This document shows positions 1-64,000 of a stretch of DNA of 64,000 nucleotides, one piece after another; within the stretch, counting starts at the first letter, position 1; each line of letters opens with the position of its first letter. A program made the position numbers and the translations under genes. Under the pieces are notes generated by a model. It was not told the DNA's origin. It did no database searches and saw only the letters and a program-made list of their open reading frames with translations. The stretch is taken from positions 1 to 64,000 of the forward strand of contig NZ_JAJSDQ010000003.1 in assembly GCF_021272345.1 (NCBI RefSeq). Reading direction: 5' to 3'. This stretch comes from Ornithinimicrobium sediminis (lineage in GTDB: Bacteria > Actinomycetota > Actinomycetes > Actinomycetales > Dermatophilaceae).

Positions 1-552
1 ACCGCACCCGGGCTCCTGCCCGCCGCTGCCGGACAGCTGCCTCTTGAGGGTCTCGAAGTCGATCGACACCAGCAGGGTCGCCTTCGGTGTGGTCGGCTCA
101 CCGTGGGTGCCGGCCACGCCACGACGGACCACCGTCATCAGCGCGTCGTAGCGCCTGTTGCCCGGCGTGCGACGGTCATCCTCACCGGTCGCCTCCCGCT
201 CCGCCCTGGACGCCGGCGCGGCCAACGGCGACCGCAGAATCGCCCGCACCGCCTCGTAGTCGGCGTCGTCGCCGAAGGTCATCACGATCCGCTGGACCGA
301 CCCGTCCGCCAGGCTCGACTCGTGCACATCCCGCAGCTCGTGCTGAGCCCGTCGACGGTCCTCATGGTCCTTCTCCGGCAGGCAACACCGCAGAAGCTCG
401 GCGATGACCCGCTCGATGTCCCTGTCGTCGAACACGGGGTTGGCTCCCGCGTCGGCCAGGATGCGCACCGCCTCGGCATACTGCTCGGGCGAGACGGACC
501 TGCTGACCCGCACCAGTGCCTTGTGCATCCGGGCAGCCCGGGCCGGCGTCAT
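1..552 (-). CDS. DUF222 / HNH-endonuclease family protein, downstream part (partial, frame-shifted from upstream part)
   Basis: The reading frame is open from an ATG at 552 to the left edge (184 codons, no stop), so the C-terminus, where this family carries its HNH nuclease motif, lies outside the window. The protein begins MTPARAARMHKAL, continues SVSPEQYAEAV and later NRRYDALMTVVRR, which matches the middle of DUF222 (13E12-repeat) proteins of actinobacteria. Its ATG overlaps the TGA of the 549-977 frame in ATGA, and the two pieces read as one protein if joined. Either a one-base frameshift has split the gene or the two parts are translationally coupled. Function in these families is unproven; a mobile or nuclease role is usually assumed. 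Confidence 0.7.
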   Translation of the reverse strand, partial: MTPARAARMHKALVRVSRSVSPEQYAEAVRILADAGANPVFDDRDIERVIAELLRCCLPEKDHEDRRRAQHELRDVHESSLADGSVQRIVMTFGDDADYEAVRAILRSPLAAPASRAEREATGEDDRRTPGNRRYDALMTVVRRGVAGTHGEPTTPKATLLVSIDFETLKRQLSGSGGQEPGCG

Positions 553-977
553 ACCGCAGACAGCACCCCGGCCAGCAACGGCGCATGCACCCGGTCACGG
601 CTCGCCTGCGCCAGGCGCGCCAGGTCCCGCACCGCCGGAAGGTCAAGGTCGGGGCAGCGCTGGGCCAGCCAGTCGACCAGGCTGAACCCGTCAGTGGTGT
701 GGAGCCCTCGCTCGGCGACCTCACACGCCAGCCGTAGCCGTGCCCGCCCCAAGGCCGCCGACGCCATCGCGACGCCGCGCAGCCCCGCGGTCAGCTCCGG
801 CTCCAGCAACAGCACCGACTCCTGAGCAGCCAGGTCCACGGACACCCCAACCCTCGCCGCCTCACGCAGCGACACCGCCACCCGCTCCCGGGCCGGGCGC
901 ACCACAGGCAGCGACCCACACCGGGCGACATCTCCCACGGTCGTCCGGAGCACCTCACCACCCCACTGCCCTGCCAT
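549..977 (-). CDS. DUF222 family protein, N-terminal part (split gene)
   Basis: This frame encodes about 142 residues from the ATG at 977 (MAGQWGGEV). An in-frame start at 1067 exists, but its extra residues look non-coding. The alpha-helical run CEVAERGLHTTDGFSLVDWLAQ followed by DLARLAQASRDRVHAPLLAGVL is typical of the first half of DUF222 proteins. Translation stops at a TGA whose bases overlap the ATG of the next frame, exactly where the homologous domain should continue. This is either a decayed gene with a single-base change or an unusual two-ORF arrangement; I favour a frameshift or sequencing error. No clear ribosome binding site precedes 977. Confidence 0.6.
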   Translation of the reverse strand: MAGQWGGEVLRTTVGDVARCGSLPVVRPARERVAVSLREAARVGVSVDLAAQESVLLLEPELTAGLRGVAMASAALGRARLRLACEVAERGLHTTDGFSLVDWLAQRCPDLDLPAVRDLARLAQASRDRVHAPLLAGVLSAV

Positions 978-1456
978 AGGACAAACGTACGAGACGACAC
1001 CGACACACCCCGAGGACCTGCACGTGCATGCGCTTGGTGGCCGAAGCCCCGGGACGGGGGTGCACACCGAGCAGGGGCGAAGCGCTCAGGACGGGGTGGC
1101 ACAACCGTGACCGTCTTTGTGCGCGCCCGCAACACGTCCACCTGCGCCAACGCCGACACCAGCTCGCCGCCACCCAACCGGGGCACGTCCCGGCCCACCC
1201 CACCCGCGGCCCCCTGGTCCCGTCCGCCAGGCGCCCCGCCCGCACCTCCCCCGGCACCCGCCACCACCACTCAGGGGCCCGTCGGTCAGGTCGTCCACCC
1301 CCACGTGCACCACCCCCGTCCACAGGCACGACCCAGGGACGGCTACCCCGCACCCAGAGGTGTGCGCGACGCCGGCTCCGGAGCCGCCCGAGAGATGCCG
1401 GCGCGCCAGCCCTCGGTCGGCAGCAGACCGGTCAGACGCATCCCGGTCAGACGCAC
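978..1456. other. Non-coding stretch, no supported gene
   Basis: About 480 bases contain only overlapping proline/arginine-rich open frames on both strands, which is what random GC-rich DNA gives. One minus-strand frame near 1100-1190 (LVSALAQVDVLRA) faintly recalls a DUF222 N-terminus and might be debris of a related gene. I see no convincing start, ribosome binding site or domain. Confidence 0.5.
1428..1455. repeat. 15-bp tandem direct repeat
   Basis: The 13-mer CCGGTCAGACGCA occurs twice, at 1428-1440 and 1443-1455, with a 15-bp period, directly beside the hairpin at 1457-1490. It resembles other short intergenic tandem repeats in this window in style but not in sequence. Confidence 0.7.
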
Positions 1457-1490
1457 GAAGGGTCCGGAGCCGCCAGGCTCAGGACCCTTC
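1457..1490 (-). terminator. Strong hairpin, likely terminator of the DUF6458-like gene
   Basis: GAAGGGTCC at 1457-1465 pairs perfectly with GGACCCTTC at 1482-1490. After one mismatch the stem continues GAGCC/GGCTC around a GCCA loop. It lies about 20 bases beyond the stop codon of the minus-strand gene ending at 1512. There is no U tract, as is common in actinobacteria. Confidence 0.65.
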
Positions 1491-1511
1491 GGATGACCGA
1501 GGTGGATCGTG

Positions 1512-1757
1512 TCAGTAGCCGCGGTCGTCGCGGCGCACGTCCGGCGCCGGGCCCGACTCATGGCGGTCCACCACCTGACGGTGCTCGGTGTGCGTGCGCT
1601 GCTGGTTGGTGATCAGCGAGACCACGATCGCCAGGGCGCCGACGCCCATCATGATGAAGCCGACCATCTCGACGTTGACCCCTTGCACGTCGAACGAGGT
1701 CGCGAACGCGAGGATCGCCCCCACGACGATGAGGAAGATGCCGAACCCGACTGCCAT
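1512..1757 (-). CDS. Small two-helix membrane protein, DUF6458-like
   Basis: The protein has 81 residues and starts MAVGFGIFLIVVGAIL. It has two hydrophobic helices (about 4-22 and 31-52, the second containing VGFIMMGVGALAIVVSLI) and a short charged cytoplasmic tail rich in H, R and D. This matches the small actinobacterial DUF6458 family, whose function is unknown. I chose the ATG at 1757 rather than an upstream frame start at 1799 because AAAGGA precedes it at good spacing and the hydrophobic helix begins at once. It is transcribed alone, with its own hairpin terminator. The family name is from recall and moderately certain. Confidence 0.75.
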   Translation of the reverse strand: MAVGFGIFLIVVGAILAFATSFDVQGVNVEMVGFIMMGVGALAIVVSLITNQQRTHTEHRQVVDRHESGPAPDVRRDDRGY

Positions 1758-1873
1758 GTCACGTGTCCTTTCGCGGTGACCGCACGCCAGGGAGCGCACG
1801 ATGCCTCTGCAGCACGGTAGTACCGAAGGAACCGGACCGCCTCACGAGCACAGGCGGCGCACCGAGACGTCGG

Positions 1874-2677
1874 TCACAGCCGCCGGTCGGCCAGCACCGG
1901 GAAGCTCTCACGCCAGGACAGCACCGCCTCGGGGTCGATCTCGACGGAGAGGACCTCCTCGTCGGTGCCGGCCTCGGCCAGCACCTCCCCCCGAGGGTCG
2001 ACCACCGCGCTGAACCCGCCCATGGGGGTGCCTGCATGCGTGCCGGCGGTGTTGCCGGCGATGACGTAGGCCTGGTTCTCGATCGCCCTGGCGCGCGCCA
2101 GCACCCGCCAGTGCTCCACGCGGGCCGCCGGCCAGGCGGCCGGGACGACGAAGACCTGAGCGCCTCGGTCGACCTGTGCCCGGTAGAGCTCGGGGAAGCG
2201 CAGGTCGTAGCAGGTCGACAGGCCCACCCTCAGGCCGTCCGCCGGCGCGGGCAGGTCGACGACGACGAGCTCCGTCCCGGCCTCCATCAGACGCGGCTCA
2301 CCGTTGCCGAACCCGAAGCGGTGGATCTTGCGGTAGGTCGCACAGATCTCGCCGCTCGGGTCGAGCACGACGGAGGTGTTCCACACCCCGTGCCCGTCCG
2401 GCCCGGTCTCGTCTCCTGGCCGCTCCACCAGGGAGCCGGTATGCAGCACACAGCCGGTCTCGCGGGCCGCCTCCGCCAGGGCGGCCGTCACCTCACCGTC
2501 GACACGCTGCTCGCGCTCGGGCCAGGCGCGGTAGTCGAACCCCCCGGCGCTCCACAGCTCCGGCAGCACGACGAGGTCGTGACCGCGCTGGGCGCGGACG
2601 AGCTCCACCACACGGGCCGTGCGCCCGGCGAGCGACTCCTTGTCACCGTAGGACAGCTGGATGACCGCGACCTTCAT
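1874..2677 (-). CDS. Carbon-nitrogen hydrolase (nitrilase superfamily), omega-amidase-like
   Basis: The 267-residue protein has the complete nitrilase catalytic triad: Glu40 in LPELW, Lys117 in YRKIHRFGF and Cys156 in STCYDLRFPELYR. The last motif and the length fit the NIT2/YafV type, which hydrolyses the amide of alpha-keto acid omega-amides such as 2-oxoglutaramate; the exact substrate cannot be read from the sequence. It is cytoplasmic, with no signal peptide. A TAGGGT -10 element ends seven bases before the ATG at 2677, so the mRNA is probably leaderless. The TAG of that hexamer is also the stop codon of the upstream copD-ctaG gene. Confidence 0.9.
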   Translation of the reverse strand: MKVAVIQLSYGDKESLAGRTARVVELVRAQRGHDLVVLPELWSAGGFDYRAWPEREQRVDGEVTAALAEAARETGCVLHTGSLVERPGDETGPDGHGVWNTSVVLDPSGEICATYRKIHRFGFGNGEPRLMEAGTELVVVDLPAPADGLRVGLSTCYDLRFPELYRAQVDRGAQVFVVPAAWPAARVEHWRVLARARAIENQAYVIAGNTAGTHAGTPMGGFSAVVDPRGEVLAEAGTDEEVLSVEIDPEAVLSWRESFPVLADRRL

Positions 2678-2684
2678 ACCCGGC

Positions 2685-2690
2685 ACCCTA
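2685..2690 (-). promoter_or_regulatory. -10 element of the nitrilase gene (leaderless)
   Basis: TAGGGT on the minus strand is followed by seven bases and then the ATG at 2677. Its first three bases are the TAG stop codon of the gene ending at 2688. Confidence 0.6.
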
Positions 2691-4715
2691 GCGGCCCCGA
2701 GCCTGCTCGTCCCGCCCCGCCAGGGCCGCCAGGTGCGCGTTGTAGGCCGCGAGCTGGGCGTCGTCGTCACGGTCGGCCTGGCGGTCGGCCCTCCGTGCGT
2801 CGCGCTCGTCGCGGCGCAGCCAGTCGAGCGTGACGAGCAGCGCCAGGATCAGCGTGGGGACCTCTCCCACGCCCCAGGCGATGGTCCCGCCGAGCTGCTG
2901 GTCGGCGAGCAGGTCGTCCATCCACGGCAGGTCCAGGCCCTTGAAGAAGCTGGGAGCCAGCAGCCAGGTGCCGGACATGAGCGCCAGGCCGAAGAAGGCG
3001 TGCGCGGCGAGGGTGGCCATGAGCACCATGAGGCGCATCGGGGCGGGCCACTTCGGCGGCCCGGGGTCGGTGCCGATGAGCGACCAGACGAAGGCATAGC
3101 CGGCCAGCAGGAAGTGCACGGTCATGACGACGTGCCCGCTGTGGGTGCGCAGGGCCCACTCGAACATGTCGGTCCAGTAGAACGCGACGAGGCTGCCGAA
3201 GAAGACGACCCCGGCCACGACGGGGTTGGCGACGAAGCCTGCCCACCGGGAGTGCACCACGGCCAGCACGACCTCCCGCGGCCCGAGGGTCCTGTCCCGG
3301 CGTGCGGGCAGGGCCCGCAGCGCCAGGGTGATCGCCTGACCCAGCACGAGGAAGATCGGGATCGCCATCATGAGGGCCATGTGCATGACCATGTGCATCG
3401 AGAAGGTCACCCGGCCGTAGGCACCAGGTGCGCCGTTCGTGACGTAGACGAAGACCAGCCAGCCCACCATCCACAGGATCGTGGCCCCCACCGGCCAGTG
3501 GTCGCCGCGGCGCCGCAGCCGCACCACCCCTGCGGCATACAGCCCCATCGCGAGCAGTGCCCCGATGAGGAAGAGCCAGTTGACCTGCCACACCTCGACC
3601 CACGAGGCAGCGGTGAGGGGCGGCGGGGCCGGGAAGCCGGTGAGGGCGAAGGTCGGGTCGGTGGCGTCGGAGCCGGCGACCGGTGGCGGCGGGGTGCGGG
3701 CCAGGGTGACCGCGAGACCGACCGCCGCTCCCATCACCAGCAGCTCGACCGTGGCCAGGCGGGCGAACGCCCACGGCCGGTCCAGCCCCCCCGCCAGGAT
3801 GCGCCTGCGGTGCACGAAGCCGAAGCCGCCGAGCACCGCGAGCGCCGCGACCTTGGCCCAGATGAGCAGCCAGTAGGCCGAGGTGAGGTCACCCAGGTCG
3901 TCGGCCGCGAGCGTGGAGAACAGCAGCCCGGACAGGGCCACGGTGACGTAGGCCCACAGCGCCACCGTGGAGTAGCGCTGCACGGTGACCGGCAGCGCAG
4001 AGCCCAGGACGGGTCGCAGCAGGAGCACCGCCAGCAGCCCGCCCAGCCAGACCGTCACCCCGGCCAGGTGCAGCCCGAGCGCGGTCACGGCCGTCTCGTG
4101 CCCGTCGGCCCCGCTGGAGTGGCCGGTGAACGAGATCGGGACCAGCGTGGCGAGCGCCAGGAGGAAGGCCCAGGCCAGCCCTCCCCGGGTGCGCACGGCG
4201 AAGGCCACGAAGGCCAGCCCGGTCGCCATGAACAGCTCGATGGTCCACAGCCGCACGAGCTCCAGACCGGTGAGGTTGGCCAGGAGGTCGGAGAAGAAGC
4301 CGGGCGTGCCCATCGGCAGGCCGGTGATCTCGGCGAAGCCCAGGACCATCAGGACGGCCGCGCTGACCGCCCAGAGCACTGCCGTCCAGCCCGCTGCCAC
4401 GGCCGCCGTCTCGCGACGCCGGGAGCGTCGTGACTCCGGCGCGAGGAAGGCACCCACCAGGAGCAGGCCGACCGTGGCAGCGGCGGCGATGTCGTGCACC
4501 ACACCGACCAGGACCTGACCCCAGCGCACCACGGGACCGGCGTCGGCGATGAGCAGTGGCGTGGTGGCACCGCTCAGGGCGGCTGCCGGCACGGCCACCG
4601 CCAGCGCGGCCAGCAGCAGCACCGCGGCCGGCAGCCAGAGGAGGCGGCCGGGCACCGGCGTCGGCGACGCCTGCGAAGGCGCTGGTGGGACTCGGGTCGA
4701 GGACGACACACCCAC
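2688..4715 (-). CDS. CopD / CtaG-type fusion membrane protein (copper and cytochrome oxidase assembly)
   Basis: The 675-residue polytopic protein has two parts. Residues ~15-345 are CopD-like (copper resistance D), with TGLELVRLWTIELFMATGL and the GHSSGADGHETAVTALGLHLAGVTVWLGGL region. Residues ~375-640 are CtaG/Caa3-type (cytochrome c oxidase assembly), with MVMHMALMMAIPIFLVLGQ and later TVHFLLAGYAFVWSLIG. Conserved His and Met in these helices suggest copper handling at the membrane. This fusion is common in actinobacteria. The start is a GTG at 4715; ATG at 4717 is out of frame. It is divergent from the gene at 4737 with only ~20 bases between them. A role in copper delivery to the respiratory oxidase is inferred from the families. 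Confidence 0.9.
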   Translation of the reverse strand: MGVSSSTRVPPAPSQASPTPVPGRLLWLPAAVLLLAALAVAVPAAALSGATTPLLIADAGPVVRWGQVLVGVVHDIAAAATVGLLLVGAFLAPESRRSRRRETAAVAAGWTAVLWAVSAAVLMVLGFAEITGLPMGTPGFFSDLLANLTGLELVRLWTIELFMATGLAFVAFAVRTRGGLAWAFLLALATLVPISFTGHSSGADGHETAVTALGLHLAGVTVWLGGLLAVLLLRPVLGSALPVTVQRYSTVALWAYVTVALSGLLFSTLAADDLGDLTSAYWLLIWAKVAALAVLGGFGFVHRRRILAGGLDRPWAFARLATVELLVMGAAVGLAVTLARTPPPPVAGSDATDPTFALTGFPAPPPLTAASWVEVWQVNWLFLIGALLAMGLYAAGVVRLRRRGDHWPVGATILWMVGWLVFVYVTNGAPGAYGRVTFSMHMVMHMALMMAIPIFLVLGQAITLALRALPARRDRTLGPREVVLAVVHSRWAGFVANPVVAGVVFFGSLVAFYWTDMFEWALRTHSGHVVMTVHFLLAGYAFVWSLIGTDPGPPKWPAPMRLMVLMATLAAHAFFGLALMSGTWLLAPSFFKGLDLPWMDDLLADQQLGGTIAWGVGEVPTLILALLVTLDWLRRDERDARRADRQADRDDDAQLAAYNAHLAALAGRDEQARGR

Positions 4716-4723
4716 ATGCTAGG

Positions 4724-4729
4724 TAGGGT
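4724..4729 (+). promoter_or_regulatory. -10 element of the MDMPI-like gene (leaderless)
   Basis: TAGGGT is separated by seven bases from the ATG at 4737. It sits in the ~20-bp gap between two divergent genes. Confidence 0.6.
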
Positions 4730-4736
4730 TGCTGAC

Positions 4737-5627
4737 ATGCCGCTGCACCCCGCCGCCCCGCAGGAGCTCCCCGACCTCGTCGAGGGCTACCGGCAGGCCA
4801 TGCGCTCGCTGATCGACGTCGGCCGGACGTGCCCGCCGGACCGCCTCGCCGACTCCACCTGCTGCCCCGGCTGGACGGTCCAGGACCACCTGGCACACGT
4901 CGCCTCGGTCGAGGCCTATCTCGACGGCGGTGACTACCCCGAGGTCGAGCTCCCCGACCGCGCCCACCTGCACCACGAGTTCGCCGTGTGGATGGAGCAC
5001 GGGGTGCAGGCGCGCCGTGGACGGCCGGTCGAGGAGGTGCTCGACGAGCTCGAGACGCTGCTGCACAACCGGCTCGCGACGCTGAGCAACCCCGAGCTCA
5101 CCCTGGACACGGTCGTCAGCGGACCGATGGGGCTGGAGATGCCGCTGTCGGAGCTCCTGGCCCGCCGGCTCGTCGACATCTGGGTCCATGAGCAGGACCT
5201 CCGCGAGGCCCTCGACCGCATCGGCAACCTCGACAGCCCCGCCGCGGCCATGTTCGTGCACCGCATCGTCGTCGCCTTCCCCGTCGTCGTGCCGAAGCGG
5301 GTCGACCTGCCGGCCGGTCAGTCCGTGATCCTCGAGAGCACCGGCCCCGTCACGGCCCGGGTGGGGGTGCGGATGGCGCACGGCGAGCACGACGAGGTCG
5401 TGGCTCACCCCCTCTTCACGGGGGACTCCGAGACCGCCGAGAGCGACCACGCCGACCAGATGGGGCACCCCGAGGAGGAGGTCGCCACGACGACGATCAT
5501 CCTCTCGACCGACGCCCTGACCCGCCGGGCCGCAGGCCGCCGCAGCACGCTGGACACGGCATACCGCGTGGTCGGCGACGAGGAGGTCGCCCGGGCCGTC
5601 CTCGACGCGCTCGTGCTGACTCCCTGA
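4737..5627 (+). CDS. Maleylpyruvate-isomerase-family, mycothiol-dependent-type enzyme (DinB/MDMPI fold)
   Basis: The 296-residue protein begins MPLHPAAPQELPDLVEGY. It contains the hallmark CCPGWTVQDHLAHVASVE near residue 42, where the His contributes to the metal site of the DinB/MDMPI four-helix bundle, and IWVHEQDLREAL around 160. The C-terminal ~100 residues resemble the MDMPI C-terminal domain. Members use mycothiol or a related thiol; the substrate here is unknown. An upstream frame extension (from 4494) lies inside the divergent copD gene and was rejected. The next feature is a hairpin at 5681-5707. A second member of the family is at 16610. Confidence 0.85.
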   Translation: MPLHPAAPQELPDLVEGYRQAMRSLIDVGRTCPPDRLADSTCCPGWTVQDHLAHVASVEAYLDGGDYPEVELPDRAHLHHEFAVWMEHGVQARRGRPVEEVLDELETLLHNRLATLSNPELTLDTVVSGPMGLEMPLSELLARRLVDIWVHEQDLREALDRIGNLDSPAAAMFVHRIVVAFPVVVPKRVDLPAGQSVILESTGPVTARVGVRMAHGEHDEVVAHPLFTGDSETAESDHADQMGHPEEEVATTTIILSTDALTRRAAGRRSTLDTAYRVVGDEEVARAVLDALVLTP

Positions 5628-5680
5628 GGAGCCTGCAGCAGCGCCCGAGACCCCGCCGCTGCGAGGCCGACGCCGCCACG

Positions 5681-5707
5681 GGGACGCTCCTGTGACGAGC
5701 GTCTCCC
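5681..5707 (+). terminator. Hairpin terminator after the MDMPI-like gene
   Basis: GACGCTC (5683-5689) pairs with GAGCGTC (5697-5703) around a 7-base loop. Flanking GGG and CCC extend the stem past a single bulge. It lies 54 bases after the stop at 5627. Confidence 0.6.
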
Positions 5708-5860
5708 TCCCTGCGGCGCCAGAGGGCTCGATCCAGGTCGCAGGCTCCGTGGGGTGCTGCACAATGGAGGGTGGGAGCCCACCGGGGGGCCATCACACTG
5801 GCGTGCTCCGGTCCGTGGTGCTCCCTGACACCGTCCACCCGTGAGGAGCACCAGCAACAG

Positions 5861-6415
5861 ATGAAGAAGTCCACTGTGATCGCCCTGCTCGCCCTGAGCC
5901 TGTCCGCCGCAGCCTGCACCACCGAGGACCCCACTCCCCCCGGCAGCCCCACCGTCGACTCCGACGTGGCCGGTGAGACCGCGGACATGGGGTCGGAGAC
6001 CGGTGACGCCGCGGAGGAGACCGGTGACATGGCCGGCGAGACCGGTGACATGGCCGGGGAGACCGGCGCCATGAGCGACCCGGTCTGCGAGGACGTGTTC
6101 GGCGGCAACGTGCCGCTGGCCGAGCGAGCGGACACCAACCGCGAGGTCATGAGCACCGGCGACGCCCTCGACAAGGCGGAGTACGGCGAGGTCAACCTGC
6201 TCAAGCAGCGCCTCGAGCGGGTCGCCGAGGACGCGTCGAGCGACCAGGCCGGCCTCATCGAGCGCATCAACGCGCCGTTCGTCGAGGCCTCCAGCGCCGT
6301 GCAGGACGGCGAGGTCACCCCGGACGAGGAGACCGATGAGGTCACCCTCCCCGAGATCGACGTCGAGGACTCGGCCGCGGCTCAGGACGAGCTCGAGGCC
6401 GCCTGCCAGGGCTGA
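5861..6415 (+). CDS. Putative secreted lipoprotein with acidic Gly-Glu-Thr repeats
   Basis: The 184-residue protein starts MKKSTVIALLALSLSAAAC, a type II signal peptide with the lipobox SAAAC (lipidated Cys ~19). After it comes a low-complexity acidic segment with imperfect repeats of the form GETGDMA (residues ~33-65). Then comes a globular part with one further Cys pair candidate (VCEDVF and EAACQG) and charged helices (KAEYGEVNLLKQRLERV). I do not recognise a family. The start was chosen because signal peptide and lipobox begin there; GAGGAG lies about 14 bases upstream and a CACAAT -10-like sequence near 5761. A bidirectional hairpin follows. Confidence 0.8.
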   Translation: MKKSTVIALLALSLSAAACTTEDPTPPGSPTVDSDVAGETADMGSETGDAAEETGDMAGETGDMAGETGAMSDPVCEDVFGGNVPLAERADTNREVMSTGDALDKAEYGEVNLLKQRLERVAEDASSDQAGLIERINAPFVEASSAVQDGEVTPDEETDEVTLPEIDVEDSAAAQDELEAACQG

Positions 6416-6432
6416 GCCCGAGACACCCGCGC

Positions 6433-6462
6433 ACGGGGGCCGGCCCACGGGTCGGCCCCCGT
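6433..6462. terminator. Bidirectional hairpin between convergent genes
   Basis: ACGGGGGCCG (6433-6442) is perfectly complementary to CGGCCCCCGT (6453-6462), giving a 10-bp stem and 10-base loop. It lies between the convergent genes ending at 6415 and 6474 and probably serves both. Confidence 0.75.
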
Positions 6463-6473
6463 CGTCGTGCCGG

Positions 6474-6890
6474 TCACCGGGCCGGCGGGCCCGAGGACCG
6501 GTGGTAGAACCACAGCCCACCCACGAAGGCCACGACGACGAGCATCGTCGCTCCCGCCACCCACAGCCCCTCGTCCCAGTCGAGGAGCAGCGCCAGCAGC
6601 ACACCGCCGGCGGCGAGCAGCAGCGCGACCTGGCCGGCGAGGCGGGTGGCCTGCACCTGCACCCGTCGCTCCCTTTCGTCGGCCTCGGAGCCGGTCAGCA
6701 GCCGGGCCCCGGGCGTGAGCCGGCGCGAGACGCCCTGCAGCACGGCATACCCCACGAGCACCCCCGCCCCGATGAAGGCTGCGCGCGGGTTGCCTCGGGA
6801 CAGGCCGATGACCAGGACCGCTGCCGCACCCGCGTAGCAGAGCAGGGTGAACAGCCGGTCCTTGAGTGGGACCGGGCGACCGGCCGCCAC
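6474..6890 (-). CDS. Four-helix integral membrane protein, uncharacterised
   Basis: The 138-residue protein has four hydrophobic segments (about 12-28, 36-54, 83-102 and 108-128). Between the second and third is a cytoplasmic linker, GSEADERERRVQVQATRLAG. The DERER motif followed by a helix resembles small membrane proteins of the DUF2178 type, but I would not assign it firmly. It starts with GTG at 6890, overlapping the end of the E2 gene in TGAGGTG, so it is translationally coupled to the dehydrogenase operon. Nothing in the sequence explains what it does there. Confidence 0.75.
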   Translation of the reverse strand: MAAGRPVPLKDRLFTLLCYAGAAAVLVIGLSRGNPRAAFIGAGVLVGYAVLQGVSRRLTPGARLLTGSEADERERRVQVQATRLAGQVALLLAAGGVLLALLLDWDEGLWVAGATMLVVVAFVGGLWFYHRSSGPPAR

Positions 6891-6891
6891 C

Positions 6892-8391
6892 TCAGCCCCA
6901 GACCAGGGCGCGGCTGGGGTCCTCGAGCAGGGCAGCCAGGTCTGCCAGGAAGCGTGAGCCGAGCTCGCCGTCGATGAGCCGATGGTCGAAGGACACGGCG
7001 AGCTGGGTCACCCAGCGTGGCACGATCTCGTCCTCACCTGCGGCGTTCGTGACGACCCAGGGCTGTTTGCGGATGGCGCCGAAGCACACGATCGCCGACT
7101 CGCCCGGGTTGATGATCGGGGTGCCGGTGTCCACACCGAAGACTCCGACGTTGGTGATGGTGATGGTGCCGCCGGACATCTGCGCCGGCTGGGTGCGCCC
7201 GGCCTTGGCGGTCGCGACCAGGTCAGCGAGAGCCTCGGCGAGCTGACGCAGGTCCATGAGGTCGGCGTCCTTGATGTTGGGCACGACCAGCCCGCGCGGG
7301 GTGGCCGCGGCGATGCCGAGGTTGACGTAGTGCCGCTGGACGATCTCCTGGGCCTGCTCGTCCCACACCGCGATCATCCCGGGGTTGCGGCGCACGGCGA
7401 TGGTGAGCGCCTTGGCCAGGATGAGCAGGGGGCTCACCTTGAGGTCGCGGAAGTCACGGTCGCCCTTCAGCCGCTCCACGAGCTCCATCGTGGCGCTGAC
7501 GTCGACGGTGACGAACTCGGTGACGTGCGGAGCGGTGAACGACGAGCGCGTCATCGCCTGGGCCGTCATCTTGCGCACGCCCTTGATCGGCGTGCGCGTC
7601 TCCCGCTCGCCCGAGCGGTCGAAGGACGGCGGGGAGTATGCCGGTGCGCCGGTGCCGCCCTGGGGTGCGGCGGGGGCCTCGACCGCCGGAGCGGCCGTCA
7701 TCGCCGGCGCGGCCGGCGCGGCCGGCGCAGTGTCGGCTGCCCCCGCGGCGAGGTGCTGGTCCACGTCGGCCCGGCTGACCACCCCGTCAGGGCTGCTCGG
7801 GCGCACCTGGGTGATGTCGACACCGCGGTCCTTGGCGTACTTGCGCACCGGCGGCTTGGCCAGCGCCCGCACCGGGCGGCCGGGGCGCTCGGGCTCCTCG
7901 ACCGCCGTGCCGCCGCCCCTGCGCCGTCGCCGGGTCGTCGAGCCCTCCGACGCGCCGTAGCCGACCAGGATGGCCTCGCGTGCCGGCGCCTTCTCGGGCT
8001 CGGGCACCAGGTCGTCGGGGCGGTCCCCGGCGTCCGGCTGCACGTCGGCGGTCCGGTCGACGGCGCCTGACTCCACGTCGGCGACCGTGCCGGCACGCTC
8101 CTCCGCGGGGGCCGCCCCCTCGTCGGAGCCACCGCCGTCGGAGCCGTCGCCCTCGGAGCCGTCGTCGACGTCGATGATCGGGGTGCCGACCTCGACCGTG
8201 TCGCCCTCCTGCGCAAGCAGTGCCCGCACGACCCCGCCGTAGGGGATGGGCAGCTCGACGAGCGACTTGGCGGTCTCGACCTCCACGACGATGTCGTTGG
8301 TCCTGACGGTGTCGCCGGCCTTGACCTTCCAGGTCACGATCTCGGCCTCGACCAGGCCCTCACCCGGGTCCGGGAGCTTGAACTGCGGCAC
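6892..8391 (-). CDS. bkdC: Dihydrolipoamide acyltransferase (E2) of a 2-oxo acid dehydrogenase complex
   Basis: The 499-residue protein has a lipoyl domain at 1-77 with Lys42 in EVETAKSLVE. An acidic/Ala-Pro linker follows, then a peripheral-subunit-binding domain at ~176-214 (VRKYAKDRGVDITQV). The catalytic acyltransferase core ends SFDHRLIDGELGSRFL, with catalytic His470 and Asp474. There is a single lipoyl domain, as in branched-chain (BkdC) enzymes. It transfers the acyl group made by E1 to coenzyme A. It starts with GTG at 8391 behind AAGGAG. It is the last enzyme of the operon at 10599-6892; no E3 is present here. Branched-chain rather than pyruvate specificity is inferred from the heterotetrameric E1. 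Confidence 0.92.
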   Translation of the reverse strand: MPQFKLPDPGEGLVEAEIVTWKVKAGDTVRTNDIVVEVETAKSLVELPIPYGGVVRALLAQEGDTVEVGTPIIDVDDGSEGDGSDGGGSDEGAAPAEERAGTVADVESGAVDRTADVQPDAGDRPDDLVPEPEKAPAREAILVGYGASEGSTTRRRRRGGGTAVEEPERPGRPVRALAKPPVRKYAKDRGVDITQVRPSSPDGVVSRADVDQHLAAGAADTAPAAPAAPAMTAAPAVEAPAAPQGGTGAPAYSPPSFDRSGERETRTPIKGVRKMTAQAMTRSSFTAPHVTEFVTVDVSATMELVERLKGDRDFRDLKVSPLLILAKALTIAVRRNPGMIAVWDEQAQEIVQRHYVNLGIAAATPRGLVVPNIKDADLMDLRQLAEALADLVATAKAGRTQPAQMSGGTITITNVGVFGVDTGTPIINPGESAIVCFGAIRKQPWVVTNAAGEDEIVPRWVTQLAVSFDHRLIDGELGSRFLADLAALLEDPSRALVWG

Positions 8392-8412
8392 GGTGTCTCC
8401 TTGGTCGGTCGG

Positions 8413-9399
8413 TCAGTAGGCGAGGGCGGCGTCGACGGCGTGCAGGACGCGGTCGAGGTCGGGCAGGAAGTGCTCCTCGTGCCGGCTCGGCGGGTAGGGG
8501 ATGTTGTACCCACCGACGCGCAGCACCGGGGCCTCCAGGTGGTAGAAGCACTCCTGCTGCACCAGGGCGGCCAGCTCCGAGCTCATCCCCAGGAACGTCT
8601 GTGCCTCGTTGACCACCACGCACCGGCCGGTCTTGGCGACCGAGGCCGTGATGACGTCGAGGTCCAGCGGGGAGAGGCTGCGCAGGTCGACGACCTCGAC
8701 GTCCGGGCCGTCCTCGAGCTCGGCGGCCTGGGCGGCGGCGAGGCTGACCTTGACCATGGGCCCGTAGGTGAGCAGCGTGACGTCGGTGCCCTCGCGGCGG
8801 ACGACGGCCTCGTGCAGCTCGTAGGGCGCGGCCTCGCCCAGCTCGATGAACCCGCGCTCGTGGTAGCGCCGCTTGGGCTCGTAGAAGACCACCGGGTCGT
8901 CGCTGGCGACAGCCTGCTGCATCATCCAGTAGGCGTCCTCGGGCGTCGCGCAGGTGACGACCCGCAGACCGGCGGTGTGCGCGAAGTAGGCCTCGTTGGA
9001 CTCGCTGTGGTGCTCGACCGCGCCGATGCCGCCGCCGTAAGGGATGCGGATCACCAGCGGCAGCCTGATCTTGCCCAGCGACCGGTAGTGCATCTTGGCG
9101 ACCTGGCTGACGATCTGGTCGAACGCCGGGTAGACGAAGCCGTCGAACTGGATCTCGACGACCGGCCGGTAGCCCCGCAGCGCCATGCCCACAGCCGTGC
9201 CGAGGATGCCGGACTCGGCCAGCGGGGTGTCGACGACGCGGTGCTCGCCGAAGTCCTTCTGCAGGTGCTCGGTGACCCGGAAGACACCGCCGAGCTTGCC
9301 GACGTCCTCGCCCATGAGCACGACCTTCGGGTCGTCCTCCATCGCCTTGCGCATGCCGGCGTTGAGCGCCTTGGCGATCGTCATCTTCTGTGTCGTCAT
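8413..9399 (-). CDS. bkdB: 2-oxo acid dehydrogenase E1 component, beta subunit
   Basis: The 328-residue protein starts MTTQKMTIAKALNAGMRKAM. It carries the beta-subunit signature MGEDVGKLGGVFRVTEHL (thiamine-diphosphate-activating Glu31), followed by DTPLAESGILGTAVGMAL, EIQFDGFVYPAFDQI and PYGGGIGAVEHHSES. The C-terminal transketolase-like domain contains VDLRSLSPLD. It pairs with the alpha subunit encoded 12 bases upstream to form the alpha2beta2 decarboxylase. GGGAGG precedes the ATG at 9399. A long antisense open frame across this gene is a shadow. Confidence 0.93.
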   Translation of the reverse strand: MTTQKMTIAKALNAGMRKAMEDDPKVVLMGEDVGKLGGVFRVTEHLQKDFGEHRVVDTPLAESGILGTAVGMALRGYRPVVEIQFDGFVYPAFDQIVSQVAKMHYRSLGKIRLPLVIRIPYGGGIGAVEHHSESNEAYFAHTAGLRVVTCATPEDAYWMMQQAVASDDPVVFYEPKRRYHERGFIELGEAAPYELHEAVVRREGTDVTLLTYGPMVKVSLAAAQAAELEDGPDVEVVDLRSLSPLDLDVITASVAKTGRCVVVNEAQTFLGMSSELAALVQQECFYHLEAPVLRVGGYNIPYPPSRHEEHFLPDLDRVLHAVDAALAY

Positions 9400-9411
9400 G
9401 TCGGCCTCCCG

Positions 9412-10599
9412 TCAGTCCTCGTCGAAGCCGGCCATGTATGCCGCGAACGCCGCGGCCTCGCGCTCCACCAGGGGGTGCGGCTCGGCGTACACGTGCTCGA
9501 ACATCTCCTCGTGCGGCGGGTCCGGCATCTGCTGGCACTCCCGGCGGATGCGGTCGGCCAGGGTGTCGGCCTCGGCGTCGAGGTCGGCGAGCCACTGGTC
9601 GTCGACCAGCCCCTGGGCGACGAGGTGCTTGCGCAGCCGGTCGACCGGGTCCTTGGCGCGCCAGGCGTCGACCTCGGCGGCGATGCGGTACTTCGTCGGG
9701 TCGTCCGAGGTGGTGTGGGCGCCCATGCGGTAGGTGAACGCCTCGATGAGCGTAGGCCCCTGGCCGGACCGGGCACGCTCCAGCGCGGCGCGCGTCACGG
9801 CATACGTCGCGAGCACGTCGTTGCCGTCGACCCGCACACCGGGGAAGCCGAAGCCACGGGCCCGCTGGTAGGGCGGGATGACGAACTGCCGGTCGTTGGG
9901 CTCCGAGATCGCCCAGTGGTTGTTCTGCACGAAGAAGACCACCGGGGCCTGCGCCACCGCGGCGAAGACGAGCGCCTCGTTGTAGTCACCCTGTGCGGTG
10001 CCGCCGTCACCGGTGAAGGCCATCACGGCGGTGTCGCGCTCCGGGTCGCCCGTGCCGACGTCGCCGTCGCGCTGCACGCCCATGGCGTAGCCGGTCGCGT
10101 GCAGCATCTGGTTGCCGATGACGATCGTGTAGAGGTGGAAGTTGTGCTCGGCCGAGTCCCAGCCACCGTGGTTGACCCCCCGGAACATGCCGAGCAGGTT
10201 GAGGGGGTCGACCCCCTTGCACCAGGCCACCCCGTGCTCGCGGTAGCCGGGGAACGCGTAGTCCTGGGTGCGCATCGCCCGGCCGGCACCGACCTGGGCG
10301 GCCTCCTGACCCAGCAGGCTGGGCCACAGCCCGAGCTCGCCCTGACGCTGCAGCGCGAAGCCCTCGGAGTCGACCCGCCGCACCAGCACCAGGTCGCGGT
10401 AGAGGCTGCGCAGCGCCTCGTCGTCGACGTCGTCCAGGTAGGCGGCATAGGGCTCGCTCACCGTGCCGGGCTCCACCCGCTGCCCGTCGGCGTCCAGGAA
10501 CTGGACCATGTCCGGGCCGCCGTCGGTGATGTCCGTCGCCGGTGGCTCGTGGGTGGCAGGCGCGCTCGATGGCACCTGCGCGACGTCGTCGTCGCTCAC
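9412..10599 (-). CDS. bkdA: 2-oxo acid dehydrogenase E1 component, alpha subunit (branched-chain or pyruvate type)
   Basis: The 395-residue protein has the thiamine diphosphate/Mg site from GDGGTAQGDYNEA (GDG at 197-199) to QNN (225-227). It also has GYREHGVAW and the regulatory-loop region YRMGAHTTSDDPTKYR typical of BkdA/PdhA alpha subunits. It decarboxylates the 2-oxo acid and passes the acyl group to E2. It starts with a GTG at 10599 behind GGAG. It is the first gene of the E1alpha-E1beta-E2 operon; the aminotransferase upstream runs the same way, 101 bases away, and could supply or remove the oxo acids. Confidence 0.92.
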   Translation of the reverse strand: MSDDDVAQVPSSAPATHEPPATDITDGGPDMVQFLDADGQRVEPGTVSEPYAAYLDDVDDEALRSLYRDLVLVRRVDSEGFALQRQGELGLWPSLLGQEAAQVGAGRAMRTQDYAFPGYREHGVAWCKGVDPLNLLGMFRGVNHGGWDSAEHNFHLYTIVIGNQMLHATGYAMGVQRDGDVGTGDPERDTAVMAFTGDGGTAQGDYNEALVFAAVAQAPVVFFVQNNHWAISEPNDRQFVIPPYQRARGFGFPGVRVDGNDVLATYAVTRAALERARSGQGPTLIEAFTYRMGAHTTSDDPTKYRIAAEVDAWRAKDPVDRLRKHLVAQGLVDDQWLADLDAEADTLADRIRRECQQMPDPPHEEMFEHVYAEPHPLVEREAAAFAAYMAGFDED

Positions 10600-10700
10600 T
10601 CAGGTTCTCCTTCTCCTGGCGGCCGGGGCAGGCCGCGCGCTGGGTGTCGGATCACGTCGCACGCTACCGCAGGGAGGGGCGTCTCCGTCTTGACGTCGGG

Positions 10701-11810
10701 TCAGTCTGCGGAGTGCTCCGCGAGGTAGCGTCCGGCCACCTCGACGAGGCGGTCGTTGGCCTCGGTCTCGCCGATCGAGCAGCGCGCGCCCTCACCGGGG
10801 AAGGGCCGCACCACCAGCCCCGCCTCCTGGCAGACGGCCGCGAAGTCCAGCGCGTCCTCGCCCAGCGGCAGCCACACGAAGTTGGCCTGCGTCTCGGGCA
10901 CCGCCCAACCCTGCTCGCGCAGCGCGTCGTAGACCCGGGTGCGCTCGTCGATGATCGCCTTGACCCGCACCTCGAGCTCGTCGAACGCCTCCAGGCTGGC
11001 GATCGCCGCCTGCTGGGCGATGTCGCTGACCCCGAACGGGGTCGCCGCCTTGCGCAGGGCAGTGGCGACCGGCTCCGGCGCCACGGCATACCCCACCCGC
11101 AGACCGGCCAGCCCGTAGGCCTTGGAGAAGGTGCGCAGCACCGCGACGTTGGGGTAGTCGCGGTGGATCGCCAGCGCGTCGGGAGCGTCGTCGGTGGTGT
11201 TGAACTCGAGGTAGGCCTCGTCGATGACGACGAGCGTGTCGCGCGGGACCCGGTCGAGGAAGCGCCGCAGCTCGTCCTCGCGGACCGCCGGCCCGGTGGG
11301 GTTGTTGGGCGTGCAGACCAGCACCAGCCGGGTGCGCGCGCTGACGGCGTCGGCCATCGCGTCGAGGTCGTGGCGGGCGTCGGGGGTGAGCGGCACCTGG
11401 ATCGAGGTGGCGCCGGCCAGTGCCACCACGATCGGGTAGGCCTCGAAGGAGCGCCAGGCGTAGACGACCTCGTCACCCGGGTCGCAGGTGATGTTGACCA
11501 GCTGTCCGAGCACGCCCACGCTGCCGGTGCCCGTCGCGATCGTCTCCGACGGGACCTCGAACCGCTCAGCGATGGCGTGGGTGAGCGCGGTCACCGCCAT
11601 GTCGGGGTAGCGGTTGACCGACTGCGCCGCCTGGGTGATGGCCTCGACGACCGAGGGCAGCGGCGGGTAGGGGTTCTCGTTGGAGCTGATCTTGTATGCC
11701 GTCACGCCTTCCTTGGGCGGCGCCGGCTTGCCCGGTTTGTAGGCGGGGACCGCGTACAGCGTCCGGCGCAACCGGACCGGCGACTCTGGCGGCTGGCTGT
11801 GCTCACTCAT
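10701..11810 (-). CDS. PLP-dependent aminotransferase, HisC/aromatic aminotransferase type
   Basis: The 369-residue fold-type I aminotransferase shows SNENPYPP (43-50), CTPNNPTGP (166-174), DEAY (197-200), the PLP Schiff-base Lys230 in [16 protein letters not shown] and a terminal Arg region (GARCSIG). This is the histidinol-phosphate / phenylalanine aminotransferase family. With no other his genes nearby, and a branched-chain-type dehydrogenase operon beside it, the Pat/HisC2 aromatic type is at least as likely as biosynthetic HisC. A TAGCCT -10 element stands six bases before the ATG, so it is probably leaderless, and it is divergent from the gene at 11873. Confidence 0.9.
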
Positions 11811-11816
11811 GACCGC

Positions 11817-11822
11817 AGGCTA
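11817..11822 (-). promoter_or_regulatory. -10 element of the aminotransferase gene (leaderless)
   Basis: On the minus strand TAGCCT is followed by GCGGTC and then the ATG at 11810. Confidence 0.5.
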
Positions 11823-11860
11823 TCCGAGCGTCGACGACGTCCGCGCGGCCCCGTCCGTGA

Positions 11861-11866
11861 AACGAT
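11861..11866 (+). promoter_or_regulatory. -10 element of the holin-like gene (leaderless)
   Basis: AACGAT is followed by GAGGCC and the ATG at 11873, which gives the same 6-base spacing seen at other starts in the window. Confidence 0.5.
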
Positions 11867-11872
11867 GAGGCC

Positions 11873-12259
11873 ATGGCTGCATTCCTCATCAGGGTCCTCG
11901 TCTTCTCCGTGGCGGTCTGGGTGGCCGCCTGGATCGTCCCGGGCATCGACCTCATCACGGGTGAGGACCTGCTCGAGCAGGTCCTCACCGCCGGTGCGGT
12001 GGGCCTGATCTTCGCCGCGCTCGACACCGTCGTGCGCCCGATCCTGGTCGTGCTGTCGCTGCCGCTCATCATCCTGACGCTGGGGCTCTTCATCTTCGTG
12101 CTCAACGCGGTCATGCTGTGGTTCACCGCCTGGCTGTCGCAGCAGTTCGGCCTGGAGTTCGTCGTCGAGTCGTTCTGGTGGGACGCGGTCCTCGGCGCAC
12201 TCGTCATCACCGTGGTCTCGCTGATCCTCAACCTCGTCCTGCCCGACGGCCGTGAGTGA
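11873..12259 (+). CDS. Phage-holin-family (PF04020-type) membrane protein
   Basis: The 128-residue protein has four hydrophobic segments. It begins MAAFLIRVLVFSVAVWVAAWIVPGI, followed by AGAVGLIFAALDTVVRPILVVLSLPLIILTLG..., the characteristic N-x-x-x-R-P / LTLGLF pattern of the PF04020 superfamily. Despite the name, chromosomal members are widespread and not tied to prophage; nothing phage-like surrounds it. It ends overlapping the dienelactone hydrolase start by 8 bases, so the two form an operon. Confidence 0.88.
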   Translation: MAAFLIRVLVFSVAVWVAAWIVPGIDLITGEDLLEQVLTAGAVGLIFAALDTVVRPILVVLSLPLIILTLGLFIFVLNAVMLWFTAWLSQQFGLEFVVESFWWDAVLGALVITVVSLILNLVLPDGRE

Positions 12260-12998
12260 GGCTGCCGTGGCGCTGACCCCCAGGGAGGTCACCGTCACCA
12301 CGGCCGACGGGCCGATGCCCGCCCTGCTGTGGCACCCCGACCCGCAGGTGCCGCGGCCCGGCCTGGTCGTCATGCAGGAGATCTTCGGGCTCAGCGACTA
12401 CGTCCTGGAGCGCTGTGCCGCGCTGGCCGACCTGGGGTATGCCGTGCTCGCGCCACAGTTCTACTGGCGACAGGGCGGTGAGGTCGTCCGCGACGACGAC
12501 CCCGGCTTCCTCGAGCGGGCCATGGGTCTCGTGCAGCAGACCGACTGGGACGCGGCCGTCGCCGACGGCATCGCCGCCGCCGAGCACCTCGACGAGACCG
12601 AGGGCATCACGGAGGTCGGCCTCGTCGGCTTCTGCTGGGGTGGCGGGCTGGCGTTCAACGTCGCAGCCGAGCTGGAGGGTGGCAGCACGCCGTCCGGGCT
12701 GGTGAGCTACTACGGCTCGGCGCTCCCCCAGCTCATCGACCTGGCACCCGAGGTCACCTGCCCCAGCCTGCACCACTTCGGCACCGCCGACGCCTACATC
12801 CCCCTCGACCAGGTGGAGCGCATCCGTGCCGCGGTCACCGACGGCGGGGCGCGCGACGACGTGGAGCTGAACCTCTACGAGGGCGCCGGGCACGCGTTCG
12901 ACAACCCGCACCCCCTGTTCCACCACTCCCAGGCCTCCGAGGAGGCGTGGGAGCGCACCGAGGACTGGCTGCTCCGCCACCTTCCCGTCCCCCTCTGA
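12252..12998 (+). CDS. Dienelactone hydrolase family protein
   Basis: The 248-residue alpha/beta hydrolase carries the family's Cys nucleophile in GFCWGGG (Cys128), Glu43 in MQEIFGL, and the His in GAGHAFDNPH, with Asp in the TADAYIP region. This is the Cys-His-Asp arrangement of dienelactone hydrolase (carboxymethylenebutenolidase) rather than a Ser hydrolase. True substrates of such paralogues are mostly unknown. The start is a GTG at 12252 inside the preceding gene's end. The gene finishes exactly where a 31-bp repeat array begins, and a minus-strand gene ends on the other side. Confidence 0.9.
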   Translation: MSEAAVALTPREVTVTTADGPMPALLWHPDPQVPRPGLVVMQEIFGLSDYVLERCAALADLGYAVLAPQFYWRQGGEVVRDDDPGFLERAMGLVQQTDWDAAVADGIAAAEHLDETEGITEVGLVGFCWGGGLAFNVAAELEGGSTPSGLVSYYGSALPQLIDLAPEVTCPSLHHFGTADAYIPLDQVERIRAAVTDGGARDDVELNLYEGAGHAFDNPHPLFHHSQASEEAWERTEDWLLRHLPVPL

Positions 12999-13150
12999 CG
13001 CGTTGCCAGGGAAAGTGCACCTCTCCCCACGCGTTTGCCAGGGAGATCGCGCCGGTGATCACGCGTTGCCAGGGAGATCGCGCCGGTAACCGCGCGTCGC
13101 CACGGAAAGAGCACCGCTCCTCACGCGGTGCCACGGAGGCTCCGCGTCGC
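12998..13150. repeat. Intergenic 31-bp tandem repeat array (five degenerate units)
   Basis: Units start at 12998, 13029, 13061, 13092 and 13123. The best conserved core is ACGCGTTGCCAGGGA. Units 2 and 3 also share GATCGCGCCGGT, and one unit has an extra T (GCGTTTGCC). Units 4 and 5 are diverged (GCGTCGCCACGGA, GCGGTGCCACGGA). The array fills the whole gap between two convergent genes. The core is shared with the array at 40481. Confidence 0.85.
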
Positions 13151-13154
13151 AGGG

Positions 13155-14792
13155 TCACGTGGCGTCGCGACTGGCGATGATGCTGACCAGGACGGGCTGG
13201 ATGTCCGTGGCCTCCTCCACCTGCCGGAAGGCCCCACCGACCGAGTCCACGATCGTCCGCATCGGCTCGGCCTCCATCTCGGGGCCCATCCCGATGACGA
13301 CGACGTCGACCGGCCGCTCGTCGTCACGCTCCTCCGTCAGACGGGCGACCACCTCCTCCTGCGACAGCCCCCCGTCCGGGTCGTAGTTGCGGCCGTCGGT
13401 GAGCAGGACGATGGAGTTGCGGTAGTCCGGGTCGTAGTCCTCCAGCATGTGCTGGTAGGCGGCGTAGAGACTGTCGTGCAGCCCGGTGTTGCCCTCGGTG
13501 TGCTCGTCGTCGAGCGACTGGGTGATGCTCAGCAGCTGCTCGCGATGGGTCACGCCCTCGGTGGTCTGCTCCATCGCCCGGACGGGGAGGGCCTCGACCC
13601 AGTCCTCCCCCTCGGGGCCACGGTGCGTCGAGAACCACCACAGCCCGATCTGGGTGCGTGGTGCCAGTCCCTGCAGTGCGTAGCCGGAGGCATCCATGGT
13701 CAGGTCGAAGCGGCTCTGGCCGTCCTCGGTGACGACGTCGTCCATCGACCCGGAGACGTCGATGACGACCAGCATCCGGGAGTTCGGGCTCACGGTCGCC
13801 CAGCGCTCCAGCAGTGTCCGGGTGTCCCCGGCCTCGACCGGGACCTCGGCAGGGGCGTCGTCGGGAACGCCCTCCACCAGTGCCTCCCCGGGGGCGGAGG
13901 CGGGTCGCAGCCCTGCCTCGCGCCACAGCTCGGCGCTCTCGTCGGCCTCCAGCGCCTCGCCCAGCAGCCCCGTCGCCTCGCCGGCGTCGCCGAGCGTGAG
14001 CCAGGAGAAGGTCAGGGCGCCGGCGCCGCCCTGAGGGGTGAGCACGCCGAGGTCGGGCTCGTCGGTGGTCGCCAGCGCCTGTTCACTGGCGGGCACGAGC
14101 AGCTCGTCGGCCCCGGCTGCCGCCTGCAGTGCGTCCTCCTCGAGCGAGGTCTGTGCCAGGGACACCAGCAGCGCGTCCTGCTGCTCGGGAGTCGCAGCAC
14201 CGTCGAGCAGGGTGGTCACGGTGACCAGCGACGCCATCGACGCCGGGTCCTGGGTCGGGTCGCCGACCAGCAACGTCCGGCCCGGCGCGTCGAGCAGGTC
14301 CGTCCAGGCCACCCCTGCCTCACCGGCCTCGTCCCCGAGCCGCTCCACGTAGGCGGCGGGCCCGGCCAGCACCACTGGGCTGGTCGCCAGCACCGGGCCG
14401 GGCTCGAGCTCGAGCCCCTCGGCGAGGTCCGGCCACAGCGCGTGGTCGGGGACCCACGCCTGCGGGGGCTCGGCTCCCTCACCGAGCTCGGTGACGGCCT
14501 CGTAGGACGGCACGACCGTGACGTCGTACGTCGCACATCCGCCCAGCGCCGCGGCGACCTCCTGCACCACCGACGCGGCGGAGGGAGCAGCCCAGACCGC
14601 GACGGTCTCCTCGTCCGTGCACTCAGGCGTGGCGGTCGCGGCCTCGGACGACCCGCCTGCGGTGTCCTCCTCGGAGTCCGGTCCGAAGAGCATCCACGCG
14701 CCGCCGCCGAGCACGACGAGGGCGAGCAGAGCCAGGATGACGACGGTGAGGGGACCTGGTCCGGACCTCTCCGTGCTGGTATGGCGACCCAT
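13155..14792 (-). CDS. Membrane-anchored protein with solute-binding-like and VWA domains (paralogue 1)
   Basis: The 545-residue protein has an N-terminal anchor helix (residues ~14-34, LTVVILALLALVVLGGGAW). Then comes a periplasmic-binding-protein-like part with VWAAPSAASVVQEVAAAL and AWVPDHALWPDLAEGL. The C-terminal von Willebrand A domain has the MIDAS motif DVSGSM near residue 343 plus TDGRNYDPDGG. It matches the substrate-binding and VWA domain-containing family, probably acting outside the cell in metal-dependent protein binding. It lies 41 bases downstream of a paralogue of the same layout. A TAACAT -10 stands six bases before the ATG, so it has its own leaderless promoter. Confidence 0.87.
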   Translation of the reverse strand: MGRHTSTERSGPGPLTVVILALLALVVLGGGAWMLFGPDSEEDTAGGSSEAATATPECTDEETVAVWAAPSAASVVQEVAAALGGCATYDVTVVPSYEAVTELGEGAEPPQAWVPDHALWPDLAEGLELEPGPVLATSPVVLAGPAAYVERLGDEAGEAGVAWTDLLDAPGRTLLVGDPTQDPASMASLVTVTTLLDGAATPEQQDALLVSLAQTSLEEDALQAAAGADELLVPASEQALATTDEPDLGVLTPQGGAGALTFSWLTLGDAGEATGLLGEALEADESAELWREAGLRPASAPGEALVEGVPDDAPAEVPVEAGDTRTLLERWATVSPNSRMLVVIDVSGSMDDVVTEDGQSRFDLTMDASGYALQGLAPRTQIGLWWFSTHRGPEGEDWVEALPVRAMEQTTEGVTHREQLLSITQSLDDEHTEGNTGLHDSLYAAYQHMLEDYDPDYRNSIVLLTDGRNYDPDGGLSQEEVVARLTEERDDERPVDVVVIGMGPEMEAEPMRTIVDSVGGAFRQVEEATDIQPVLVSIIASRDAT

Positions 14793-14798
14793 GACGGC

Positions 14799-14804
14799 AT
14801 GTTA
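14799..14804 (-). promoter_or_regulatory. -10 element of VWA paralogue 1 (leaderless)
   Basis: TAACAT is followed by GCCGTC and the ATG at 14792 on the minus strand. Confidence 0.6.
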
Positions 14805-14833
14805 GGGGACTCCGGGGTCCGATGTCGGGAGGT

Positions 14834-16507
14834 TCAGCCACCTTGACGGTTGGCGATGATGCTGACCAGCACCGGCTCGATGTCCGTGGCCTCCTCCACC
14901 TGCCGGAAGGTCCCACCGACGGAGTCGGCGATCCGCTCCATCGGTGCGGCCTGGATGTCCGGACCCATGCCGATGATGACGACGTCGACCGGACGCTCGT
15001 CGTCCTGGGCGTCCTGCAGGGCCGCGATCAGCTCGGCCTCGCCGAGCCCGCCGTCGGGGTCGTCGTTGATCCCGTCGGTCATGAGGACGATCGAGTTGCG
15101 GAACGAGGCGTCGTGGTCGGCCTGCAGCTCCAGGTAGGCGGCGTAGAGCGAGTCGTGCAGCGCGGTGTCACCCCCGGTGTGCTCCTCGTCCAGCGAGCGG
15201 GTCAGCTCGAGCAGCCGCTCGCGGTGCGTCGCGCCGCCGTCGTCGGCCTCCAGGCCACGCAGGGGCAGGGCCTCGACCCAGTCCTCGCCGTCGGGACCGC
15301 GGTCGGTGGAGAACCACCACAGCCCGATCTCGTTGCGCGGGGCCATGTCCTCCAGTGCCGTCGACAGCGCGGACATCGTCAGGTCGAACCTGCTCTGCCC
15401 CTCCTGCCCGACCTCCTGGTCCATCGACCCGGACACGTCCACGACCACGAGCATCCGGGAGTTGGGACGCAGGATCAGCCAGGTGTCCAGGAACTCCTGC
15501 ACCTGCGCGGCGTCGGCGACCGGCGCGTCCTCGACCTGTGCCGGGACACCCTCGACCCCGGGCCCCTCGCCGTCGGCACCCGCCCGCAGACCGGCCTCCC
15601 GCCATACGGACTCGGAGGCGGTGTCGACCAGCGCCGCGGAGAGGGCGTCGACGGACGGGCTGCCCTCGCCGAGACCGACGAAGGGGTAGGCGAGCACACC
15701 GGCGCCGCCCTCAGGAGCCAGCACCGTCAGGTCGGCGTCGCCACCCAGCTCGGCCAGCGCCTGTTCGGTCGTGGGCACCAGCACCGGCTCACCCTCCGCT
15801 GCCGTCTCGAGCGGCTCACCCTCGAGCACCCGCTGGGCCAGCGAGACCAGCAGGGCGTCCCGCATCTGCGTGCCTTCCTCACCCTCCTCGGCCAGGCGTC
15901 CGTTGGCGGTCAGCATCATGGTCAGCGACGCAGGGTCCTGCAGCGGGTCACCGGCGAGCAGCGGCTGGCCCGGCAGCTCCATGAGCTCGGCCCACCCCGG
16001 CTCGTCGCCCAGCTCGTCCGCCAGTGAGCCCGGTGCTGCCAGCACGACCGGGGAGGTGGCGACGACCGCCCCCGGCTCGGCCCCCAGGTCGAGCTCCTGC
16101 ACGGCGTCCGCCCAGATCGTGGAGTCGGGGATCCACACGTCCGGGGCCTGCGCCCCCTCGCTCAGCTCGGCGAAGGCCTGGTAGGAGGGCACGGCCTCCA
16201 CCTCGTAGGGACCACAGTCCTCCACACCGTCGGCGATCCGGGTCACCGCACCCTCCACCTCGGGCGCGACCCAGACGGTGACGGTGCCGTCGTCCTCACC
16301 GCACGCCGCCGGTGGGGCCGTCGTGGTCGCGGTGGTGTCGTCGACGCCGGCGCTGGAGCCGTCCGCGAGCTCGGGCCCGTCGTCCTCACCCCCGAGCACC
16401 ATCCACACCAGGCCGGCCACGCCGACGACGGCGAGCACCGCCACCAGGGCGACCAGGGCACGGGTGCGGCCCAGGCCCGACTGATAGGGGTTGCGATGGT
16501 CCGCCAT
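14834..16507 (-). CDS. Membrane-anchored protein with solute-binding-like and VWA domains (paralogue 2)
   Basis: The 557-residue protein is built like its neighbour: an anchor helix (residues ~16-40, ALVALVAVLAVVGVAGLVWM), an acidic linker, a solute-binding-like part (VWVAPEVEGAVTRIADG, VWIPDSTIWADAVQEL), and a C-terminal VWA domain with MIDAS DVSGSM near 356 and MTDGINDDPDGG. The two VWA domains are nearly identical over long runs (for example GEDWVEALP, YAAY, EATDI.PVLVSII), indicating tandem duplication. The larger open frame to 16969 was rejected because it runs into the divergent gene; ATG 16507 has TACCAT six bases upstream. Its binding partner is unknown. Confidence 0.87.
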   Translation of the reverse strand: MADHRNPYQSGLGRTRALVALVAVLAVVGVAGLVWMVLGGEDDGPELADGSSAGVDDTTATTTAPPAACGEDDGTVTVWVAPEVEGAVTRIADGVEDCGPYEVEAVPSYQAFAELSEGAQAPDVWIPDSTIWADAVQELDLGAEPGAVVATSPVVLAAPGSLADELGDEPGWAELMELPGQPLLAGDPLQDPASLTMMLTANGRLAEEGEEGTQMRDALLVSLAQRVLEGEPLETAAEGEPVLVPTTEQALAELGGDADLTVLAPEGGAGVLAYPFVGLGEGSPSVDALSAALVDTASESVWREAGLRAGADGEGPGVEGVPAQVEDAPVADAAQVQEFLDTWLILRPNSRMLVVVDVSGSMDQEVGQEGQSRFDLTMSALSTALEDMAPRNEIGLWWFSTDRGPDGEDWVEALPLRGLEADDGGATHRERLLELTRSLDEEHTGGDTALHDSLYAAYLELQADHDASFRNSIVLMTDGINDDPDGGLGEAELIAALQDAQDDERPVDVVIIGMGPDIQAAPMERIADSVGGTFRQVEEATDIEPVLVSIIANRQGG

Positions 16508-16513
16508 GACCGC

Positions 16514-16519
16514 ATGGTA
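16514..16519 (-). promoter_or_regulatory. -10 element of VWA paralogue 2 (leaderless)
   Basis: TACCAT is followed by GCGGTC and the ATG at 16507, nearly the same start region as paralogue 1. Confidence 0.6.
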
Positions 16520-16609
16520 GGCGACGGTGCCGACGTCGGCCCCACCACCGGTGCGACAACACGCCACCGGCCGCTGGCGAGGCACACCCGGCAGGAGTTC
16601 ACTGGCCTC

Positions 16610-17398
16610 ATGGACTACTGGCAGACCATCCGGGCGGAGTCGGCCCGCTTCGGCGAGCTGGTCCGGGCCCTCGACGCCGCCGCCCCGGTGCCGTCCTGCC
16701 CGGGCTGGACCGTGGCCGACCTGACCTACCACCTGGCCGAGGTCCAGGACCAGTGGGCGCGGGTGGTGCAAGGAGCGGACGGGTCGACCCTGACGCCTCT
16801 GCGCAGACCCGCCGACCCGGACCTCCCGGACGCCTTCGAGGCGGCCTCCGCGCGGCTCCTCGAGGCCCTCGCCGAGGCCGACCCCGCCGGCCCCTGCTGG
16901 TCGTGGCACCCGGAGGGCGGCAGCATCGCCTGGGCGCTGCGCCGCCAGGCCCACGAGGCACTCATCCACCGGGTGGACGCCGAGACCGCTGCCGGGCTGA
17001 CCCCGGCGGCACCCGCCGAGCCCGGTCTGGCCGCGGACGGGGTCGACGAGGTGCTCACCGTGATGGTCGCGGGTGTCCCGGAGTGGGGGCGGTTCACCCC
17101 GGACGGCCGGCTGCTGCGCGTCCGCGCGACGGAGGGGGCGGTCGTGACCGACCTGACCCTGCGCCTGGGCCGCTTCACCGGCACCGGCCCCGACAGCGGC
17201 ACGGAGTGGGACCTCGCCGCGGCCGAGACGGCCGCCGGGGCCGCCGAGGTGGACCGGGCACCGGTGGTGCAGGGCGACGCGTGGGGTCTGGACCTGTGGC
17301 TCTGGGGCCGCGGACCCCTGCCTGTCGACACCGCCACGGATGCCGACCCGGCCCTGCTCGCAGAGCTCCGGGAGCTGCTCGTGGAGGCGACCCAGTGA
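16610..17398 (+). CDS. Maleylpyruvate-isomerase-family protein (MDMPI/DinB-like)
   Basis: The 262-residue protein starts MDYWQTIRAESARFGELVRAL. It has the family motif SCPGWTVADLTYHLAEVQ (His ~46), a second His region RRQAHEALIHRVDAE around 115-125 completing the putative metal-binding triad, and the MDMPI C-terminal domain ending LLVEATQ. It matches the TIGR03083 actinobacterial set. The substrate is unknown. The ATG at 16610 was chosen because the hydrophilic N-terminal helix begins there; extension to 16496 would read into the divergent VWA gene's promoter. It is a distant paralogue of the gene at 4737. Confidence 0.85.
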   Translation: MDYWQTIRAESARFGELVRALDAAAPVPSCPGWTVADLTYHLAEVQDQWARVVQGADGSTLTPLRRPADPDLPDAFEAASARLLEALAEADPAGPCWSWHPEGGSIAWALRRQAHEALIHRVDAETAAGLTPAAPAEPGLAADGVDEVLTVMVAGVPEWGRFTPDGRLLRVRATEGAVVTDLTLRLGRFTGTGPDSGTEWDLAAAETAAGAAEVDRAPVVQGDAWGLDLWLWGRGPLPVDTATDADPALLAELRELLVEATQ

Positions 17399-17413
17399 GC
17401 CGGCCGGCGTCCC

Positions 17414-18193
17414 TCAGCTCCGGGGCAGGCCGTCCTCCAGGTATGGCGGGTGCTCACCGGACGCGAGCTGCTCCAGCAGCCGTGCGACATACGGGGCGAC
17501 GTGCGCACGGGCCTCGTCGACGTCGGCCCAGTGGACCGCTGCGATCTCGTTGCGCTGCAGGACCGCCTGCTCACGCAGGTCCGGGTGCACCCCGAGGTCG
17601 AAGACACAGAGCAGCGCGTCGTCCCACTGACGGTAGGGCGGCAGCCAGTCGACGGTCAGCAGCTCGCCGACGCTGACCTCGTGGCCCAGCTCCTCACCCA
17701 CCTCTCTGGCCAGGGCGTGCGCGGGCGACTCGTGCGGGTCGACCACACCGCCGGGCAGGTCCCACTCCTGCTTGTAGGTGAGCTCGCACAGCAGGAAGCG
17801 ACCTGCCCCGTCGCGGATGAGCCCCTGCGCGATGACCCGCTTGAGGGCCAGGGTCGCGTTGAGCATGGCGAGGTGGCCGGCCCGGGTGTCCGGGTGAGGG
17901 TCACCGGCGAGCCGGGCCACGCGCACACCGTCACGCCGGTGGCCACCCGGACCTGGCAGACGACCGCGCGAGCGTCCCTCGGGACGCAGGCCGGCGCGGT
18001 GCAGGGTGCGGCGCAGCTCCCGGTCCTCGACCGCCACCTCGGCCTCGACCCGGCCGAGCCCGTTCCCGAAGGCCCGCTCGAGCTGGTCACCCAGGGCGGC
18101 ACCCGCCTGGGGGTCAAGCCACCACGGGTCCGAGTCGTCCCAGGTCAGCAGTCCGATCCCGGGGCTCGTCTCGTCGATCTGCCAGGGCACCAC
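17414..18193 (-). CDS. Nudix hydrolase with an N-terminal acetyltransferase-like segment
   Basis: In this 259-residue protein, residues ~115-245 are a Nudix domain with the box GGVVDPHESPAHALAREVGEELG (Gly-x5-Glu-x7-Arg-Glu-x2-Glu-Glu-x-Gly), split here only as a description. It is preceded by GRFLLCELTYKQEWDLPGG. It hydrolyses a nucleoside-diphosphate-linked substrate that cannot be named. The first ~110 residues (EVAVEDRELRRTLHRAGLRPEGRSRGRL) look like the C-terminal half of a GNAT acetyltransferase, giving a possible truncated fusion. The start is a GTG at 18193. It lies 22 bases downstream of paaN and probably shares its transcript. Confidence 0.85.
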   Translation of the reverse strand: MVPWQIDETSPGIGLLTWDDSDPWWLDPQAGAALGDQLERAFGNGLGRVEAEVAVEDRELRRTLHRAGLRPEGRSRGRLPGPGGHRRDGVRVARLAGDPHPDTRAGHLAMLNATLALKRVIAQGLIRDGAGRFLLCELTYKQEWDLPGGVVDPHESPAHALAREVGEELGHEVSVGELLTVDWLPPYRQWDDALLCVFDLGVHPDLREQAVLQRNEIAAVHWADVDEARAHVAPYVARLLEQLASGEHPPYLEDGLPRS

Positions 18194-18215
18194 CGGGTCA
18201 GCCTGCCACAGCGGC

Positions 18216-19931
18216 TCAGACGTGGCGGCGGCTGGTGACCACCCTGAAGCGGCTCGCCACGAACGCAGCGTCGGTGTAGGCGGCGTTGGCAGCCGGGTTC
18301 GCGCCGGTGCCGTGGTAGTCGCTGAAGGCTGCCGTCTGGTTGACGAAGACCTGCCCCGTCAGGTTCTCCGACAGCGCGACCCCGGCGTCGGCCGCCGCCT
18401 CGCGGGTCTGCTCCAGCACAGTGTCGTCGGTGGAGTAGACGGCGGCCGTCATGCCGCCGAACTCCCGCACCGTGCGCCGGAAGAGGTCGAGCGACTCGTC
18501 GGTGGAGCCGGTGCGGATGACGAACGCGACCGGGCCGAAGCACTCCTGCGTGTAGGCGGGCTCGTTGCCCGCGTCGACGGCGACGAGTGCCGGGGTCCGC
18601 ACGACGGCGTCCGGGTAGGACGGGTGCACGACGCCCCGCGAGTCCAGCAGCACCTCGCCGCCGAGGCGCTGCGCCAGGGCAGGCACGTCGGTCGCGCGGT
18701 CCCGCACGTCGTCGTTGACCGTGGCGCCGAGGATCTCCACCGCCTTGGCGTCGTCACCGGTGAAGCGGGAGATCGCGCCGGCGATGCGCTCGCCCACCTC
18801 CTCGAAGGTGAGGTCCCCCTCGTCGGTGCGGATGCCGTCGGACGGCACGTAGACGTTCTGCGGGGCGGTGCACATCTGGCCGGAGTAGAGGGAGAACGAG
18901 AAGGCCAGGTTGCCCAGCATCCCCTTGAGGTCGTCGGTGGAGTCGACCACGATGCTGTTGAGGCCGGCCTTCTCGGTGTAGACGAGCTTGCCCGCGGCCA
19001 CCGCCTCGGTCTCCAGCCACCGGCCGAACCCGGGTCCACCGGTGTAGTCGATGATCGCGACCTCCGGACGCAGGGCCAGGGTCTTGGCCAGGCCCGTGCC
19101 GTCGTCCTCCGCCGCCAGCTGCGCCAGGGCACGGTCGAACCCGGCGGACTCGAGCACGTCGCGGGCGATGGCCACCGTGAGCGCCAGCGGCAGGACCGCC
19201 TTCGGGTGCGGCTTCACGACGACCGGGTTGCCCGTCGCCAGCGACGCGAACAGGCCGGGGTAGGAGTTCCAGGTCGGGAAGGTGTTGCACCCGATGACCA
19301 GCGCCACGCCGCGCGGCACGATGCGGTAGTCCTTCTGCATACGGATGGGGGCCTTCCGGCCGGGCTTCTCCCAGAGGACACCGGCGGGCACGCGCTCCTG
19401 CTCGACCAGCGCGGCCACGACGGCCTCCAGGGCACGGTCCTGTGCGTGCGGCCCACCCGCCTGGAAGCTCATCACGAACGGCTGGCCACTGGTGTGCATG
19501 ACCGCGTGGGCCATCTCGTGGGAGCGACGGTTGACCTGCTCGATGATCTCGACGCACACCGCGGCACGGGTCTCGGCACCGGCGTCTCGCCAGGCGGGCA
19601 TCGCGGCGAGGGCCGCGGCCATGCCTGCGTCGAGGTCGAGCTTGGGGTAGCGCACCCCGAGCTGCGGACCGTACGGCGAGACCTCGCTGCCCACGCTGCG
19701 CCCCGTGGAAGGCTGGTCGGACAGCGCCGTGAACTCATGGTTCTGCAGCGCCTCGAAGGCCATCTCGCCGTCCTGCGGAGCCGTCTCCCCGTAGACGCGC
19801 GGGGAGGGTGACTCCGGGTAGCGGCTGTAGTAGCTGCGCTGCGCCAGCGCGGTCTTCGCGGCCTCGATGGTCTCGCGGTGGGTGTCCGTCAACGGGTGCG
19901 TCGCCAGGGTCTCAGTCACGCCGATCACCAT
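18216..19931 (-). CDS. paaN: Phenylacetic acid degradation protein PaaN (aldehyde dehydrogenase family)
   Basis: The 571-residue aldehyde-dehydrogenase-fold protein has VIGCNTFPTWNSYPGLFASLATGNPVVVKPHPKA in its cofactor-binding half (given as landmarks GCNTFPTW and VVVKPHP). It also has YTEKAGLNSIVV and the active-site segment SLYSGQMCTAPQN with the catalytic Cys. Length and motifs match the stand-alone PaaN family without a MaoC domain, assigned to oxidising the ring-opened semialdehyde in phenylacetyl-CoA catabolism. The start ATG at 19931 (MVIGVTETLATHPL) fits the family better than an extension to 19964. paaH and paaI lie divergently upstream; the paaABCDE oxygenase is not in this window. 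Confidence 0.87.
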   Translation of the reverse strand: MVIGVTETLATHPLTDTHRETIEAAKTALAQRSYYSRYPESPSPRVYGETAPQDGEMAFEALQNHEFTALSDQPSTGRSVGSEVSPYGPQLGVRYPKLDLDAGMAAALAAMPAWRDAGAETRAAVCVEIIEQVNRRSHEMAHAVMHTSGQPFVMSFQAGGPHAQDRALEAVVAALVEQERVPAGVLWEKPGRKAPIRMQKDYRIVPRGVALVIGCNTFPTWNSYPGLFASLATGNPVVVKPHPKAVLPLALTVAIARDVLESAGFDRALAQLAAEDDGTGLAKTLALRPEVAIIDYTGGPGFGRWLETEAVAAGKLVYTEKAGLNSIVVDSTDDLKGMLGNLAFSFSLYSGQMCTAPQNVYVPSDGIRTDEGDLTFEEVGERIAGAISRFTGDDAKAVEILGATVNDDVRDRATDVPALAQRLGGEVLLDSRGVVHPSYPDAVVRTPALVAVDAGNEPAYTQECFGPVAFVIRTGSTDESLDLFRRTVREFGGMTAAVYSTDDTVLEQTREAAADAGVALSENLTGQVFVNQTAAFSDYHGTGANPAANAAYTDAAFVASRFRVVTSRRHV

Positions 19932-20138
19932 AACGCCGACGTCCGCGCACCGGGCACCGGGCACCGGGCACCCGACGACCCTGGACCGGGTCCACGCCGC
20001 GGCAGGGCTGGGCGCCGCTCTGCGTCATACGAAGCCGGCGCTGCAGCGCTGGACGCCCATGGCGGTGAGGCGCAGGTCGACCGGGCCCAGGGCGTGGGCC
20101 GTGGCGCCGCCACCTCACCGCGAGGGGGCACCGGGTGG

Positions 20139-20144
20139 CACGAT
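20139..20144 (+). promoter_or_regulatory. -10 element of paaH (leaderless)
   Basis: CACGAT is followed by GCTTCC and the ATG at 20151. Confidence 0.5.
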
Positions 20145-20150
20145 GCTTCC

Positions 20151-21350
20151 ATGCTGACGACGTCATCCGGCTCCGACCGCCCACGCCCTGCCGTCGCGGT
20201 CGTCGGCGCCGGAGCCATGGGAGCCGGGATCGCCCAGGTCGCAGCCCAGGCAGGACACGACGTGCACCTCGTCGACGCCCGCGAGGGCGCGGCCCGGGCC
20301 GCCGTGGAGACTCTCGGCGCCACCCTGCGGCGGCTGGCCGGCAAGGGCCGGGTCAGCGACGAGGACGCGGAGTCGGCGGCAGCTCGTCTGCACCCGGTCG
20401 ACGGCGACGTGACGGCGCTGCCGGCTGTCGGCCTGGTCGTCGAGGCGGTCGTCGAGGACCTCGAGGTCAAGCGCGAGATCTTCGCCGCCCTCGCGCAGAC
20501 GCAGGCCGTCGACACCGTGCTGGCCAGCAACACCTCCAGCCTGGACCTGACGGCCGTCGCCGACGGCGTCCCGCACCCCGGCCGCGTCATCGGCCTGCAC
20601 TTCTTCAACCCGCCTCCGCTGATGCGCCTGGTCGAGGTCATCCGTGGACGCGACTCCGACCGGGCCGTCCTCGACGCGGCTGCCACGCTGATGCGGGCCT
20701 GGGGCAAGACGCCGGTGGAGTGCGCCTCGACGCCGGGCTTCATCGTCAACCGGGTCGCCCGGCCGTTCTACGGGGAGGCCCAGCGGATGGTCGCCGACGG
20801 CACCCTCGACGCCGCCAGCGTCGACCTCGCGCTGCGTGCCCACGCGGGCTTCCGGATGGGCCCGATGGAGCTCACCGACCTCATCGGCCAGGACGTCAAC
20901 CTGGCCGTCGGCACCAGCGTGTGGGAGCAGACCGGCCACGACCCGCGCTACGCACCCACCGACTTCCAGCGCGAGCTGGTCGCCACCGGCAGGCTCGGCC
21001 GCAAGTCGGGCCGAGGGGTCTTCACCTACGACGAGAGCGGCACCGCCGTCGACGCGGTGGCCGACCCCGACCTCGTCGCCCGGCTCGTCGGCGGGCCTGT
21101 CGAGACCGACCCGGTGGCCCGCACCCTGGCCATGCTCGTCAACGAGGGCGTCGACCTGGTGCACCGGGGCGAGGCGTCTGCCGAGGACGTCGACACGGCG
21201 ATGCGGCTCGGCACCAACTACCCCCAGGGGCCCTTCGCGTGGCGCGACGCGCTGGGCTCCCAGACGGTCGTCGACTGGCTCACCGCCCTGGACAGCGCCT
21301 TCCCCGGCGGGCGCTACCGCCTCAGCCCCGGCCTGACGGAGCCCGCCTGA
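20151..21350 (+). CDS. paaH: 3-hydroxyacyl-CoA dehydrogenase (PaaH type)
   Basis: The 399-residue protein has the NAD-binding Rossmann motif VVGAGAMGAGIAQVAAQAGH (residues ~17-36). Its SNTSSLDL and GLHFFNPPPLMRLVEVI contain the catalytic His, and PGFIVNRVARPFYGEA leads into the C-terminal helical domain, which then repeats. It is longer than a minimal FadB2 and fits PaaH, which oxidises 3-hydroxyadipyl-CoA. It starts at ATG 20151 with a CACGAT -10 six bases before. It is followed one base after its stop by the paaI thioesterase, so they form a transcription unit divergent from paaN. Confidence 0.9.
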   Translation: MLTTSSGSDRPRPAVAVVGAGAMGAGIAQVAAQAGHDVHLVDAREGAARAAVETLGATLRRLAGKGRVSDEDAESAAARLHPVDGDVTALPAVGLVVEAVVEDLEVKREIFAALAQTQAVDTVLASNTSSLDLTAVADGVPHPGRVIGLHFFNPPPLMRLVEVIRGRDSDRAVLDAAATLMRAWGKTPVECASTPGFIVNRVARPFYGEAQRMVADGTLDAASVDLALRAHAGFRMGPMELTDLIGQDVNLAVGTSVWEQTGHDPRYAPTDFQRELVATGRLGRKSGRGVFTYDESGTAVDAVADPDLVARLVGGPVETDPVARTLAMLVNEGVDLVHRGEASAEDVDTAMRLGTNYPQGPFAWRDALGSQTVVDWLTALDSAFPGGRYRLSPGLTEPA

Positions 21351-21351
21351 G

Positions 21352-21768
21352 ATGACCGGGCTCGACCACGTCCACGCCATGTGGGAGGCAGACACCGCCT
21401 CGGCCCACCTGGGCATCGAGTGCCTCGAAGTCGGCGCCGACCCGCTGGGTCACGCCCGCGCCCGCATGGCCGTCGTCGCGACCATGGTCAACGGCCACGG
21501 CATGTGCCACGGCGGCTACGTCTTCACCCTCGCCGACTCCACCTTCGCCCTGGCCTGCAACGCCACCGGTCGCCTCACCGTCGCCGCCGGCGCGGACATC
21601 TCGTTCGTCACGCCGGTCCGCGAGGGCGACGTGCTGCTCGCCGTGGCCCGCGAGCACACGGCATACGGCCGGAACGGCATCACCGACGTCACCGTGACCC
21701 GGGAGTCCGACGGCGCCGTGGTCGCCCAGTTCCGCGGCCGCTCCCGGGCAGCAGGCGCAGCCGGGTGA
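21352..21768 (+). CDS. paaI: Hydroxyphenylacetyl-CoA thioesterase PaaI (hotdog fold)
   Basis: The 138-residue hotdog thioesterase carries the PaaI signature MVNGHGMCHGGYVFTLADSTFALACN (landmark GHGMCHGGYVFTLAD, residues ~48-62), with the catalytic Asp in LAD and the substrate-binding Asn/Gly region. PaaI hydrolyses ring-hydroxylated phenylacetyl-CoA to rescue coenzyme A from dead-end products. It starts one base after the paaH stop (TGAGATGA), so it is coupled. The ABC permease gene starts 7 bases after it, and read-through into that block is likely. Confidence 0.9.
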   Translation: MTGLDHVHAMWEADTASAHLGIECLEVGADPLGHARARMAVVATMVNGHGMCHGGYVFTLADSTFALACNATGRLTVAAGADISFVTPVREGDVLLAVAREHTAYGRNGITDVTVTRESDGAVVAQFRGRSRAAGAAG

Positions 21769-21775
21769 CCGACCC

Positions 21776-24700
21776 GTGTCCGTGACCGTCCTGGTGCTGC
21801 GCCGCGCCCGGGCCTCCCTGGGCCTGGTCGCGACCATCGTGCTGCTGGTGACGGGCACGACCGCGATCATCGCGGGCACGGTCGGCTACTCCCGGGCCGC
21901 GGCCACCACCGCGGCACGGCAGGCGATCACCGACACCCAGCAGCCGACCGAGGCCGGCCTGCAGGTGCAGACCCGCCTGTCCGAGGACCCGGTCACCCAG
22001 GACGCGACGGCCCGCCTGCTGATCGCGCAGGCCTTCGCCCCGGCCCCCGTCGAGGTCCAGCGGACCGTCGCCGTCGAGCCACGGCCGGTCGCGGGGCGGG
22101 ACGAGCAGCTGCAGATCCTCGCGGGCGACGCCCTGACCCCCGGGGCCTCCGGGAGCGACCAGGTCGAGCTCGTCTCCGGCACCTGGCCGTCCGCCGACCA
22201 GCCGGAGGGGGCGCTGCACGCGGGCGCCGCGCAGCGCTGGGAGGTGGGGGTCGGCGACAGCCTCGACGTCGCAGGAGTGCTGGTGCGGGTCGTGGGCGTG
22301 TGGCGTCCCACGGACCCTGAGGCGGCCTTCTGGTTCGGCGACCCGCTGGCGGCCACCGGAGGCGCGCCCGAGCTCGTGGGACCGCTGGTGGTGGACCCGA
22401 CGGTCACCGGCGAGTTCGGGGACACCCCGTTCGTGCGCTGGACCGTGCAGCCGGACGCCGCAGACCTCGAGCCCGAGGACCTGGCCCGGCTGGCCGACGC
22501 AGCCGCCACGCTGCAGTCCACCGTGCGGACGCCCGGGGTCGCGGTGCGCGGGGTCACCGTCGAGGGCGACCTCGCACCGACGGCCGCCACGGCGGCACGC
22601 AACCTCGCGACCGCCCGCGCCCTCAACGTCGTGCCGCTCATGCTGCTCGTCGGCGTCTCCGTCATCGCGGTGCTGCAGCTGGCACGGCTCCTGGCGGCAG
22701 CACGCACGGGCGAGGTCGAGGTCCTCGTCGTCCGCGGCGCCTCCCGTCGGCAGGTGGTGCTGTGGAGCCTGCTGGAGGCAGCCGCGGTCACGCTGCTCGG
22801 CGCCGGGGCGGGGGCCCTGCTCGCCGTCGCGGTGCTGCAGGCCGTGCCCGCCGGCCCCGCCCAGGCCACCGGCGCCGTGGTCACGGCCACCCTCGCCGGC
22901 GTCGGAGTGCTGTCGGCGCTCAGCGCCGTCACCGTCCACCAGGTGCGGGTGGTCTCCGACCGCCGGGCGCAGGACCGGTCGGGCCGCACCCGGACGGTGG
23001 CCGCGCTGGGCACCCTCGTGCTCACGGTCGCTGCCGCCCTGCTGGCCTGGTGGCAGCTGCGCCGCTACGGGTCACCCCTGGTCACCGACCCGGACGGCAC
23101 ACTGCGCAGCGACCTGCTCGCGGGCGCCGCACCCACCCTGCTGCTCGCCGCCTGCGCCGTCGTGGCCACCGCCCTGCTCGGCCCGCTCAGCCGCGGGGTG
23201 GAGAGCCTGACCCGGCCGTCGCGCCGTCTCGTCGGCCACCTCTCCGCGGCGCAGGTCTCCCGCCACCTCGTCGTCTACGCCGTGCCCGTCGTGCTCACCG
23301 TGCTGGCCGTGGGCGCCACCACCCTCGCCGGCCTGTATGCCGCGACCTCGGCCGACCTGCGCGCCGGCCTGGCCGACCTCGGCCAGGGCGCCGACGTGCG
23401 GGCGACCCTCGCGTCACGCCCCGTCGCGGGGCAGAGCGGTGAGGTGCTCGGTCTCCCACCCGTCGGCGAGGAGCCGGCGGTCGACGCGGTGGCTCCGGTC
23501 TGGCTCACCGAGAGCCAGGTCGGCTCCGGCCGCGCCGACCTGGTCCTGGCGCCGCTCACCGCGCTCGACCGGGTCGCGGTCGTGCCCCGTGGCGCCGCCG
23601 ACCCCGGGGAGCTCGCCCCGGTGCTGGGACAGCCGGTGCGGGCAGGGGCGGTCGAGGTGCCTGCGGGCACCTCGGAGGTCACGGTCGAGCTGGAGGTCAC
23701 GACGTCCCTCCCGGAGACCTCCCTCGCCGAGCTCGAGGAGGCCGTCGCCGACCTCACGGAGCAGTACGAGGAGGAGGGCGTCGACCCGGGGGCCCAGACC
23801 GGGGACGACGACCCCGACCCCGGGCAGCTGGCCCGGGAGGCCGTGGTCTCGGACCTCACCCGGGAGCGCGAGGTCGCGGTGCGCCTCACCGTCCTGGACA
23901 CCGCGACCGGCGCCTCCCAGACCGTGCGGGCCGGGACCCTCGACCTGCCCCTGGACGTCAGCGCCGACGCCGACGGCGTCACCGGCCGCCCCGCCGGCGC
24001 GTCCGCCACCTTCCCCGTCACCCTCCCGGTCGGTGACGGGACGGCATACCTGGTCACCGGGGTGGACATCGAGCTGCCGCAGGTCTCCGCGCCCTACCGG
24101 TCCACGGCCGGGGTCGCTGTCGTGGTGGCCGGTGACCGCCTGCCGACGGGCACCGACGCCGAGACCTGGGCCGCGACCGCCGGAGCCCCGCAGGGCACGG
24201 AGGTCTCCCCGGCCGACGGGGGCGGGCTGAGCGTCGCCGTCACCACGCCGATGCTGGGCAGGTTCGTCACCTCGGACACCGTCCTGGTGCCGGTGGGTCC
24301 GGACCCCGGGGAGGCGGGACCGGTGCCCGTCGCGGTGACCCGGGCCCTCGCGGAGGGCACCGACCTGTCCGTCGGCTCACCGCTGACGCTGCAGGTCTTC
24401 GGCTCGGAGGTGGCCGCCGAGGTGGCCGCGCTCGTCGACGCGGTGCCGGGCACGCTGGCGCCGGAGGTCGTGCTGGCCGACGCCGGCTCGACCAGCGAGG
24501 CTCTGCGCGCCCGGTCGCGCACGCTCGGGGACCCCACGGAGCTGTGGGCCGCCGCGGCCGACCCCGTCGCCGCGGTCGAGCAGGTCGCGCAGGTGCCCGG
24601 CATCGCCGACGTGACCGGACCCGGTGCCGTCTCGGTGACCGACGTGGCCTCGGCCGTCCGGCTGGTCTTCTGGGTGGCCTCGGCCGGTGCGGTGCTGCTC

Positions 24701-25081
24701 GCCGTCACCGGCATCGCCGCGGTGGTGGCCACGCTGCTGTCGGCCCGCCGTCCCGAGGTGGCCGTGCTCCGCACCCTCGGCATGCGCCCGGCCGCCCAGG
24801 CACGGGCGCGCGGCGCCGAGCTCGCCGGGGTCGTCCTGGCCTCCGTCGCGCTCGGCCTGGGGGCCGGCCTGCTCGTGGGCGCTGCCGTGGTGCCCGACCT
24901 GGCGCGGTCCACGACCCTCGCGGGCAGCGTCGGCCTGTCCCCCGTGCTCAGGCTGGAGGTCTTGCAGTGGGCCGGCCTCATGGCGCTGGGCGGTGTCGCC
25001 GTCGTGCTCGTCCTCACCGTGCTGGCGCTGCGCGTGCGGGCACAGGCCCTCGACAGCACCTACCGTGAGGAGATCCGGTGA
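21776..25081 (+). CDS. FtsX-type ABC transporter permease, very large (1101 aa)
   Basis: This MacB/FtsX-type permease begins with an N-terminal anchor helix (LGLVATIVLLVTGTTAIIAGTV, ~13-34). A first extracytoplasmic domain (~40-270) leads to helices around 280-500 (VVPLMLLVGVSVIAVLQLARLLAAART, then the conserved cytoplasmic motif VEVLVVRGASRRQVV). A second ~450-residue extracytoplasmic domain follows, and finally three C-terminal helices with VAVLRTLGMRPAAQARARG, the usual FtsX coupling motif. It is thus a duplicated FtsX architecture. The start is a GTG at 21776. It is coupled to the next permease by a GTGA overlap, and two ATPases follow. Such systems extrude or extract lipoproteins, peptides or drugs by mechanotransmission; the substrate is unknown. 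Confidence 0.87.
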   Translation: MSVTVLVLRRARASLGLVATIVLLVTGTTAIIAGTVGYSRAAATTAARQAITDTQQPTEAGLQVQTRLSEDPVTQDATARLLIAQAFAPAPVEVQRTVAVEPRPVAGRDEQLQILAGDALTPGASGSDQVELVSGTWPSADQPEGALHAGAAQRWEVGVGDSLDVAGVLVRVVGVWRPTDPEAAFWFGDPLAATGGAPELVGPLVVDPTVTGEFGDTPFVRWTVQPDAADLEPEDLARLADAAATLQSTVRTPGVAVRGVTVEGDLAPTAATAARNLATARALNVVPLMLLVGVSVIAVLQLARLLAAARTGEVEVLVVRGASRRQVVLWSLLEAAAVTLLGAGAGALLAVAVLQAVPAGPAQATGAVVTATLAGVGVLSALSAVTVHQVRVVSDRRAQDRSGRTRTVAALGTLVLTVAAALLAWWQLRRYGSPLVTDPDGTLRSDLLAGAAPTLLLAACAVVATALLGPLSRGVESLTRPSRRLVGHLSAAQVSRHLVVYAVPVVLTVLAVGATTLAGLYAATSADLRAGLADLGQGADVRATLASRPVAGQSGEVLGLPPVGEEPAVDAVAPVWLTESQVGSGRADLVLAPLTALDRVAVVPRGAADPGELAPVLGQPVRAGAVEVPAGTSEVTVELEVTTSLPETSLAELEEAVADLTEQYEEEGVDPGAQTGDDDPDPGQLAREAVVSDLTREREVAVRLTVLDTATGASQTVRAGTLDLPLDVSADADGVTGRPAGASATFPVTLPVGDGTAYLVTGVDIELPQVSAPYRSTAGVAVVVAGDRLPTGTDAETWAATAGAPQGTEVSPADGGGLSVAVTTPMLGRFVTSDTVLVPVGPDPGEAGPVPVAVTRALAEGTDLSVGSPLTLQVFGSEVAAEVAALVDAVPGTLAPEVVLADAGSTSEALRARSRTLGDPTELWAAAADPVAAVEQVAQVPGIADVTGPGAVSVTDVASAVRLVFWVASAGAVLLAVTGIAAVVATLLSARRPEVAVLRTLGMRPAAQARARGAELAGVVLASVALGLGAGLLVGAAVVPDLARSTTLAGSVGLSPVLRLEVLQWAGLMALGGVAVVLVLTVLALRVRAQALDSTYREEIR

Positions 25082-27822
25082 GGCGGCGCGTCCCCGGAGC
25101 CGCCGGGCTCGCCTGGCGCCAGCTGGGCGCCGACCCCTGGGTGCCGCTCGTGCTGGCCGCGCTCGTCGCGCTCCTCAGCTGCCTCGCGACGGTCTGGCCG
25201 CGGGCCGTGCTGGACATGGACACCCGGCAGGTCGACTACTCCGTGGGCGAGCTGTCCGCGCTGCGCCGTGACGTCGTGGCCACCTACGTGGTGCCGGACG
25301 TGCCCCTGGCCGGGACCAGTGGCGAGGAGGGTGTCTTCGACGACCCGGAGGTCACCTGGGACCCACTGGTGGAGGGCCTGGACCGCGCCCGCCGCTCGCA
25401 GCCCGAGCCGCTGCGCTCCCTGCTGCAGGACGGGCGCTTCACGGTCGACGTCCCGGGCCTCCGGCGCGCGCCCAGCGACCCGGCCAGCGCCATCCGGTTC
25501 GCCGACCTGCAGTTCCGCGTCGACCCCGCACTGCCCGAGCTGGTGACCCTCGTCGAGGGCGACTGGCCGGCTGCCACGGCACCCTTCGGCCACGATGCCG
25601 GAGGGGGCCCGGTCGACGACGCCCTGGAGATCCTGCTCAGCGCCGACGCCGCCGAGCAGCTCGCGTGGGAGGTCGGGGAGGAGCGTGAGATGGCCAACGC
25701 ACCGCTGACCCTGCTGGTCGGCACGTACGAGCCGGTCGACGCCGACGACCCGCACTGGCTGCACAGCCCCTACGGCGCCGAGCTGGCGACCTTCTTCGAC
25801 GGCAACGTCGGCACCACGGCCCGGGCCGCGGCCTACCTCGCCCCGGGCAACCCGGGCAGCATGCCCTTCGCGGGCAGCCGACAGTTCCGCATCTGGTTCC
25901 CGCTGGCCGCCGCCGACGTGCCGGGTGACCAGGTGGGCCTGCTCACCGCGCAGCTCAACCGCCTGACCGCCGCGGAGACCACCGTGGTGCCGGGGCCGGC
26001 GCCGGACGACGCCCTGGTGCCCGAGCTCACCGTGCGCTTCTCCAGCGAGGTCTTCGACACGCTCGCCGACCTCTCGAGCGGGCAGCGGGCGACGGCGTCC
26101 GTGCTCGCCGTGGTGCTCGCGGGCCCGGTGGGTGTGGCGCTCGCGGTCTTCGCCGTCGGGGCACGGCTCGTGGTGCAGCGACGCCGCAGTGCTCTGGCGC
26201 TCACCCTCGCCCGCGGCGCCTCGGACGGCCAGGTGCGCACACTGCTGGCCGCCGAGGGCGCTGTGCTCGGGCTGCCGGCGGCGGCGCTGGGGTATGCCGT
26301 CGCCGGGCTGGTCGTGCCCGGCAGCACCGGCTGGGGGGAGTGGCTCGTCGCACTGCTCGTGGGACTCGTCCCGGCCGCGGCGCTGGGGCTCAGCCCCACG
26401 ACATACAGCCAGCGGGAGGAACGCAGCGACCTCGGCACCACCCGGTCGCGGGTGCGGTGGACCGTCGAGGTCGCCGTCGTCGTGCTGGCCGCGCTCGCCC
26501 TGTGGCGGCTGCTCGACCGCGGGCTGACCGGTGTGGGCGGGACCGGCGACACCGGCGTCGACCTGCTGATGGCGAGCACGCCGGTGCTCCTCGCGCTGGC
26601 CGCCTGCGTGCTGACGCTGCGGCTCTACCCCTTCCCCGTGCGGGCGCTGGTGCGGCGCTACCGCGCCCGGCCGTCGCTGACCGCCTTCCTCGGCGCGGCC
26701 CGCGCCGTGCGCGACCCGGCCGGGGGCCTCGTGCCGGCCCTGGCGGTGGTCCTCGGCGTGAGCGTGGCGATCTTCAGCACCGTGCTGGCCGGCACGGTCA
26801 ACAGCGGCGCCGAACGGGCCGCCTGGGCCCAGACGGGGGCGCAGGTCCGGCTGACCGGCCCCCAGGTCACCGACGAGCTCCTCGAGACCCTGGCCCGGAC
26901 ACCCGGTGTCGCCGAGGTGGCCCGGGTGAGCGAGGCCGCGCGCACCGTCAACCTCAGCGGCGACGTCACGGCCCAGGGCGTCACCGTGCACGTCGTGGAC
27001 GACGCGCTGGCCGCCGTGCACGCCCGCGCTCCCCTCGTCGAGGCCCTGCCCGACGCGTTGTACGCCGCGGGCACACCCCCCGCCGTGCTCACCGGTGGCG
27101 CGGTCGGCGACGCGGCGGCCACGGTCGTCGTGAGTGGCCTGGGGAGCGCACGGGTCGTCGGACATCTCAACGACCTGCCGGGGGTGAGCAGCGGCCGGGA
27201 GTTCCTCGTGGTGCCCCGCTCGGCCTGGGAGGCCGCCGGCGGCTTCACCCCGGTCGGCACGGTGGCGCTCGTCGGGGTGCAGGAGCCGGCCGACGCAGAG
27301 GCCGTCGCTGCAGAGCTGGCCACCGCGGTGCCGAACGCGCTGGTCGAGACACCACAGGAGCAGCTCGACGAGCTCCGCGCAGCGCCGGTCACCTCCGGGC
27401 TGACCACGCTGCTCACGGCCGCCGTCGTCCTCACCGCGCTGCTGACCGCCGTCGCGATCCTCCTGGTGCAGCTGATGGGGGCGCCCAGCCGTGCCCGCGT
27501 CCTGGCGGTGCTCCGTACGATGGGGCTACCGAGGCGGGCGGGCAAGGCCGTGACCGCCTGGGAGCCGGCTCCGCTGGTGGGCACGGCGCTGGTCGTCGGC
27601 GGCCTGCTGGGCGGGCTGGTGCCGTGGCTGCTGCTGCAGGCCGTCGACCTGCGGGGGCTGACCGGGGGCCGGGCACAGCCCGCCCTGCACCTCGACCCGG
27701 TCGCCCTCGGCCTGGTCGTCCTGGGTGTGGTCGGCACCGTCGTCCTCGCCGTCACCGTCTCGGCCGCGGTCTCCGGCCGCACCGATCCGGCGCAGCAGCT
27801 GCGGGCCGGCGAGGAGAGGTAG
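25078..27822 (+). CDS. FtsX-type ABC transporter permease, large (914 aa)
   Basis: The protein starts with a helix near residues 20-40 (PLVLAALVALLSCLATVWP), then a long extracytoplasmic domain (~45-330). Helices and the cytoplasmic coupling motif LALTLARGASDGQVRTLLAAEG follow (~365-390), then more helices (~395-560), a second extracytoplasmic part, and a C-terminal helix set with AVLRTMGLPRRAGKAVTAWE. It is the partner of the permease encoded just upstream, overlapping it by 4 bases. Together with two adjacent ATPases it makes a plausible heteromeric exporter. The start GTG at 25078 is dictated by the overlap. Confidence 0.87.
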   Translation: MRRRVPGAAGLAWRQLGADPWVPLVLAALVALLSCLATVWPRAVLDMDTRQVDYSVGELSALRRDVVATYVVPDVPLAGTSGEEGVFDDPEVTWDPLVEGLDRARRSQPEPLRSLLQDGRFTVDVPGLRRAPSDPASAIRFADLQFRVDPALPELVTLVEGDWPAATAPFGHDAGGGPVDDALEILLSADAAEQLAWEVGEEREMANAPLTLLVGTYEPVDADDPHWLHSPYGAELATFFDGNVGTTARAAAYLAPGNPGSMPFAGSRQFRIWFPLAAADVPGDQVGLLTAQLNRLTAAETTVVPGPAPDDALVPELTVRFSSEVFDTLADLSSGQRATASVLAVVLAGPVGVALAVFAVGARLVVQRRRSALALTLARGASDGQVRTLLAAEGAVLGLPAAALGYAVAGLVVPGSTGWGEWLVALLVGLVPAAALGLSPTTYSQREERSDLGTTRSRVRWTVEVAVVVLAALALWRLLDRGLTGVGGTGDTGVDLLMASTPVLLALAACVLTLRLYPFPVRALVRRYRARPSLTAFLGAARAVRDPAGGLVPALAVVLGVSVAIFSTVLAGTVNSGAERAAWAQTGAQVRLTGPQVTDELLETLARTPGVAEVARVSEAARTVNLSGDVTAQGVTVHVVDDALAAVHARAPLVEALPDALYAAGTPPAVLTGGAVGDAAATVVVSGLGSARVVGHLNDLPGVSSGREFLVVPRSAWEAAGGFTPVGTVALVGVQEPADAEAVAAELATAVPNALVETPQEQLDELRAAPVTSGLTTLLTAAVVLTALLTAVAILLVQLMGAPSRARVLAVLRTMGLPRRAGKAVTAWEPAPLVGTALVVGGLLGGLVPWLLLQAVDLRGLTGGRAQPALHLDPVALGLVVLGVVGTVVLAVTVSAAVSGRTDPAQQLRAGEER

Positions 27823-27828
27823 GACCCC

Positions 27829-28740
27829 ATGACGAGCATCACTGCTGACCGCGACCGGCACGGGCCGGACATCCTCTGTGAGGACCTCGTGCGCATCTAC
27901 TCCACCGAGGGGGTCGAGGTGCAGGCGCTGCAGGGTCTGAACCTGCGGGTCGACCCCGGCGACGTGGTGGCCCTCGTCGGCGCGTCCGGGTCGGGCAAGT
28001 CGACGCTGCTCACGATCCTCTCCGGCCTGGACACCCCCACCGGCGGCCGGGCCCGGGTGGCCGGCGTCGACCTGCTGTCGATGACCCGGCGGCAGCGGGT
28101 GAGCTACCAGCGGCACACGGTGGGCTTCGTCTGGCAGCAGACCTCGCGCAACCTCATGCCCTTCCTCACCGCCGCCGAGAACATCGCGCTGCCCCTGGTC
28201 ATCACGGGTGACCGGCACAGGGCGCGGCGGGTCGACGAGCTGCTCGAGCTGCTCGACGTCGCCGACTGCCGCGACCGACGTCCGGGCGAGCTGTCCGGGG
28301 GCCAGCAGCAGCGCGTGGCGGTCGCCACCGCCCTGGCCAACAACCCTGCGGTGCTCCTCGCGGACGAGCCGACGGGCGAGCTCGACGACGCCATGTCGGC
28401 CGAGGTGCTGGACGCGATGCGGCAGACCTCCGAGCAGCTCGGGGTCACGGTGCTCATCGTCACGCACGACCCGACCATCGCCCACCACGTGCGACGCACC
28501 GTGCAGATCCGGGACGGGCGGACCTCCACCGAGGTTCTGCGCCGCACCGAGGTCGACGCGTCGGGCCGGGAGCGCACGGTCGCCGAGGAGTTCACGGTCA
28601 TCGACCGGGCCGGGCGGCTGCAGCTGCCGAGCAGCCACGTCGAGCGGCTCGCCCTGCGTGACCGGGTGCGGCTGGAGCTGGAGGAGGACCACGTGGGCGT
28701 CTGGCCGGACGAGCCCCGGGACAGGGGGGACGCGGGATGA
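27829..28740 (+). CDS. ABC transporter ATP-binding protein (LolD/MacB-like) with a C-terminal extension
   Basis: The 303-residue ATPase has Walker A GASGSGKST (51-59), Q-loop VWQQTSRN, signature LSGGQQQRVAVATAL and Walker B VLLADEPTGELDD, with the switch His in VTHDP. The family is that of ATPases serving FtsX-type permeases. Residues beyond ~225 form an unusual ~75-residue tail (FTVIDRAGRLQLPSSHVERL...) absent from minimal LolD proteins, perhaps an interaction module. It lies 6 bases after the second permease, with GAGAGG before the ATG, and overlaps the next ATPase gene by ATGA. Confidence 0.92.
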   Translation: MTSITADRDRHGPDILCEDLVRIYSTEGVEVQALQGLNLRVDPGDVVALVGASGSGKSTLLTILSGLDTPTGGRARVAGVDLLSMTRRQRVSYQRHTVGFVWQQTSRNLMPFLTAAENIALPLVITGDRHRARRVDELLELLDVADCRDRRPGELSGGQQQRVAVATALANNPAVLLADEPTGELDDAMSAEVLDAMRQTSEQLGVTVLIVTHDPTIAHHVRRTVQIRDGRTSTEVLRRTEVDASGRERTVAEEFTVIDRAGRLQLPSSHVERLALRDRVRLELEEDHVGVWPDEPRDRGDAG

Positions 28741-29429
28741 GCGAGCAGGCGGCATACCTGCTGGCGGGAGAGGACCTGCACCGCACGTTCGGCACGGGCG
28801 CCGGGCAGGTGCACGCGGTGTCGGGGGTGAGCCTCGCCGTCCACCCCGGCGAGCTCACCGTGGTGCGCGGCCCCTCCGGCTCGGGCAAGACCACCTTGCT
28901 CAACCTGCTGGGCGGGCTCGACCGGCCGACCTCCGGCCGGGTGCTGCTCGGTGACGGGAGGGTGCTCTCGGAGCTGCCCGAGGACGACGTGCTGGCGGTG
29001 CGCCGCGAGGGGGTGGGCTACGTCTTCCAGTCCTTCGGTCTCATCCCGGTGCTGTCCGCGGCCGAGAACGTCGAGGTGCCGCTGCGGCTGCTCGGGACCC
29101 CGGTGCGCGAGCGGACCGAGCGGGTGGAGGAGGCGCTGGCGCTCGTGGGTCTGGGGGCCCAGGGCAGGCAGCGGCCCTACGAGCTCAGCGGCGGGCAGCA
29201 GCAGCGGGTGGGCATCGCCCGGGCGCTGGTGGCACGGCCACAGGTCCTGCTCGCCGACGAGCCGACCGGCCAGCTCGACTCCGACACCGCTGCGACGATC
29301 ATGGACCTGCTCGCCCGGCTGACCCACGAGCAGGGCATCGCGGCCGTCGTCTCCACGCACGACCCGCTGCTCATGGCCCGTGCCGACCGGGTCGTCGAGC
29401 TGCACGACGGGCGCCGGGTCGGGGGCTGA
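28737..29429 (+). CDS. ABC transporter ATP-binding protein (LolD/MacB-like)
   Basis: The 230-residue ATPase has Walker A GPSGSGKTT (45-53), Q-loop FQSFGLIPVLSAAENVEVPL, signature LSGGQQQRVGIARAL, Walker B VLLADEPTGQLDS and switch His in STHDP. This is a standard-length FtsX-partner ATPase. It overlaps the preceding ATPase by 4 bases, so four genes (two permeases, two ATPases) make one operon; the two ATPases may work as a heterodimer. No dedicated regulator is adjacent. Confidence 0.92.
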   Translation: MSEQAAYLLAGEDLHRTFGTGAGQVHAVSGVSLAVHPGELTVVRGPSGSGKTTLLNLLGGLDRPTSGRVLLGDGRVLSELPEDDVLAVRREGVGYVFQSFGLIPVLSAAENVEVPLRLLGTPVRERTERVEEALALVGLGAQGRQRPYELSGGQQQRVGIARALVARPQVLLADEPTGQLDSDTAATIMDLLARLTHEQGIAAVVSTHDPLLMARADRVVELHDGRRVGG

Positions 29430-29483
29430 GCGGAGCCGGCCGCAGGTACGGTCACCGGGACGACAGCAGACAGGAGGACACCG

Positions 29484-30356
29484 ATGCCCTCGTGGCAGAC
29501 CCGGGCCGTGGGCCTCTACCTCAGGGCCACCCGCAAGCGACGCTACGCGTCGGCCGAGCGGGGCCGTCGCAGCATGAGCGCCGGGCTCCCGGCGGCAGCG
29601 CCGCCGGCGCACCTCGGCGACCGGCTGACGTCCGAGGTGGTCGACGGCTTCGAGGTCACCACCGTGACGCCCGCCGCCGGCGCTCTCGGCGGTGGTCACC
29701 TGCTCTACCTGCACGGTGGCGCCTTCGTCAACGGCATCGCCCGCCAGCACTGGGCGCTGGTCGCCGAGCTGGCCGAGGCGACACAGCGCGCCGTGCACGT
29801 CGCGCGCTACGGGCTGCTGCCCGAGCACGATGCCGACGACGCCGCGGGGCACCTGGAGGCACTGCACCGGCACCTGGCTCCGCAGGGTCCGCTGCACGTG
29901 CTCGGTGACTCCGCCGGCGGCAACCTGGCCCTGCTGCTCGCGCAGGCCCAGGCCGGCGGAGGGACCGTCGTCGGGCTCACCCTGGTGGCCCCCTGGCTCG
30001 ACCTGTCGATGAGCAACCCCGAGGTCGACGCACTGGAGCCGCACGACCCGTGGCTGACCCGGGCCGGGCTGCGGCCCATCGCAGCCGCGTGGGCCGGCAC
30101 CCACGACCTGCGCTCCCCCGCCGTCAGCCCGCTCTTCGGCCGTCTCGACGCCCTCCCCCCGACCGCCGTGCTGGTCGGCGACCGTGACATCTGCCTGCCG
30201 GACTGCCGGGTGCTGTGCGAGCGCGCGACGTCGCAGCCGCCGCCGGTGCTGCACGTCGAGGCAGGGTCGCCGCACGTCTACCCGCTGCTGCCGACCCCCG
30301 AGGGACGCCGGGGACGTCAGGTCATCGTCGACCACGTGCGGAGCACCTTCGCCTGA
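29484..30356 (+). CDS. Alpha/beta hydrolase, hormone-sensitive-lipase type
   Basis: The 290-residue protein has the oxyanion-hole motif HGGAF (77-81) and the nucleophile elbow GDSAGGN with Ser143. The Asp lies in the GDRDICLPD region and the His in SPHVYPLLP, completing the HSL/steryl-acetyl-hydrolase type triad. It probably acts on short acyl esters in the cytoplasm. AGGAGG stands before the ATG at 29484, 54 bases after the ABC block. It may be co-transcribed with it. Confidence 0.88.
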   Translation: MPSWQTRAVGLYLRATRKRRYASAERGRRSMSAGLPAAAPPAHLGDRLTSEVVDGFEVTTVTPAAGALGGGHLLYLHGGAFVNGIARQHWALVAELAEATQRAVHVARYGLLPEHDADDAAGHLEALHRHLAPQGPLHVLGDSAGGNLALLLAQAQAGGGTVVGLTLVAPWLDLSMSNPEVDALEPHDPWLTRAGLRPIAAAWAGTHDLRSPAVSPLFGRLDALPPTAVLVGDRDICLPDCRVLCERATSQPPPVLHVEAGSPHVYPLLPTPEGRRGRQVIVDHVRSTFA

Positions 30357-30364
30357 CGCGGCCC

Positions 30365-30370
30365 TAGGGT
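30365..30370 (+). promoter_or_regulatory. -10 element of the GNAT gene (leaderless)
   Basis: TAGGGT is followed by GGGCTC and the GTG start codon at 30377. Confidence 0.6.
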
Positions 30371-30376
30371 GGGCTC

Positions 30377-30937
30377 GTGAGTGCGCCACTGCCGCAGCAG
30401 CCGGTCCGCCTGGCCGGTGAGCGGGTCGTCCTGCGCGCGTTCGGGCCCGCCGACGAGGCGGACCTGGTCGCCGCGTTCGCCGACCCGCAGGTCCGGGCCT
30501 GGAACCCCGGGCCCGATGACCCGGCAGGAGTGGCCTCGTATGTCGCGGGCCGCAACGACTGGAGCGCGGCGGACCATGCCTCGTGGGCTGTCGCGGACGC
30601 CTCGGACCGACTGGTCGGCTCGGTCTCGCTGCACAAGGTCGACCTCGACCAGGGCCATGCCGAGATCGGCTACTGGACGGCGCCGTGGGCACGCAGGAGG
30701 GGGTATGCGGTGGCGGCGGTGCTCACGGCGACCCGGTGGGCCGTCACCGACCTCGGTCTGCACCGGGTGCACCTCTTCCACGCGGTCGAGAACCTCGGGT
30801 CGTGCGCCGTCGCCCGGGCAGCAGGCTTCCTCCTGGAGGGCACGCTGCGTCAGTCCTACCGGTATGCCGACGGTGCGTACCACGACGAGCACCTGCACGC
30901 CGTGCTCGCCGAGGACCTCGCGGCCTTCGGCAGCTGA
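30377..30937 (+). CDS. GNAT family N-acetyltransferase (RimJ/RimL-like)
   Basis: The 186-residue protein opens with RLAGERVVLRAFGPADEADLVAAF, followed by IGYWTAPWARRRGYAVAAVLTATRWAV. The acetyl-CoA-binding R/Q-x-x-G-x-A motif is RRRGYA (~108-113), and the family's LHRVHLFHAVENLGSCAVARAAGF closes the fold. This is the RimJ/RimL type, which acetylates protein N-termini or small amines; the substrate is unknown. The GTG start is set by the leaderless promoter at 30365-30370. Confidence 0.9.
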   Translation: MSAPLPQQPVRLAGERVVLRAFGPADEADLVAAFADPQVRAWNPGPDDPAGVASYVAGRNDWSAADHASWAVADASDRLVGSVSLHKVDLDQGHAEIGYWTAPWARRRGYAVAAVLTATRWAVTDLGLHRVHLFHAVENLGSCAVARAAGFLLEGTLRQSYRYADGAYHDEHLHAVLAEDLAAFGS

Positions 30938-31006
30938 CCAGGACCGGTCGCGACGCGGGCGGGGCGCCCTGCCGCGGTCACGGCTCGGGTGCCGCCGTGT
31001 CCGACG

Positions 31007-31030
31007 GGTGCTGTGCTGCAGCACAGCACC
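31007..31030. repeat. Perfect 24-bp palindrome without loop
   Basis: GGTGCTGTGCTG at 31007-31018 is followed directly by its exact reverse complement CAGCACAGCACC (31019-31030). It lies 70 bases after the GNAT stop and directly next to 19-bp tandem repeats that reuse GCAGCACC. It could act as a terminator hairpin or cruciform, or as a protein-binding site. Confidence 0.85.
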
Positions 31031-31032
31031 GG

Positions 31033-31069
31033 TCAGACAACGCAGCACCCCTCAGACAACGCAGCACCC
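31033..31069. repeat. 19-bp tandem repeat (two units)
   Basis: TCAGACAACGCAGCACCC occurs at 31033-31050 and 31052-31069. Its GCAGCACC end repeats an arm of the neighbouring palindrome. The rest of the gap between 30938 and 31244 holds no gene; TAGGGT near 31170 may be the -10 of the TetR gene. Confidence 0.8.
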
Positions 31070-31244
31070 GTGGCCGCCCGGACCCGGCGTGGGGTCAGCC
31101 CTGGTCGAAGGCTGAGTCGAGGCGGACCAGCGGCGACGGCGCCTGAGCCTGCTGCGCGCACCGGAGCGGGCTAGGGTCGTCGCAGCCCGGACGAGGCCGT
31201 CCGGTGCGCTTCACGTCCAGCTCGGGGACAGGAGGAGTGCTGCT

Positions 31245-31925
31245 GTGCCATCAGCCCGCACCCGTCGCCGAGGGTCCCGCAGCACGCCGCTGGACCGCGA
31301 GGTCATCGTCACCGCTGCCCTGCAGCTCTCTCGTGTCCCGGAGCCGGGTGCGCTCAGCTTCCGCCGGCTCGGTCAGGAGCTCGGGGTCGACCCCACCGCG
31401 GTCTACCGGCACTTCCGCGACAAGGACGAGCTGGTCGATGCCGCGCTGGACCGGCTGCTGCAGGACGTCAGCACCCGGCTCACCGCTGGCCTCGGATGGC
31501 GTGGACGCCTCCAGGAGGCCGCCACGCTCTACATGGACGCGGTGGCGAGCCACCCCGGCATCGGGACGGAGGTCGCGCATCGCACGACGGGCGGGCCGGG
31601 CGAGGCCGACGCCATGGAGCTCGTGCTCGGCAGCCTGGCCGAGGCCGGCCTCAGTGGCGACGGGCTCATCCGGCACTACGCGCTCTTCTCCACCTACGTC
31701 CTGTCGTGCGCCGCGGCTCTGGCGGCGCACCGGCTGCACGCCGGGACCGAGGAGTCCCCCGACCTCGGGCCCTGGGCCTCGCCCCCGGCCCGGCTCGACC
31801 CTGCCGCATACCCGCAGCTGACCAGGCTGCAGGGCAGGATCGCCGCCCTCACCACCCGGGAGGTGACCCTCACCGGCCTGGAGCTGGTGCTCGACGCCGT
31901 GGAGCGCGCCGCCGCGCGACCGTGA
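31245..31925 (+). CDS. TetR-family transcriptional regulator
   Basis: The 226-residue protein has an N-terminal helix-turn-helix in LSFRRLGQELGVDPTAVYRHFRDKDELVDAALDRLL (landmarks LGQELGVDPTAVYRHF, residues ~42-57) and a C-terminal all-helical domain of TetR_C type for ligand binding and dimerisation. It starts with GTG at 31245 behind AGGAGG, with a leader of about 65 bases from a TAGGGT -10. No divergent target gene is adjacent, so its regulon cannot be named. Confidence 0.9.
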   Translation: MPSARTRRRGSRSTPLDREVIVTAALQLSRVPEPGALSFRRLGQELGVDPTAVYRHFRDKDELVDAALDRLLQDVSTRLTAGLGWRGRLQEAATLYMDAVASHPGIGTEVAHRTTGGPGEADAMELVLGSLAEAGLSGDGLIRHYALFSTYVLSCAAALAAHRLHAGTEESPDLGPWASPPARLDPAAYPQLTRLQGRIAALTTREVTLTGLELVLDAVERAAARP

Positions 31926-31968
31926 CCCGGGGTCACCAGGTGTTCACGGCACCGACACGTCAATGCTG

Positions 31969-32220
31969 TTGACAGAGGCCGGCTGCGACGCGACAGTAGG
32001 TCACACATCTTTCGGTGGTCGAAGGAACCGTGCGGGGCGGGACACGCCCCGACCGACCCGAGGTCATCGTCAGGATGAGCGCGCTCCGCCACCGCCGAGG
32101 TGTGCGAGCAGCTCACGGCACGGGCCCTGGCGTAGGCCCGGAGGTGCCCGCTGCTCCGTCTCGCAGCGCGGCACCGGGTATGCGGTCGAGGCAGTCGGGG
32201 GGCGCCTCGACCGCATACCC
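31969..32220 (+). ncRNA. Candidate non-coding RNA: sigma-70-type promoter to strong hairpin
   Basis: The 372-bp gap between 31925 and 32298 has no credible ORF. It carries TTGACA at 31969-31974, then 17 bases, then GACAGT at 31992-31997. About 180 bases downstream is a hairpin with a perfect 17-bp stem (GGGTATGCGGTCGAGGC at 32176-32192, its complement at 32204-32220, 11-base loop). The RNA would start near 32004 and be about 215 nt. This is inference from promoter plus terminator-like hairpin only; I recognise no known RNA family (not SRP RNA, RNase P or tmRNA). Confidence 0.35.
32176..32220 (+). terminator. 17-bp perfect-stem hairpin
   Basis: Arms 32176-32192 and 32204-32220 are exact reverse complements with an 11-base loop. 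It is the longest perfect stem-loop I found in the window. No U tract follows. Confidence 0.75.
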
Positions 32221-32297
32221 CTGTGGGACCAAAGCCTCTGCCGGTCCGGCGCCGCACCGGGAAGGATAGGTGCATCCGAGACACGGGAGGACGTGCC

Positions 32298-32519
32298 ATG
32301 ACCGAGGTGGACAGCAACCCCCAGCTGCGCGCGGTGTTCGGGCGCATGATCCTGCAGATGGCGGTGGTGTGGGCCGCGACCATGATCGGCGGCGCGGTGG
32401 CCGCCAAGGCGAGTGACGACTTCATCTGGGTGCTCTTCGTGCTGATCAGCGGCTTCATCCTCTCCAGCGCCGTCCTGGAGTCGGGCCGACGGCACGCCAT
32501 GGTCGCCGACCGCCGCTGA
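32298..32519 (+). CDS. DUF4235-type small membrane protein
   Basis: The 73-residue protein has two hydrophobic helices (about 19-36 and 43-59, FIWVLFVLISGFILSSAVLESGRRH) and the arrangement of the actinobacterial DUF4235 family, function unknown. GGGAGG precedes the ATG at 32298; a longer frame to 32223 has no such site. An AAGGAT -10-like sequence lies near 32263. Confidence 0.8.
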   Translation: MTEVDSNPQLRAVFGRMILQMAVVWAATMIGGAVAAKASDDFIWVLFVLISGFILSSAVLESGRRHAMVADRR

Positions 32520-32528
32520 CACAGGGGC

Positions 32529-33113
32529 TCACCGGCCGGCGACGGCCCGGCCGGCGTCCCAGCCGGGCGCGCGGCCTCCGGGTGGCAGCGGCACCTCGTC
32601 CAGGTCGTGACCGCTGCGCTGCAGCACCCAGGAGACCAGGGAGTTGGAGTTCCACATCTCCCCGGCCGCCAGCTCGTCGCGACCCCAGGTGGCCCTGGGG
32701 CACTGCGGCACCAGCGTCAGCACCCGGCGCGCGCGGTGGCCGTCCCGGCTGAGCACGTGGGGACTGCGCACGGCCTCGGCCTCGTCCGGGATGAGACCAC
32801 CGGGCCAGCAGCGCACCTCGTAGCGGAAGAACCGTGAGCGTCCCAGGACCCGCAGACCCACCGGGCCCTCGCCGACGACGCCACGGTCCACCGGCGGGTT
32901 GCCCCAGACGGGCGTCATCTCGATCACGGAGCGCACGCCGTCGAGGTGGACCACCAGCGCCGAGTGGTAGAGGTCGCACCGGGGTCGCCTGCCCACCGCG
33001 GCCACGACCGACTCGAAGACACGCCCGTTGACCCGCACGCATCCGGTGGTGTCCCCCGCTCCGAGCGGCAGCCACCACAGCTCCACGGCAGCGCGGTGCA
33101 GCTGCTCAGACAT
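32529..33113 (-). CDS. Conserved protein of unknown function, possibly papain-like
   Basis: The 194-residue protein starts MSEQLHRAAVELWWLPLGAG. It has RCDLYHSALVV (His ~57) and, far downstream, AGEMWNSNSLVSWVLQRSG (~152). The spacing of a Tyr-His near the start and a WNSNS helix late in the chain recalls permuted NlpC/P60 or LRAT folds, but the expected catalytic Cys is replaced, so activity is doubtful and the comparison is tentative. It overlaps the end of the histidine kinase gene by 8 bases (ATGTCTGA), so it is translated with the two-component system. A start at 33290 was rejected because it reads through the kinase. Confidence 0.75.
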   Translation of the reverse strand: MSEQLHRAAVELWWLPLGAGDTTGCVRVNGRVFESVVAAVGRRPRCDLYHSALVVHLDGVRSVIEMTPVWGNPPVDRGVVGEGPVGLRVLGRSRFFRYEVRCWPGGLIPDEAEAVRSPHVLSRDGHRARRVLTLVPQCPRATWGRDELAAGEMWNSNSLVSWVLQRSGHDLDEVPLPPGGRAPGWDAGRAVAGR

Positions 33114-34626
33114 CGGGGGCGCTCCTGGTTGGCACGGCCTGACCCACCGGCCGTCGCAGCGGCAGGTGGACCGTGAACACGGTGCGGCCCGGCCGCGACT
33201 CCACCGTGACGTGGCCCTGGTGGGCCTGGACGACGGCGGCCACGATCGCGAGCCCCAGCCCGGTGCTGCCGCTGCCCGGCGAGCGCGCATGGTCGCCGCG
33301 GGCGAAGCGCTCGAAGACCTGGGGCAGCTGCGACGCCGGGATCCCCGGCCCGTCGTCGGTCACCTCGAGCACGGCCTCGCGACGGCCGTCCGCAGCGGCC
33401 GCCGCCGTCAGCGCGAGCGTGACCGTCGTGCCCGCCGGAGTGTGCACCCGGGCGTTGGCCAGCAGGTTGGCGACCACCTGGTGCAGCCGCGCGGGGTCGC
33501 CGTCGAGCTCCACCGGGTCCTCCGGCAGCTGCAGCACCCAGCGGTGGTCGGGCCCCGCGGCCTGCGCGTCCGCGAGGGCGTCGACGACGACAGCGGTCAG
33601 GTCGACCCGCTGCGGCTCCACGGCCGGCGCGGCGTCGAGGCGGGCCAGCAGCAGCAGGTCCTCCACCAGCGCCGACATGCGGGTCGCCTCGGACTCCACC
33701 CGGCCCAGTGCGTGCGTCACGTCCGCCGGCAGGTCGTGGGGACTGCGCCGGGTCAGCTCGGCATAGCCCCGGATCGAGGCCAGCGGCGTGCGCAGCTCAT
33801 GGCTGGCGTCGGCCACGAACTGCCGCACCCGGGTCTCGCTCGCCTCACGGGTGCTGAGAGCCGACTCGACGTGCCCGAGCATCCGGTTGAACGCGGCGCC
33901 GACCTGGCCCACCTCGGTGCGCGGGTCGGTGTCCGCCTCCGGCACGCGCTCGACCAGCGCCACCTCACCCCGCTCGAGCGGCAGCTCGGCGACGTGTGAC
34001 GCAGCCGCGGCCACCCGGTCCAACGGCCGGAGCGTGCTGCGCACGATGGCGGTGCCCGCGGCCGCCGCCACCACCAGCCCCAGCAGGGCGACGGCCCCGA
34101 CCACCAGGACCAGGCGCTGCACCGTGCCCTGGAGGTCACCGAGGGCGAGGCCCGTCACCACGACCGTCCCGGCGGGACCCTCGGTGGCAGCCAGGCGGTA
34201 CTCCCCCAGGTCGGCGCCCAGGTCCACGGTGCGGTGCACCCCGTCGGCGGGGACGCTCGCGAGCTGTGCGGCCTGCTCGGCGGAGAGCAGCTGCGCGGTG
34301 CCCGTGCTGTCCAGCACGGCAGCCCGCAGGACGGCGCCGTCCTGGACCAGTGCCCCCAGGGTGTCCTCGGCCTGACCCGGCACGAGCAGGAACTCGGGCC
34401 CTCGACCGTGCCGGCCACCCTGGCCCTGGCCCTCACCCTCGCCCGTGGCCCGCTCGGCAGCGCCCTGTGAGCGGACCACTGCCGTGGCCAGCTGGTCGTC
34501 CAGCCGTGCGGTGAGGAAGTCGTCCATGGCCAGCACGCTGACCACGGCGATGACCCCCAGCACGGCGGCCATCAGGGCCGTCAACGCCACGGTCAGGCGC
34601 CGTCGGAGTGTCCAGTGCCTGGGCAT
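33106..34626 (-). CDS. Two-component sensor histidine kinase
   Basis: The 506-residue kinase starts MPRHWTLRRRLTVALTALMAAVLGV (TM1 ~11-33). It has an extracytoplasmic sensor (~34-170), TM2 (~172-195), HAMP (~197-250), and a HisKA domain with the phospho-accepting His276 in DASHELRTPLASIRGYAEL. Its HATPase has N-box NLLANARVH, G1 DDGPGIP and G2 STGLGLAIV. It is a complete EnvZ/OmpR-class kinase. It is 8 bases downstream of its response regulator and overlaps the unknown gene at 32529-33113. The stimulus is unknown; the likely output includes the secreted protein encoded divergently at 35576. Confidence 0.93.
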   Translation of the reverse strand: MPRHWTLRRRLTVALTALMAAVLGVIAVVSVLAMDDFLTARLDDQLATAVVRSQGAAERATGEGEGQGQGGRHGRGPEFLLVPGQAEDTLGALVQDGAVLRAAVLDSTGTAQLLSAEQAAQLASVPADGVHRTVDLGADLGEYRLAATEGPAGTVVVTGLALGDLQGTVQRLVLVVGAVALLGLVVAAAAGTAIVRSTLRPLDRVAAAASHVAELPLERGEVALVERVPEADTDPRTEVGQVGAAFNRMLGHVESALSTREASETRVRQFVADASHELRTPLASIRGYAELTRRSPHDLPADVTHALGRVESEATRMSALVEDLLLLARLDAAPAVEPQRVDLTAVVVDALADAQAAGPDHRWVLQLPEDPVELDGDPARLHQVVANLLANARVHTPAGTTVTLALTAAAAADGRREAVLEVTDDGPGIPASQLPQVFERFARGDHARSPGSGSTGLGLAIVAAVVQAHQGHVTVESRPGRTVFTVHLPLRRPVGQAVPTRSAPDV

Positions 34627-34634
34627 GGGCCGGC

Positions 34635-35393
34635 CTAGGAGGCCGGCTTGAGGACGTAGCCCGCGCCGCGCAGGGTGTGGATCATCGGCGGGCGGCCGGC
34701 GTCGACCTTCTTGCGGAGGTAGGACACGTAGAGCTCGACGATGTTGGCCTGGCCGCCGAAGTCGTAGTGCCACACGCGGTCCAGGATCTGGGCCTTGCTC
34801 AGGACCCGGCGGGGGTTGCGCATGAAGTAGCGCAGCAGCTCGAACTCGGTGGCGGTGAGCTCGACGGGATCGCCTGCACGCCATACCTCGTGGCTGTCCT
34901 CGTCCAGCACGAGGTCGCCGACGACCAGCCGGGGGTCGGGCCGGGTCTCGGCGACGGCGCGGGTGCGGCGGACCAGACCGCGCAGCCGGGCGATGACCTC
35001 CTCGAGACTGAACGGCTTGGTGACGTAGTCGTCGCCTCCGGCCGTGAGACCGGCGACCCTGTCCTCGACAGCGTCCTTGGCCGTGAGGAACAGCACCGGC
35101 ACGTCGTCCCCCGAGGACCGTAGGCGGTCCAGCACCTCGAGGCCGTCGATGTCGGGCAGCATCACGTCGAGCACGACGACGTCGGGGCCGAAGTCACGGG
35201 CCGCGTGGACCGCGCTCATCCCCGTGCCCTCGGTCCGCACCTGCCACCCCTCGTAGCGCAGCGCCATCTGCAGCAGGTCGGCCAGGACCGGCTCGTCGTC
35301 GACCACGAGCACGCGGACCGGCGACCCGTCGGGTCGGGTGAGCTCGCCCCCTGCCGCGCCCGGTCCTCCGTGCGGCCGACCGGCCATCTCCAT
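34635..35393 (-). CDS. OmpR/PhoB-family response regulator
   Basis: The 252-residue regulator has a receiver domain with acidic pocket VDDE (31-34), phosphorylated Asp76 in VVLDVMLPDIDG and Lys in YVTKPFS. The C-terminal winged-helix DNA-binding domain contains LTATEFELLRYFMRNPRRVLSKAQIL and IVELYVSYLRKKV. A ~25-residue extension before the receiver is present from the chosen ATG at 35393, where GTGAGG precedes. It is the first gene of the regulator-kinase-unknown operon. Direct GGGACAG repeats in the divergent promoter region may be its binding site. Confidence 0.93.
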   Translation of the reverse strand: MEMAGRPHGGPGAAGGELTRPDGSPVRVLVVDDEPVLADLLQMALRYEGWQVRTEGTGMSAVHAARDFGPDVVVLDVMLPDIDGLEVLDRLRSSGDDVPVLFLTAKDAVEDRVAGLTAGGDDYVTKPFSLEEVIARLRGLVRRTRAVAETRPDPRLVVGDLVLDEDSHEVWRAGDPVELTATEFELLRYFMRNPRRVLSKAQILDRVWHYDFGGQANIVELYVSYLRKKVDAGRPPMIHTLRGAGYVLKPAS

Positions 35394-35480
35394 GCACCTC
35401 ACTCTCGACGGGTGCGCTGTGTCCTCTCCCGACGCTACCTGTGCGTGCGCTGTGCCGGTGGGGCCGAAAGTCCTATCTCC

Positions 35481-35509
35481 GGGACAGCCACGGCACAGCC
35501 CCGGGACAG
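35481..35509. promoter_or_regulatory. Paired GGGACAG direct repeats, candidate response-regulator site
   Basis: GGGACAG occurs at 35481-35487 and 35503-35509, 22 bp apart (about two helical turns), in the 182-bp region between the response regulator and the secreted protein gene. OmpR-class regulators bind direct repeats. The assignment is inference. Confidence 0.35.
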
Positions 35510-35575
35510 GTTCGAGCAGCAACCTGGAGGTACGGGCTCGGGAGACACCCGGGACCGGTCGAGGAGGAGCACATC

Positions 35576-36193
35576 ATGAGGATCACCCAGAGAGTGGCCG
35601 CGGCGGGGATGGCCGGCGTCATCGGCCTCGGCGGGCTGGGCGTGGCCACCATGGGTGGCGCGTTCGCCGTGGCAGCGCCCGAGGACACGCCCGTCGCCGC
35701 CCAGGAGGTCGACCAGGACGTCTGCGACGGACCTGACATGCTGCGGGACCGCGACGGCGGTGGCCCGGCCGCTGACGGGCAGGGAGCCCGGCAGGGCCAG
35801 GCGGCCCGCAACGGCGCCGGACCGGTGAGCGGGACCGTCGCCGAGATCCTGGGCCTCACCCAGGACGAGCTGCGCGAGGCGATGTCGCAGGAGGACACCA
35901 CCCTCGCCGACGTGGCCGAGGACCAGGACGTCGCCACCGCGACCCTGGTCGAGGGCCTGGTCGCTGCGCACACCGAGCGCATCCAGGACCGTGTCGACGA
36001 CGGCCGGCTGTCGCAGGAGGCGGCCGACGCCCGCATCGCCGAGCTGACCGAGCGGGTCACCGCCATGGTCGAGGACGGCGTGCACGACCCTGTCCGGGAC
36101 CGTGACCGGGACCGCACGGACGACGGCGAACGCCCGGACGACGGTCAGCGTCGTCACGGCCAGCAGTCGCGGCAGGGCGGCCCCAGCAGCTGA
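35576..36193 (+). CDS. Secreted helical protein, uncharacterised
   Basis: The 205-residue protein has an N-terminal signal-like segment, MRITQRVAAAGMAGVIGLGG, ending in AFAVAAPED (cleavage likely after AVA). The mature part is an acidic and Arg-rich helical protein with LGLTQDELREAMSQEDTTLADVAEDQ and LVAAHTERIQDRVDDGRLSQEAADARIAELTERV (quoted in part). This resembles the helical repeats of DUF2680/YckD-like proteins. The tail is a low-complexity D/R/Q-rich stretch. GAGGAGG precedes the ATG at 35576. It is divergent from a two-component system, suggesting it belongs to that regulon. Function unknown. Confidence 0.8.
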   Translation: MRITQRVAAAGMAGVIGLGGLGVATMGGAFAVAAPEDTPVAAQEVDQDVCDGPDMLRDRDGGGPAADGQGARQGQAARNGAGPVSGTVAEILGLTQDELREAMSQEDTTLADVAEDQDVATATLVEGLVAAHTERIQDRVDDGRLSQEAADARIAELTERVTAMVEDGVHDPVRDRDRDRTDDGERPDDGQRRHGQQSRQGGPSS

Positions 36194-36214
36194 CCGCCAC
36201 GTCGACGCCGCCCA

Positions 36215-36251
36215 CGACGCCGCGCCCCGTCATCCGGGGGGCGTGGCGTCG
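36215..36251 (+). terminator. 14-bp-stem hairpin terminator
   Basis: CGACGCCGCGCCCC (36215-36228) pairs with 36238-36251, all Watson-Crick but one G-U, around a 9-base loop. It lies 22 bases after the stop of the secreted protein. Confidence 0.8.
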
Positions 36252-36328
36252 GGACGTCCGCGCCGGACCCGCCCGGCGCCGGCTGCGCAGGGCGGCACAA
36301 TGAGGGGCATCGGGACGGAAGGGGACCC

Positions 36329-37000
36329 ATGAGACGGCATACGGCGCTGCCCCCCTGGGACTCGGTCCTGGCGGTGGTGGCACATCCCGACGACGAGTCG
36401 TTCGGGCTGGGTGGCGTGCTGGCAGCGTTCGCCGCTCAGGGCACCCGCGTGTCGGTGCTCTGCCTCACCCGAGGCGAGGCCTCCACCCTGCACGGCGTCG
36501 AGGGAGACCTCGAGGAGCTGCGGGCCGGCGAGCTGGCCGCCGCGGCGCAGGCCCTCGGGCTGCACCACGTGCACCTCACCACGCACCCGGACGGCCGCCT
36601 GCCGGAGGTGGACCTCGACGTGCTCGCCGCGCACGTCGTCGAGGACGCCCGCCAGGTGCGCGCCGACGGCCTCGTGGGCTTCGACCTGACCGGCGTGACC
36701 GGGCACGCCGACCACGCCCGGGCGACGCAGGCGGCCGTGCGCGCTGCGGAGACACTGGACCTGCCGGTGCTGGGCTGGACCATCCCGGACACGGTGGCCG
36801 AGCAGCTGTGCACCGACTACGGCGCCCCGTTCGAGGGCCACCGGCCCGACCAGATCGACCTCACGGTGCCGGTGGACCGGCCGCTGCAGCTGGCTGCCGT
36901 CGCGTGCCACCCGAGCCAGGCCGTGCCGGGGAGCGTCCTGTGGCGTCGGCTGGAGCTGCTCGGCGACGAGGAGCACCTGCGTTGGCTCCGGCGGGCGTGA
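36329..37000 (+). CDS. PIG-L family deacetylase (LmbE-like)
   Basis: The 223-residue protein has the zinc-binding motif AHPDDESFG (His19, Asp22) and the later His in GHADHARAT that completes the LmbE/PIG-L metal site. The family removes N-acetyl groups from GlcNAc-like sugars, including the mycothiol pathway enzymes MshB and Mca. This protein is shorter than MshB (usually ~300 aa), so it is more likely another PIG-L member. GGAAGGGG precedes the ATG at 36329, and a CACAAT -10-like sequence is at 36296. Confidence 0.88.
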   Translation: MRRHTALPPWDSVLAVVAHPDDESFGLGGVLAAFAAQGTRVSVLCLTRGEASTLHGVEGDLEELRAGELAAAAQALGLHHVHLTTHPDGRLPEVDLDVLAAHVVEDARQVRADGLVGFDLTGVTGHADHARATQAAVRAAETLDLPVLGWTIPDTVAEQLCTDYGAPFEGHRPDQIDLTVPVDRPLQLAAVACHPSQAVPGSVLWRRLELLGDEEHLRWLRRA

Positions 37001-37095
37001 GAGCCGTCTCCCCTGGGGCGGAAGGAGGGGTGAGGTGCACGCTCGGCGGCCCCGAGAAATGTACGGACGACCGGACGTATGGTTCACTAGTGACA

Positions 37096-37109
37096 TACCC
37101 CCTGGGGTA
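37096..37109. promoter_or_regulatory. CsoR/CstR-type operator before the rhodanese-TauE operon
   Basis: TACCCC-CT-GGGGTA is an inverted repeat with 6-bp arms, 36 bases before the GTG start at 37145. It overlaps the expected transcription start downstream of a TATGGT -10-like sequence (~37078). CsoR-family repressors (copper-sensing CsoR, persulfide-sensing CstR) recognise this type of sequence. Confidence 0.6.
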
Positions 37110-37144
37110 ACTAACCCACCCTCACCACGAAGGAGCACTGCCCG

Positions 37145-37738
37145 GTGACCACCACCACCCAGACCCCCGCCCTCGTCGACTCCGCCTGGCTGGCAGAGCA
37201 GCTGGACGGCGGGTCCGCGCCGCGGGTCCTGGACGTGCGCACGCCCGCCGAGTTCGAGACCGCCCACATCCGCGGCTCCTACAACGTCCCCCTGGACACG
37301 CTCCGCGAGCACCGCGACGACATCGCCCGCCATCTCGACGAGGACGTGGTCCTCGTGTGCCGCTCGGGTCAGCGCGCCCAGCAGGCGGAGCAGGCCCTCG
37401 CCAGCACCGACCTCAGCAACGTCAAGGTCCTGCACGGCGGCATCACCGCCTGGCAGGGGGCCGGCCACCCCGTCAAGGAGGGCCACCAGCGCTGGGACCT
37501 CGAGCGCCAGGTGCGCCTCGTCGCCGGCTCGGTCGTGCTCACCTCGATCGTCGCGAGCGCCTTCGTCCCCGCGGCCCGCTGGGTCGCAGGGGGGATCGGC
37601 GGAGGGCTGACCTTCGCCGCGCTCAGCAACTCCTGCGCCATGGGGGCCCTGCTCTCGAAGCTCCCCTACAACCGGCCGGCCTCCTGCGACCCGCAGTTCC
37701 TGGTCGACCAGCTGGCGGGAGGCTCACAGCCGCGATGA
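37145..37738 (+). CDS. Rhodanese domain fused to a DUF2892-like membrane segment
   Basis: In this 197-residue protein, residues ~10-108 form a rhodanese domain: LDVRTPAEFETAHIRGSYNVPL, the active-site loop VCRSGQRA with Cys72, and LHGGITAWQGAGHPV. A C-terminal membrane part (~117-175) has two helices and a further Cys in SNSCAMG. Rhodaneses move sulfane sulfur; the fusion suggests handling of sulfur species at the membrane. The start is a GTG at 37145. It overlaps the TauE exporter gene by ATGA, and the operator upstream is of the CsoR/CstR type, consistent with control by persulfide. Confidence 0.9.
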   Translation: MTTTTQTPALVDSAWLAEQLDGGSAPRVLDVRTPAEFETAHIRGSYNVPLDTLREHRDDIARHLDEDVVLVCRSGQRAQQAEQALASTDLSNVKVLHGGITAWQGAGHPVKEGHQRWDLERQVRLVAGSVVLTSIVASAFVPAARWVAGGIGGGLTFAALSNSCAMGALLSKLPYNRPASCDPQFLVDQLAGGSQPR

Positions 37739-38634
37739 GCACCCTCGTCCTCACCCTGGCCCTGGCAGTCCTGGTGGGCGTCACGCTGGGCCTGCTGGGC
37801 GGCGGCGGCTCGATCCTCATGGTCCCCCTGCTGGTCTACGTGGCCGGCATGGAGGCCAAGGAGGCCATCGCCACCTCGCTGCTGGTCGTGGGCGTCACCA
37901 GTGCCGTCGGCGCCATCTCGCACGCGCGGGCCGGCCGCGTGCAGTGGCGCACCGGCCTCATCTTCGGGGCCGCCGGCATGGCCGGCGCCTACGGGGGCGG
38001 GCGGGTGGCCGAGTTCATCCCGGGTGAGGTCCTGCTCATCGCCTTCGCGCTCATGATGCTGGCCACCTCGGTCGCCATGCTGCGCGGCCGCAAGGCGGTG
38101 GACCCCGACAAGGTCCACGAGAAGCTGCCCGTCGGCAAGGTGGTGCTCGAGGGTCTGGTCGTGGGCCTGGTCACCGGCATCGTCGGCGCGGGCGGCGGCT
38201 TCCTGGTCGTGCCGGCGCTGGCCCTGCTGGGAGGGCTGCCGATGCCCGTCGCGGTCGGCACCTCCCTGGTCGTCATCGCGATGAAGTCGATGGCAGGGCT
38301 GGCGGGCTACCTCGCCTCGGTGCAGATCGACTGGACCACCGCCGCCATGGTCACCGGGGCCGCCGTCGTCGGTGCCCTGGTCGGCGGTCTGTTCTCGGGC
38401 AAGATCCACCCGGACACCCTGCGCAAGATCTTCGGCTGGTTCGTGCTGGTCATGGCGTTCTTCGTCGGCGGCAGGGAGGCACCCGAGGCGTTCTGGTCGC
38501 TGCTGCCGTTATGGGGCTGGGTCGCCGTCGGCGCAGCCGTGGTCGCCGCGGTGACAGGCCTGGTCCTGTTGCGCCGCAGGCGCTCACGCAGCACCGTGGT
38601 GGACAGTCCCCCCGCAGTGACGCGCCAGGAGTGA
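37735..38634 (+). CDS. TauE/SafE-family sulfite or sulfur-compound exporter
   Basis: The 299-residue polytopic protein has the duplicated TauE/SafE layout: VGVTLGLLGGGGSILMVPLLVYVAGM in the first half and VTGIVGAGGGFLVVPALALLGGL in the second (GGGGS/GAGGGF signatures), with about eight helices. It probably exports sulfite, thiosulfate or a related compound. The ATG at 37735 overlaps the rhodanese stop, so the pair is coupled; the longer frame (to 37357) is inside the rhodanese gene. The arrangement parallels cst-type sulfide-detoxification operons, though no persulfide dioxygenase or CstR is beside it. Confidence 0.9.
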   Translation: MSTLVLTLALAVLVGVTLGLLGGGGSILMVPLLVYVAGMEAKEAIATSLLVVGVTSAVGAISHARAGRVQWRTGLIFGAAGMAGAYGGGRVAEFIPGEVLLIAFALMMLATSVAMLRGRKAVDPDKVHEKLPVGKVVLEGLVVGLVTGIVGAGGGFLVVPALALLGGLPMPVAVGTSLVVIAMKSMAGLAGYLASVQIDWTTAAMVTGAAVVGALVGGLFSGKIHPDTLRKIFGWFVLVMAFFVGGREAPEAFWSLLPLWGWVAVGAAVVAAVTGLVLLRRRRSRSTVVDSPPAVTRQE

Positions 38635-38635
38635 G

Positions 38636-39421
38636 ATGAAGCCGCAGCCGCCGGACGTCCGCCCCCTCGACCGGGCCAGCCCGCTGCCCCTGTGGGCCCA
38701 GCTGCACGGCGAGCTGGTGCGGCGGCTCAACGCCGGAGCGTTCGTCGACGGCTTCCCGGGGGAGCACGAGATCCAGCAGACCTACACCGTCTCGCGGCAC
38801 ACGGTGCGCGAGGCGATGCGCCGCATCCGGGACGCCGGCCTGGTCGAGTCCGGCCGTGGACGGCCCACGCGCGTGCGGCCCGCCAGGCTCGAGCTGGGGC
38901 TGGGGAGCCTCTACTCCCTCTTCCGCGAGGTGGAGGCTCTCGGCATGGAGCAGCGCAGCACCGTGCTGTCCCTGGGCATGTCACCGAACCCCACGGTCGC
39001 CGTGGAGCTGGACCTGCCGGTCACCGAGCCGCTCTTCCATCTGGAACGGGTGCGCTTCGCCGACGGCACGCCGCTGGCCCACGACCAGACCTGGCTGCCC
39101 GCCGAGGTCGGCGCGCCGCTGCTCGACACCGACTTCGAGCGGGCCTCCCTCTACGAACAGCTGGAGCGCCTTGGCGGCCGGCGACCCGACGGGGGCCGCG
39201 AGCGCATCACGGCCGTGGTGCTGGACCTGGCGATGAGCCGCGCTCTCGGGGCTCCCGGCAGCACCGCCGGCCTGCAGGTGCACCGGGTCGGCACCGTGGA
39301 CGGTCACCCGATGGAGTACCGCCGCAGCACCATCCGTGCCGACCGCTACTCCCTGGTCATGGACTGCTCCTCGCACGGCTGTCGGGTCGGAGCCACGACC
39401 CAGGTGCACCGGACGCGCTGA
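38636..39421 (+). CDS. GntR-family (HutC/UTRA-type) transcriptional regulator
   Basis: The 261-residue regulator has an N-terminal winged helix (PGEHEIQQTYTVSRHTVREAMRRI, ~41-64, then GLVESGRGRPTRV) and a C-terminal UTRA ligand-binding domain of the HutC subfamily (ERVRFADGTPLAHDQTWLP, HRVGTVDGHPMEYRRSTIRADRY). The effector is unknown. It begins one base after the TauE stop (TGAGATG), so it is in the rhodanese operon and may control it or a distant sulfur or amino-acid function. Confidence 0.9.
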   Translation: MKPQPPDVRPLDRASPLPLWAQLHGELVRRLNAGAFVDGFPGEHEIQQTYTVSRHTVREAMRRIRDAGLVESGRGRPTRVRPARLELGLGSLYSLFREVEALGMEQRSTVLSLGMSPNPTVAVELDLPVTEPLFHLERVRFADGTPLAHDQTWLPAEVGAPLLDTDFERASLYEQLERLGGRRPDGGRERITAVVLDLAMSRALGAPGSTAGLQVHRVGTVDGHPMEYRRSTIRADRYSLVMDCSSHGCRVGATTQVHRTR

Positions 39422-39446
39422 CGGGCCTCCGGCATACTGGCTGACC

Positions 39447-40463
<1,017 letters not shown>

Positions 40464-40480
40464 GCCGCCCTCCCCCATCC

Positions 40481-40605
40481 CGCGTTGCCAGGGGTTTTCC
40501 GCCCCCCACCCCCGCGTTGCTAGGGGGTTTGTGCCCCACAGGCCGCGTTGCCAGGGGTTTTCCGCCCCACCCTGAGCGTTGCCAGGGGGGCCTTGCCTGG
40601 GACGC
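40481..40605 (+). repeat. 31-32-bp intergenic tandem repeat array (four units, plus a degenerate fifth)
   Basis: Units begin at 40481, 40513, 40544 and 40575, with a diverged one at 40606. The consensus core is GCGTTGCCAGGGG followed by TTTTCCGCCCC in units 1 and 3; unit 2 has GCGTTGCTAGGGG. Each unit can form a small hairpin of GGGG with CCCC. The core matches the array at 12998. Confidence 0.85.
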
Positions 40606-40695
40606 ACGCCTGCCAGGGCCGTGTCCCGTCCACTCTGGCCGCAGTCGCTCCTCCTCCCCGACGACATCCCAGCGCACATGCCCTGCACAACCCCG

Positions 40696-40775
40696 AGCAA
40701 GCGAGGTGGACGGGGCGGAACACCCCTAGCAAGCGAGGTGGACGGGGTGCAGAACCCCTCGCAAGGGGGTGGGGG
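40696..40775 (-). repeat. Inverted array of the same 32-bp repeat family
   Basis: Two 32-bp units (40696-40727, 40728-40759) and a partial third read AGCAAGCGAGGTGGACGGGG on the + strand. Their reverse complement carries TTGCTAGGGGTGTTC and CCCC at the same spacing as the array at 40481, so the two arrays face each other across ~90 bp. This whole 327-bp gap (40464-40790) holds no gene. Confidence 0.7.
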
Positions 40776-40778
40776 GCC

Positions 40779-40784
40779 TACGAT
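40779..40784 (+). promoter_or_regulatory. -10 element of the blaI-like gene (leaderless)
   Basis: TACGAT is followed by CGGAGT and the ATG at 40791. Confidence 0.6.
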
Positions 40785-40790
40785 CGGAGT

Positions 40791-41171
40791 ATGCCTCTGC
40801 GCTTCAGCGGTCTCGGAGACCTCGAGCGCGCCGTCATGGACACTCTCTGGGCGCACGGCCCGGGGCTCACTGTGCGCGAGGTGCACGAACGGCTCAGCGA
40901 CCGCGACCTGGCCTACACGACGGTGATGACCGTCCTGGACCGGCTCGCCAAGAAGGACCTCACGACGCGTGAGCGCGAGGGCCGTGCCTGGCGCTACAGC
41001 CCGGCCCACTCCCGCGAGGAGCTCACCGCCGCCTCGATGCGCAGCGGCCTGCAGTCCCTGGACAGCACCGACCGGCGCCAGGCCATGCTGCACTTCCTCG
41101 GCGATGCCGAGCCCGGAGAGATCGCCGACCTCAAGGCCGCGCTGGCCGAGGTCGAGCGTCGTCACGACTGA
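40791..41171 (+). CDS. BlaI/MecI-family transcriptional repressor
   Basis: The 126-residue protein has a winged-helix domain (GDLERAVMDTLWAHGPGLTVREVHERL and LAYTTVMTVLDRLAKKDLTTREREGRAWRY) and a C-terminal dimerisation region (ELTAASMRSGLQSL). BlaI/MecI repressors bind TGTAGT-type dyads and are inactivated by proteolysis through a membrane M56 protease. The partner is encoded 17 bases downstream. No beta-lactamase is adjacent; in Mycobacterium tuberculosis the BlaI homologue also controls respiratory-chain genes, and here cydA follows the pair. Confidence 0.92.
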   Translation: MPLRFSGLGDLERAVMDTLWAHGPGLTVREVHERLSDRDLAYTTVMTVLDRLAKKDLTTREREGRAWRYSPAHSREELTAASMRSGLQSLDSTDRRQAMLHFLGDAEPGEIADLKAALAEVERRHD

Positions 41172-41188
41172 GCTCTGCCCGAGGCACC

Positions 41189-42064
41189 ATGAGCTACGCC
41201 GCCGTCACCGCCCTCGTCGTGCTGGCGGTCGGGCTGTCCACCCTCGCGCCGTGTCTGCTCGCGCCCGTGACCGGACTGCGCCGCAGCCCCGGCGCCACCC
41301 TGCTCCTGTGGCAGTCGGCGAGCCTGGCCGCGGTGGCGGCCGCGCTGCTCGCCGCCCCCGTGGCGGCCTGGGGAGCAGGCTCCCGTCACCCGGCGCTCCT
41401 GGCGCTCGCGGTGCTGGTCAGCGGTGGCATGGCGCTCCGCCTGCTGGTGAGCGGCCATCGCGTCGGCACCGGCCTGCGTCGCCTGCGGTCGCACCATCGC
41501 GACCTGGTCGACCTGATCGCTGCCCCCCGGGACCGTCCGGCCATCGGCCTGCCGGCCGGACGCGGGCTGCGGGTGCTCGACCACCCCAGCCCGACGGCAT
41601 ACTGCCTGCCCGGTCACCGTGGCCGCATCGTCCTCAGCGCGGGCACGCTGGACCGGCTCGGGCCCGAGGAGCTGACGGCAGTGCTCGCCCACGAGCGTGC
41701 CCACCTGGCGGCTCGGCACGACCTGGTGCTCGAGCTCTTCTCCGTCCTGCACCACGCCGTGCCCGCACGCGTCCGCTGCGAGGCGGCTCTCTCGGAGGTG
41801 CACCTGCTCGTGGAGGCACTGGCCGACCGACGGGCTCTGCACGTCACCGGTCCGGTCCCCCTGGCCCGCGCGCTGGTGACGCTGCACGAGGCGGCCCACC
41901 CGGACGCCACCCTCGGTGCCGGGACGACGACGGCCCGGACCAGGGCGCGGCTGGAGCTCATCGCCGCCGCCGACGCCCCGCGGCGGTGGCAGAGTGTGCT
42001 GATGGTCACATCGTCGCTGGTCGTGGGCCTGACCCCCTGGTTGATCGCCGTCGCGGGGCTGTAG
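41189..42064 (+). CDS. M56-family (BlaR1-type) membrane metalloprotease
   Basis: The 291-residue protein has three or four membrane helices (about 7-30, 40-62, 68-88, and a C-terminal one ending LTPWLIAVAGL). The cytoplasmic zinc motif is HERAH (168-172) in LTAVLAHERAHLAARHDL, preceded by the substrate-groove sequence AYCLPGHRGRIVLSAGTL. There is no penicillin-binding sensor domain, so this is the short actinobacterial form. It probably cleaves or signals to the adjacent BlaI repressor. Confidence 0.9.
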   Translation: MSYAAVTALVVLAVGLSTLAPCLLAPVTGLRRSPGATLLLWQSASLAAVAAALLAAPVAAWGAGSRHPALLALAVLVSGGMALRLLVSGHRVGTGLRRLRSHHRDLVDLIAAPRDRPAIGLPAGRGLRVLDHPSPTAYCLPGHRGRIVLSAGTLDRLGPEELTAVLAHERAHLAARHDLVLELFSVLHHAVPARVRCEAALSEVHLLVEALADRRALHVTGPVPLARALVTLHEAAHPDATLGAGTTTARTRARLELIAAADAPRRWQSVLMVTSSLVVGLTPWLIAVAGL

Positions 42065-42067
42065 CCT

Positions 42068-42084
42068 GACGACAACGTGTAGTA
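42068..42084. promoter_or_regulatory. Candidate BlaI-type operator upstream of cydA
   Basis: GACGACA-ACG-TGTAGTA is an imperfect dyad (5 of 7 arm positions pair) with the TGTAGT half-site typical of BlaI/MecI operators. It is 30 bases before the cydA ATG and just after the M56 gene. The link is inference. Confidence 0.35.
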
Positions 42085-42114
42085 CTTCCTCTCCGTGCAC
42101 CCAGGAGCCAGCCC

Positions 42115-43557
42115 ATGGAAGCCCTCGACCTGGCCCGGTGGCAGTTCGGCATCACGACCGTCTACCACTTCTTCTTCGTCCCGATCACGATCGGTCTGTC
42201 GCTGCTCGTGGCGATCATGCAGACGGTGTGGATCCGGACGCGCAACCCCGAGTGGCTGCGCCTGACGAAGTTCTTCGGCAAGCTGTTCACCATCAACTTC
42301 GCCCTCGGGCTGGTGACCGGCATCGTCCAGGAGTTCCAGTTCGGGATGAACTGGTCGGACTACTCACGGTTCGTCGGTGACATCTTCGGCGCCCCCCTGG
42401 CGATCGAGGCGCTGCTGGCGTTCTTCCTGGAGAGCGTCTTCCTCGGCCTGTGGATCTTCGGCTGGGGCAGGATCCCGGAGAAGCTGCACGTCGGAGCCAT
42501 CTGGGCCGTGCACATCGGCACCGTGCTCTCGGCCTACTTCATCCTCGCGGCCAACTCGTTCATGCAGAACCCCGTGGGCTACCTCAACAACCCCGAGACC
42601 GGTCGGGCCGAGCTCGTCGACTTCTGGGCCGTGCTCACCAACCCGGTCCAGCTGGTCACCTTCCCGCACGTGATCGCGGCGGCCTGGATGACCGGTGGGG
42701 CGTTCGTGCTGGCCATCGCGCTGTGGCACGTATGGCGCAGCGCGACACCCGCCGCGGACAAGCCGATGTACCGCAAGGCGACCCGCATGGGCGCCGTCGC
42801 GGTGCTGGTCGGCGGCCTGGTGGTCACGGTCACCGGTGACCTGCAGGGCAAGATCATGACCGAGGTCCAGCCGATGAAGATGGCGGCCGCGGAAGGGCTC
42901 TACGAGACCTCCGCCGAGGGAGAGGGTGCGCCCTTCTCGATCATCACCGTCGGCACCCTCGACGGCACCGAGGAGATCTGGGCCGTCACGGTGCCCAACC
43001 TGCTGTCCTACCTGGCCACCGGCACCTTCGACGGCGAGGTGAAGGGCATCAACCAGCTCCAGGAGGAGTACGCCCTCACCTACTCCGGGGACGCCCTGAC
43101 CGTGGCCGAGGACTACCGCCCCATCATCCCGGTCACCTACTGGAGCTTCCGGCTGATGATCGGGCTCGGCATGGCCGGCATGGCCATCGCCGCAGCGGTG
43201 CTCTGGGCGATGCGCGGCGATCGGGAGCTGCGCCACCGAGGGTGGTTCTACGCCTCGGTGGTGGTGCTCTTCCTCCCGCTGTTCGCCAACTCCTTCGGCT
43301 GGATCTTCACGGAGATGGGCCGCCAGCCGTGGGTCGTGCACGGCCTGATGACCACGGCCACCGGCGTCAGCCCGGGTGTGAGCACCTTCGAGGTCGCCAC
43401 GTCGATGATCGTCTACACCCTGCTCTACGGCATCCTGGCCGTCGTCGAGGTGGGCCTGATCCTGCGCTACACCAAGGTGGGCGCCGACCCCGCGCCGACC
43501 GAGTCCCTCGACCCGGCGGAGCGCGCCGACGACGCGCCCTTCGTCTTCACCTACTGA
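42115..43557 (+). CDS. cydA: Cytochrome bd ubiquinol/menaquinol oxidase subunit I
   Basis: The 480-residue polytopic protein starts MEALDLARWQFGITTVYHFFFVPITIGLSLLVA, in which His18 is the haem ligand. It also has FQFGMNWSDYSRFVGDIFGAPLAIEALLAFFLES (Glu-containing proton path) and GWIFTEMGRQPWVVHGLM (conserved Gln-Pro-Trp). It has the short Q-loop of actinobacteria. It is the high-affinity oxidase used at low oxygen. CAGGAG precedes the ATG. It is the first gene of cydA-cydB-cydDC. Confidence 0.95.
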   Translation: MEALDLARWQFGITTVYHFFFVPITIGLSLLVAIMQTVWIRTRNPEWLRLTKFFGKLFTINFALGLVTGIVQEFQFGMNWSDYSRFVGDIFGAPLAIEALLAFFLESVFLGLWIFGWGRIPEKLHVGAIWAVHIGTVLSAYFILAANSFMQNPVGYLNNPETGRAELVDFWAVLTNPVQLVTFPHVIAAAWMTGGAFVLAIALWHVWRSATPAADKPMYRKATRMGAVAVLVGGLVVTVTGDLQGKIMTEVQPMKMAAAEGLYETSAEGEGAPFSIITVGTLDGTEEIWAVTVPNLLSYLATGTFDGEVKGINQLQEEYALTYSGDALTVAEDYRPIIPVTYWSFRLMIGLGMAGMAIAAAVLWAMRGDRELRHRGWFYASVVVLFLPLFANSFGWIFTEMGRQPWVVHGLMTTATGVSPGVSTFEVATSMIVYTLLYGILAVVEVGLILRYTKVGADPAPTESLDPAERADDAPFVFTY

Positions 43558-43573
43558 GCTGCAGGAGGCTGGC

Positions 43574-44641
43574 ATGGAGCTCACCACCGTCTGGTTCATC
43601 CTCATCGCGGTCCTGTGGATCGGCTACTTCGTGCTCGAGGGCTTCGACTTCGGGGTCGGCATGCTCTTCCCGGTGCTGGGCAAGGGCGACGAGCAGCTCG
43701 ACGGGGAGACCCGCAAGCGCGTCATGCTCGGCACCATCGGGCCGGTCTGGGACGGCAACGAGGTGTGGCTGCTGACGGCCGGAGGCGCGACGTTCGCGGC
43801 CTTCCCCCACTGGTACGCCACGCTCTTCAGCGGCTTCTACCTGCCGCTGCTGCTCATCCTGGCCGCACTGATCGTGCGCGCCCTCGGCTTCGACTACCGC
43901 GGCAAGGTGGACAGCGTGCGCTGGCGCCGGCGCTGGGACCTGGCGATCTTCTGGGGCTCGCTGGTGCCCGCCCTGCTGTGGGGTGTGGCCTTCAGCAACA
44001 TCGTGCGCGGTGTGCCGATCGACGCCGACAAGGAGTTCACCGGCACCCTGTTCACCCTGCTCAACCCGGTCTCGCTGCTGGGCGGCCTGGTCACGGTGAC
44101 GCTCTTCACGGCATACGGGGCGCTCTTCCTCGCCCTCAAGACCGACGGGCCGATCCGCTACGAGGCGCGCGCCCTGGCCCTGAAGGCCGGGGTGGCCGCC
44201 GCCGCGCTGGCCGTCGTCTGGCTGGTGCTGCTGCACTCCGACACCGGCAACGCCGCGTCGTGGACGGTGGCGACCGTCGCCGCCCTGGCCCTGGTGGCGG
44301 CCCTGGCGACCGCCACCACCGGGCGCGAGGGCTGGTCCTTCGCCCTGGCGTTCCTCGCCGTCGGGCTGGCCGTCGCCTCGCTCTTCGTGGCGCTCTTCCC
44401 CGAGGTCATGCCCAGCACGACCGACCCGGCGTTCTCCCTCACCACGACCAACGCCTCGTCCACCGACTACACGCTGACGATCATGACCTGGGTCGCGGTG
44501 ATCTTCACCCCGGTGGTCCTGCTCTACCAGTCGTGGACCTACTGGACCTTCCGCAAGCGCATCTCCGGCCACCACATCCCGACGGAGGTCGCGGCAGGCG
44601 CCCGCACCGAGGAGTCCACGGCCACGGCGTCCTCCCCCTGA
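43574..44641 (+). CDS. cydB: Cytochrome bd oxidase subunit II
   Basis: The 355-residue protein has eight to nine helices and the subunit II signatures FVLEGFDFGVGMLFPVLG and GPVWDGNEVWLLTAGGATFAAFP near the N-terminus. A conserved RALGFDYRGK follows. It forms the heterodimer with CydA. AGGAGG stands before the ATG at 43574, and it overlaps the cydDC start by one base (ATGATG/TGATGG context). Confidence 0.95.
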   Translation: MELTTVWFILIAVLWIGYFVLEGFDFGVGMLFPVLGKGDEQLDGETRKRVMLGTIGPVWDGNEVWLLTAGGATFAAFPHWYATLFSGFYLPLLLILAALIVRALGFDYRGKVDSVRWRRRWDLAIFWGSLVPALLWGVAFSNIVRGVPIDADKEFTGTLFTLLNPVSLLGGLVTVTLFTAYGALFLALKTDGPIRYEARALALKAGVAAAALAVVWLVLLHSDTGNAASWTVATVAALALVAALATATTGREGWSFALAFLAVGLAVASLFVALFPEVMPSTTDPAFSLTTTNASSTDYTLTIMTWVAVIFTPVVLLYQSWTYWTFRKRISGHHIPTEVAAGARTEESTATASSP

Positions 44642-47600
44642 TGGGTCCGGTCGACCTCGGACCACTGCGCCGGCTCCCGGGCACCCGGGGGCCGGTGCGC
44701 CTGCTCGCCGGCGTCGGTGTGGTCTCGGGCGTGGTCGCGCTCGCACAGGCCGTCGTGCTGGCGTGGACGGTCACCGTGGTCGCCGGTGGCGGTGACCTGG
44801 GCCCACCGCTGACCTGGCTGGTGATGCTGGTCGTGCTGCGCGGTCTGCTCGCGGGCGCCTCGGAGGTCGTGGCACGGCGGGCCGGTCACGCCGTGGCCGC
44901 GGCGGTGCGTCTGCAGGTGCTGGGCCGGTGGCTGAGCCTGCCCGAGGGACGCCGCCCGGCCCCGGACGACGCGGTCACGCTCGCCGGGTCCGGGGTCACC
45001 GCGGTGGAGCCGTATGTCGCGCGCTACCTGCCCTCGCTGGTCACCGCCGGTGTCGTGCCGGCGCTGGCGGTCGCTCTGCTGGCGGTCGTCGACCCGTGGA
45101 GCGCACTGATCGTCGTGCTGACCCTGCCTCTGCTGCCACTGTTCGCCGCCCTCATCGGGATGCACACCCGGGTGGAGACCGAGCGCAGGTGGGCTGCGAT
45201 GGCCCAGCTCGCCGGACACTTCCTGGACGTCGTCAGGGGGCTGCCGACCCTGGTGTCCTACGGCCGCGCGGAGGCCCAGGTCGACACGGTGCGCGCGGTC
45301 GGCGCGCGGCACCGCGACGCCACGGTGCGCACGCTGCGCACGGCCTTCATGTCCACGGCAGCGCTGGAGCTGCTGGCGACGATCTCGGTGGCCCTCGTGG
45401 CCGTCGCGGTCGGCCTGCGCCTGGCCTACGGCGCGATGGACCTGCAGGTGGGGCTGACCGCGATCCTGCTGGCCCCCGAGGCCTACTGGCCGGTGCGCCG
45501 CGTCGGGCAGGAGTTCCACAACGCCGCCGACGGGACGACCGCGCTCGACGAGCTCTCCGAGCACCTCACGCCACCGGAGCCACGGACCCCGGCCCCCGCC
45601 GGCGCGCCGGTGCGGGTCAGCGGCGTGACCTACGCGCATCCCGGACGCCCCGACACGCTGAGCGACCTCACGGTCGCGACCCCGCAGGGCCCGGGGCTGA
45701 CGACGCTCACCGGTCCGTCGGGAGCCGGCAAGACCACGCTGCTCGAGCTGGTCGCAGGCCTGCGTGTGCCGCAGACCGGGTCGGTCACCGCTCCGGCGAG
45801 CCACCTGGCCACCCAGCGTCCCCTGGTGCTGCCCGGCACGGTCCTGGACACCCTGCGACTGGCCGACGCAGACGCCGAGGAGTCCTCCTGCCGCGCAGCG
45901 CTCGAGCAGGTCGGGCTGTGGGACGACCTCGCGGCGCGCGAGGGGCTGGCCACCCGGCTGGGTGACGACGGCTTCGGGCTCTCCGCCGGCCAGCGCACAC
46001 GGCTGGCCCTGGCCCGCGCCCTCCTCTCCCCGCAGCCGCTGGTGCTGCTCGACGAGCCCACCGCGCACGTCGCCACGGCCGACGTGCCACGGCTGCACGA
46101 CGTCATCGCTCAGCTGGCCACCCGGTGCCGGGTGGTGGCGGCCACGCACGACCCCGACCTGGTGGACCGTGCCGACAGCCGATGGACCCTGCGCCGGCCG
46201 CCCGAGGTGACGCAGCCGGCTGTCACCGTGACCGTGGACCCGCTGCCGGCCGTCGCCGTTCCCGACGAGGTGCCGGCGCCGGCGAGCCGCTGGCAGCGCA
46301 TCGCTGCACGCCACCGGCTCGCCGCGGCCTGCGTGCTCGGTGGCCTGTCGGTCGCCTCCGGGGTGGCGCTCACCGCGACCTCCGGCTGGCTGATCGTCCA
46401 GGCGTCCTTCCAGCCGGTGGTGCTGACCCTGCTCGTGGCGATCGTGGGGGTGCGCGCCTTCGGCCTGGCGCGCCCGCTGCTGCGGTATGCCGAGCGCGTC
46501 GTCTCCCACGACGTCGCGCTCGCCGAGCTGGCAGAACGACGCACCGACGTCTACGCACGGCTCATCCCGCTCACCCCGGCCAGGCTCGGGCGTCGTCACC
46601 GCGGCGACGTGCTCACCGCCGTGGTGCGGGACCTGGACGACGTGGTCGACGAGAAGGTGCGCGTGACCGTGCCGTGGTGGTCGACCGTCATCGCCTCCCT
46701 CGCGGCGGTCGCCATCCTGACCGGGGTGCTGCCGGCGGCCGGGCTGGCGATGGCCGTCGGGGCCGTGGCCGCCCTCGCGGTCGGACGGCTGGGGCGGGGT
46801 CTGGAGCTCGCCGCGCAGGCCTCCGCCGTCGAGGCCCGGGGCACCGTGCTGCGTGAGACGACCTCCGTGGCCGGCCGGCTGACGCAGGTGCAGGCCGTGA
46901 CCGGCCGCGAGGCGGCGGCGCGGGTCCTCACGCCGATCCGGCAGGCGCAGGACACGATGGGAGCGGCGGAGACCCGCCTGATCCAGGGACGGGCGGTGAC
47001 GCTCGCGCTCGAGTGGCTCGTCGTGGCGGCGACCACCGCCGTGGTGGCCCGGCTGGCGTGGGAGGCCTTCGGCGCGGGAGCGCTGGAAGCGCCTCTGGCC
47101 GCCCTCGTGACGCTGACTCCCATGGCCCTGGCCGACGCCTTTGCGGGCCTGGCCGAGGTGGGGGGCTCGCGGGCACGGTCACAGGCTGCTGCCGCCAGGG
47201 TCGCACGGGTGCTGGACCAGGCACCCGCGGTGGCCGGCCGGGGACGCCTTCCGCTGGACGGGCCCGGCACACCGGTGGCTCTGGAGGAGGTCACCGCGTC
47301 GTGGACGGGACCCGGCACCGACCTGGGTCCGTTCACGCTCGCGCCGCTCCACCGGGGCGGGCGTGTGCAGCTGACCGGCCCCAACGGGGTGGGCAAGTCG
47401 ACGGCACTGGCCGTGCTCGCGCGGCACCTCGACCCGTTGTCCGGGCGGCACACGATGGGGGGTGTCGACGTCCTGGACCTGGACCTGGCCGCAGCCCGCG
47501 CCGCCGTCGCGGTGGTCGACGACGAGCCGCACGCCTTCGCGGGAAGCATCCGGGCCAACCTGGCGCTGGCGGCGCCCCTCGCAGACGACGACAGCATGGC

Positions 47601-47946
47601 TGCGGCCCTGCGGGTCACCGACCTCGGTCGCTGGCTGGCCCGGCAGCCCGCCGGTCTGGACACCCCGCTCACCGGGCTCAGCGGGGGTGAGCGGACCCGC
47701 CTCGCGATGGCGAGAGCCGTGCTCTCCGGACGGCCGGTGCTGCTCCTCGACGAGCCGACGGCGCACCTGGACGACGTCACCGCGGAGCGCGCCATGGTCG
47801 GGCTCATCGCCGCCGACGACCACGACGGGGCCCGACGCGCGGTCGTCGTCGTCAGCCACAGACCTTTGAAAATCAGATGTTTAGACCGTCGAGAAGTGGG
47901 TACTTCCAGGTCAACGGAGGGTCAGGAGACCGTCAAGGGACGGTAA
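44641..47946 (+). CDS. cydDC: CydD-CydC fused heterodimeric ABC exporter with an atypical C-terminus
   Basis: The 1101-residue fusion has a CydD half (six helices, Walker A GPSGAGKTT ~357-365, signature LSAGQRTRLALARAL, Walker B LVLLDEPTA) and a CydC half from ~545 (helices, Walker A GPNGVGKST ~912, signature LSGGERTRLAMARA, Walker B VLLLDEPTA, switch VVSHRP). It exports thiols or haem-related compounds needed to assemble cytochrome bd. The last ~26 codons after SHRPL (from ~47868) use AAA, AGA, TGT and TTA, rare in this genome, and do not look like a CydC tail, so the 3' end may have been replaced. Start ATG 44641 overlaps the cydB stop. Confidence 0.9.
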   Translation: MGPVDLGPLRRLPGTRGPVRLLAGVGVVSGVVALAQAVVLAWTVTVVAGGGDLGPPLTWLVMLVVLRGLLAGASEVVARRAGHAVAAAVRLQVLGRWLSLPEGRRPAPDDAVTLAGSGVTAVEPYVARYLPSLVTAGVVPALAVALLAVVDPWSALIVVLTLPLLPLFAALIGMHTRVETERRWAAMAQLAGHFLDVVRGLPTLVSYGRAEAQVDTVRAVGARHRDATVRTLRTAFMSTAALELLATISVALVAVAVGLRLAYGAMDLQVGLTAILLAPEAYWPVRRVGQEFHNAADGTTALDELSEHLTPPEPRTPAPAGAPVRVSGVTYAHPGRPDTLSDLTVATPQGPGLTTLTGPSGAGKTTLLELVAGLRVPQTGSVTAPASHLATQRPLVLPGTVLDTLRLADADAEESSCRAALEQVGLWDDLAAREGLATRLGDDGFGLSAGQRTRLALARALLSPQPLVLLDEPTAHVATADVPRLHDVIAQLATRCRVVAATHDPDLVDRADSRWTLRRPPEVTQPAVTVTVDPLPAVAVPDEVPAPASRWQRIAARHRLAAACVLGGLSVASGVALTATSGWLIVQASFQPVVLTLLVAIVGVRAFGLARPLLRYAERVVSHDVALAELAERRTDVYARLIPLTPARLGRRHRGDVLTAVVRDLDDVVDEKVRVTVPWWSTVIASLAAVAILTGVLPAAGLAMAVGAVAALAVGRLGRGLELAAQASAVEARGTVLRETTSVAGRLTQVQAVTGREAAARVLTPIRQAQDTMGAAETRLIQGRAVTLALEWLVVAATTAVVARLAWEAFGAGALEAPLAALVTLTPMALADAFAGLAEVGGSRARSQAAAARVARVLDQAPAVAGRGRLPLDGPGTPVALEEVTASWTGPGTDLGPFTLAPLHRGGRVQLTGPNGVGKSTALAVLARHLDPLSGRHTMGGVDVLDLDLAAARAAVAVVDDEPHAFAGSIRANLALAAPLADDDSMAAALRVTDLGRWLARQPAGLDTPLTGLSGGERTRLAMARAVLSGRPVLLLDEPTAHLDDVTAERAMVGLIAADDHDGARRAVVVVSHRPLKIRCLDRREVGTSRSTEGQETVKGR
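47863..47946 (+). other. Compositionally foreign patch at the cydDC 3' end
   Basis: Bases 47863-47884 are only about one-third G+C, in contrast with everything around. They contain a TTA codon and end in TAA. GAAGT-GGGT-ACTTC forms a small hairpin, and GACCGTC occurs twice. No IS end or tRNA is recognisable. The following gap 47947-48102 shows no gene; TACCTT near 48062 may be the -10 of the next gene. Confidence 0.55.
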
Positions 47947-48102
47947 AGAACGCCTGCTCCCGGTGGGCGCGCACCCTGAGCCCTGTGCACGCCGGGAGCA
48001 CCCGGCACCTCCCCCTTCCGCAGCGCGGCCGGTCTGCGGTGGTGCCCGGGCCCCAGGCCGCCTACCTTGGCGGGGACACGTCCCACCGAACGAGGAGACC
48101 CG

Positions 48103-48507
48103 ATGGACACCATGGGCTGGGTGCTGATCGCCGTCGCGGTGCTGCTGGTGGTGGCCGTGGTGGCCGCTGCCGTGCTGCGCAAGCGCCGCCGGGAGCAGGC
48201 GCGGGACGAGGCCGTGCACCTGCGTGAGCGGGCAGGGGCCGCCGAGCACACCGTCGCGCAGCGCGAGGTCACCGCGCGCGAGACCCGCACCGAGGCCGAG
48301 GTCGCAGCCGCGGAGGCTGAGCAGGCCGAGGCCGAGGCCGAGGCGGTCCGTGCGGAGGCCGCGCGCGTGCGGGGTGAGGCCGACGAGCTCCAGGCCGAGG
48401 CCGACCGGAGGACCGAGGAGGCACGGCTCGAGCACGACCGCGTGACGGATGACTACCAGCGTGCCGACCAGCTCGACCCCGACCCCGACCGCGACGACCA
48501 GCGGTGA
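48103..48507 (+). CDS. Membrane-anchored coiled-coil protein, uncharacterised
   Basis: The 134-residue protein has a single N-terminal helix (residues ~3-25, MGWVLIAVAVLLVVAVVAAAV) with a basic KRRREQ stop-transfer. It is followed by a ~90-residue Ala/Glu-rich coiled coil (AEAEQAEAEAEAVRAEAARV) and an acidic tail ending DPDPDRDDQR. It resembles small actinobacterial proteins of no known function. CGAGGAGAC precedes the ATG at 48103. Confidence 0.8.
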   Translation: MDTMGWVLIAVAVLLVVAVVAAAVLRKRRREQARDEAVHLRERAGAAEHTVAQREVTARETRTEAEVAAAEAEQAEAEAEAVRAEAARVRGEADELQAEADRRTEEARLEHDRVTDDYQRADQLDPDPDRDDQR

Positions 48508-48528
48508 GCCCGCGCCTTCCCTCGTAGG

Positions 48529-48924
48529 TCAGGCGGCACCGGGGTCGGGCTGGTGGACACCGAAGACGTTGCCCTCCGGGTCCAGGTAGTAGCCCTGCCA
48601 CGCCATACCGACGAGGGCCGTCTTGGCCAGGGCGACCTGACCGCCGGCCTCGAGGATGCGCTCGTGCGTGTCGTCGTAGTCACCGACCCCGACCGTGCAG
48701 ACGAAGGCGTTGGCACCGTGGCCACCTGAGGGGGCGGGCGCCGGTCTCTGCACCAGCCCGCCGTTGATCCCGGCCTCGTCCTCCGGGCCGGTCACGATGC
48801 CCCAGTAGGGCGAACCGGTGAACTGGCCGTAGTCCTCGAAGGACCAGCCGAACACAGCGCCGTAGAACGTCCTGGCCCGTTCGATGTCGTCCACCTGGAT
48901 CTCGAAGTGCACCACACGGGACAT
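48529..48924 (-). CDS. VOC (glyoxalase/bleomycin-resistance) family protein
   Basis: The 131-residue protein has two beta-alpha-beta-beta-beta modules: MSRVVHFEIQVDDIERARTFYGAVFGWSFEDYG and the C-terminal LVGMAWQGYYLDPEGNVFGVHQPD, where Glu of DPEGN is the usual metal ligand and His6 the first. The substrate is unknown. It ends 22 bases from the convergent coiled-coil gene. GGAGG precedes the ATG at 48924. Confidence 0.9.
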   Translation of the reverse strand: MSRVVHFEIQVDDIERARTFYGAVFGWSFEDYGQFTGSPYWGIVTGPEDEAGINGGLVQRPAPAPSGGHGANAFVCTVGVGDYDDTHERILEAGGQVALAKTALVGMAWQGYYLDPEGNVFGVHQPDPGAA

Positions 48925-48999
48925 CTCGGGCCTCCTCGGCTCAGCCTGCTCACCTCACCTGACCTCTCCAGTCTGGCACCGACCACCGACGTCGCATCC

Positions 49000-49025
49000 G
49001 GACCAGGGACGTACGTCCCTGGTCC
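49000..49025. promoter_or_regulatory. Perfect 26-bp palindrome upstream of the polysaccharide deacetylase
   Basis: GGACCAGGGACGT at 49000-49012 is followed immediately by its exact reverse complement ACGTCCCTGGTCC (49013-49025). It ends 29 bases before the ATG at 49055. The inner GGGAC-N4-GTCCC has the shape of DosR/NarL-class boxes. Position and symmetry suggest an operator for a dimeric regulator. Confidence 0.6.
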
Positions 49026-49054
49026 GCGCGCCGAGGACGGCGCAGACTGGTCCC

Positions 49055-50005
49055 ATGAGGGGTGTGCTGTGTCCGGCCGCTCGCCGAGACCGACGTCGCC
49101 GCCGCGGTGTCGCGACCGTCGGGGTGGCCCTCGCGGTGGCGCTCAGCGCCTGCGGTGCCCCCGACACCCTCACCCCCGACCTGCCCGCCGCCACCTCCAC
49201 GCCGACGGCCACGGCCACCGCAGCGCCCCCGTCCACCTCGACCCCGGAGCCGACACCGGAGCCGACCTCGGCCGGTCCGTCCGCCACCACCGACACCGCC
49301 ACCCCCAGCCCCACCCCGGGCCCGACGCCGACGGCCACCGCCGACGACCCGACTTCCCAGGGCGTGCCCGAGGCGTGGCGGGGGGTCGACGTGGAGACCT
49401 TCGACACCTCTCGACGGGTGGTGGCACTGACCTTCGACGGGGGCGCGTCGAACATCGCGGTGGCCTCGGTCCTGGGCACGCTCGACCGGCTGGACGTGCC
49501 GGCGACGTTCTTCGTCACCGGTGCCTTCGCACGGACCTACCCGGCCAGCGTGCGCGCCATCGCGGCCGCAGGGCACGCCGTCGGCAACCACAGCGACACC
49601 CACCCCTCCTTCCCGGACTCGACCGACGAGGAGATCCGCACCGAGCTGGCGCGGGCCGACGCCTCGATCTCCGCGCTCACGGGCGAACGCACCGCGCCGC
49701 TCTTCCGCTTCCCCTTCGGCGACCGGACGCCGCTCGACATCCAGGTCGTCAACGACGCCGGCTACATCCCCTTCCGCTGGACGGTGGACACCCTGGGGTG
49801 GCAGGGCACCGACGAGGGCATCACCGTCGCGACCGTGCGCGACCGCGTCCTGGACACCCTGCAGCCCGGCCAGATCGTGCTGATGCACGTGGGGGCCCAC
49901 CCCGACGACGGGTCCACCCTCGACGCCGACGCGCTGCCCGGCATGGTCGGCGACCTGCGCGAGCGCGGCTACGACTTCGTGACCATCCCCGAGATGCTCG
50001 GCTGA
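49055..50005 (+). CDS. Polysaccharide deacetylase lipoprotein (NodB domain)
   Basis: The 316-residue protein has a signal peptide with lipobox ALSAC (Cys33), so it is a lipoprotein outside the membrane. A ~70-residue Thr/Pro/Ser-rich linker follows, then a NodB domain: RRVVALTFDGGAS (motif 1), GNHSDTHPSFP (motif 2, metal-binding HxxxH), RFPFGDRT (motif 3), and LGWQGTDEG and LMHVGAHPDDGS (motifs 4 and 5). It probably deacetylates peptidoglycan or another surface polymer. Motif 1 has Gly where the second, metal-binding Asp of TFDDG usually stands, so activity may be altered. Confidence 0.9.
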   Translation: MRGVLCPAARRDRRRRRGVATVGVALAVALSACGAPDTLTPDLPAATSTPTATATAAPPSTSTPEPTPEPTSAGPSATTDTATPSPTPGPTPTATADDPTSQGVPEAWRGVDVETFDTSRRVVALTFDGGASNIAVASVLGTLDRLDVPATFFVTGAFARTYPASVRAIAAAGHAVGNHSDTHPSFPDSTDEEIRTELARADASISALTGERTAPLFRFPFGDRTPLDIQVVNDAGYIPFRWTVDTLGWQGTDEGITVATVRDRVLDTLQPGQIVLMHVGAHPDDGSTLDADALPGMVGDLRERGYDFVTIPEMLG

Positions 50006-50020
50006 GCGGTCCCGGCCTGC

Positions 50021-51106
50021 TCACAGACCGCTGACCTCCAGCCCGAGCCAGGTGGCGAGCTCGTCGACCTCCGCGTGGACCGCCCGGGTGACGGTGGGGG
50101 TGAACGGCACGTCCTGGTGGAGCGCCTGGACCACCAGCCTGCCCGCCGTGCGGTCTGCGGTCGCGTCCAGCTTGCCGACGAGCCGGTCGCCGTGGAGCAC
50201 CGGCAGGGCGAAGTAGCCCCAGCGACGCCGGTCCCTGGGCTTGTACATCTCCAGGACGTACTCGAAGTCGAACAGCTGCTCGGCCCTGACCCGGTCGTGC
50301 ACGAGCCGGTCGAACGGCGACAGCAGCGCGGTGCGCCCCTCGAAGGGCAGGTCGAGGTATGCCGGGTGGACGCGCCAGGTCCCGGGGACCCCCTCGACCT
50401 CGGCCTCCTCCCCGGCCTCGCCGACGTAGGGCGGCTCACCCGGCATCTGCGGCCCGTCCGCACGGGCGATGCCGAGCGCTGTCAGGCGCCGTTCCTGTCG
50501 CTGTCGGGTGGCGGTCGCGAGGTCGAGCACGGGCAGGTCTGCGGGGTAGACGCGCTCCGGCAGGTCCCAGTAGCGCTGGCGGCCTCGGCGGCCGGCCACC
50601 GCGACCTCGCCCCGGGCGGCGAGCAGCTCCAGCATCCGGGTGATGTTGCGGTTGTTGGTCCAGCCGGAGGACGGCCAGGGTTCGACGCTGGTGTCAGGGA
50701 TGTCGCGGGACAGCACCGGCCCCTGCCTGTCCAGCACGGCGAGGATGTCGCGCCGGAAGGGCTCGTTGGTCTGCAGCCACCTCGACACCGTGGTGTGCGC
50801 GGCTGCCTCGCGGACCTCCGCGAGGACGGCGGGCAGGTCGCGCGGGTGCCGGACGTAGGCCACGGTCTCGACGAGCCTGCGGTCCTCCTCCAGGGCGCGG
50901 ACCAGCTCGTCGGGGTCGTAGCGGGAGCCCAGCCGGCTCCACAGGACGAGGTCGGCGCTCGGGGCGACCGCGGCCGTGGGGTCGACCTGCAGGAGCGTGA
51001 GCCGTTCGACCACCTCGACCAGGTCGGTCGGGCGCGGCAGGTCCAGCAGCTGCGCGTGGACCGCGACCCGGCGCGCCTGCCGCCTGCTGAGCCGGTGGAC
51101 GACCAT
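50021..51106 (-). CDS. YcaQ-type (HTH_42) DNA glycosylase-like winged-helix protein
   Basis: The 361-residue protein has the catalytic QxD motif LLQVDPTAAVAPS (Gln40, Asp42), RHPRDLPAVL, three winged-helix-like repeats, and the conserved FDRLVHDRVRAEQLFDFEYVLEMYKPRDRRRWGYFALPVL (landmarks FDRLVHDR and YKPRDRRRWGYFALP). Family members unhook interstrand DNA crosslinks, as in E. coli YcaQ and the self-resistance glycosylase AlkZ of Streptomyces. No crosslinker biosynthesis cluster is nearby, so a general repair role is likelier. It is divergent from the methyltransferase gene at 51201. Confidence 0.9.
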   Translation of the reverse strand: MVVHRLSRRQARRVAVHAQLLDLPRPTDLVEVVERLTLLQVDPTAAVAPSADLVLWSRLGSRYDPDELVRALEEDRRLVETVAYVRHPRDLPAVLAEVREAAAHTTVSRWLQTNEPFRRDILAVLDRQGPVLSRDIPDTSVEPWPSSGWTNNRNITRMLELLAARGEVAVAGRRGRQRYWDLPERVYPADLPVLDLATATRQRQERRLTALGIARADGPQMPGEPPYVGEAGEEAEVEGVPGTWRVHPAYLDLPFEGRTALLSPFDRLVHDRVRAEQLFDFEYVLEMYKPRDRRRWGYFALPVLHGDRLVGKLDATADRTAGRLVVQALHQDVPFTPTVTRAVHAEVDELATWLGLEVSGL

Positions 51107-51188
51107 GCTGCCGACGATAGCGCCGGCCGCGGCGGGGGACCTGGCAGGGCGAGCGCTGCCTCACCCGGCACCCGCCCGCGCGAGATGT

Positions 51189-51194
51189 CAGGAT
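51189..51194 (+). promoter_or_regulatory. -10 element of the methyltransferase gene (leaderless)
   Basis: CAGGAT is followed by GCGCGC and the ATG at 51201. Confidence 0.5.
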
Positions 51195-51200
51195 GCGCGC

Positions 51201-51857
51201 ATGGCGCTCAGCACCCGACAGGTCACGTACACCTCCTCGAGGTACCTCCGCGCGAACCGGTGGGACCGCCGGAACCTGGACATCGCGCGCGAGTCCGTCG
51301 ACCCTCGGCCGGGGGAGCAGGTGCTGGAGGTCGGATGCGGTCGAGGCCACCTGGTCAAGGCCCTGCGTGAGGAGGGGGTGGAGGCGGTCGGGGCAGACCT
51401 GAACGACCACGTCGTCGCGCACGGGGTGAGCGAGGCGCTGCAGGCCGCTCCCGGCCATGACCTGCCGTACGACGACGGCCGGTTCGACGTCGTGCTCTCG
51501 TTCCACATGATCGAGCACGTCCCCGACATCGACGCGGTGCTCGCCGAGCTCGTCCGCGTGCTCCGGCCGGGTGGACGGCTGCTGCTGGTCTACCCCGCCG
51601 AGCCGGTGCGCGGGGCGTATGCCGTGGGCGCCTCCTTCGTCATGTACGGCCACCCGTTCGCCGCACGCCGCGTCCACCGCCACACCGTGCGCCCCGGCAC
51701 CCTGGAGCCGCGGCTGGCGGCGCTGGGCCTGCACTCCCCGCAGAGCAGGTTCCGGCTGCTGACCACCCCGCAGTTCCAGACGGTGGCGCACCGCCCGGGT
51801 GCGCAGGAGCCCCCGTCCACGGGCTCACCGGGCAGCGCCGCTCACTCCCCGACCTGA
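51201..51857 (+). CDS. Class I SAM-dependent methyltransferase
   Basis: The 218-residue protein has the SAM-binding motif LEVGCGRGHLVKAL (~42-55), acidic loop GADLND and DGRFDVVLSFHMIEHVPDIDAVLAELVRVLRPGG (methyltransferase_11 type, quoted as landmark). The substrate is unknown. It converges with the large histidine kinase gene and overlaps its 3' end by 16 bases. An upstream frame (from 50976) was rejected as antisense to the glycosylase gene. Confidence 0.9.
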   Translation: MALSTRQVTYTSSRYLRANRWDRRNLDIARESVDPRPGEQVLEVGCGRGHLVKALREEGVEAVGADLNDHVVAHGVSEALQAAPGHDLPYDDGRFDVVLSFHMIEHVPDIDAVLAELVRVLRPGGRLLLVYPAEPVRGAYAVGASFVMYGHPFAARRVHRHTVRPGTLEPRLAALGLHSPQSRFRLLTTPQFQTVAHRPGAQEPPSTGSPGSAAHSPT

Positions 51858-54382
51858 CCGGGGCAGTCCTCCGTGGCCGGCTGCGGCCAGGGGGCGGCCA
51901 GCACGTCCGCGGCCCGGGCCCGTCCGAGGTTCCAGCCCAGCGCGTCGTCCGAGGAGACGTCCCTGCGGCCGAGCACGCACCAGGCCAGGTCGGGCGGCAG
52001 GCCCTCCTCGACCACCGGCACGGCGTCGGCACCGAGGGTGGCGAGGTAGTCGAGGTCGAGCCTCCCGGTGGCCTCGAAGCGCTCGATGTTCTGCCGGGCC
52101 ACCCACGCCTCCGGGTCGGCCAGCCCGACGGCCAGCAGCAGCGCCGCGCCGGAGGCGAGAGCTGCCCGCGGAAGCCACCACCCGGACAGCCGGACGCCGG
52201 CCACCATGACCAGGACGACCAGCAGGCCCAGCCAGACCTCGAAGGCGTCCACCAGCACCCGCAGCACGGTGAAGCCGTACGCCTCCTGGTAGACCGCCAT
52301 ACGGAACAGCGCCGACGCCACCACCACGAGGGTGAGGACGCACAGCGTGCCGAGCACCGCTCTCAGGAGCCGCCGGTCACCGGCGCCCGTCCGTGGGGCC
52401 TTGCGGACGGCGAGCGCGACCGTGGCGAGCGTCAGCGCCGTCGCCACGGTCAGCTGGGCGAACCCCTGGTGCACGTAGTCGGCATAGCTCATCCCCGTGG
52501 TGCGCCGCACGAAGTCGTGCCCGCCCCACATCGCGGAGGCCTGAGCCACCAGGAAGACCGCGAAGACGGCCACCACCACCCCGACCGGCACGAGCCACTC
52601 CCAGGCATTGCTCACCGGGCGGGCCGGTGGCAGTGCGACGACGTCCACCCGCGGCGGGTTGAGCGCCAGGTAGCACGCGGCGAGCACCACGCCGCCGACC
52701 ACGAACCACACGAAGGTGCGCAGCACCAGGCTCTCGGCGATGTGCACCTCGGGCAGGATGCCGGCCACCCACGACCCGAACACCGCGTCCCCGGTGGCGA
52801 ACAGCCCGCCGAAGACGACCAGGGCGAGCAGCGAGATGGCCGCCGTGCGGAGCACGGGCCACAGGAGCCGGTGCCGGCTGGTGGCCGATACGGTGCGGCC
52901 CAGCAGCGGCAGGCCGCGGACACCGCTGAGCACCCAGGCCGCAGGGCCGCTGAGCATCGCGGCCAGACCGCGGGCGTCGGTCAGCGCCGTGCTGACGAGG
53001 AGCCCGGCCACGGCCAGCACCAGCACGGGCAGCCACTCGGCCGCGCGCAGCGCGAGCAGTGAGGCCAGGCCTGCGCAGAGGACGACGGCCAGCACCGTCC
53101 ACGGGCGACGGCGGTGGACCGAGAGCACCCAGACCAGGACGCCCGCCACCAGCAGCACGAGGACGGTCCCTCCCCCGATGTCCCGGTAGGGCAGCACGGC
53201 GGCGGCCAGGGCCCCGACGGCGACCGAGGCGTAGAGCGGCCCGGGAGCGGTGTGCGGTCCGCGCTCCGGCCAGAGGTCAGCGACCGACAGTGACACTGCG
53301 CGCGGCTCATCCTCGACCACCGCACCCCCAGGCACCGTGTCCGGGGTCGCCTGAGGCCGCTGCTCGGGGTCGCGGGGCAGCAGGGCCCGCACCGTCGCGC
53401 CCGTGCTGCCCAGCCGGGAGGGCAGGGCCTGGATGGAGCCGCCGTGCAGCCTGCACACCCATCCGGCGATGGCCAGCCCGAGGCCGGTGCCGCCGCCGCT
53501 GCGGTCGCCGGTCCCGAACCGGCTGAAGGCCTGGCGCGCCTGCTCCGCCGGGAGGCCCGGGCCGTCGTCGGCCACCTCCAGCGACCACCGGCCGTCCTCC
53601 TCGGCGGCGGCGCGCACCCGCACCACCCCGTCCGGAGGGTTGTGCCGCATCGCGTTGTCGAGCAGGTTGGCCACGACCTGCGCCAGGCGGGCGGCATCGG
53701 CCCGGACGACCAGGTCGGGTGGCTCCACGGCCACCTCGAGGCGCACCGGCCTGCCGCTGACCGTGGCCTCGGCGACCGTCCGGTCGAGCAGTTCGGCGAC
53801 ACGCACCCGGTCGAGGTGCAGCGGCACCGCGCCGCCGTCGATGCGGCTGAGGTCCAGCAGGTCGGCGACGAGTGCGCTGAGCCGCTCCGACTGCAGCAGG
53901 GCGGTCTGCAGCGCCGCGTCGTCGGGGCTGACCACGCCGTCGACGAGGTTCTCGAGCAGGGCACGCTGCGCGGCCAGCGGTGTGCGCAGCTCGTGGGAGA
54001 CCGTGGCCACCAGGTGGCGGCGTTGCTGCTCGGCGGTGGCGAGGTCGTCGGCCATGGTGGTGAACGCACGGGCCAGCCGGCCGACCTCGTCGGCCGAGGT
54101 GGCGCTCACCCGGGTGTCGTAGTCACCGCCCGCCATCCGCGACGCGGCATGGGTCATCTCGCGCAAGGGAGAGGTCATGCCCCGGGCCAGCCACTGGGTG
54201 ACCCCGAGGGCCGCCGCCAGGGTGACCGGCAGGGTCAGCCAGGCCGGGACACCGGCCCGCCTGCCCACCTCGAGCACCACCACGGCCGCCAGGATGCTGA
54301 GGGCGACGAGCAGGCCGATCTTGACCTTGATGGAGGCCACCCCGTCCAGCGGGCGGTCCGTGCGCGAGGGGCGAGGCGTCAT
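51842..54382 (-). CDS. Sensor histidine kinase fused to a DUF4153/DUF4173-like membrane domain
   Basis: The 846-residue protein is about twice a normal kinase. Residues 1-335 hold two N-terminal helices (~20-37, 45-64), HAMP (~65-118), HisKA with His130 in VSHELRTPLAA, and HATPase with N-box NLLDNAMRHN (~239-248), G1 DDGPGLP (~272) and G2 TGLGLAI (~299). Residues ~385-790 are a separate polytopic domain with ~10-11 helices (ALTDARGLAAMLSGPAAWVLSGVRGLPLL; VWFVVGGVVLAACYLALNPPRV), matching DUF4153/DUF4173, followed by a soluble tail. The ATG overlaps the response regulator stop (ATGA), and the frame is uninterrupted across the junction. Confidence 0.85.
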   Translation of the reverse strand: MTPRPSRTDRPLDGVASIKVKIGLLVALSILAAVVVLEVGRRAGVPAWLTLPVTLAAALGVTQWLARGMTSPLREMTHAASRMAGGDYDTRVSATSADEVGRLARAFTTMADDLATAEQQRRHLVATVSHELRTPLAAQRALLENLVDGVVSPDDAALQTALLQSERLSALVADLLDLSRIDGGAVPLHLDRVRVAELLDRTVAEATVSGRPVRLEVAVEPPDLVVRADAARLAQVVANLLDNAMRHNPPDGVVRVRAAAEEDGRWSLEVADDGPGLPAEQARQAFSRFGTGDRSGGGTGLGLAIAGWVCRLHGGSIQALPSRLGSTGATVRALLPRDPEQRPQATPDTVPGGAVVEDEPRAVSLSVADLWPERGPHTAPGPLYASVAVGALAAAVLPYRDIGGGTVLVLLVAGVLVWVLSVHRRRPWTVLAVVLCAGLASLLALRAAEWLPVLVLAVAGLLVSTALTDARGLAAMLSGPAAWVLSGVRGLPLLGRTVSATSRHRLLWPVLRTAAISLLALVVFGGLFATGDAVFGSWVAGILPEVHIAESLVLRTFVWFVVGGVVLAACYLALNPPRVDVVALPPARPVSNAWEWLVPVGVVVAVFAVFLVAQASAMWGGHDFVRRTTGMSYADYVHQGFAQLTVATALTLATVALAVRKAPRTGAGDRRLLRAVLGTLCVLTLVVVASALFRMAVYQEAYGFTVLRVLVDAFEVWLGLLVVLVMVAGVRLSGWWLPRAALASGAALLLAVGLADPEAWVARQNIERFEATGRLDLDYLATLGADAVPVVEEGLPPDLAWCVLGRRDVSSDDALGWNLGRARAADVLAAPWPQPATEDCPGQVGE

Positions 54383-55080
54383 CCCTGCACCTCCAGCGCG
54401 TAGCCGACGCCGTGGACCGTGCGGACCCGGGCCGCCCCGATCTTGGCGCGCAGCGACTTGACGTGGCTGTCCAGGGTGCGGGTGCCTCGGGCGTCGGCCC
54501 AGCCCCACACCTCGCTCATGAGCGACTCGCGGCTGCGGACGGTGCCGGGCTGCTCGGCGAGCACGGCGAGCAGGTCGAACTCCAGGGGCGTCAGGTGGAC
54601 CTCGGCCCCGGCGAGGTGCACCCTGCGGGCAGCACGGTCGAGCACGACGTCACCCACCGTGAGTGCAGGCTCCCGACCGGCCGCCAGCTCGACGGCACGG
54701 TCGACCCGTCGCAGCAGCGCCCGGACGCGGGCGACGAGCTCCCGCATACGGAACGGCTTGGTCAGGTAGTCGTCGGCGCCGACGCCCAGGCCGACGAGCA
54801 CATCAGTCTCCTCGACCTTGGCCGTGAGCATCAGCACCGGCACCGGTCGCTGGGCCTGGACGCGCCGGCACACCTCCAGCCCGTCGATGCCGGGGAGCAT
54901 CAGGTCGAGCACGACCAGGTCGGGCGCGTGCTCGGCGAAGGCGGTGAGTGCCCCCGGGCCGTCCACGGCACGCGCCACCGCGAACCCCTCGGCGGTGAGC
55001 CGGTCGGACAAGGCCTGGTTGATGGTCGGGTCGTCCTCGACGACCAGCACCGTGCGGGCTTCCTCGCTCTCCTGCGTCAT
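54379..55080 (-). CDS. OmpR/PhoB-family response regulator
   Basis: The 233-residue regulator starts MTQESEEARTVLVVEDDPTINQ. It has a receiver acidic pair at 16-17, phosphorylated Asp59 in VVLDLMLPGIDG and Lys in YLTKPFR. The winged-helix domain contains HLTPLEFDLLAVLAEQPGTVRSRESL and TLDSHVKSLRAKIG. It is coupled by ATGA to the kinase-DUF4153 gene. A TAGTGT -10 is seven bases before the ATG, overlapping the stop codon of the copper ATPase gene upstream, so the system has its own leaderless promoter. Confidence 0.93.
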   Translation of the reverse strand: MTQESEEARTVLVVEDDPTINQALSDRLTAEGFAVARAVDGPGALTAFAEHAPDLVVLDLMLPGIDGLEVCRRVQAQRPVPVLMLTAKVEETDVLVGLGVGADDYLTKPFRMRELVARVRALLRRVDRAVELAAGREPALTVGDVVLDRAARRVHLAGAEVHLTPLEFDLLAVLAEQPGTVRSRESLMSEVWGWADARGTRTLDSHVKSLRAKIGAARVRTVHGVGYALEVQG

Positions 55081-55087
55081 GCTCCTG

Positions 55088-55093
55088 ACACTA
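55088..55093 (-). promoter_or_regulatory. -10 element of the response regulator gene (leaderless)
   Basis: TAGTGT is followed by CAGGAGC and the ATG at 55080. Its TAG is the stop codon of the ATPase gene ending at 55091. Confidence 0.55.
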
Positions 55094-57283
55094 GGCGCGG
55101 GAGGCCGGGTGGGGTGTCCGCGCGGTGTGCAGATCCTGTGAAGGTCCTCCGTCACCCGCGACGGGCGACTGGTCGCGCAGTGCTGCCACGCTCGCGCCGG
55201 GCTGCAGGTCGAGCCGGCGCAGGCGCTGGGCGTTGAGCGCGACGATGACGGTGGACAGCGACATCAGGAGCGCCCCCACCGACATGGGCATGACGAACCC
55301 GACGGGTGCGAGCACCCCGGCCGCGAGCGGGACGGCGACGAGGTTGTAGCCCGCCGCCCACCACAGGTTCTGCTTCATGGTGCGGTATGCCGCGCGGGAC
55401 AGCTGGATGACGGAGAGCACCGAGCGAGGGTCGTCGCTGGCCAGCACGACCCCGGCGGAGGCGACGGCGACATCCGTCCCGGCGCCGATGGCCACGCCCA
55501 CGTCGGCCTGCGCCAGCGCCGGTGCGTCGTTGACCCCGTCGCCCACCATGGCGACGGTGCGACCCTCGGCCTGCAGCTCCACGACCTTCTCGGCCTTGTG
55601 CTCGGGTCGCACCCCGGCGAAGACCTGGTCGATGCCCAGATCGGCCGCCACCGCCCGAGCCACCGGCTCGGCGTCGCCGGTGATCATGACCACCCGGATG
55701 CCGAGGTGGTGCAGGGTGTCGACGGCCTCCCGGGACTCCTCGCGCACCTCGTCGGCCACCGCCACCGCACCGATGACCGCTCCGTCCCGGGTGACGTGCA
55801 GCACCGTGGACCCGTGCTCGGCCCATGCCTGCGTGCCGGCGAGCGCGTCCAGCCCCTCCTCGGTGAGCAGGTGGGGTCCGCCCACGCGCACGGCGCGTCC
55901 CTCGACGGTGCCGCTGACGCCGACCGCCGGCGAGGAGGAGAAGCCGTCGGCGCGGGGCACCGTGAGACCACGGGACTCCGCGGCTCGCACGACCGCCCGG
56001 GCCAGCGGGTGCTCGCTGTCGGCCTCGACCGCAGCGGCCAGGGCGAGCACCTCGTCCTCGGAGTGGCCGTCCACGGCCTGCACCTCGCCCACGGCGGGCT
56101 CACCCTGGGTGAGCGTGCCCGTCTTGTCGAGCAGCACGGTGTCGACGGTGCGCATCTGCTCCAGCGCCATCCGGTCCTTGATGAGGACCCCACCTCGGGC
56201 CGCCCGCTCGGTCGTGATCGAGACGACCAGGGGGATGGCCAGCCCGAGAGCGTGCGGACAGGCGATGACGAGGACCGTGACGACCCGGACGAGCGCGGTG
56301 CCGGGGGTGGCGAAGGACAGCCATGCCACCGCGGCCAGGGCCGCGGCGCCGAGGGCGAACCAGAACAGCCAGCCGGCGGCACGGTCGGCCAGCCGCTGGG
56401 CACGCGTGGACGAGCTCTGTGCGTCCGCGACCATGCGCTGGATGCCGGCCAGCGTCGTGTCGTCACCCACGGCCGTGATCCGCACCCGCAGGGCCGAGTC
56501 GGTCGCCACCGTGCCGGCGACGACCGTGTCGCCCACACCGCGACGGACGGCGACGGACTCCCCGGTGATCATCGACTCGTCGACGGCGGCCGCACCGTCG
56601 ACGACCTCACCGTCGGCCGGGACCCGGCCACCGGGGCGCACCACGACGACGTCGTCGAGCGACAGCTCGGTGGGTGGCACCGTCACCGTGCGGTCGCCCT
56701 CGACCCGCTCGGCCTCGTCGGGCAGGAGCGCCGCGAGCGACTCCAGGGCCGAGGACGTCTGGGCCAGCGACCGCATCTCGATCCAGTGGCCCAGCAGCAT
56801 GATGACGATCAGCAGGGCCAGCTCCCACCAGAAGTCCAGCTCGTGGGGCAGCAGGCCGATGCTGGCGGCCAGCGAGGCCACGAACGCGACGCTGATCGCC
56901 ATCCCGATGAGCAGCATCATGCCCGGTGTGCGGGCCCTGAGCTCGGCGACGGCACCGGTATAGAAGGGCCGCCCTCCCCAGACGTACATGACCGTGCCGA
57001 GCACCGGGGCCACCCACCGGATGCCGGGCACCTCGGGCAGGTCGTAGCCCAGCAGGTCGGCGAACATCGTGCTGGTGAGCACCGTCGGCACCGCGAGCAC
57101 GAGCATCACCCAGAAGAGCCTGCGGAACATCGCGACGTGGTCGCCGTGGTCGTGCCCCCCATGCCCGTCGTGCCCATGGTGGCCGTCCGTGCCCGTGTGC
57201 CTGCCGTGCGCGACGGCCTCCCGGTCGACGCCGCCGTGCCGGTCCTCCGGCGTCCGGCCCGCGTGCCCTCCGTGGTCGGTCAT
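55091..57283 (-). CDS. copB: CopB-type heavy-metal P1B ATPase with His-rich N-terminus
   Basis: The 730-residue ATPase has a His-rich N-terminal tail (HGRHTGTDGHHGHDGHGGHDH) instead of CxxC domains. The metal-translocating motif is CPH (ACPHALGLA, ~343). It also has TGES (MITGESVAV), the phosphorylated Asp in DKTGTLT (~380), HP (SEHPLARA) and GDGVNDAPAL. The CPH motif defines the CopB (P1B-3) subclass, which exports Cu(II) or Cu(I)/Ag(I). Start ATG 57283 has GGAG before it. A perfect CsoR-type palindrome lies 34 bases upstream, between this gene and a small divergent gene. Confidence 0.93.
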   Translation of the reverse strand: MTDHGGHAGRTPEDRHGGVDREAVAHGRHTGTDGHHGHDGHGGHDHGDHVAMFRRLFWVMLVLAVPTVLTSTMFADLLGYDLPEVPGIRWVAPVLGTVMYVWGGRPFYTGAVAELRARTPGMMLLIGMAISVAFVASLAASIGLLPHELDFWWELALLIVIMLLGHWIEMRSLAQTSSALESLAALLPDEAERVEGDRTVTVPPTELSLDDVVVVRPGGRVPADGEVVDGAAAVDESMITGESVAVRRGVGDTVVAGTVATDSALRVRITAVGDDTTLAGIQRMVADAQSSSTRAQRLADRAAGWLFWFALGAAALAAVAWLSFATPGTALVRVVTVLVIACPHALGLAIPLVVSITTERAARGGVLIKDRMALEQMRTVDTVLLDKTGTLTQGEPAVGEVQAVDGHSEDEVLALAAAVEADSEHPLARAVVRAAESRGLTVPRADGFSSSPAVGVSGTVEGRAVRVGGPHLLTEEGLDALAGTQAWAEHGSTVLHVTRDGAVIGAVAVADEVREESREAVDTLHHLGIRVVMITGDAEPVARAVAADLGIDQVFAGVRPEHKAEKVVELQAEGRTVAMVGDGVNDAPALAQADVGVAIGAGTDVAVASAGVVLASDDPRSVLSVIQLSRAAYRTMKQNLWWAAGYNLVAVPLAAGVLAPVGFVMPMSVGALLMSLSTVIVALNAQRLRRLDLQPGASVAALRDQSPVAGDGGPSQDLHTARTPHPASRA

Positions 57284-57316
57284 GTCGCTCACTCCGTCCG
57301 GTCGCCTACACTCCTG

Positions 57317-57335
57317 TATACCCCTATGGGGTATA
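57317..57335. promoter_or_regulatory. CsoR-type operator between copB and a small divergent gene
   Basis: TATACCCC-TAT-GGGGTATA is a perfect inverted repeat with 8-bp arms. Minus-strand TATACA (57315-57320) and plus-strand TATATA (57332-57337) are overlapping -10 candidates, so binding of CsoR would block both directions. Confidence 0.75.
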
Positions 57336-57396
57336 TATGGCAAGGCTGGGACAGGCCGCGGTTGCCGACACCGCGGGCACCGACGACGCTGACCGC

Positions 57397-57669
57397 ATGA
57401 GCAACGAGCACGGACACGAGCACACGGACACCGACCCCGTCGAGGAGATCGCCGAGCGCCGCAGGCGCGCAGCGGACATCGGGACGACCGGTCGGGAGCG
57501 GGACTCGAGCTACACCGTCAACCCGGGCTTCGCGGCCCGGGAGGGCACCTCGGCCGACCCCGCCGAGGTGGAGGTGGACTACGTCGAGGAACCGGGGGTG
57601 GGAGGGGTCTCCCAGGATGCACAGGATGTGCACACCTCCTCCAGCCCCTCCGACGAGCCCCGGCCCTAG
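57397..57669 (+). CDS. Small acidic protein, uncharacterised, divergent from copB
   Basis: The 90-residue hydrophilic protein starts MSNEHGHEHTDTDPVEEIAERRRRAADIG. It has a His cluster at the N-terminus and otherwise low-complexity acidic sequence, with no membrane helix or signal peptide. The HGHEH cluster and the shared copper-type operator suggest a metal-linked role, but that is inference and the family is unknown to me. The upstream in-frame ATG at 57337 lies beside the operator; 57397 fits better with the His-rich start. Confidence 0.6.
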   Translation: MSNEHGHEHTDTDPVEEIAERRRRAADIGTTGRERDSSYTVNPGFAAREGTSADPAEVEVDYVEEPGVGGVSQDAQDVHTSSSPSDEPRP

Positions 57670-57703
57670 CGTGGTGACCTGAGCCGTTCGGCACAGACGC
57701 CGG

Positions 57704-58708
57704 TCACGTCCGCCTGAGCTCGCGGAGCCGGCGCACCACCGGCCAGGCCCCGTCAGCGGTGTTGGCGGCGATGCTCACGGTCAGCCCCTCGTCCGGGTCG
57801 TGCAGCGAGTGGAAGCTCACGCCGGCGTCGCAGCCCTCGAGCACCACCCCCGGCCCGTCCTGCTCGAGCCAGAAGCCCATGCCGTAGCGCATCTGCTCGT
57901 CCTCGACCAGGTGCCGTGGCGCCAGCATCAGCTCGACCACCTCGCGCGGCACGATGCGGCCGGCCATCAGGGCCTCCCAGAACACGGCGAGGTCGGGCAG
58001 CGTGGTGTAGATCCCACCGTCACCGTTGCCGCGGACGGGAAGGTGGAGCACGTTGCTGCGGTCGGAGTCCGCACCGAGGTAGCCGACCGCGGCGTCGCCC
58101 GGCAGCTCGTCCGCACGGAGGAAGGACGTGTCGTGCAGCCCGGCGGGCGCACAGACGCGGGTGTGGACGAGGTCGTGGAAGCCGATGCCGCCGGTCCGTT
58201 CCGCCACCAGGGCGAGCACGACGTAGCCGCCGTTGCAGTAGGCGAAACCGGCCCCGGGGGGCGACACCTGAGGGTGGCCCGACAGCTCGGTGAGGAAGGC
58301 CTCCGTGTCCGCCAGCAGGTGGACCGGCGAGCGGAGCACGTAGTCGGCGGCGTCCCAGCCGTCGGACTCGTCGAGGTAGTCGCCGATGCCGGAGGTGTGG
58401 CACAGCAGGTGCTCGACGGTCACGGCGTCGTCGACCAGCGGCAGGTCCGCACCGAGCACGGTGCGCACCCGGGTGTCCAGGCCGAGCACGCCGTCCTGCA
58501 CCAGCGCCAGGACCGCCAGCGCGGTGAACGCCTTGCTGCCGCTGGCGGTCGCGAAGCGGGTGCCCGGCCTGTGGGGCACCCCGAGACCACGGTGCGCCAG
58601 ACCGTAGCCGCGAGCCCATGGCTCCTCACCGGCCACGCGCACCCCGACCGCGCCGCTGAAGCCCGACCGGCGAGCCGTCTCGTCCAGGGCCTGTGCCAGT
58701 GCCTCCAT
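57704..58708 (-). CDS. Serine hydrolase, beta-lactamase / DD-peptidase (class C) family
   Basis: The 334-residue protein has SxxK at Ser56-Lys59 (ASGSKAFTALAVLALV), the YxN-type motif FAYCNGGYVV, HTSGIGDYLDE and a C-terminal GCDAGVSFHS in place of KTG/HxG. There is no signal peptide, so it is cytoplasmic and more likely an esterase or amidase than a resistance beta-lactamase. TACGGT lies six bases before the ATG at 58708, indicating a leaderless mRNA. Confidence 0.9.
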   Translation of the reverse strand: MEALAQALDETARRSGFSGAVGVRVAGEEPWARGYGLAHRGLGVPHRPGTRFATASGSKAFTALAVLALVQDGVLGLDTRVRTVLGADLPLVDDAVTVEHLLCHTSGIGDYLDESDGWDAADYVLRSPVHLLADTEAFLTELSGHPQVSPPGAGFAYCNGGYVVLALVAERTGGIGFHDLVHTRVCAPAGLHDTSFLRADELPGDAAVGYLGADSDRSNVLHLPVRGNGDGGIYTTLPDLAVFWEALMAGRIVPREVVELMLAPRHLVEDEQMRYGMGFWLEQDGPGVVLEGCDAGVSFHSLHDPDEGLTVSIAANTADGAWPVVRRLRELRRT

Positions 58709-58714
58709 GGCGTC

Positions 58715-58720
58715 ACCGTA
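58715..58720 (-). promoter_or_regulatory. -10 element of the serine hydrolase gene (leaderless)
   Basis: TACGGT is followed by GACGCC and the ATG at 58708. Confidence 0.6.
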
Positions 58721-58773
58721 GCGCCGCGCCGGCAGCGCAGGCACCGGGTTTGCCGGCTCAGGCCCTCCCGGCC

Positions 58774-59439
58774 TCAGGACGAGGAGGCAGCCACCGCCGA
58801 GGCCGCGATCCCCGCCACCACCGCAGCCTGTGCATCGGCGATCGCCTTCCGCACCGCCTCCGAGGCCCAGTCACCCTCCCCGACCGCGCGCGCCCGTGCC
58901 TTGAGCTCGCGCCGGGACAGCCCTCCGGCTCCGGAGAAGAGCGTGGGCGTGGCATCCACCGCCTCGACCAGCGCCACGAGGCCGCCGGTGCGGCTGGTCG
59001 GTGCGCGGTGCCCCAGCAAGGTGGCCTCGAGCTCGCGCCGCACCTGCTCGACGGCGGCCGGGTCGGTCAGCCACCACGAGGTGCGGGGGAAGATCCCCAG
59101 CACCGTGTCGCGCTGCTCCTGCAGGTGCCCTTCGTGCTGCAGGGCGCGTCGGATGTCGTCCACCAGGTCCTTGCCGACACCTGGCAGCACCGACCTCGGC
59201 CGCTTGCCCGCCTTCGCGGCGAAGGCGACCAGCGCGCGGTCCAGGAGGGGGTGGCCGACGGGGCGGGTGTCGAGCACAGCCAGCCGGGAGCGGTCGTCCA
59301 CCGTGACCCGGCGCAGCGCGGCGAGCTCCAGCAGGAGCGCCCCCGCGACACCGATGCGCAGGGAGTTGCTGCCGACCGGGGGCTTGCCGGCGGGCTCGGT
59401 CAGCAGCAGCACGAGCTCCTCCGCGACCACCATGGCCAT
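58774..59439 (-). CDS. GPP34-family (GOLPH3/VPS74-like) protein
   Basis: The 221-residue alpha-helical protein begins MAMVVAEELVLLLTEPAGKP. It has GVAGALLLELAALRRVTVDD and a regular helical body typical of the GPP34 family, which in eukaryotes binds phosphatidylinositol-4-phosphate at the Golgi. Actinobacterial members are common and their role is unknown. Start ATG 59439 or 59433 are both possible; a longer frame (to 60918) is antisense to purB. Confidence 0.88.
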   Translation of the reverse strand: MAMVVAEELVLLLTEPAGKPPVGSNSLRIGVAGALLLELAALRRVTVDDRSRLAVLDTRPVGHPLLDRALVAFAAKAGKRPRSVLPGVGKDLVDDIRRALQHEGHLQEQRDTVLGIFPRTSWWLTDPAAVEQVRRELEATLLGHRAPTSRTGGLVALVEAVDATPTLFSGAGGLSRRELKARARAVGEGDWASEAVRKAIADAQAAVVAGIAASAVAASSS

Positions 59440-59511
59440 GACGGTATGCCGTCGCGCCACCCCGCACATCCGTCGCGAGGATGATGCTCGGGCGGAGGGC
59501 CCCTCCTCTGG

Positions 59512-59517
59512 GAGGAT
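59512..59517 (+). promoter_or_regulatory. -10 element of purB (leaderless)
   Basis: GAGGAT is followed by GGCGCC and the ATG at 59524. The hexamer is a weak match, but the spacing is the common one. Confidence 0.4.
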
Positions 59518-59523
59518 GGCGCC

Positions 59524-60960
59524 ATGGTCTCCCTCGCCGATCTCACACCTCCTCCTGCCCTCGGCGCCCTGGACGGTCGTTACCGCAGCGTCGTGGCGCC
59601 CCTGGTCGACCACCTCTCCGAGGCAGCCCTCAACCGGCAGCGGCTGCACGTGGAGATCGAGTGGCTCATCCACCTGACGGCGCACGGGGTCGTGCCGGGG
59701 GCCGGCGCGCTCAGCGACACCGAGCAGGACGAGCTGCGCTCGCTGATCGACGAGTTCGACGAGACAGCGGTCGCCGAGCTCGCCACCATCGAGGCCGAGA
59801 CGGTGCACGATGTCAAGGCGGTGGAGTACTTCCTGCGCCGCCGCCTCGTCGACCGGCTCGACGGCCGCTCCGACCTCGCCGAGCTCGTGCACTTCGCCTG
59901 CACCTCCGAGGACATCAACAACCTCTCCTACGCGCTCATGGTCCGGGGGGCCGTGACCGAGGTGTGGCTCCCGCGGGCGCGCGCTCTCGTGGCCCAGGTG
60001 GGTGCGATGGCACGCGAGCTCGCCTCCACACCTCTGCTGGCGCACACCCACGGGCAGCCTGCCACCCCCACCACCATGGGCAAGGAGCTCGCCGTGCTCG
60101 CCTGGCGGCTGGAGCGCCAGGTCCGCCGCGTCGGGGACGCCGACTACCTCGGCAAGCTCAACGGGGCGACGGGCACCTACGGCGCGCATGTCGCCGCCGT
60201 GCCCGGGGTCGACTGGCAGCAGGTCAGCCGGCAGTTCGTCGAGGGCCTGGGCCTGACCTGGAACCCGCTGACCACGCAGATCGAGAGCCACGACTGGCAG
60301 GCCGAGGTCTACGCCGACATCGCCCGGTTCAACCGGGTGCTGCACAACCTGTGCACCGACGTGTGGTCCTACATCTCGCTGGGCTACTTCGCCCAGGTGC
60401 GCGGCCAGGGCACCGTGGGGTCCTCGACGATGCCGCACAAGGTCAACCCGATCCGCTTCGAGAACGCCGAGGCCAACCTCGAGGTCTCCAACGCCCTGCT
60501 CGACGTGCTGGCCTCGACGCTGGTGACCTCCCGGCTGCAGCGCGACCTCACCGACTCCTCCATGCAGCGCAACGTCGGGACCGCCCTGGGCCACTCCCTG
60601 CTCGCCGTCGACAACGCGGGCCGTGGCCTGGCCGGCCTCGACGCGGTGCCCGAGGCGATGGCCGCCGACCTCGACCGCAACTGGGAGGTGCTCGCCGAGC
60701 CGGTCCAGTCGGTGATGCGGGCCCTGGCGGCCCGGGGTGTGGAGGGCATGAGCAACCCGTACGAGCGGCTCAAGGAGCTCACCCGCGGGCGGCGCATCAC
60801 CGGCGACGACCTGCGCGCGTTCGTCCGGAGGCTCGGCCTGCCTCCCGAGGAGGAGGAGCGCCTCGTCGCGCTGACCCCTGTCACGTATGTCGGGCTGGCA
60901 CCGCAGCTGGTCGAGCACCTGCCCACCCGCGGCACCGGCGACGGCTCCGCGTCGTCATGA
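59524..60960 (+). CDS. purB: Adenylosuccinate lyase
   Basis: The 478-residue fumarase/aspartase-superfamily enzyme has the signature GSSTMPHKVNP (~299-309). Its HFACTSEDINN (~124) and AHTHGQPATPTTMGKE (~173) contain the catalytic His residues. Its length and TMGKE/NPLTTQIESHDW match the E. coli-type long PurB. It catalyses two steps, in IMP and AMP synthesis. It is coupled by ATGA to the barstar-like gene, which is unusual for a housekeeping enzyme. Confidence 0.95.
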   Translation: MVSLADLTPPPALGALDGRYRSVVAPLVDHLSEAALNRQRLHVEIEWLIHLTAHGVVPGAGALSDTEQDELRSLIDEFDETAVAELATIEAETVHDVKAVEYFLRRRLVDRLDGRSDLAELVHFACTSEDINNLSYALMVRGAVTEVWLPRARALVAQVGAMARELASTPLLAHTHGQPATPTTMGKELAVLAWRLERQVRRVGDADYLGKLNGATGTYGAHVAAVPGVDWQQVSRQFVEGLGLTWNPLTTQIESHDWQAEVYADIARFNRVLHNLCTDVWSYISLGYFAQVRGQGTVGSSTMPHKVNPIRFENAEANLEVSNALLDVLASTLVTSRLQRDLTDSSMQRNVGTALGHSLLAVDNAGRGLAGLDAVPEAMAADLDRNWEVLAEPVQSVMRALAARGVEGMSNPYERLKELTRGRRITGDDLRAFVRRLGLPPEEEERLVALTPVTYVGLAPQLVEHLPTRGTGDGSASS

Positions 60961-61403
60961 CGGAGTCGCTGGCCACGGTCGTCCCCGGGCTCGCCGGACG
61001 TGGCGTGGTGTGGGCGGCGCAGTGGCAGGCACCCGCCATCACCGCAGCGCTGACCACCCGCGGATGGGGCCTGGCCCGGTGCTGGAGCGAGATCGGTGGC
61101 GGCGCGCGGGCCTCCCAGGCGGCGGTGGCCACGGCCCTGCGGCTCCCCGAGCCCGCGGGTCACAACCTGGACGCCTTCGCCGACCTCCTGCTCGACCTGC
61201 CGCGCCTGTGGCCCGACCACGACCGGATCGCGCTGCTGTGGCACGACGCCGACGTGCTCGAGGTGGTCGACCGGGCGGGCCACGACCGCCTGGTCGGCAT
61301 CCTGCGGGAGGCGAGCGCCCGCCTGGCGGCCGTGGTGCCCGGGGGCGGGCCGGCGACGGTCTTCGAGACCGTGCTCTTCTCCCGGGAGGGCGAGGACCTG
61401 TGA
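60957..61403 (+). CDS. Barstar-family ribonuclease inhibitor
   Basis: The 148-residue protein has the barstar core LRLPEPAGHNLDAFADLLLDL, aligning with barstar's GENLDALWD: Asp72 and Asp76 correspond to the barnase-contacting Asp35 and Asp39. It is longer than classical barstar (90 aa) at the N-terminus. It binds and blocks barnase-type RNases in the cytoplasm. It overlaps purB upstream by ATGA and the RNase gene downstream by GTGA, so the inhibitor is made before and with its enzyme. Confidence 0.9.
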   Translation: MTESLATVVPGLAGRGVVWAAQWQAPAITAALTTRGWGLARCWSEIGGGARASQAAVATALRLPEPAGHNLDAFADLLLDLPRLWPDHDRIALLWHDADVLEVVDRAGHDRLVGILREASARLAAVVPGGGPATVFETVLFSREGEDL

Positions 61404-61873
61404 GCCGTGCGTTCCCCACCTGGCTCGCAGGGCTGGTCGTCGCGCTGCTGGCCGGCGCGGTGCTCGTGGTCGGCGGCGGCTTCCTCGGCAGCGAGACCGA
61501 GCAGAGGACGGGCACCGCGACCACGCCCGCCACGGAGGCGACCGACACCGTCGACGACACGGAGGAGAGCGGCATACCGGCCTGCGACCCGGCCCTCCTG
61601 CCCGCGACCACGCAGGAGGTCGTCGAGGACGTCGAGGCCGGGGGGCCCTTCGAGCACCCGCGCCACGACGGCGGCCGGTTCGGCAACTACGAGGGGATCC
61701 TTCCGGACGAGGAGCTCGGCTACTACCGTGAGTACACGGTCGAGACGCCCGGCCTGGACCATCGCGGTGCCCGGCGCATCGTCACCGGCGGCGCGGACGC
61801 CGACGAGCCCGACGTGTGGTTCTACACGGACGACCACTACGAGAGCTTCTGCGAGCTCGACCCCGCGGCCTGA
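61400..61873 (+). CDS. Secreted or membrane-anchored barnase-type ribonuclease
   Basis: The 157-residue protein has an N-terminal hydrophobic helix (residues ~7-29, TWLAGLVVALLAGAVLVVGGG) as signal or anchor. A Thr-rich linker follows, then a microbial ribonuclease domain: RFGNYEGILPDE, GYYREYTVETPG (general base Glu111, equivalent to barnase Glu73), GARRIVTGG (Arg125/126) and FYTDDHYESF (catalytic His146). Two Cys (62 and 151) could form a disulfide outside the cell. The active site looks intact. The GTG start overlaps the barstar stop. It is probably a secreted RNase toxin or nutrient enzyme protected by the adjacent inhibitor. Confidence 0.9.
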   Translation: MSRAFPTWLAGLVVALLAGAVLVVGGGFLGSETEQRTGTATTPATEATDTVDDTEESGIPACDPALLPATTQEVVEDVEAGGPFEHPRHDGGRFGNYEGILPDEELGYYREYTVETPGLDHRGARRIVTGGADADEPDVWFYTDDHYESFCELDPAA

Positions 61874-61883
61874 CCTGACAGGA

Positions 61884-61900
61884 ATACCCAAGGGGGGTAT
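61884..61900. promoter_or_regulatory. CsoR-type operator at the csoR promoter
   Basis: ATACCC-AAGGG-GGGTAT is an inverted repeat whose right arm overlaps the TATCAT -10 element at 61898, consistent with autorepression. Confidence 0.7.
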
Positions 61901-61903
61901 CAT
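61898..61903 (+). promoter_or_regulatory. -10 element of csoR (leaderless)
   Basis: TATCAT is followed by GTTGCC and the ATG at 61910. Confidence 0.65.
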
Positions 61904-61909
61904 GTTGCC

Positions 61910-62197
61910 ATGACTGTGAACGGGTACAGCGGCTCCCAGGAGGACTACCTCAAGCGCCTGGCGCGCATCGAGGGGCAGGTCCGCGGCATCGCCCGCATGG
62001 TGGAGAACGACACCTACTGCATCGACGTGCTGACCCAGGTCAGCGCCGCGACGAAGGCGCTGCAGGCGGTGAGCCTCGGTCTGCTCGAGGACCACATCGC
62101 CCACTGCGTCATCGACGCCGCCAAGGAGTCGGACGAGGCCGGGCAGGCCAAGGTCGTCGAGGCCTCGGCCGCCATCGCCCGTCTCGTCCGCAGCTGA
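61910..62197 (+). CDS. csoR: CsoR-family copper-sensing repressor
   Basis: The 95-residue protein has the four-helix CsoR fold, beginning with DYLKRLARIEGQVRGIARMVE. The Cu(I) ligands are Cys37, His62 and Cys66 with the exact C-x24-H-x3-C spacing of copper sensors (CstR-type persulfide sensors lack the His). Copper binding releases it from DNA. It is followed by copZ and copA, and its own promoter carries the operator at 61884. The operator before copB at 57317 suggests it controls that gene too. Confidence 0.95.
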   Translation: MTVNGYSGSQEDYLKRLARIEGQVRGIARMVENDTYCIDVLTQVSAATKALQAVSLGLLEDHIAHCVIDAAKESDEAGQAKVVEASAAIARLVRS

Positions 62198-62233
62198 CCC
62201 CCCACCCACGACACCACACCACCAGGAGACCCC

Positions 62234-62449
62234 ATGCAGACCACCACGATGACCGTCACCGGCATGACCTGCGGGCACTGCACCGCGTCGGTGACCGAGG
62301 AGCTCCAGGAGATCGACGGTGTGCAGGACGTCCGCATCGACCTCGTGGCCGGTGGCGACTCGCCGGTCGAGGTCGACTCCGAGGGCCCGCTGGACCCGGA
62401 GGCCGTCCGCGCCGCCGTGGCCGAGGCCGGCTACACCGTCAGCCTCTGA
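62234..62449 (+). CDS. copZ: Copper chaperone CopZ (HMA domain)
   Basis: The 71-residue single heavy-metal-associated domain has MTCGHC (Cys13, Cys16) in [15 protein letters not shown] and the C-terminal GYTVSL. It delivers Cu(I) to the P-type ATPase encoded next. The spacing is 36 bases from csoR and 37 to copA, with a CAGGAG before the ATG. It is part of the csoR-copZ-copA operon. Confidence 0.95.
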
Positions 62450-62486
62450 CCCGCACCACCGCACCCCCCGCTCGATCCGAGGAGCC

Positions 62487-64000
62487 ATGAGCACACCCAC
62501 GCAGCAGTCCCAGCACGTCGACCTGGCCATCACCGGGATGACCTGTGCGTCGTGCTCGTCGCGCGTCGAGCGCAAGCTCAACAAGCTCGACGGGGTCGAG
62601 GCCAGCGTCAACCTCGCCACCGAGAAGGCCAGCGTCACGTATGCCGCGCCGCTCACCGTCGAGGACCTGCTGGCCACGGTCCAGGCCACCGGCTACGGCG
62701 CCGAGCCGGTCAGCGACCAGCCCTCGCAGAGCGAGCAGGGCCCCGACGAGCACGTGGGTGACGTCATCGGGGACCGTGCGCTGCTGCACCGGGCTGTCCT
62801 GGCCACCGTGCTGGGCGCCGTCGTCTTCCTGCTGGCCATGGTGCCGCCGGTGCGCGACGCCGCCGGCTCTGCCGGCCCCTGGCTCCAGTGGGCCCTCACC
62901 ACCCCGATCTACCTGTGGGCGGCCTGGCCCTTCCACCGCGCCGCGGCGGTCAACGCCCGGCACCTGGCCTCCACCATGGACACGCTGGTCTCCATCGGCG
63001 TGAGCGCTGCCTACTGGTACTCCGTGGTCGCGGTCTTCACCGGCTTCACGCACCACCTCTACTTCGAGGTCGCCGCGATCGTCACCTCGTTCCTGCTCAT
63101 CGGCCGCTACATCGAGGCACGCGCCAAGGCCTCCGGCAAGTCCGCCCTGACCGCGCTGCTGCACCTGGGCGCCAAGGACGTCGGTGTGCTGCGGCACGAC
63201 CCGACCAGCGGCGCCTGGACCGAGCAGCGCATCCCGACCGACCAGCTCCGGCACGGTATGCGGTTCGTCGTGCGCCCGGGTGAGAAGGTCGCCACCGACG
63301 GCGTCGTCGTCGACGGCCAGAGCACCCTCGACACCTCGATGATCACCGGCGAGTCCATGCCGGTCGAGGTCGCCACCGGCGACGAGGTCACCGGCGCCAC
63401 GGTCAACGGCCACGGCCGGCTGGTCGTGGAGGCGACCCGGGTGGGCAGCGAGACCACGCTGGCCCGCATCACCGCGCTCGTCGAGCAGGCGCAGACCGGC
63501 AAGGCCCCGGTGCAGCGCCTCGCCGACCGGGTGTCCTCGGTGTTCGTCCCCGTGGTGCTGCTCATCGCGCTGACCACCCTCGTGGTGTGGCTTCTGCTGG
63601 GTGCCAGCTTCGCCGAGGCGCTGGTGCCGACGGTGTCGGTGCTGATCATCGCGTGCCCGTGCGCCCTCGGGCTGGCGACGCCGACCGCCCTGCTCACCGG
63701 CACCGGCCGGGGCGCCGAGCTCGGTGTGCTCATCAAGGGCCCCCGCATCCTGGAGAGCACCCGGCGGGTCGACACCGTCGTGCTCGACAAGACCGGCACG
63801 GTGACCGTCGGTCAGCCGGTGCTGACGTCGGTGACCGTCGCCGGCCGGCTCTCCCGCGAGGCGGCCCTCACCGCCGCCGCAGCGGTCGAGGCGGGCAGCG
63901 AGCACCCCATCGCCCAGGCCGTGGTGACCGCGGCCACGGAGCAGGGCCTCACCGTGCCGGAGGTGCGTGACTTCACCAACCTGCCCGGCCAGGGCGCCCG
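62487..64000 (+). CDS. copA: CopA-type copper-exporting P1B ATPase (partial, runs off the right edge)
   Basis: At least 504 residues are visible. There is one N-terminal HMA domain with GMTCASC (Cys20, Cys23), then six helices, MITGESMPV (TGES), the ion-binding CPC motif in [15 protein letters not shown] (~390) and the phosphorylated Asp in DKTGTVTVG (~432), with SEHPIAQA at the end. CPC plus MTCxxC marks the CopA (P1B-1) Cu(I) exporter, distinct from the CPH-type copB at 55 kb. The C-terminus with the GDGxND hinge is outside the window. CGAGGAG precedes the ATG. Confidence 0.95.

Follow-up and report, generated by a model that had tools for sequence, protein, structure and literature searches.

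Directional tandem-repeat arrays behind gene ends in Ornithinimicrobium sediminis, with families of different sequence in its congeners

The stretch of Ornithinimicrobium sediminis DNA analysed here, referred to as the window (64,000 nucleotides; C10:1-64000 of the genome), contains three short tandem-repeat arrays between genes, raising the question of what such rows of repeats are and why they are pressed against the ends of genes. Array A (13001..13149, plus strand; five units with cores at 13001, 13033, 13064, 13095 and 13126, spaced 32, 31, 31 and 31 bp) starts 2 nt past the TGA stop codon (12996-12998) of a plus-strand gene, listed as an open reading frame at 12252..12998 and started at 12267 in our own gene call. 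From its sequence we take this gene to be dienelactone-hydrolase (DLH)-like, and it is matched in 25 of the 31 genomes of the genus, the window's own genome included. The final two cores of array A are degenerate (scores 5.0 and 9.8), and 18 nt past the last core lies the stop of a convergent minus-strand gene with a von Willebrand factor A domain (PF00092; 13155..14792). Array A is alone between these convergent genes, its facing partner being absent. Array B (40483..40607, plus strand; four units with cores at 40483, 40515, 40546 and 40577, spaced 32, 31 and 31 bp, and a degenerate fifth core near 40608) starts 19 nt past the stop (TGA, 40461-40463) of a presumably galE-like plus-strand gene, listed at 39336..40463 and started at 39447 in our own call. 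Array C (40692..40768, minus strand; three units with cores at 40766, 40734 and 40702, the last one weak, score 3.9) faces array B, both being placed between two same-direction genes. It is antisense to the downstream plus-strand gene of the penicillinase-repressor family (BlaI/MecI-like, PF03965; 40791..41171) and 24 nt ahead of its start codon at 40791. TRF scored the three arrays 117, 134 and 113, with periods of 31, 31 and 32. Their positions agree with the original prediction, arrays A and B being on the plus strand and array C on the minus strand.

Copies had been reported from two intergenic regions; a weight-matrix scan of fetched loci instead resolved a genome-wide family, R1, with 40 arrays of two or more units, 135 units and about 25 loci, the array count leaving out four single units. 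The genome (3.53 Mb, 16 contigs) has 31 exact matches to the 12-mer GCGTTGCCAGGG and none to its reversed control. A sequence-only two-unit model, built from 52 two-unit stretches taken from the window together with 14 fetched stretches, gave 67 matches in the genome at E ≤ 0.001 and at least 85 at E ≤ 1 (150 of 3715 first-look candidates scored). A separate scan of 400 kb more of the genome, chosen where the census had no match, found no R1. Each unit consists of a core of about 20 bp (about CGCGTTGCCAGGGAGTTTGC) that alternates with an 11-bp C-rich spacer. The conserved half-unit described originally is there as a conserved part, but its length is different: in the information profile about 20 bp are conserved, followed by 11 bp under weak constraint. 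Because the final unit of an array keeps its core and has lost the remainder, the arrays take the form core-(spacer-core)n. The spacing was 32 bp in 56 cases, 31 bp in 38 and 30 bp in one, i.e., 31 or 32 bp in 94 of 95, about three helical turns, and both lengths are mixed within a single array in 13 of the 40. Chaining of units was limited to spacings of 29-34 bp; no same-strand arrays adjoin within one gap, and therefore other spacings are not concealed as split arrays.

The position and direction of the arrays relative to genes were then counted. The 5′ end faces a same-strand stop codon in 34 of 40 R1 arrays, at a median distance of 2 nt and within 35 nt in 33 of the 34, while the other six face a gene start. 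Among these 40 is one strong single unit; the minus array of locus L020, across which the gene caller placed an open reading frame, is not counted. Gene calls were our own, made by codon usage, and for all families we excluded arrays inside called genes and counted each set of identical copies as one. Wherever two R1 arrays adjoin without an intervening gene, they face inward (13 of 13 cases). The original prediction of further copies, dispersed, linked non-randomly to gene ends and paired face to face, therefore holds; its description of the element as orientation-flexible was misleading, as R1 orientation is strongly constrained. By gene flanks, 25 of the 40 arrays are convergent, 15 same-direction and none divergent, and convergent gaps account for 17 of 27 array-bearing gaps; across 400 kb of this genome selected away from arrays, 58 of 336 gene neighbours are convergent. 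Several arrays are alone in their gap, for instance array A and those at loci L012, L015, L022, L148 and L151.

The flanking genes are ordinary, with aconitase, ClpX-, ribosomal L9-, GrpE/DnaJ- and cytochrome-c-oxidase-IV-like genes among them. Pfam scans covered 50 of the 53 flanking proteins and assigned a family to 44; no cas proteins were found among the 50. At one place an insertion sequence with an integrase core sits between a plus array (C14:77492) and a minus array (C14:79203). The possibility that arrays are tied to the same genes across species was rejected, since flanking genes were shared in 1 of 53 cases (the ascertained ctaF) versus 5 of 232 controls.

How the arrays grow can be read from their spacers. 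Spacer identity in R1 is 0.70 within an array, 0.46 between facing arrays of one locus and 0.47 between different loci; the corresponding core identities are 0.88, 0.83 and 0.83. Spacers are thus alike within arrays and not between them, and therefore the arrays homogenise one by one; the earlier proposal that they may spread as pairs is not supported, the spacers of same-locus arrays being no more alike than those of different loci. In the minus array of locus L016, all three spacers repeat the final bases of the gene itself, stop codon included, which points to duplication of the array in place. Spacer likeness of at least 0.8 to the array's own gene end was found in 3 of 40 R1 arrays (control fraction 0.017) and, among the matches listed, in 9 of 83 arrays of the related-species family R2 described below (control 0.025). 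On the sense strand the C-G skew of spacers is 0.55 in R1 and 0.52 in R2, compared with 0.00 (n = 34) and 0.03 (n = 86) in 3′ stretches free of arrays. Because the cores are G-rich, whole arrays have barely more C than G (skew 0.05 in R1, 0.10 in R2 and 0.12 in R3, a third family).

Pairing of GGGG with CCCC within units had been suggested, but R1 arrays fold no better than their shuffles (mean z 0.04 ± 0.22, n = 40), and the same is true of R2 (mean z 0.27 ± 0.18, n = 49). RNA structure was accordingly dismissed as a conserved feature of R1 and R2. R3, which is partly palindromic, folds somewhat better than shuffles (z -0.85 ± 0.34, n = 29). A REP-associated tyrosine transposase (RAYT, PF01797) was detected at E ≤ 1e-5 in none of the 31 genus genomes, with 5 of 14 control genomes positive; REP in the sense of a 20-40-bp palindrome that can fold into a stem-loop is thus not supported for R1. 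That the R1 core is conserved without RNA structure makes a bound site likelier than a hairpin.

We also considered whether arrays substitute for terminator hairpins, and this was rejected because a strong first signal vanished once the set was enlarged by another 400 kb of this genome lying away from known arrays. With arrays masked, 4 of 16 gaps with arrays were below -18 kcal/mol versus 10 of 10 gaps without; in whole gaps with arrays unmasked the contrast was weaker and significant at no threshold. A shuffle-based test in the window's genome gave strong hairpins in 4 of 16 versus 7 of 10 (p = 0.043, nominal). Among congeners, strong hairpins with and without an array numbered 1 of 14 versus 5 of 24 for R2 and 2 of 9 versus 10 of 18 for R3, neither difference being significant. 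In the enlarged set of convergent gaps, where the gap at L020 was manually assigned two arrays since a called open reading frame ran across them, strong hairpins were present in 4 of 17 gaps with any array and 11 of 32 with none (p = 0.53). By array number, one array went with hairpins in 4 of 8 gaps and two arrays in 0 of 9 (p = 0.083). Array-free convergent gaps had a strong hairpin in 7 of 9 cases near array loci and in 4 of 23 in the added stretches.

To place R1 among its relatives, related genomes were searched. R1 is present in 1 of 31 Ornithinimicrobium genomes and, with stricter filters, in 1 of 186 family genomes, in both cases the window's own only. One of the genus genomes is 100% identical to O. 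murale strain DSM 22056 across 2000 bases. In a sample of the order, 4 of 396 genomes had matches, namely the window's own and three with single, weak, partial matches and no arrays around them. Geometry like that of R1 recurs with other cores in congeners. R2, a 32-bp family whose model was built from 27 two-unit stretches, matches 17 of 30 congeners and is found neither in the window's genome nor, with stricter filters, in the other 155 family genomes. Neither R1 nor R2 was found in 13 of the 30 congeners. The R2 loci were picked by the R2 search itself, and the counts that follow are among the matches listed. R2 spacing, counted in two sets of loci that partly overlap, was 32 bp (146 and 121 cases), 31 bp (6 and 0) and 33 bp (4 and 4). 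A same-strand stop was faced by 19 of 32 arrays in G020, 12 of 18 in G016 and 29 of 36 in the 3-kb loci of other species, and 10 of 86 arrays are between divergent genes; R2 placement is laxer than that of R1. The R3 core, GACCGGACAGGCGTTAGTGCCGC, is found with up to three mismatches at 153 sites in G030, at one in G001 and in none of 29 others. Its unit is 22 bp (47 spacings), other spacings being 17-44 bp plus 66 and 90 bp once each, and 26 of 30 R3 arrays face a same-strand stop. Adjoining arrays face inward in 11 of 11 cases for R2 (among the matches listed) and in 9 of 11 for R3, making 33 of 35 with R1. Helical spacing was rejected as a class-wide rule, because R1 and R2 hold to 31-33 bp and R3 does not; as R3 shows, the class does not depend on strict spacing. 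No comparable family emerged when 200 kb of G010 and 200 kb of G001 (partly N) were searched for 12-mers recurring between genes. A viral origin was likewise set aside, the sole matching viral stretch being an unrelated 16-bp repeat.

Two gene ends can be followed across species. At the ctaF end, R1 arrays are present in the window's genome, facing arrays with an unrelated core in G030 and a 32-bp array in G023. A strong hairpin is found there in 21 of 26 congeners with a called gene, and it is absent in the window's genome, where the arrays are present; five congeners have neither hairpin nor array call, and G030 and G023 carry both. An array has been kept near the DLH gene in five species, and its copy number varies, with six units in G003, six in G027, four in G021, two in G028 and six plus two facing in G020. 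In a tree of CtaF (28 rows, G023 left out), each of the two main branches of the genus includes species with R2, and R1 is placed next to species that have no R2. On the weak ground of a tree of one short protein, R2 may be the older family and R1 a replacement. R1, R2 and R3 make up one class, gene-end repeats that are directional and whose sequence can be replaced, and the arrays hint at a fast-changing form of marking or insulating gene ends.

What, then, do the arrays do? We infer a binding factor and a stop to transcription: rows of factor-bound sites would act as one-way stops for RNA polymerase and facing rows would insulate neighbouring genes, a tentative reading that is possible rather than probable. 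Rows of directionally read bound sites are favoured because unlike R1 spacers keep equal length and direction is constrained, and a one-way polymerase stop fits the sense orientation behind stops together with the inward facing. Each R1 core would be bound by a species-specific factor, DNA-binding being likelier than RNA-binding. The row of sites would then stop polymerase coming from the gene into the intergenic space, in one direction, and two facing rows would shield the neighbouring genes from each other; between same-direction genes the target of the second array would be antisense transcription. Arrays would lengthen and shorten by tandem duplication in place; the repeat family in use differs by lineage. 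Exclusion of terminator hairpins, a result that would have favoured this stop as well as the termination or protein binding suggested originally, was not significant in the enlarged set. The broader proposition of a new class of directional DNA element, in which regularly spaced rows of sites at gene ends are bound by a fast-evolving factor and act as one-way transcription stops, with the site sequence replaced entirely between congeners and the geometry kept, is unlikely. A doubtful but serious alternative is that the arrays are selfish or neutral, a mobile or copied 20-bp core settling behind stops, where it does least harm, and expanding by slippage with no host function. Families that differ between species, the lack of ties to particular genes, the unequal copy number near the DLH gene in five species, the growth in place recorded at L016 and the 13 congeners with neither R1 nor R2 are all consistent with this; by itself, however, it explains neither the sense orientation and inward facing nor the constant 31/32-bp spacing despite unlike spacers, and the 31 genomes lack RAYT.

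Three further explanations address the same observations. As an RNA-level 3′-UTR element, the arrays would be tandem rut-like terminators whose C-rich spacers load Rho or another RNA-binding factor. The C-rich sense-strand spacers of R1 and R2, the absence of excess structure in both and the sense orientation behind stops, where ribosomes quit the RNA, agree with this, yet it is quite unlikely: whole arrays are scarcely C-rich given their G-rich cores, the 31/32-bp spacing would have no obvious reason under RNA binding, and antisense arrays ahead of gene starts would need antisense RNA as their target. In E. coli, BIMEs bind gyrase or a nucleoid protein where strongly transcribed or convergent genes end. 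Supercoiling sites of this kind would account for the preference for convergent gaps, the ordinary metabolic and housekeeping character of the flanking genes and the near-helical spacing of R1 and R2; such directionality and a total difference between species would be unexpected of gyrase sites, and we regard this as very improbable. Facing arrays are reverse complements in their cores and could as a pair form one functional unit, a large RNA or DNA stem serving as terminator or cruciform. Spacer likeness is no greater between facing arrays than between unrelated ones, and several arrays stand in their gap without a partner, which makes such a stem barely credible.

If the arrays stop transcription, they would signal gene ends by means other than a hairpin or a simple sequence tract, with a signal rewritten from one congener to the next, and the co-evolution of gene-end signals and their readers would become directly testable. 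If they are selfish, they would be gene-end repeats without RAYT and with a strong orientation rule. On either reading, they explain some puzzling gaps at gene ends in Ornithinimicrobium and are usable as variable-copy markers.

The closest known systems are other small repeats of bacterial genomes, and our literature search found no title describing repeats such as these. In the part of the source used here, REP, BIME and REPIN elements are small intergenic repeats, some of them species-specific, with GTAG and CGTC families, the latter without a dedicated transposase; REP elements are mostly downstream of coding regions, between convergent or same-direction genes, and their units are often close together in opposite orientation (PMC3733652). 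R1 resembles them in being dispersed, extragenic and near gene 3′ ends. It differs in forming tandem 31/32-bp rows of a 20-bp core and C-rich spacers that face inward, and R1 and R2 lack palindrome-like folding; the partly palindromic R3 is less cleanly set apart. Unlike the two inverted units of a REPIN, which are copied as one element, facing arrays show no sign of joint copying in their spacers, and several R1 arrays are lone. Because R1 and R2 have no palindromes and RAYT is absent from the 31 genomes, we do not class the arrays as REP. Among actinobacterial repeats, mycobacterial interspersed repetitive units (MIRUs) insert at overlapping TGA sites. The portion of the MIRU source used here describes insertion at start codons, with an internal open reading frame coupled to the gene (PMC12548453); going by that portion, the likeness to R1 is that of actinobacterial repeats at gene boundaries sited to do little harm, and the difference is that most R1 arrays sit behind the stops of convergent genes. 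Stem-loop terminators likewise lie behind stop codons, but intrinsic terminators have a GC-rich hairpin, and R1 and R2 show no excess folding. R1 shares regular short repeats and spacers with CRISPR; it differs in consisting of many dispersed arrays of two to five units, whose spacers are C-rich and, in contrast to the unique, unrelated spacers of CRISPR, alike within an array. R1-type arrays are a variant of interspersed gene-end repeats.

At the 3' end of ctaF in the O. sediminis genome (stretch L152; contig C14, 77492-79203), the gene-end repeat family R1, which is built from a 20-bp core and an 11-bp C-rich spacer, is present as a plus-strand array followed by an insertion sequence (IS) and then by a minus-strand array. 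The IS encodes an integrase core (PF00665/PF13683), and it appears to have inserted into a facing pair of R1 arrays, i.e., two arrays that point inward across one gap. R1 arrays also lie beside housekeeping genes in this genome. Where the genes for heliorhodopsin and ribosomal protein L9 converge (L148; contig C10, 311203-312706), the gap between them holds both an R1 array and a strong hairpin, and between grpE- and dnaJ-like genes, which share one strand, there is a weak R1 array together with one weak facing unit (L149; contig C7, 796634-796735). A single strong R1 unit is located 3' of a stop codon at C7:177620 (L146), followed by an inverted repeat that bears a further copy of GCGTTGCC; this lone unit is possibly the seed of an array.

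Other tandem repeats were observed in the window and in two congeners. At 31024-31069 of the window, a 19-bp unit that differs from R1 is repeated 2.4 times with 92% matches. The ctaF locus of congener G025 carries an array with a period of 53 bp (L217:2662-2989; 6.2 copies, 92% matches), and a second G025 array contains three copies at a 36-bp period (L167:3007-3113), which is no multiple of the helical repeat. In congener G001, tandem repeats at L257:11345-11425 and L258:9841-9943 have periods of 30 and 54, respectively, and a CGACCGGCGACACG-like stretch is common to both consensus units.
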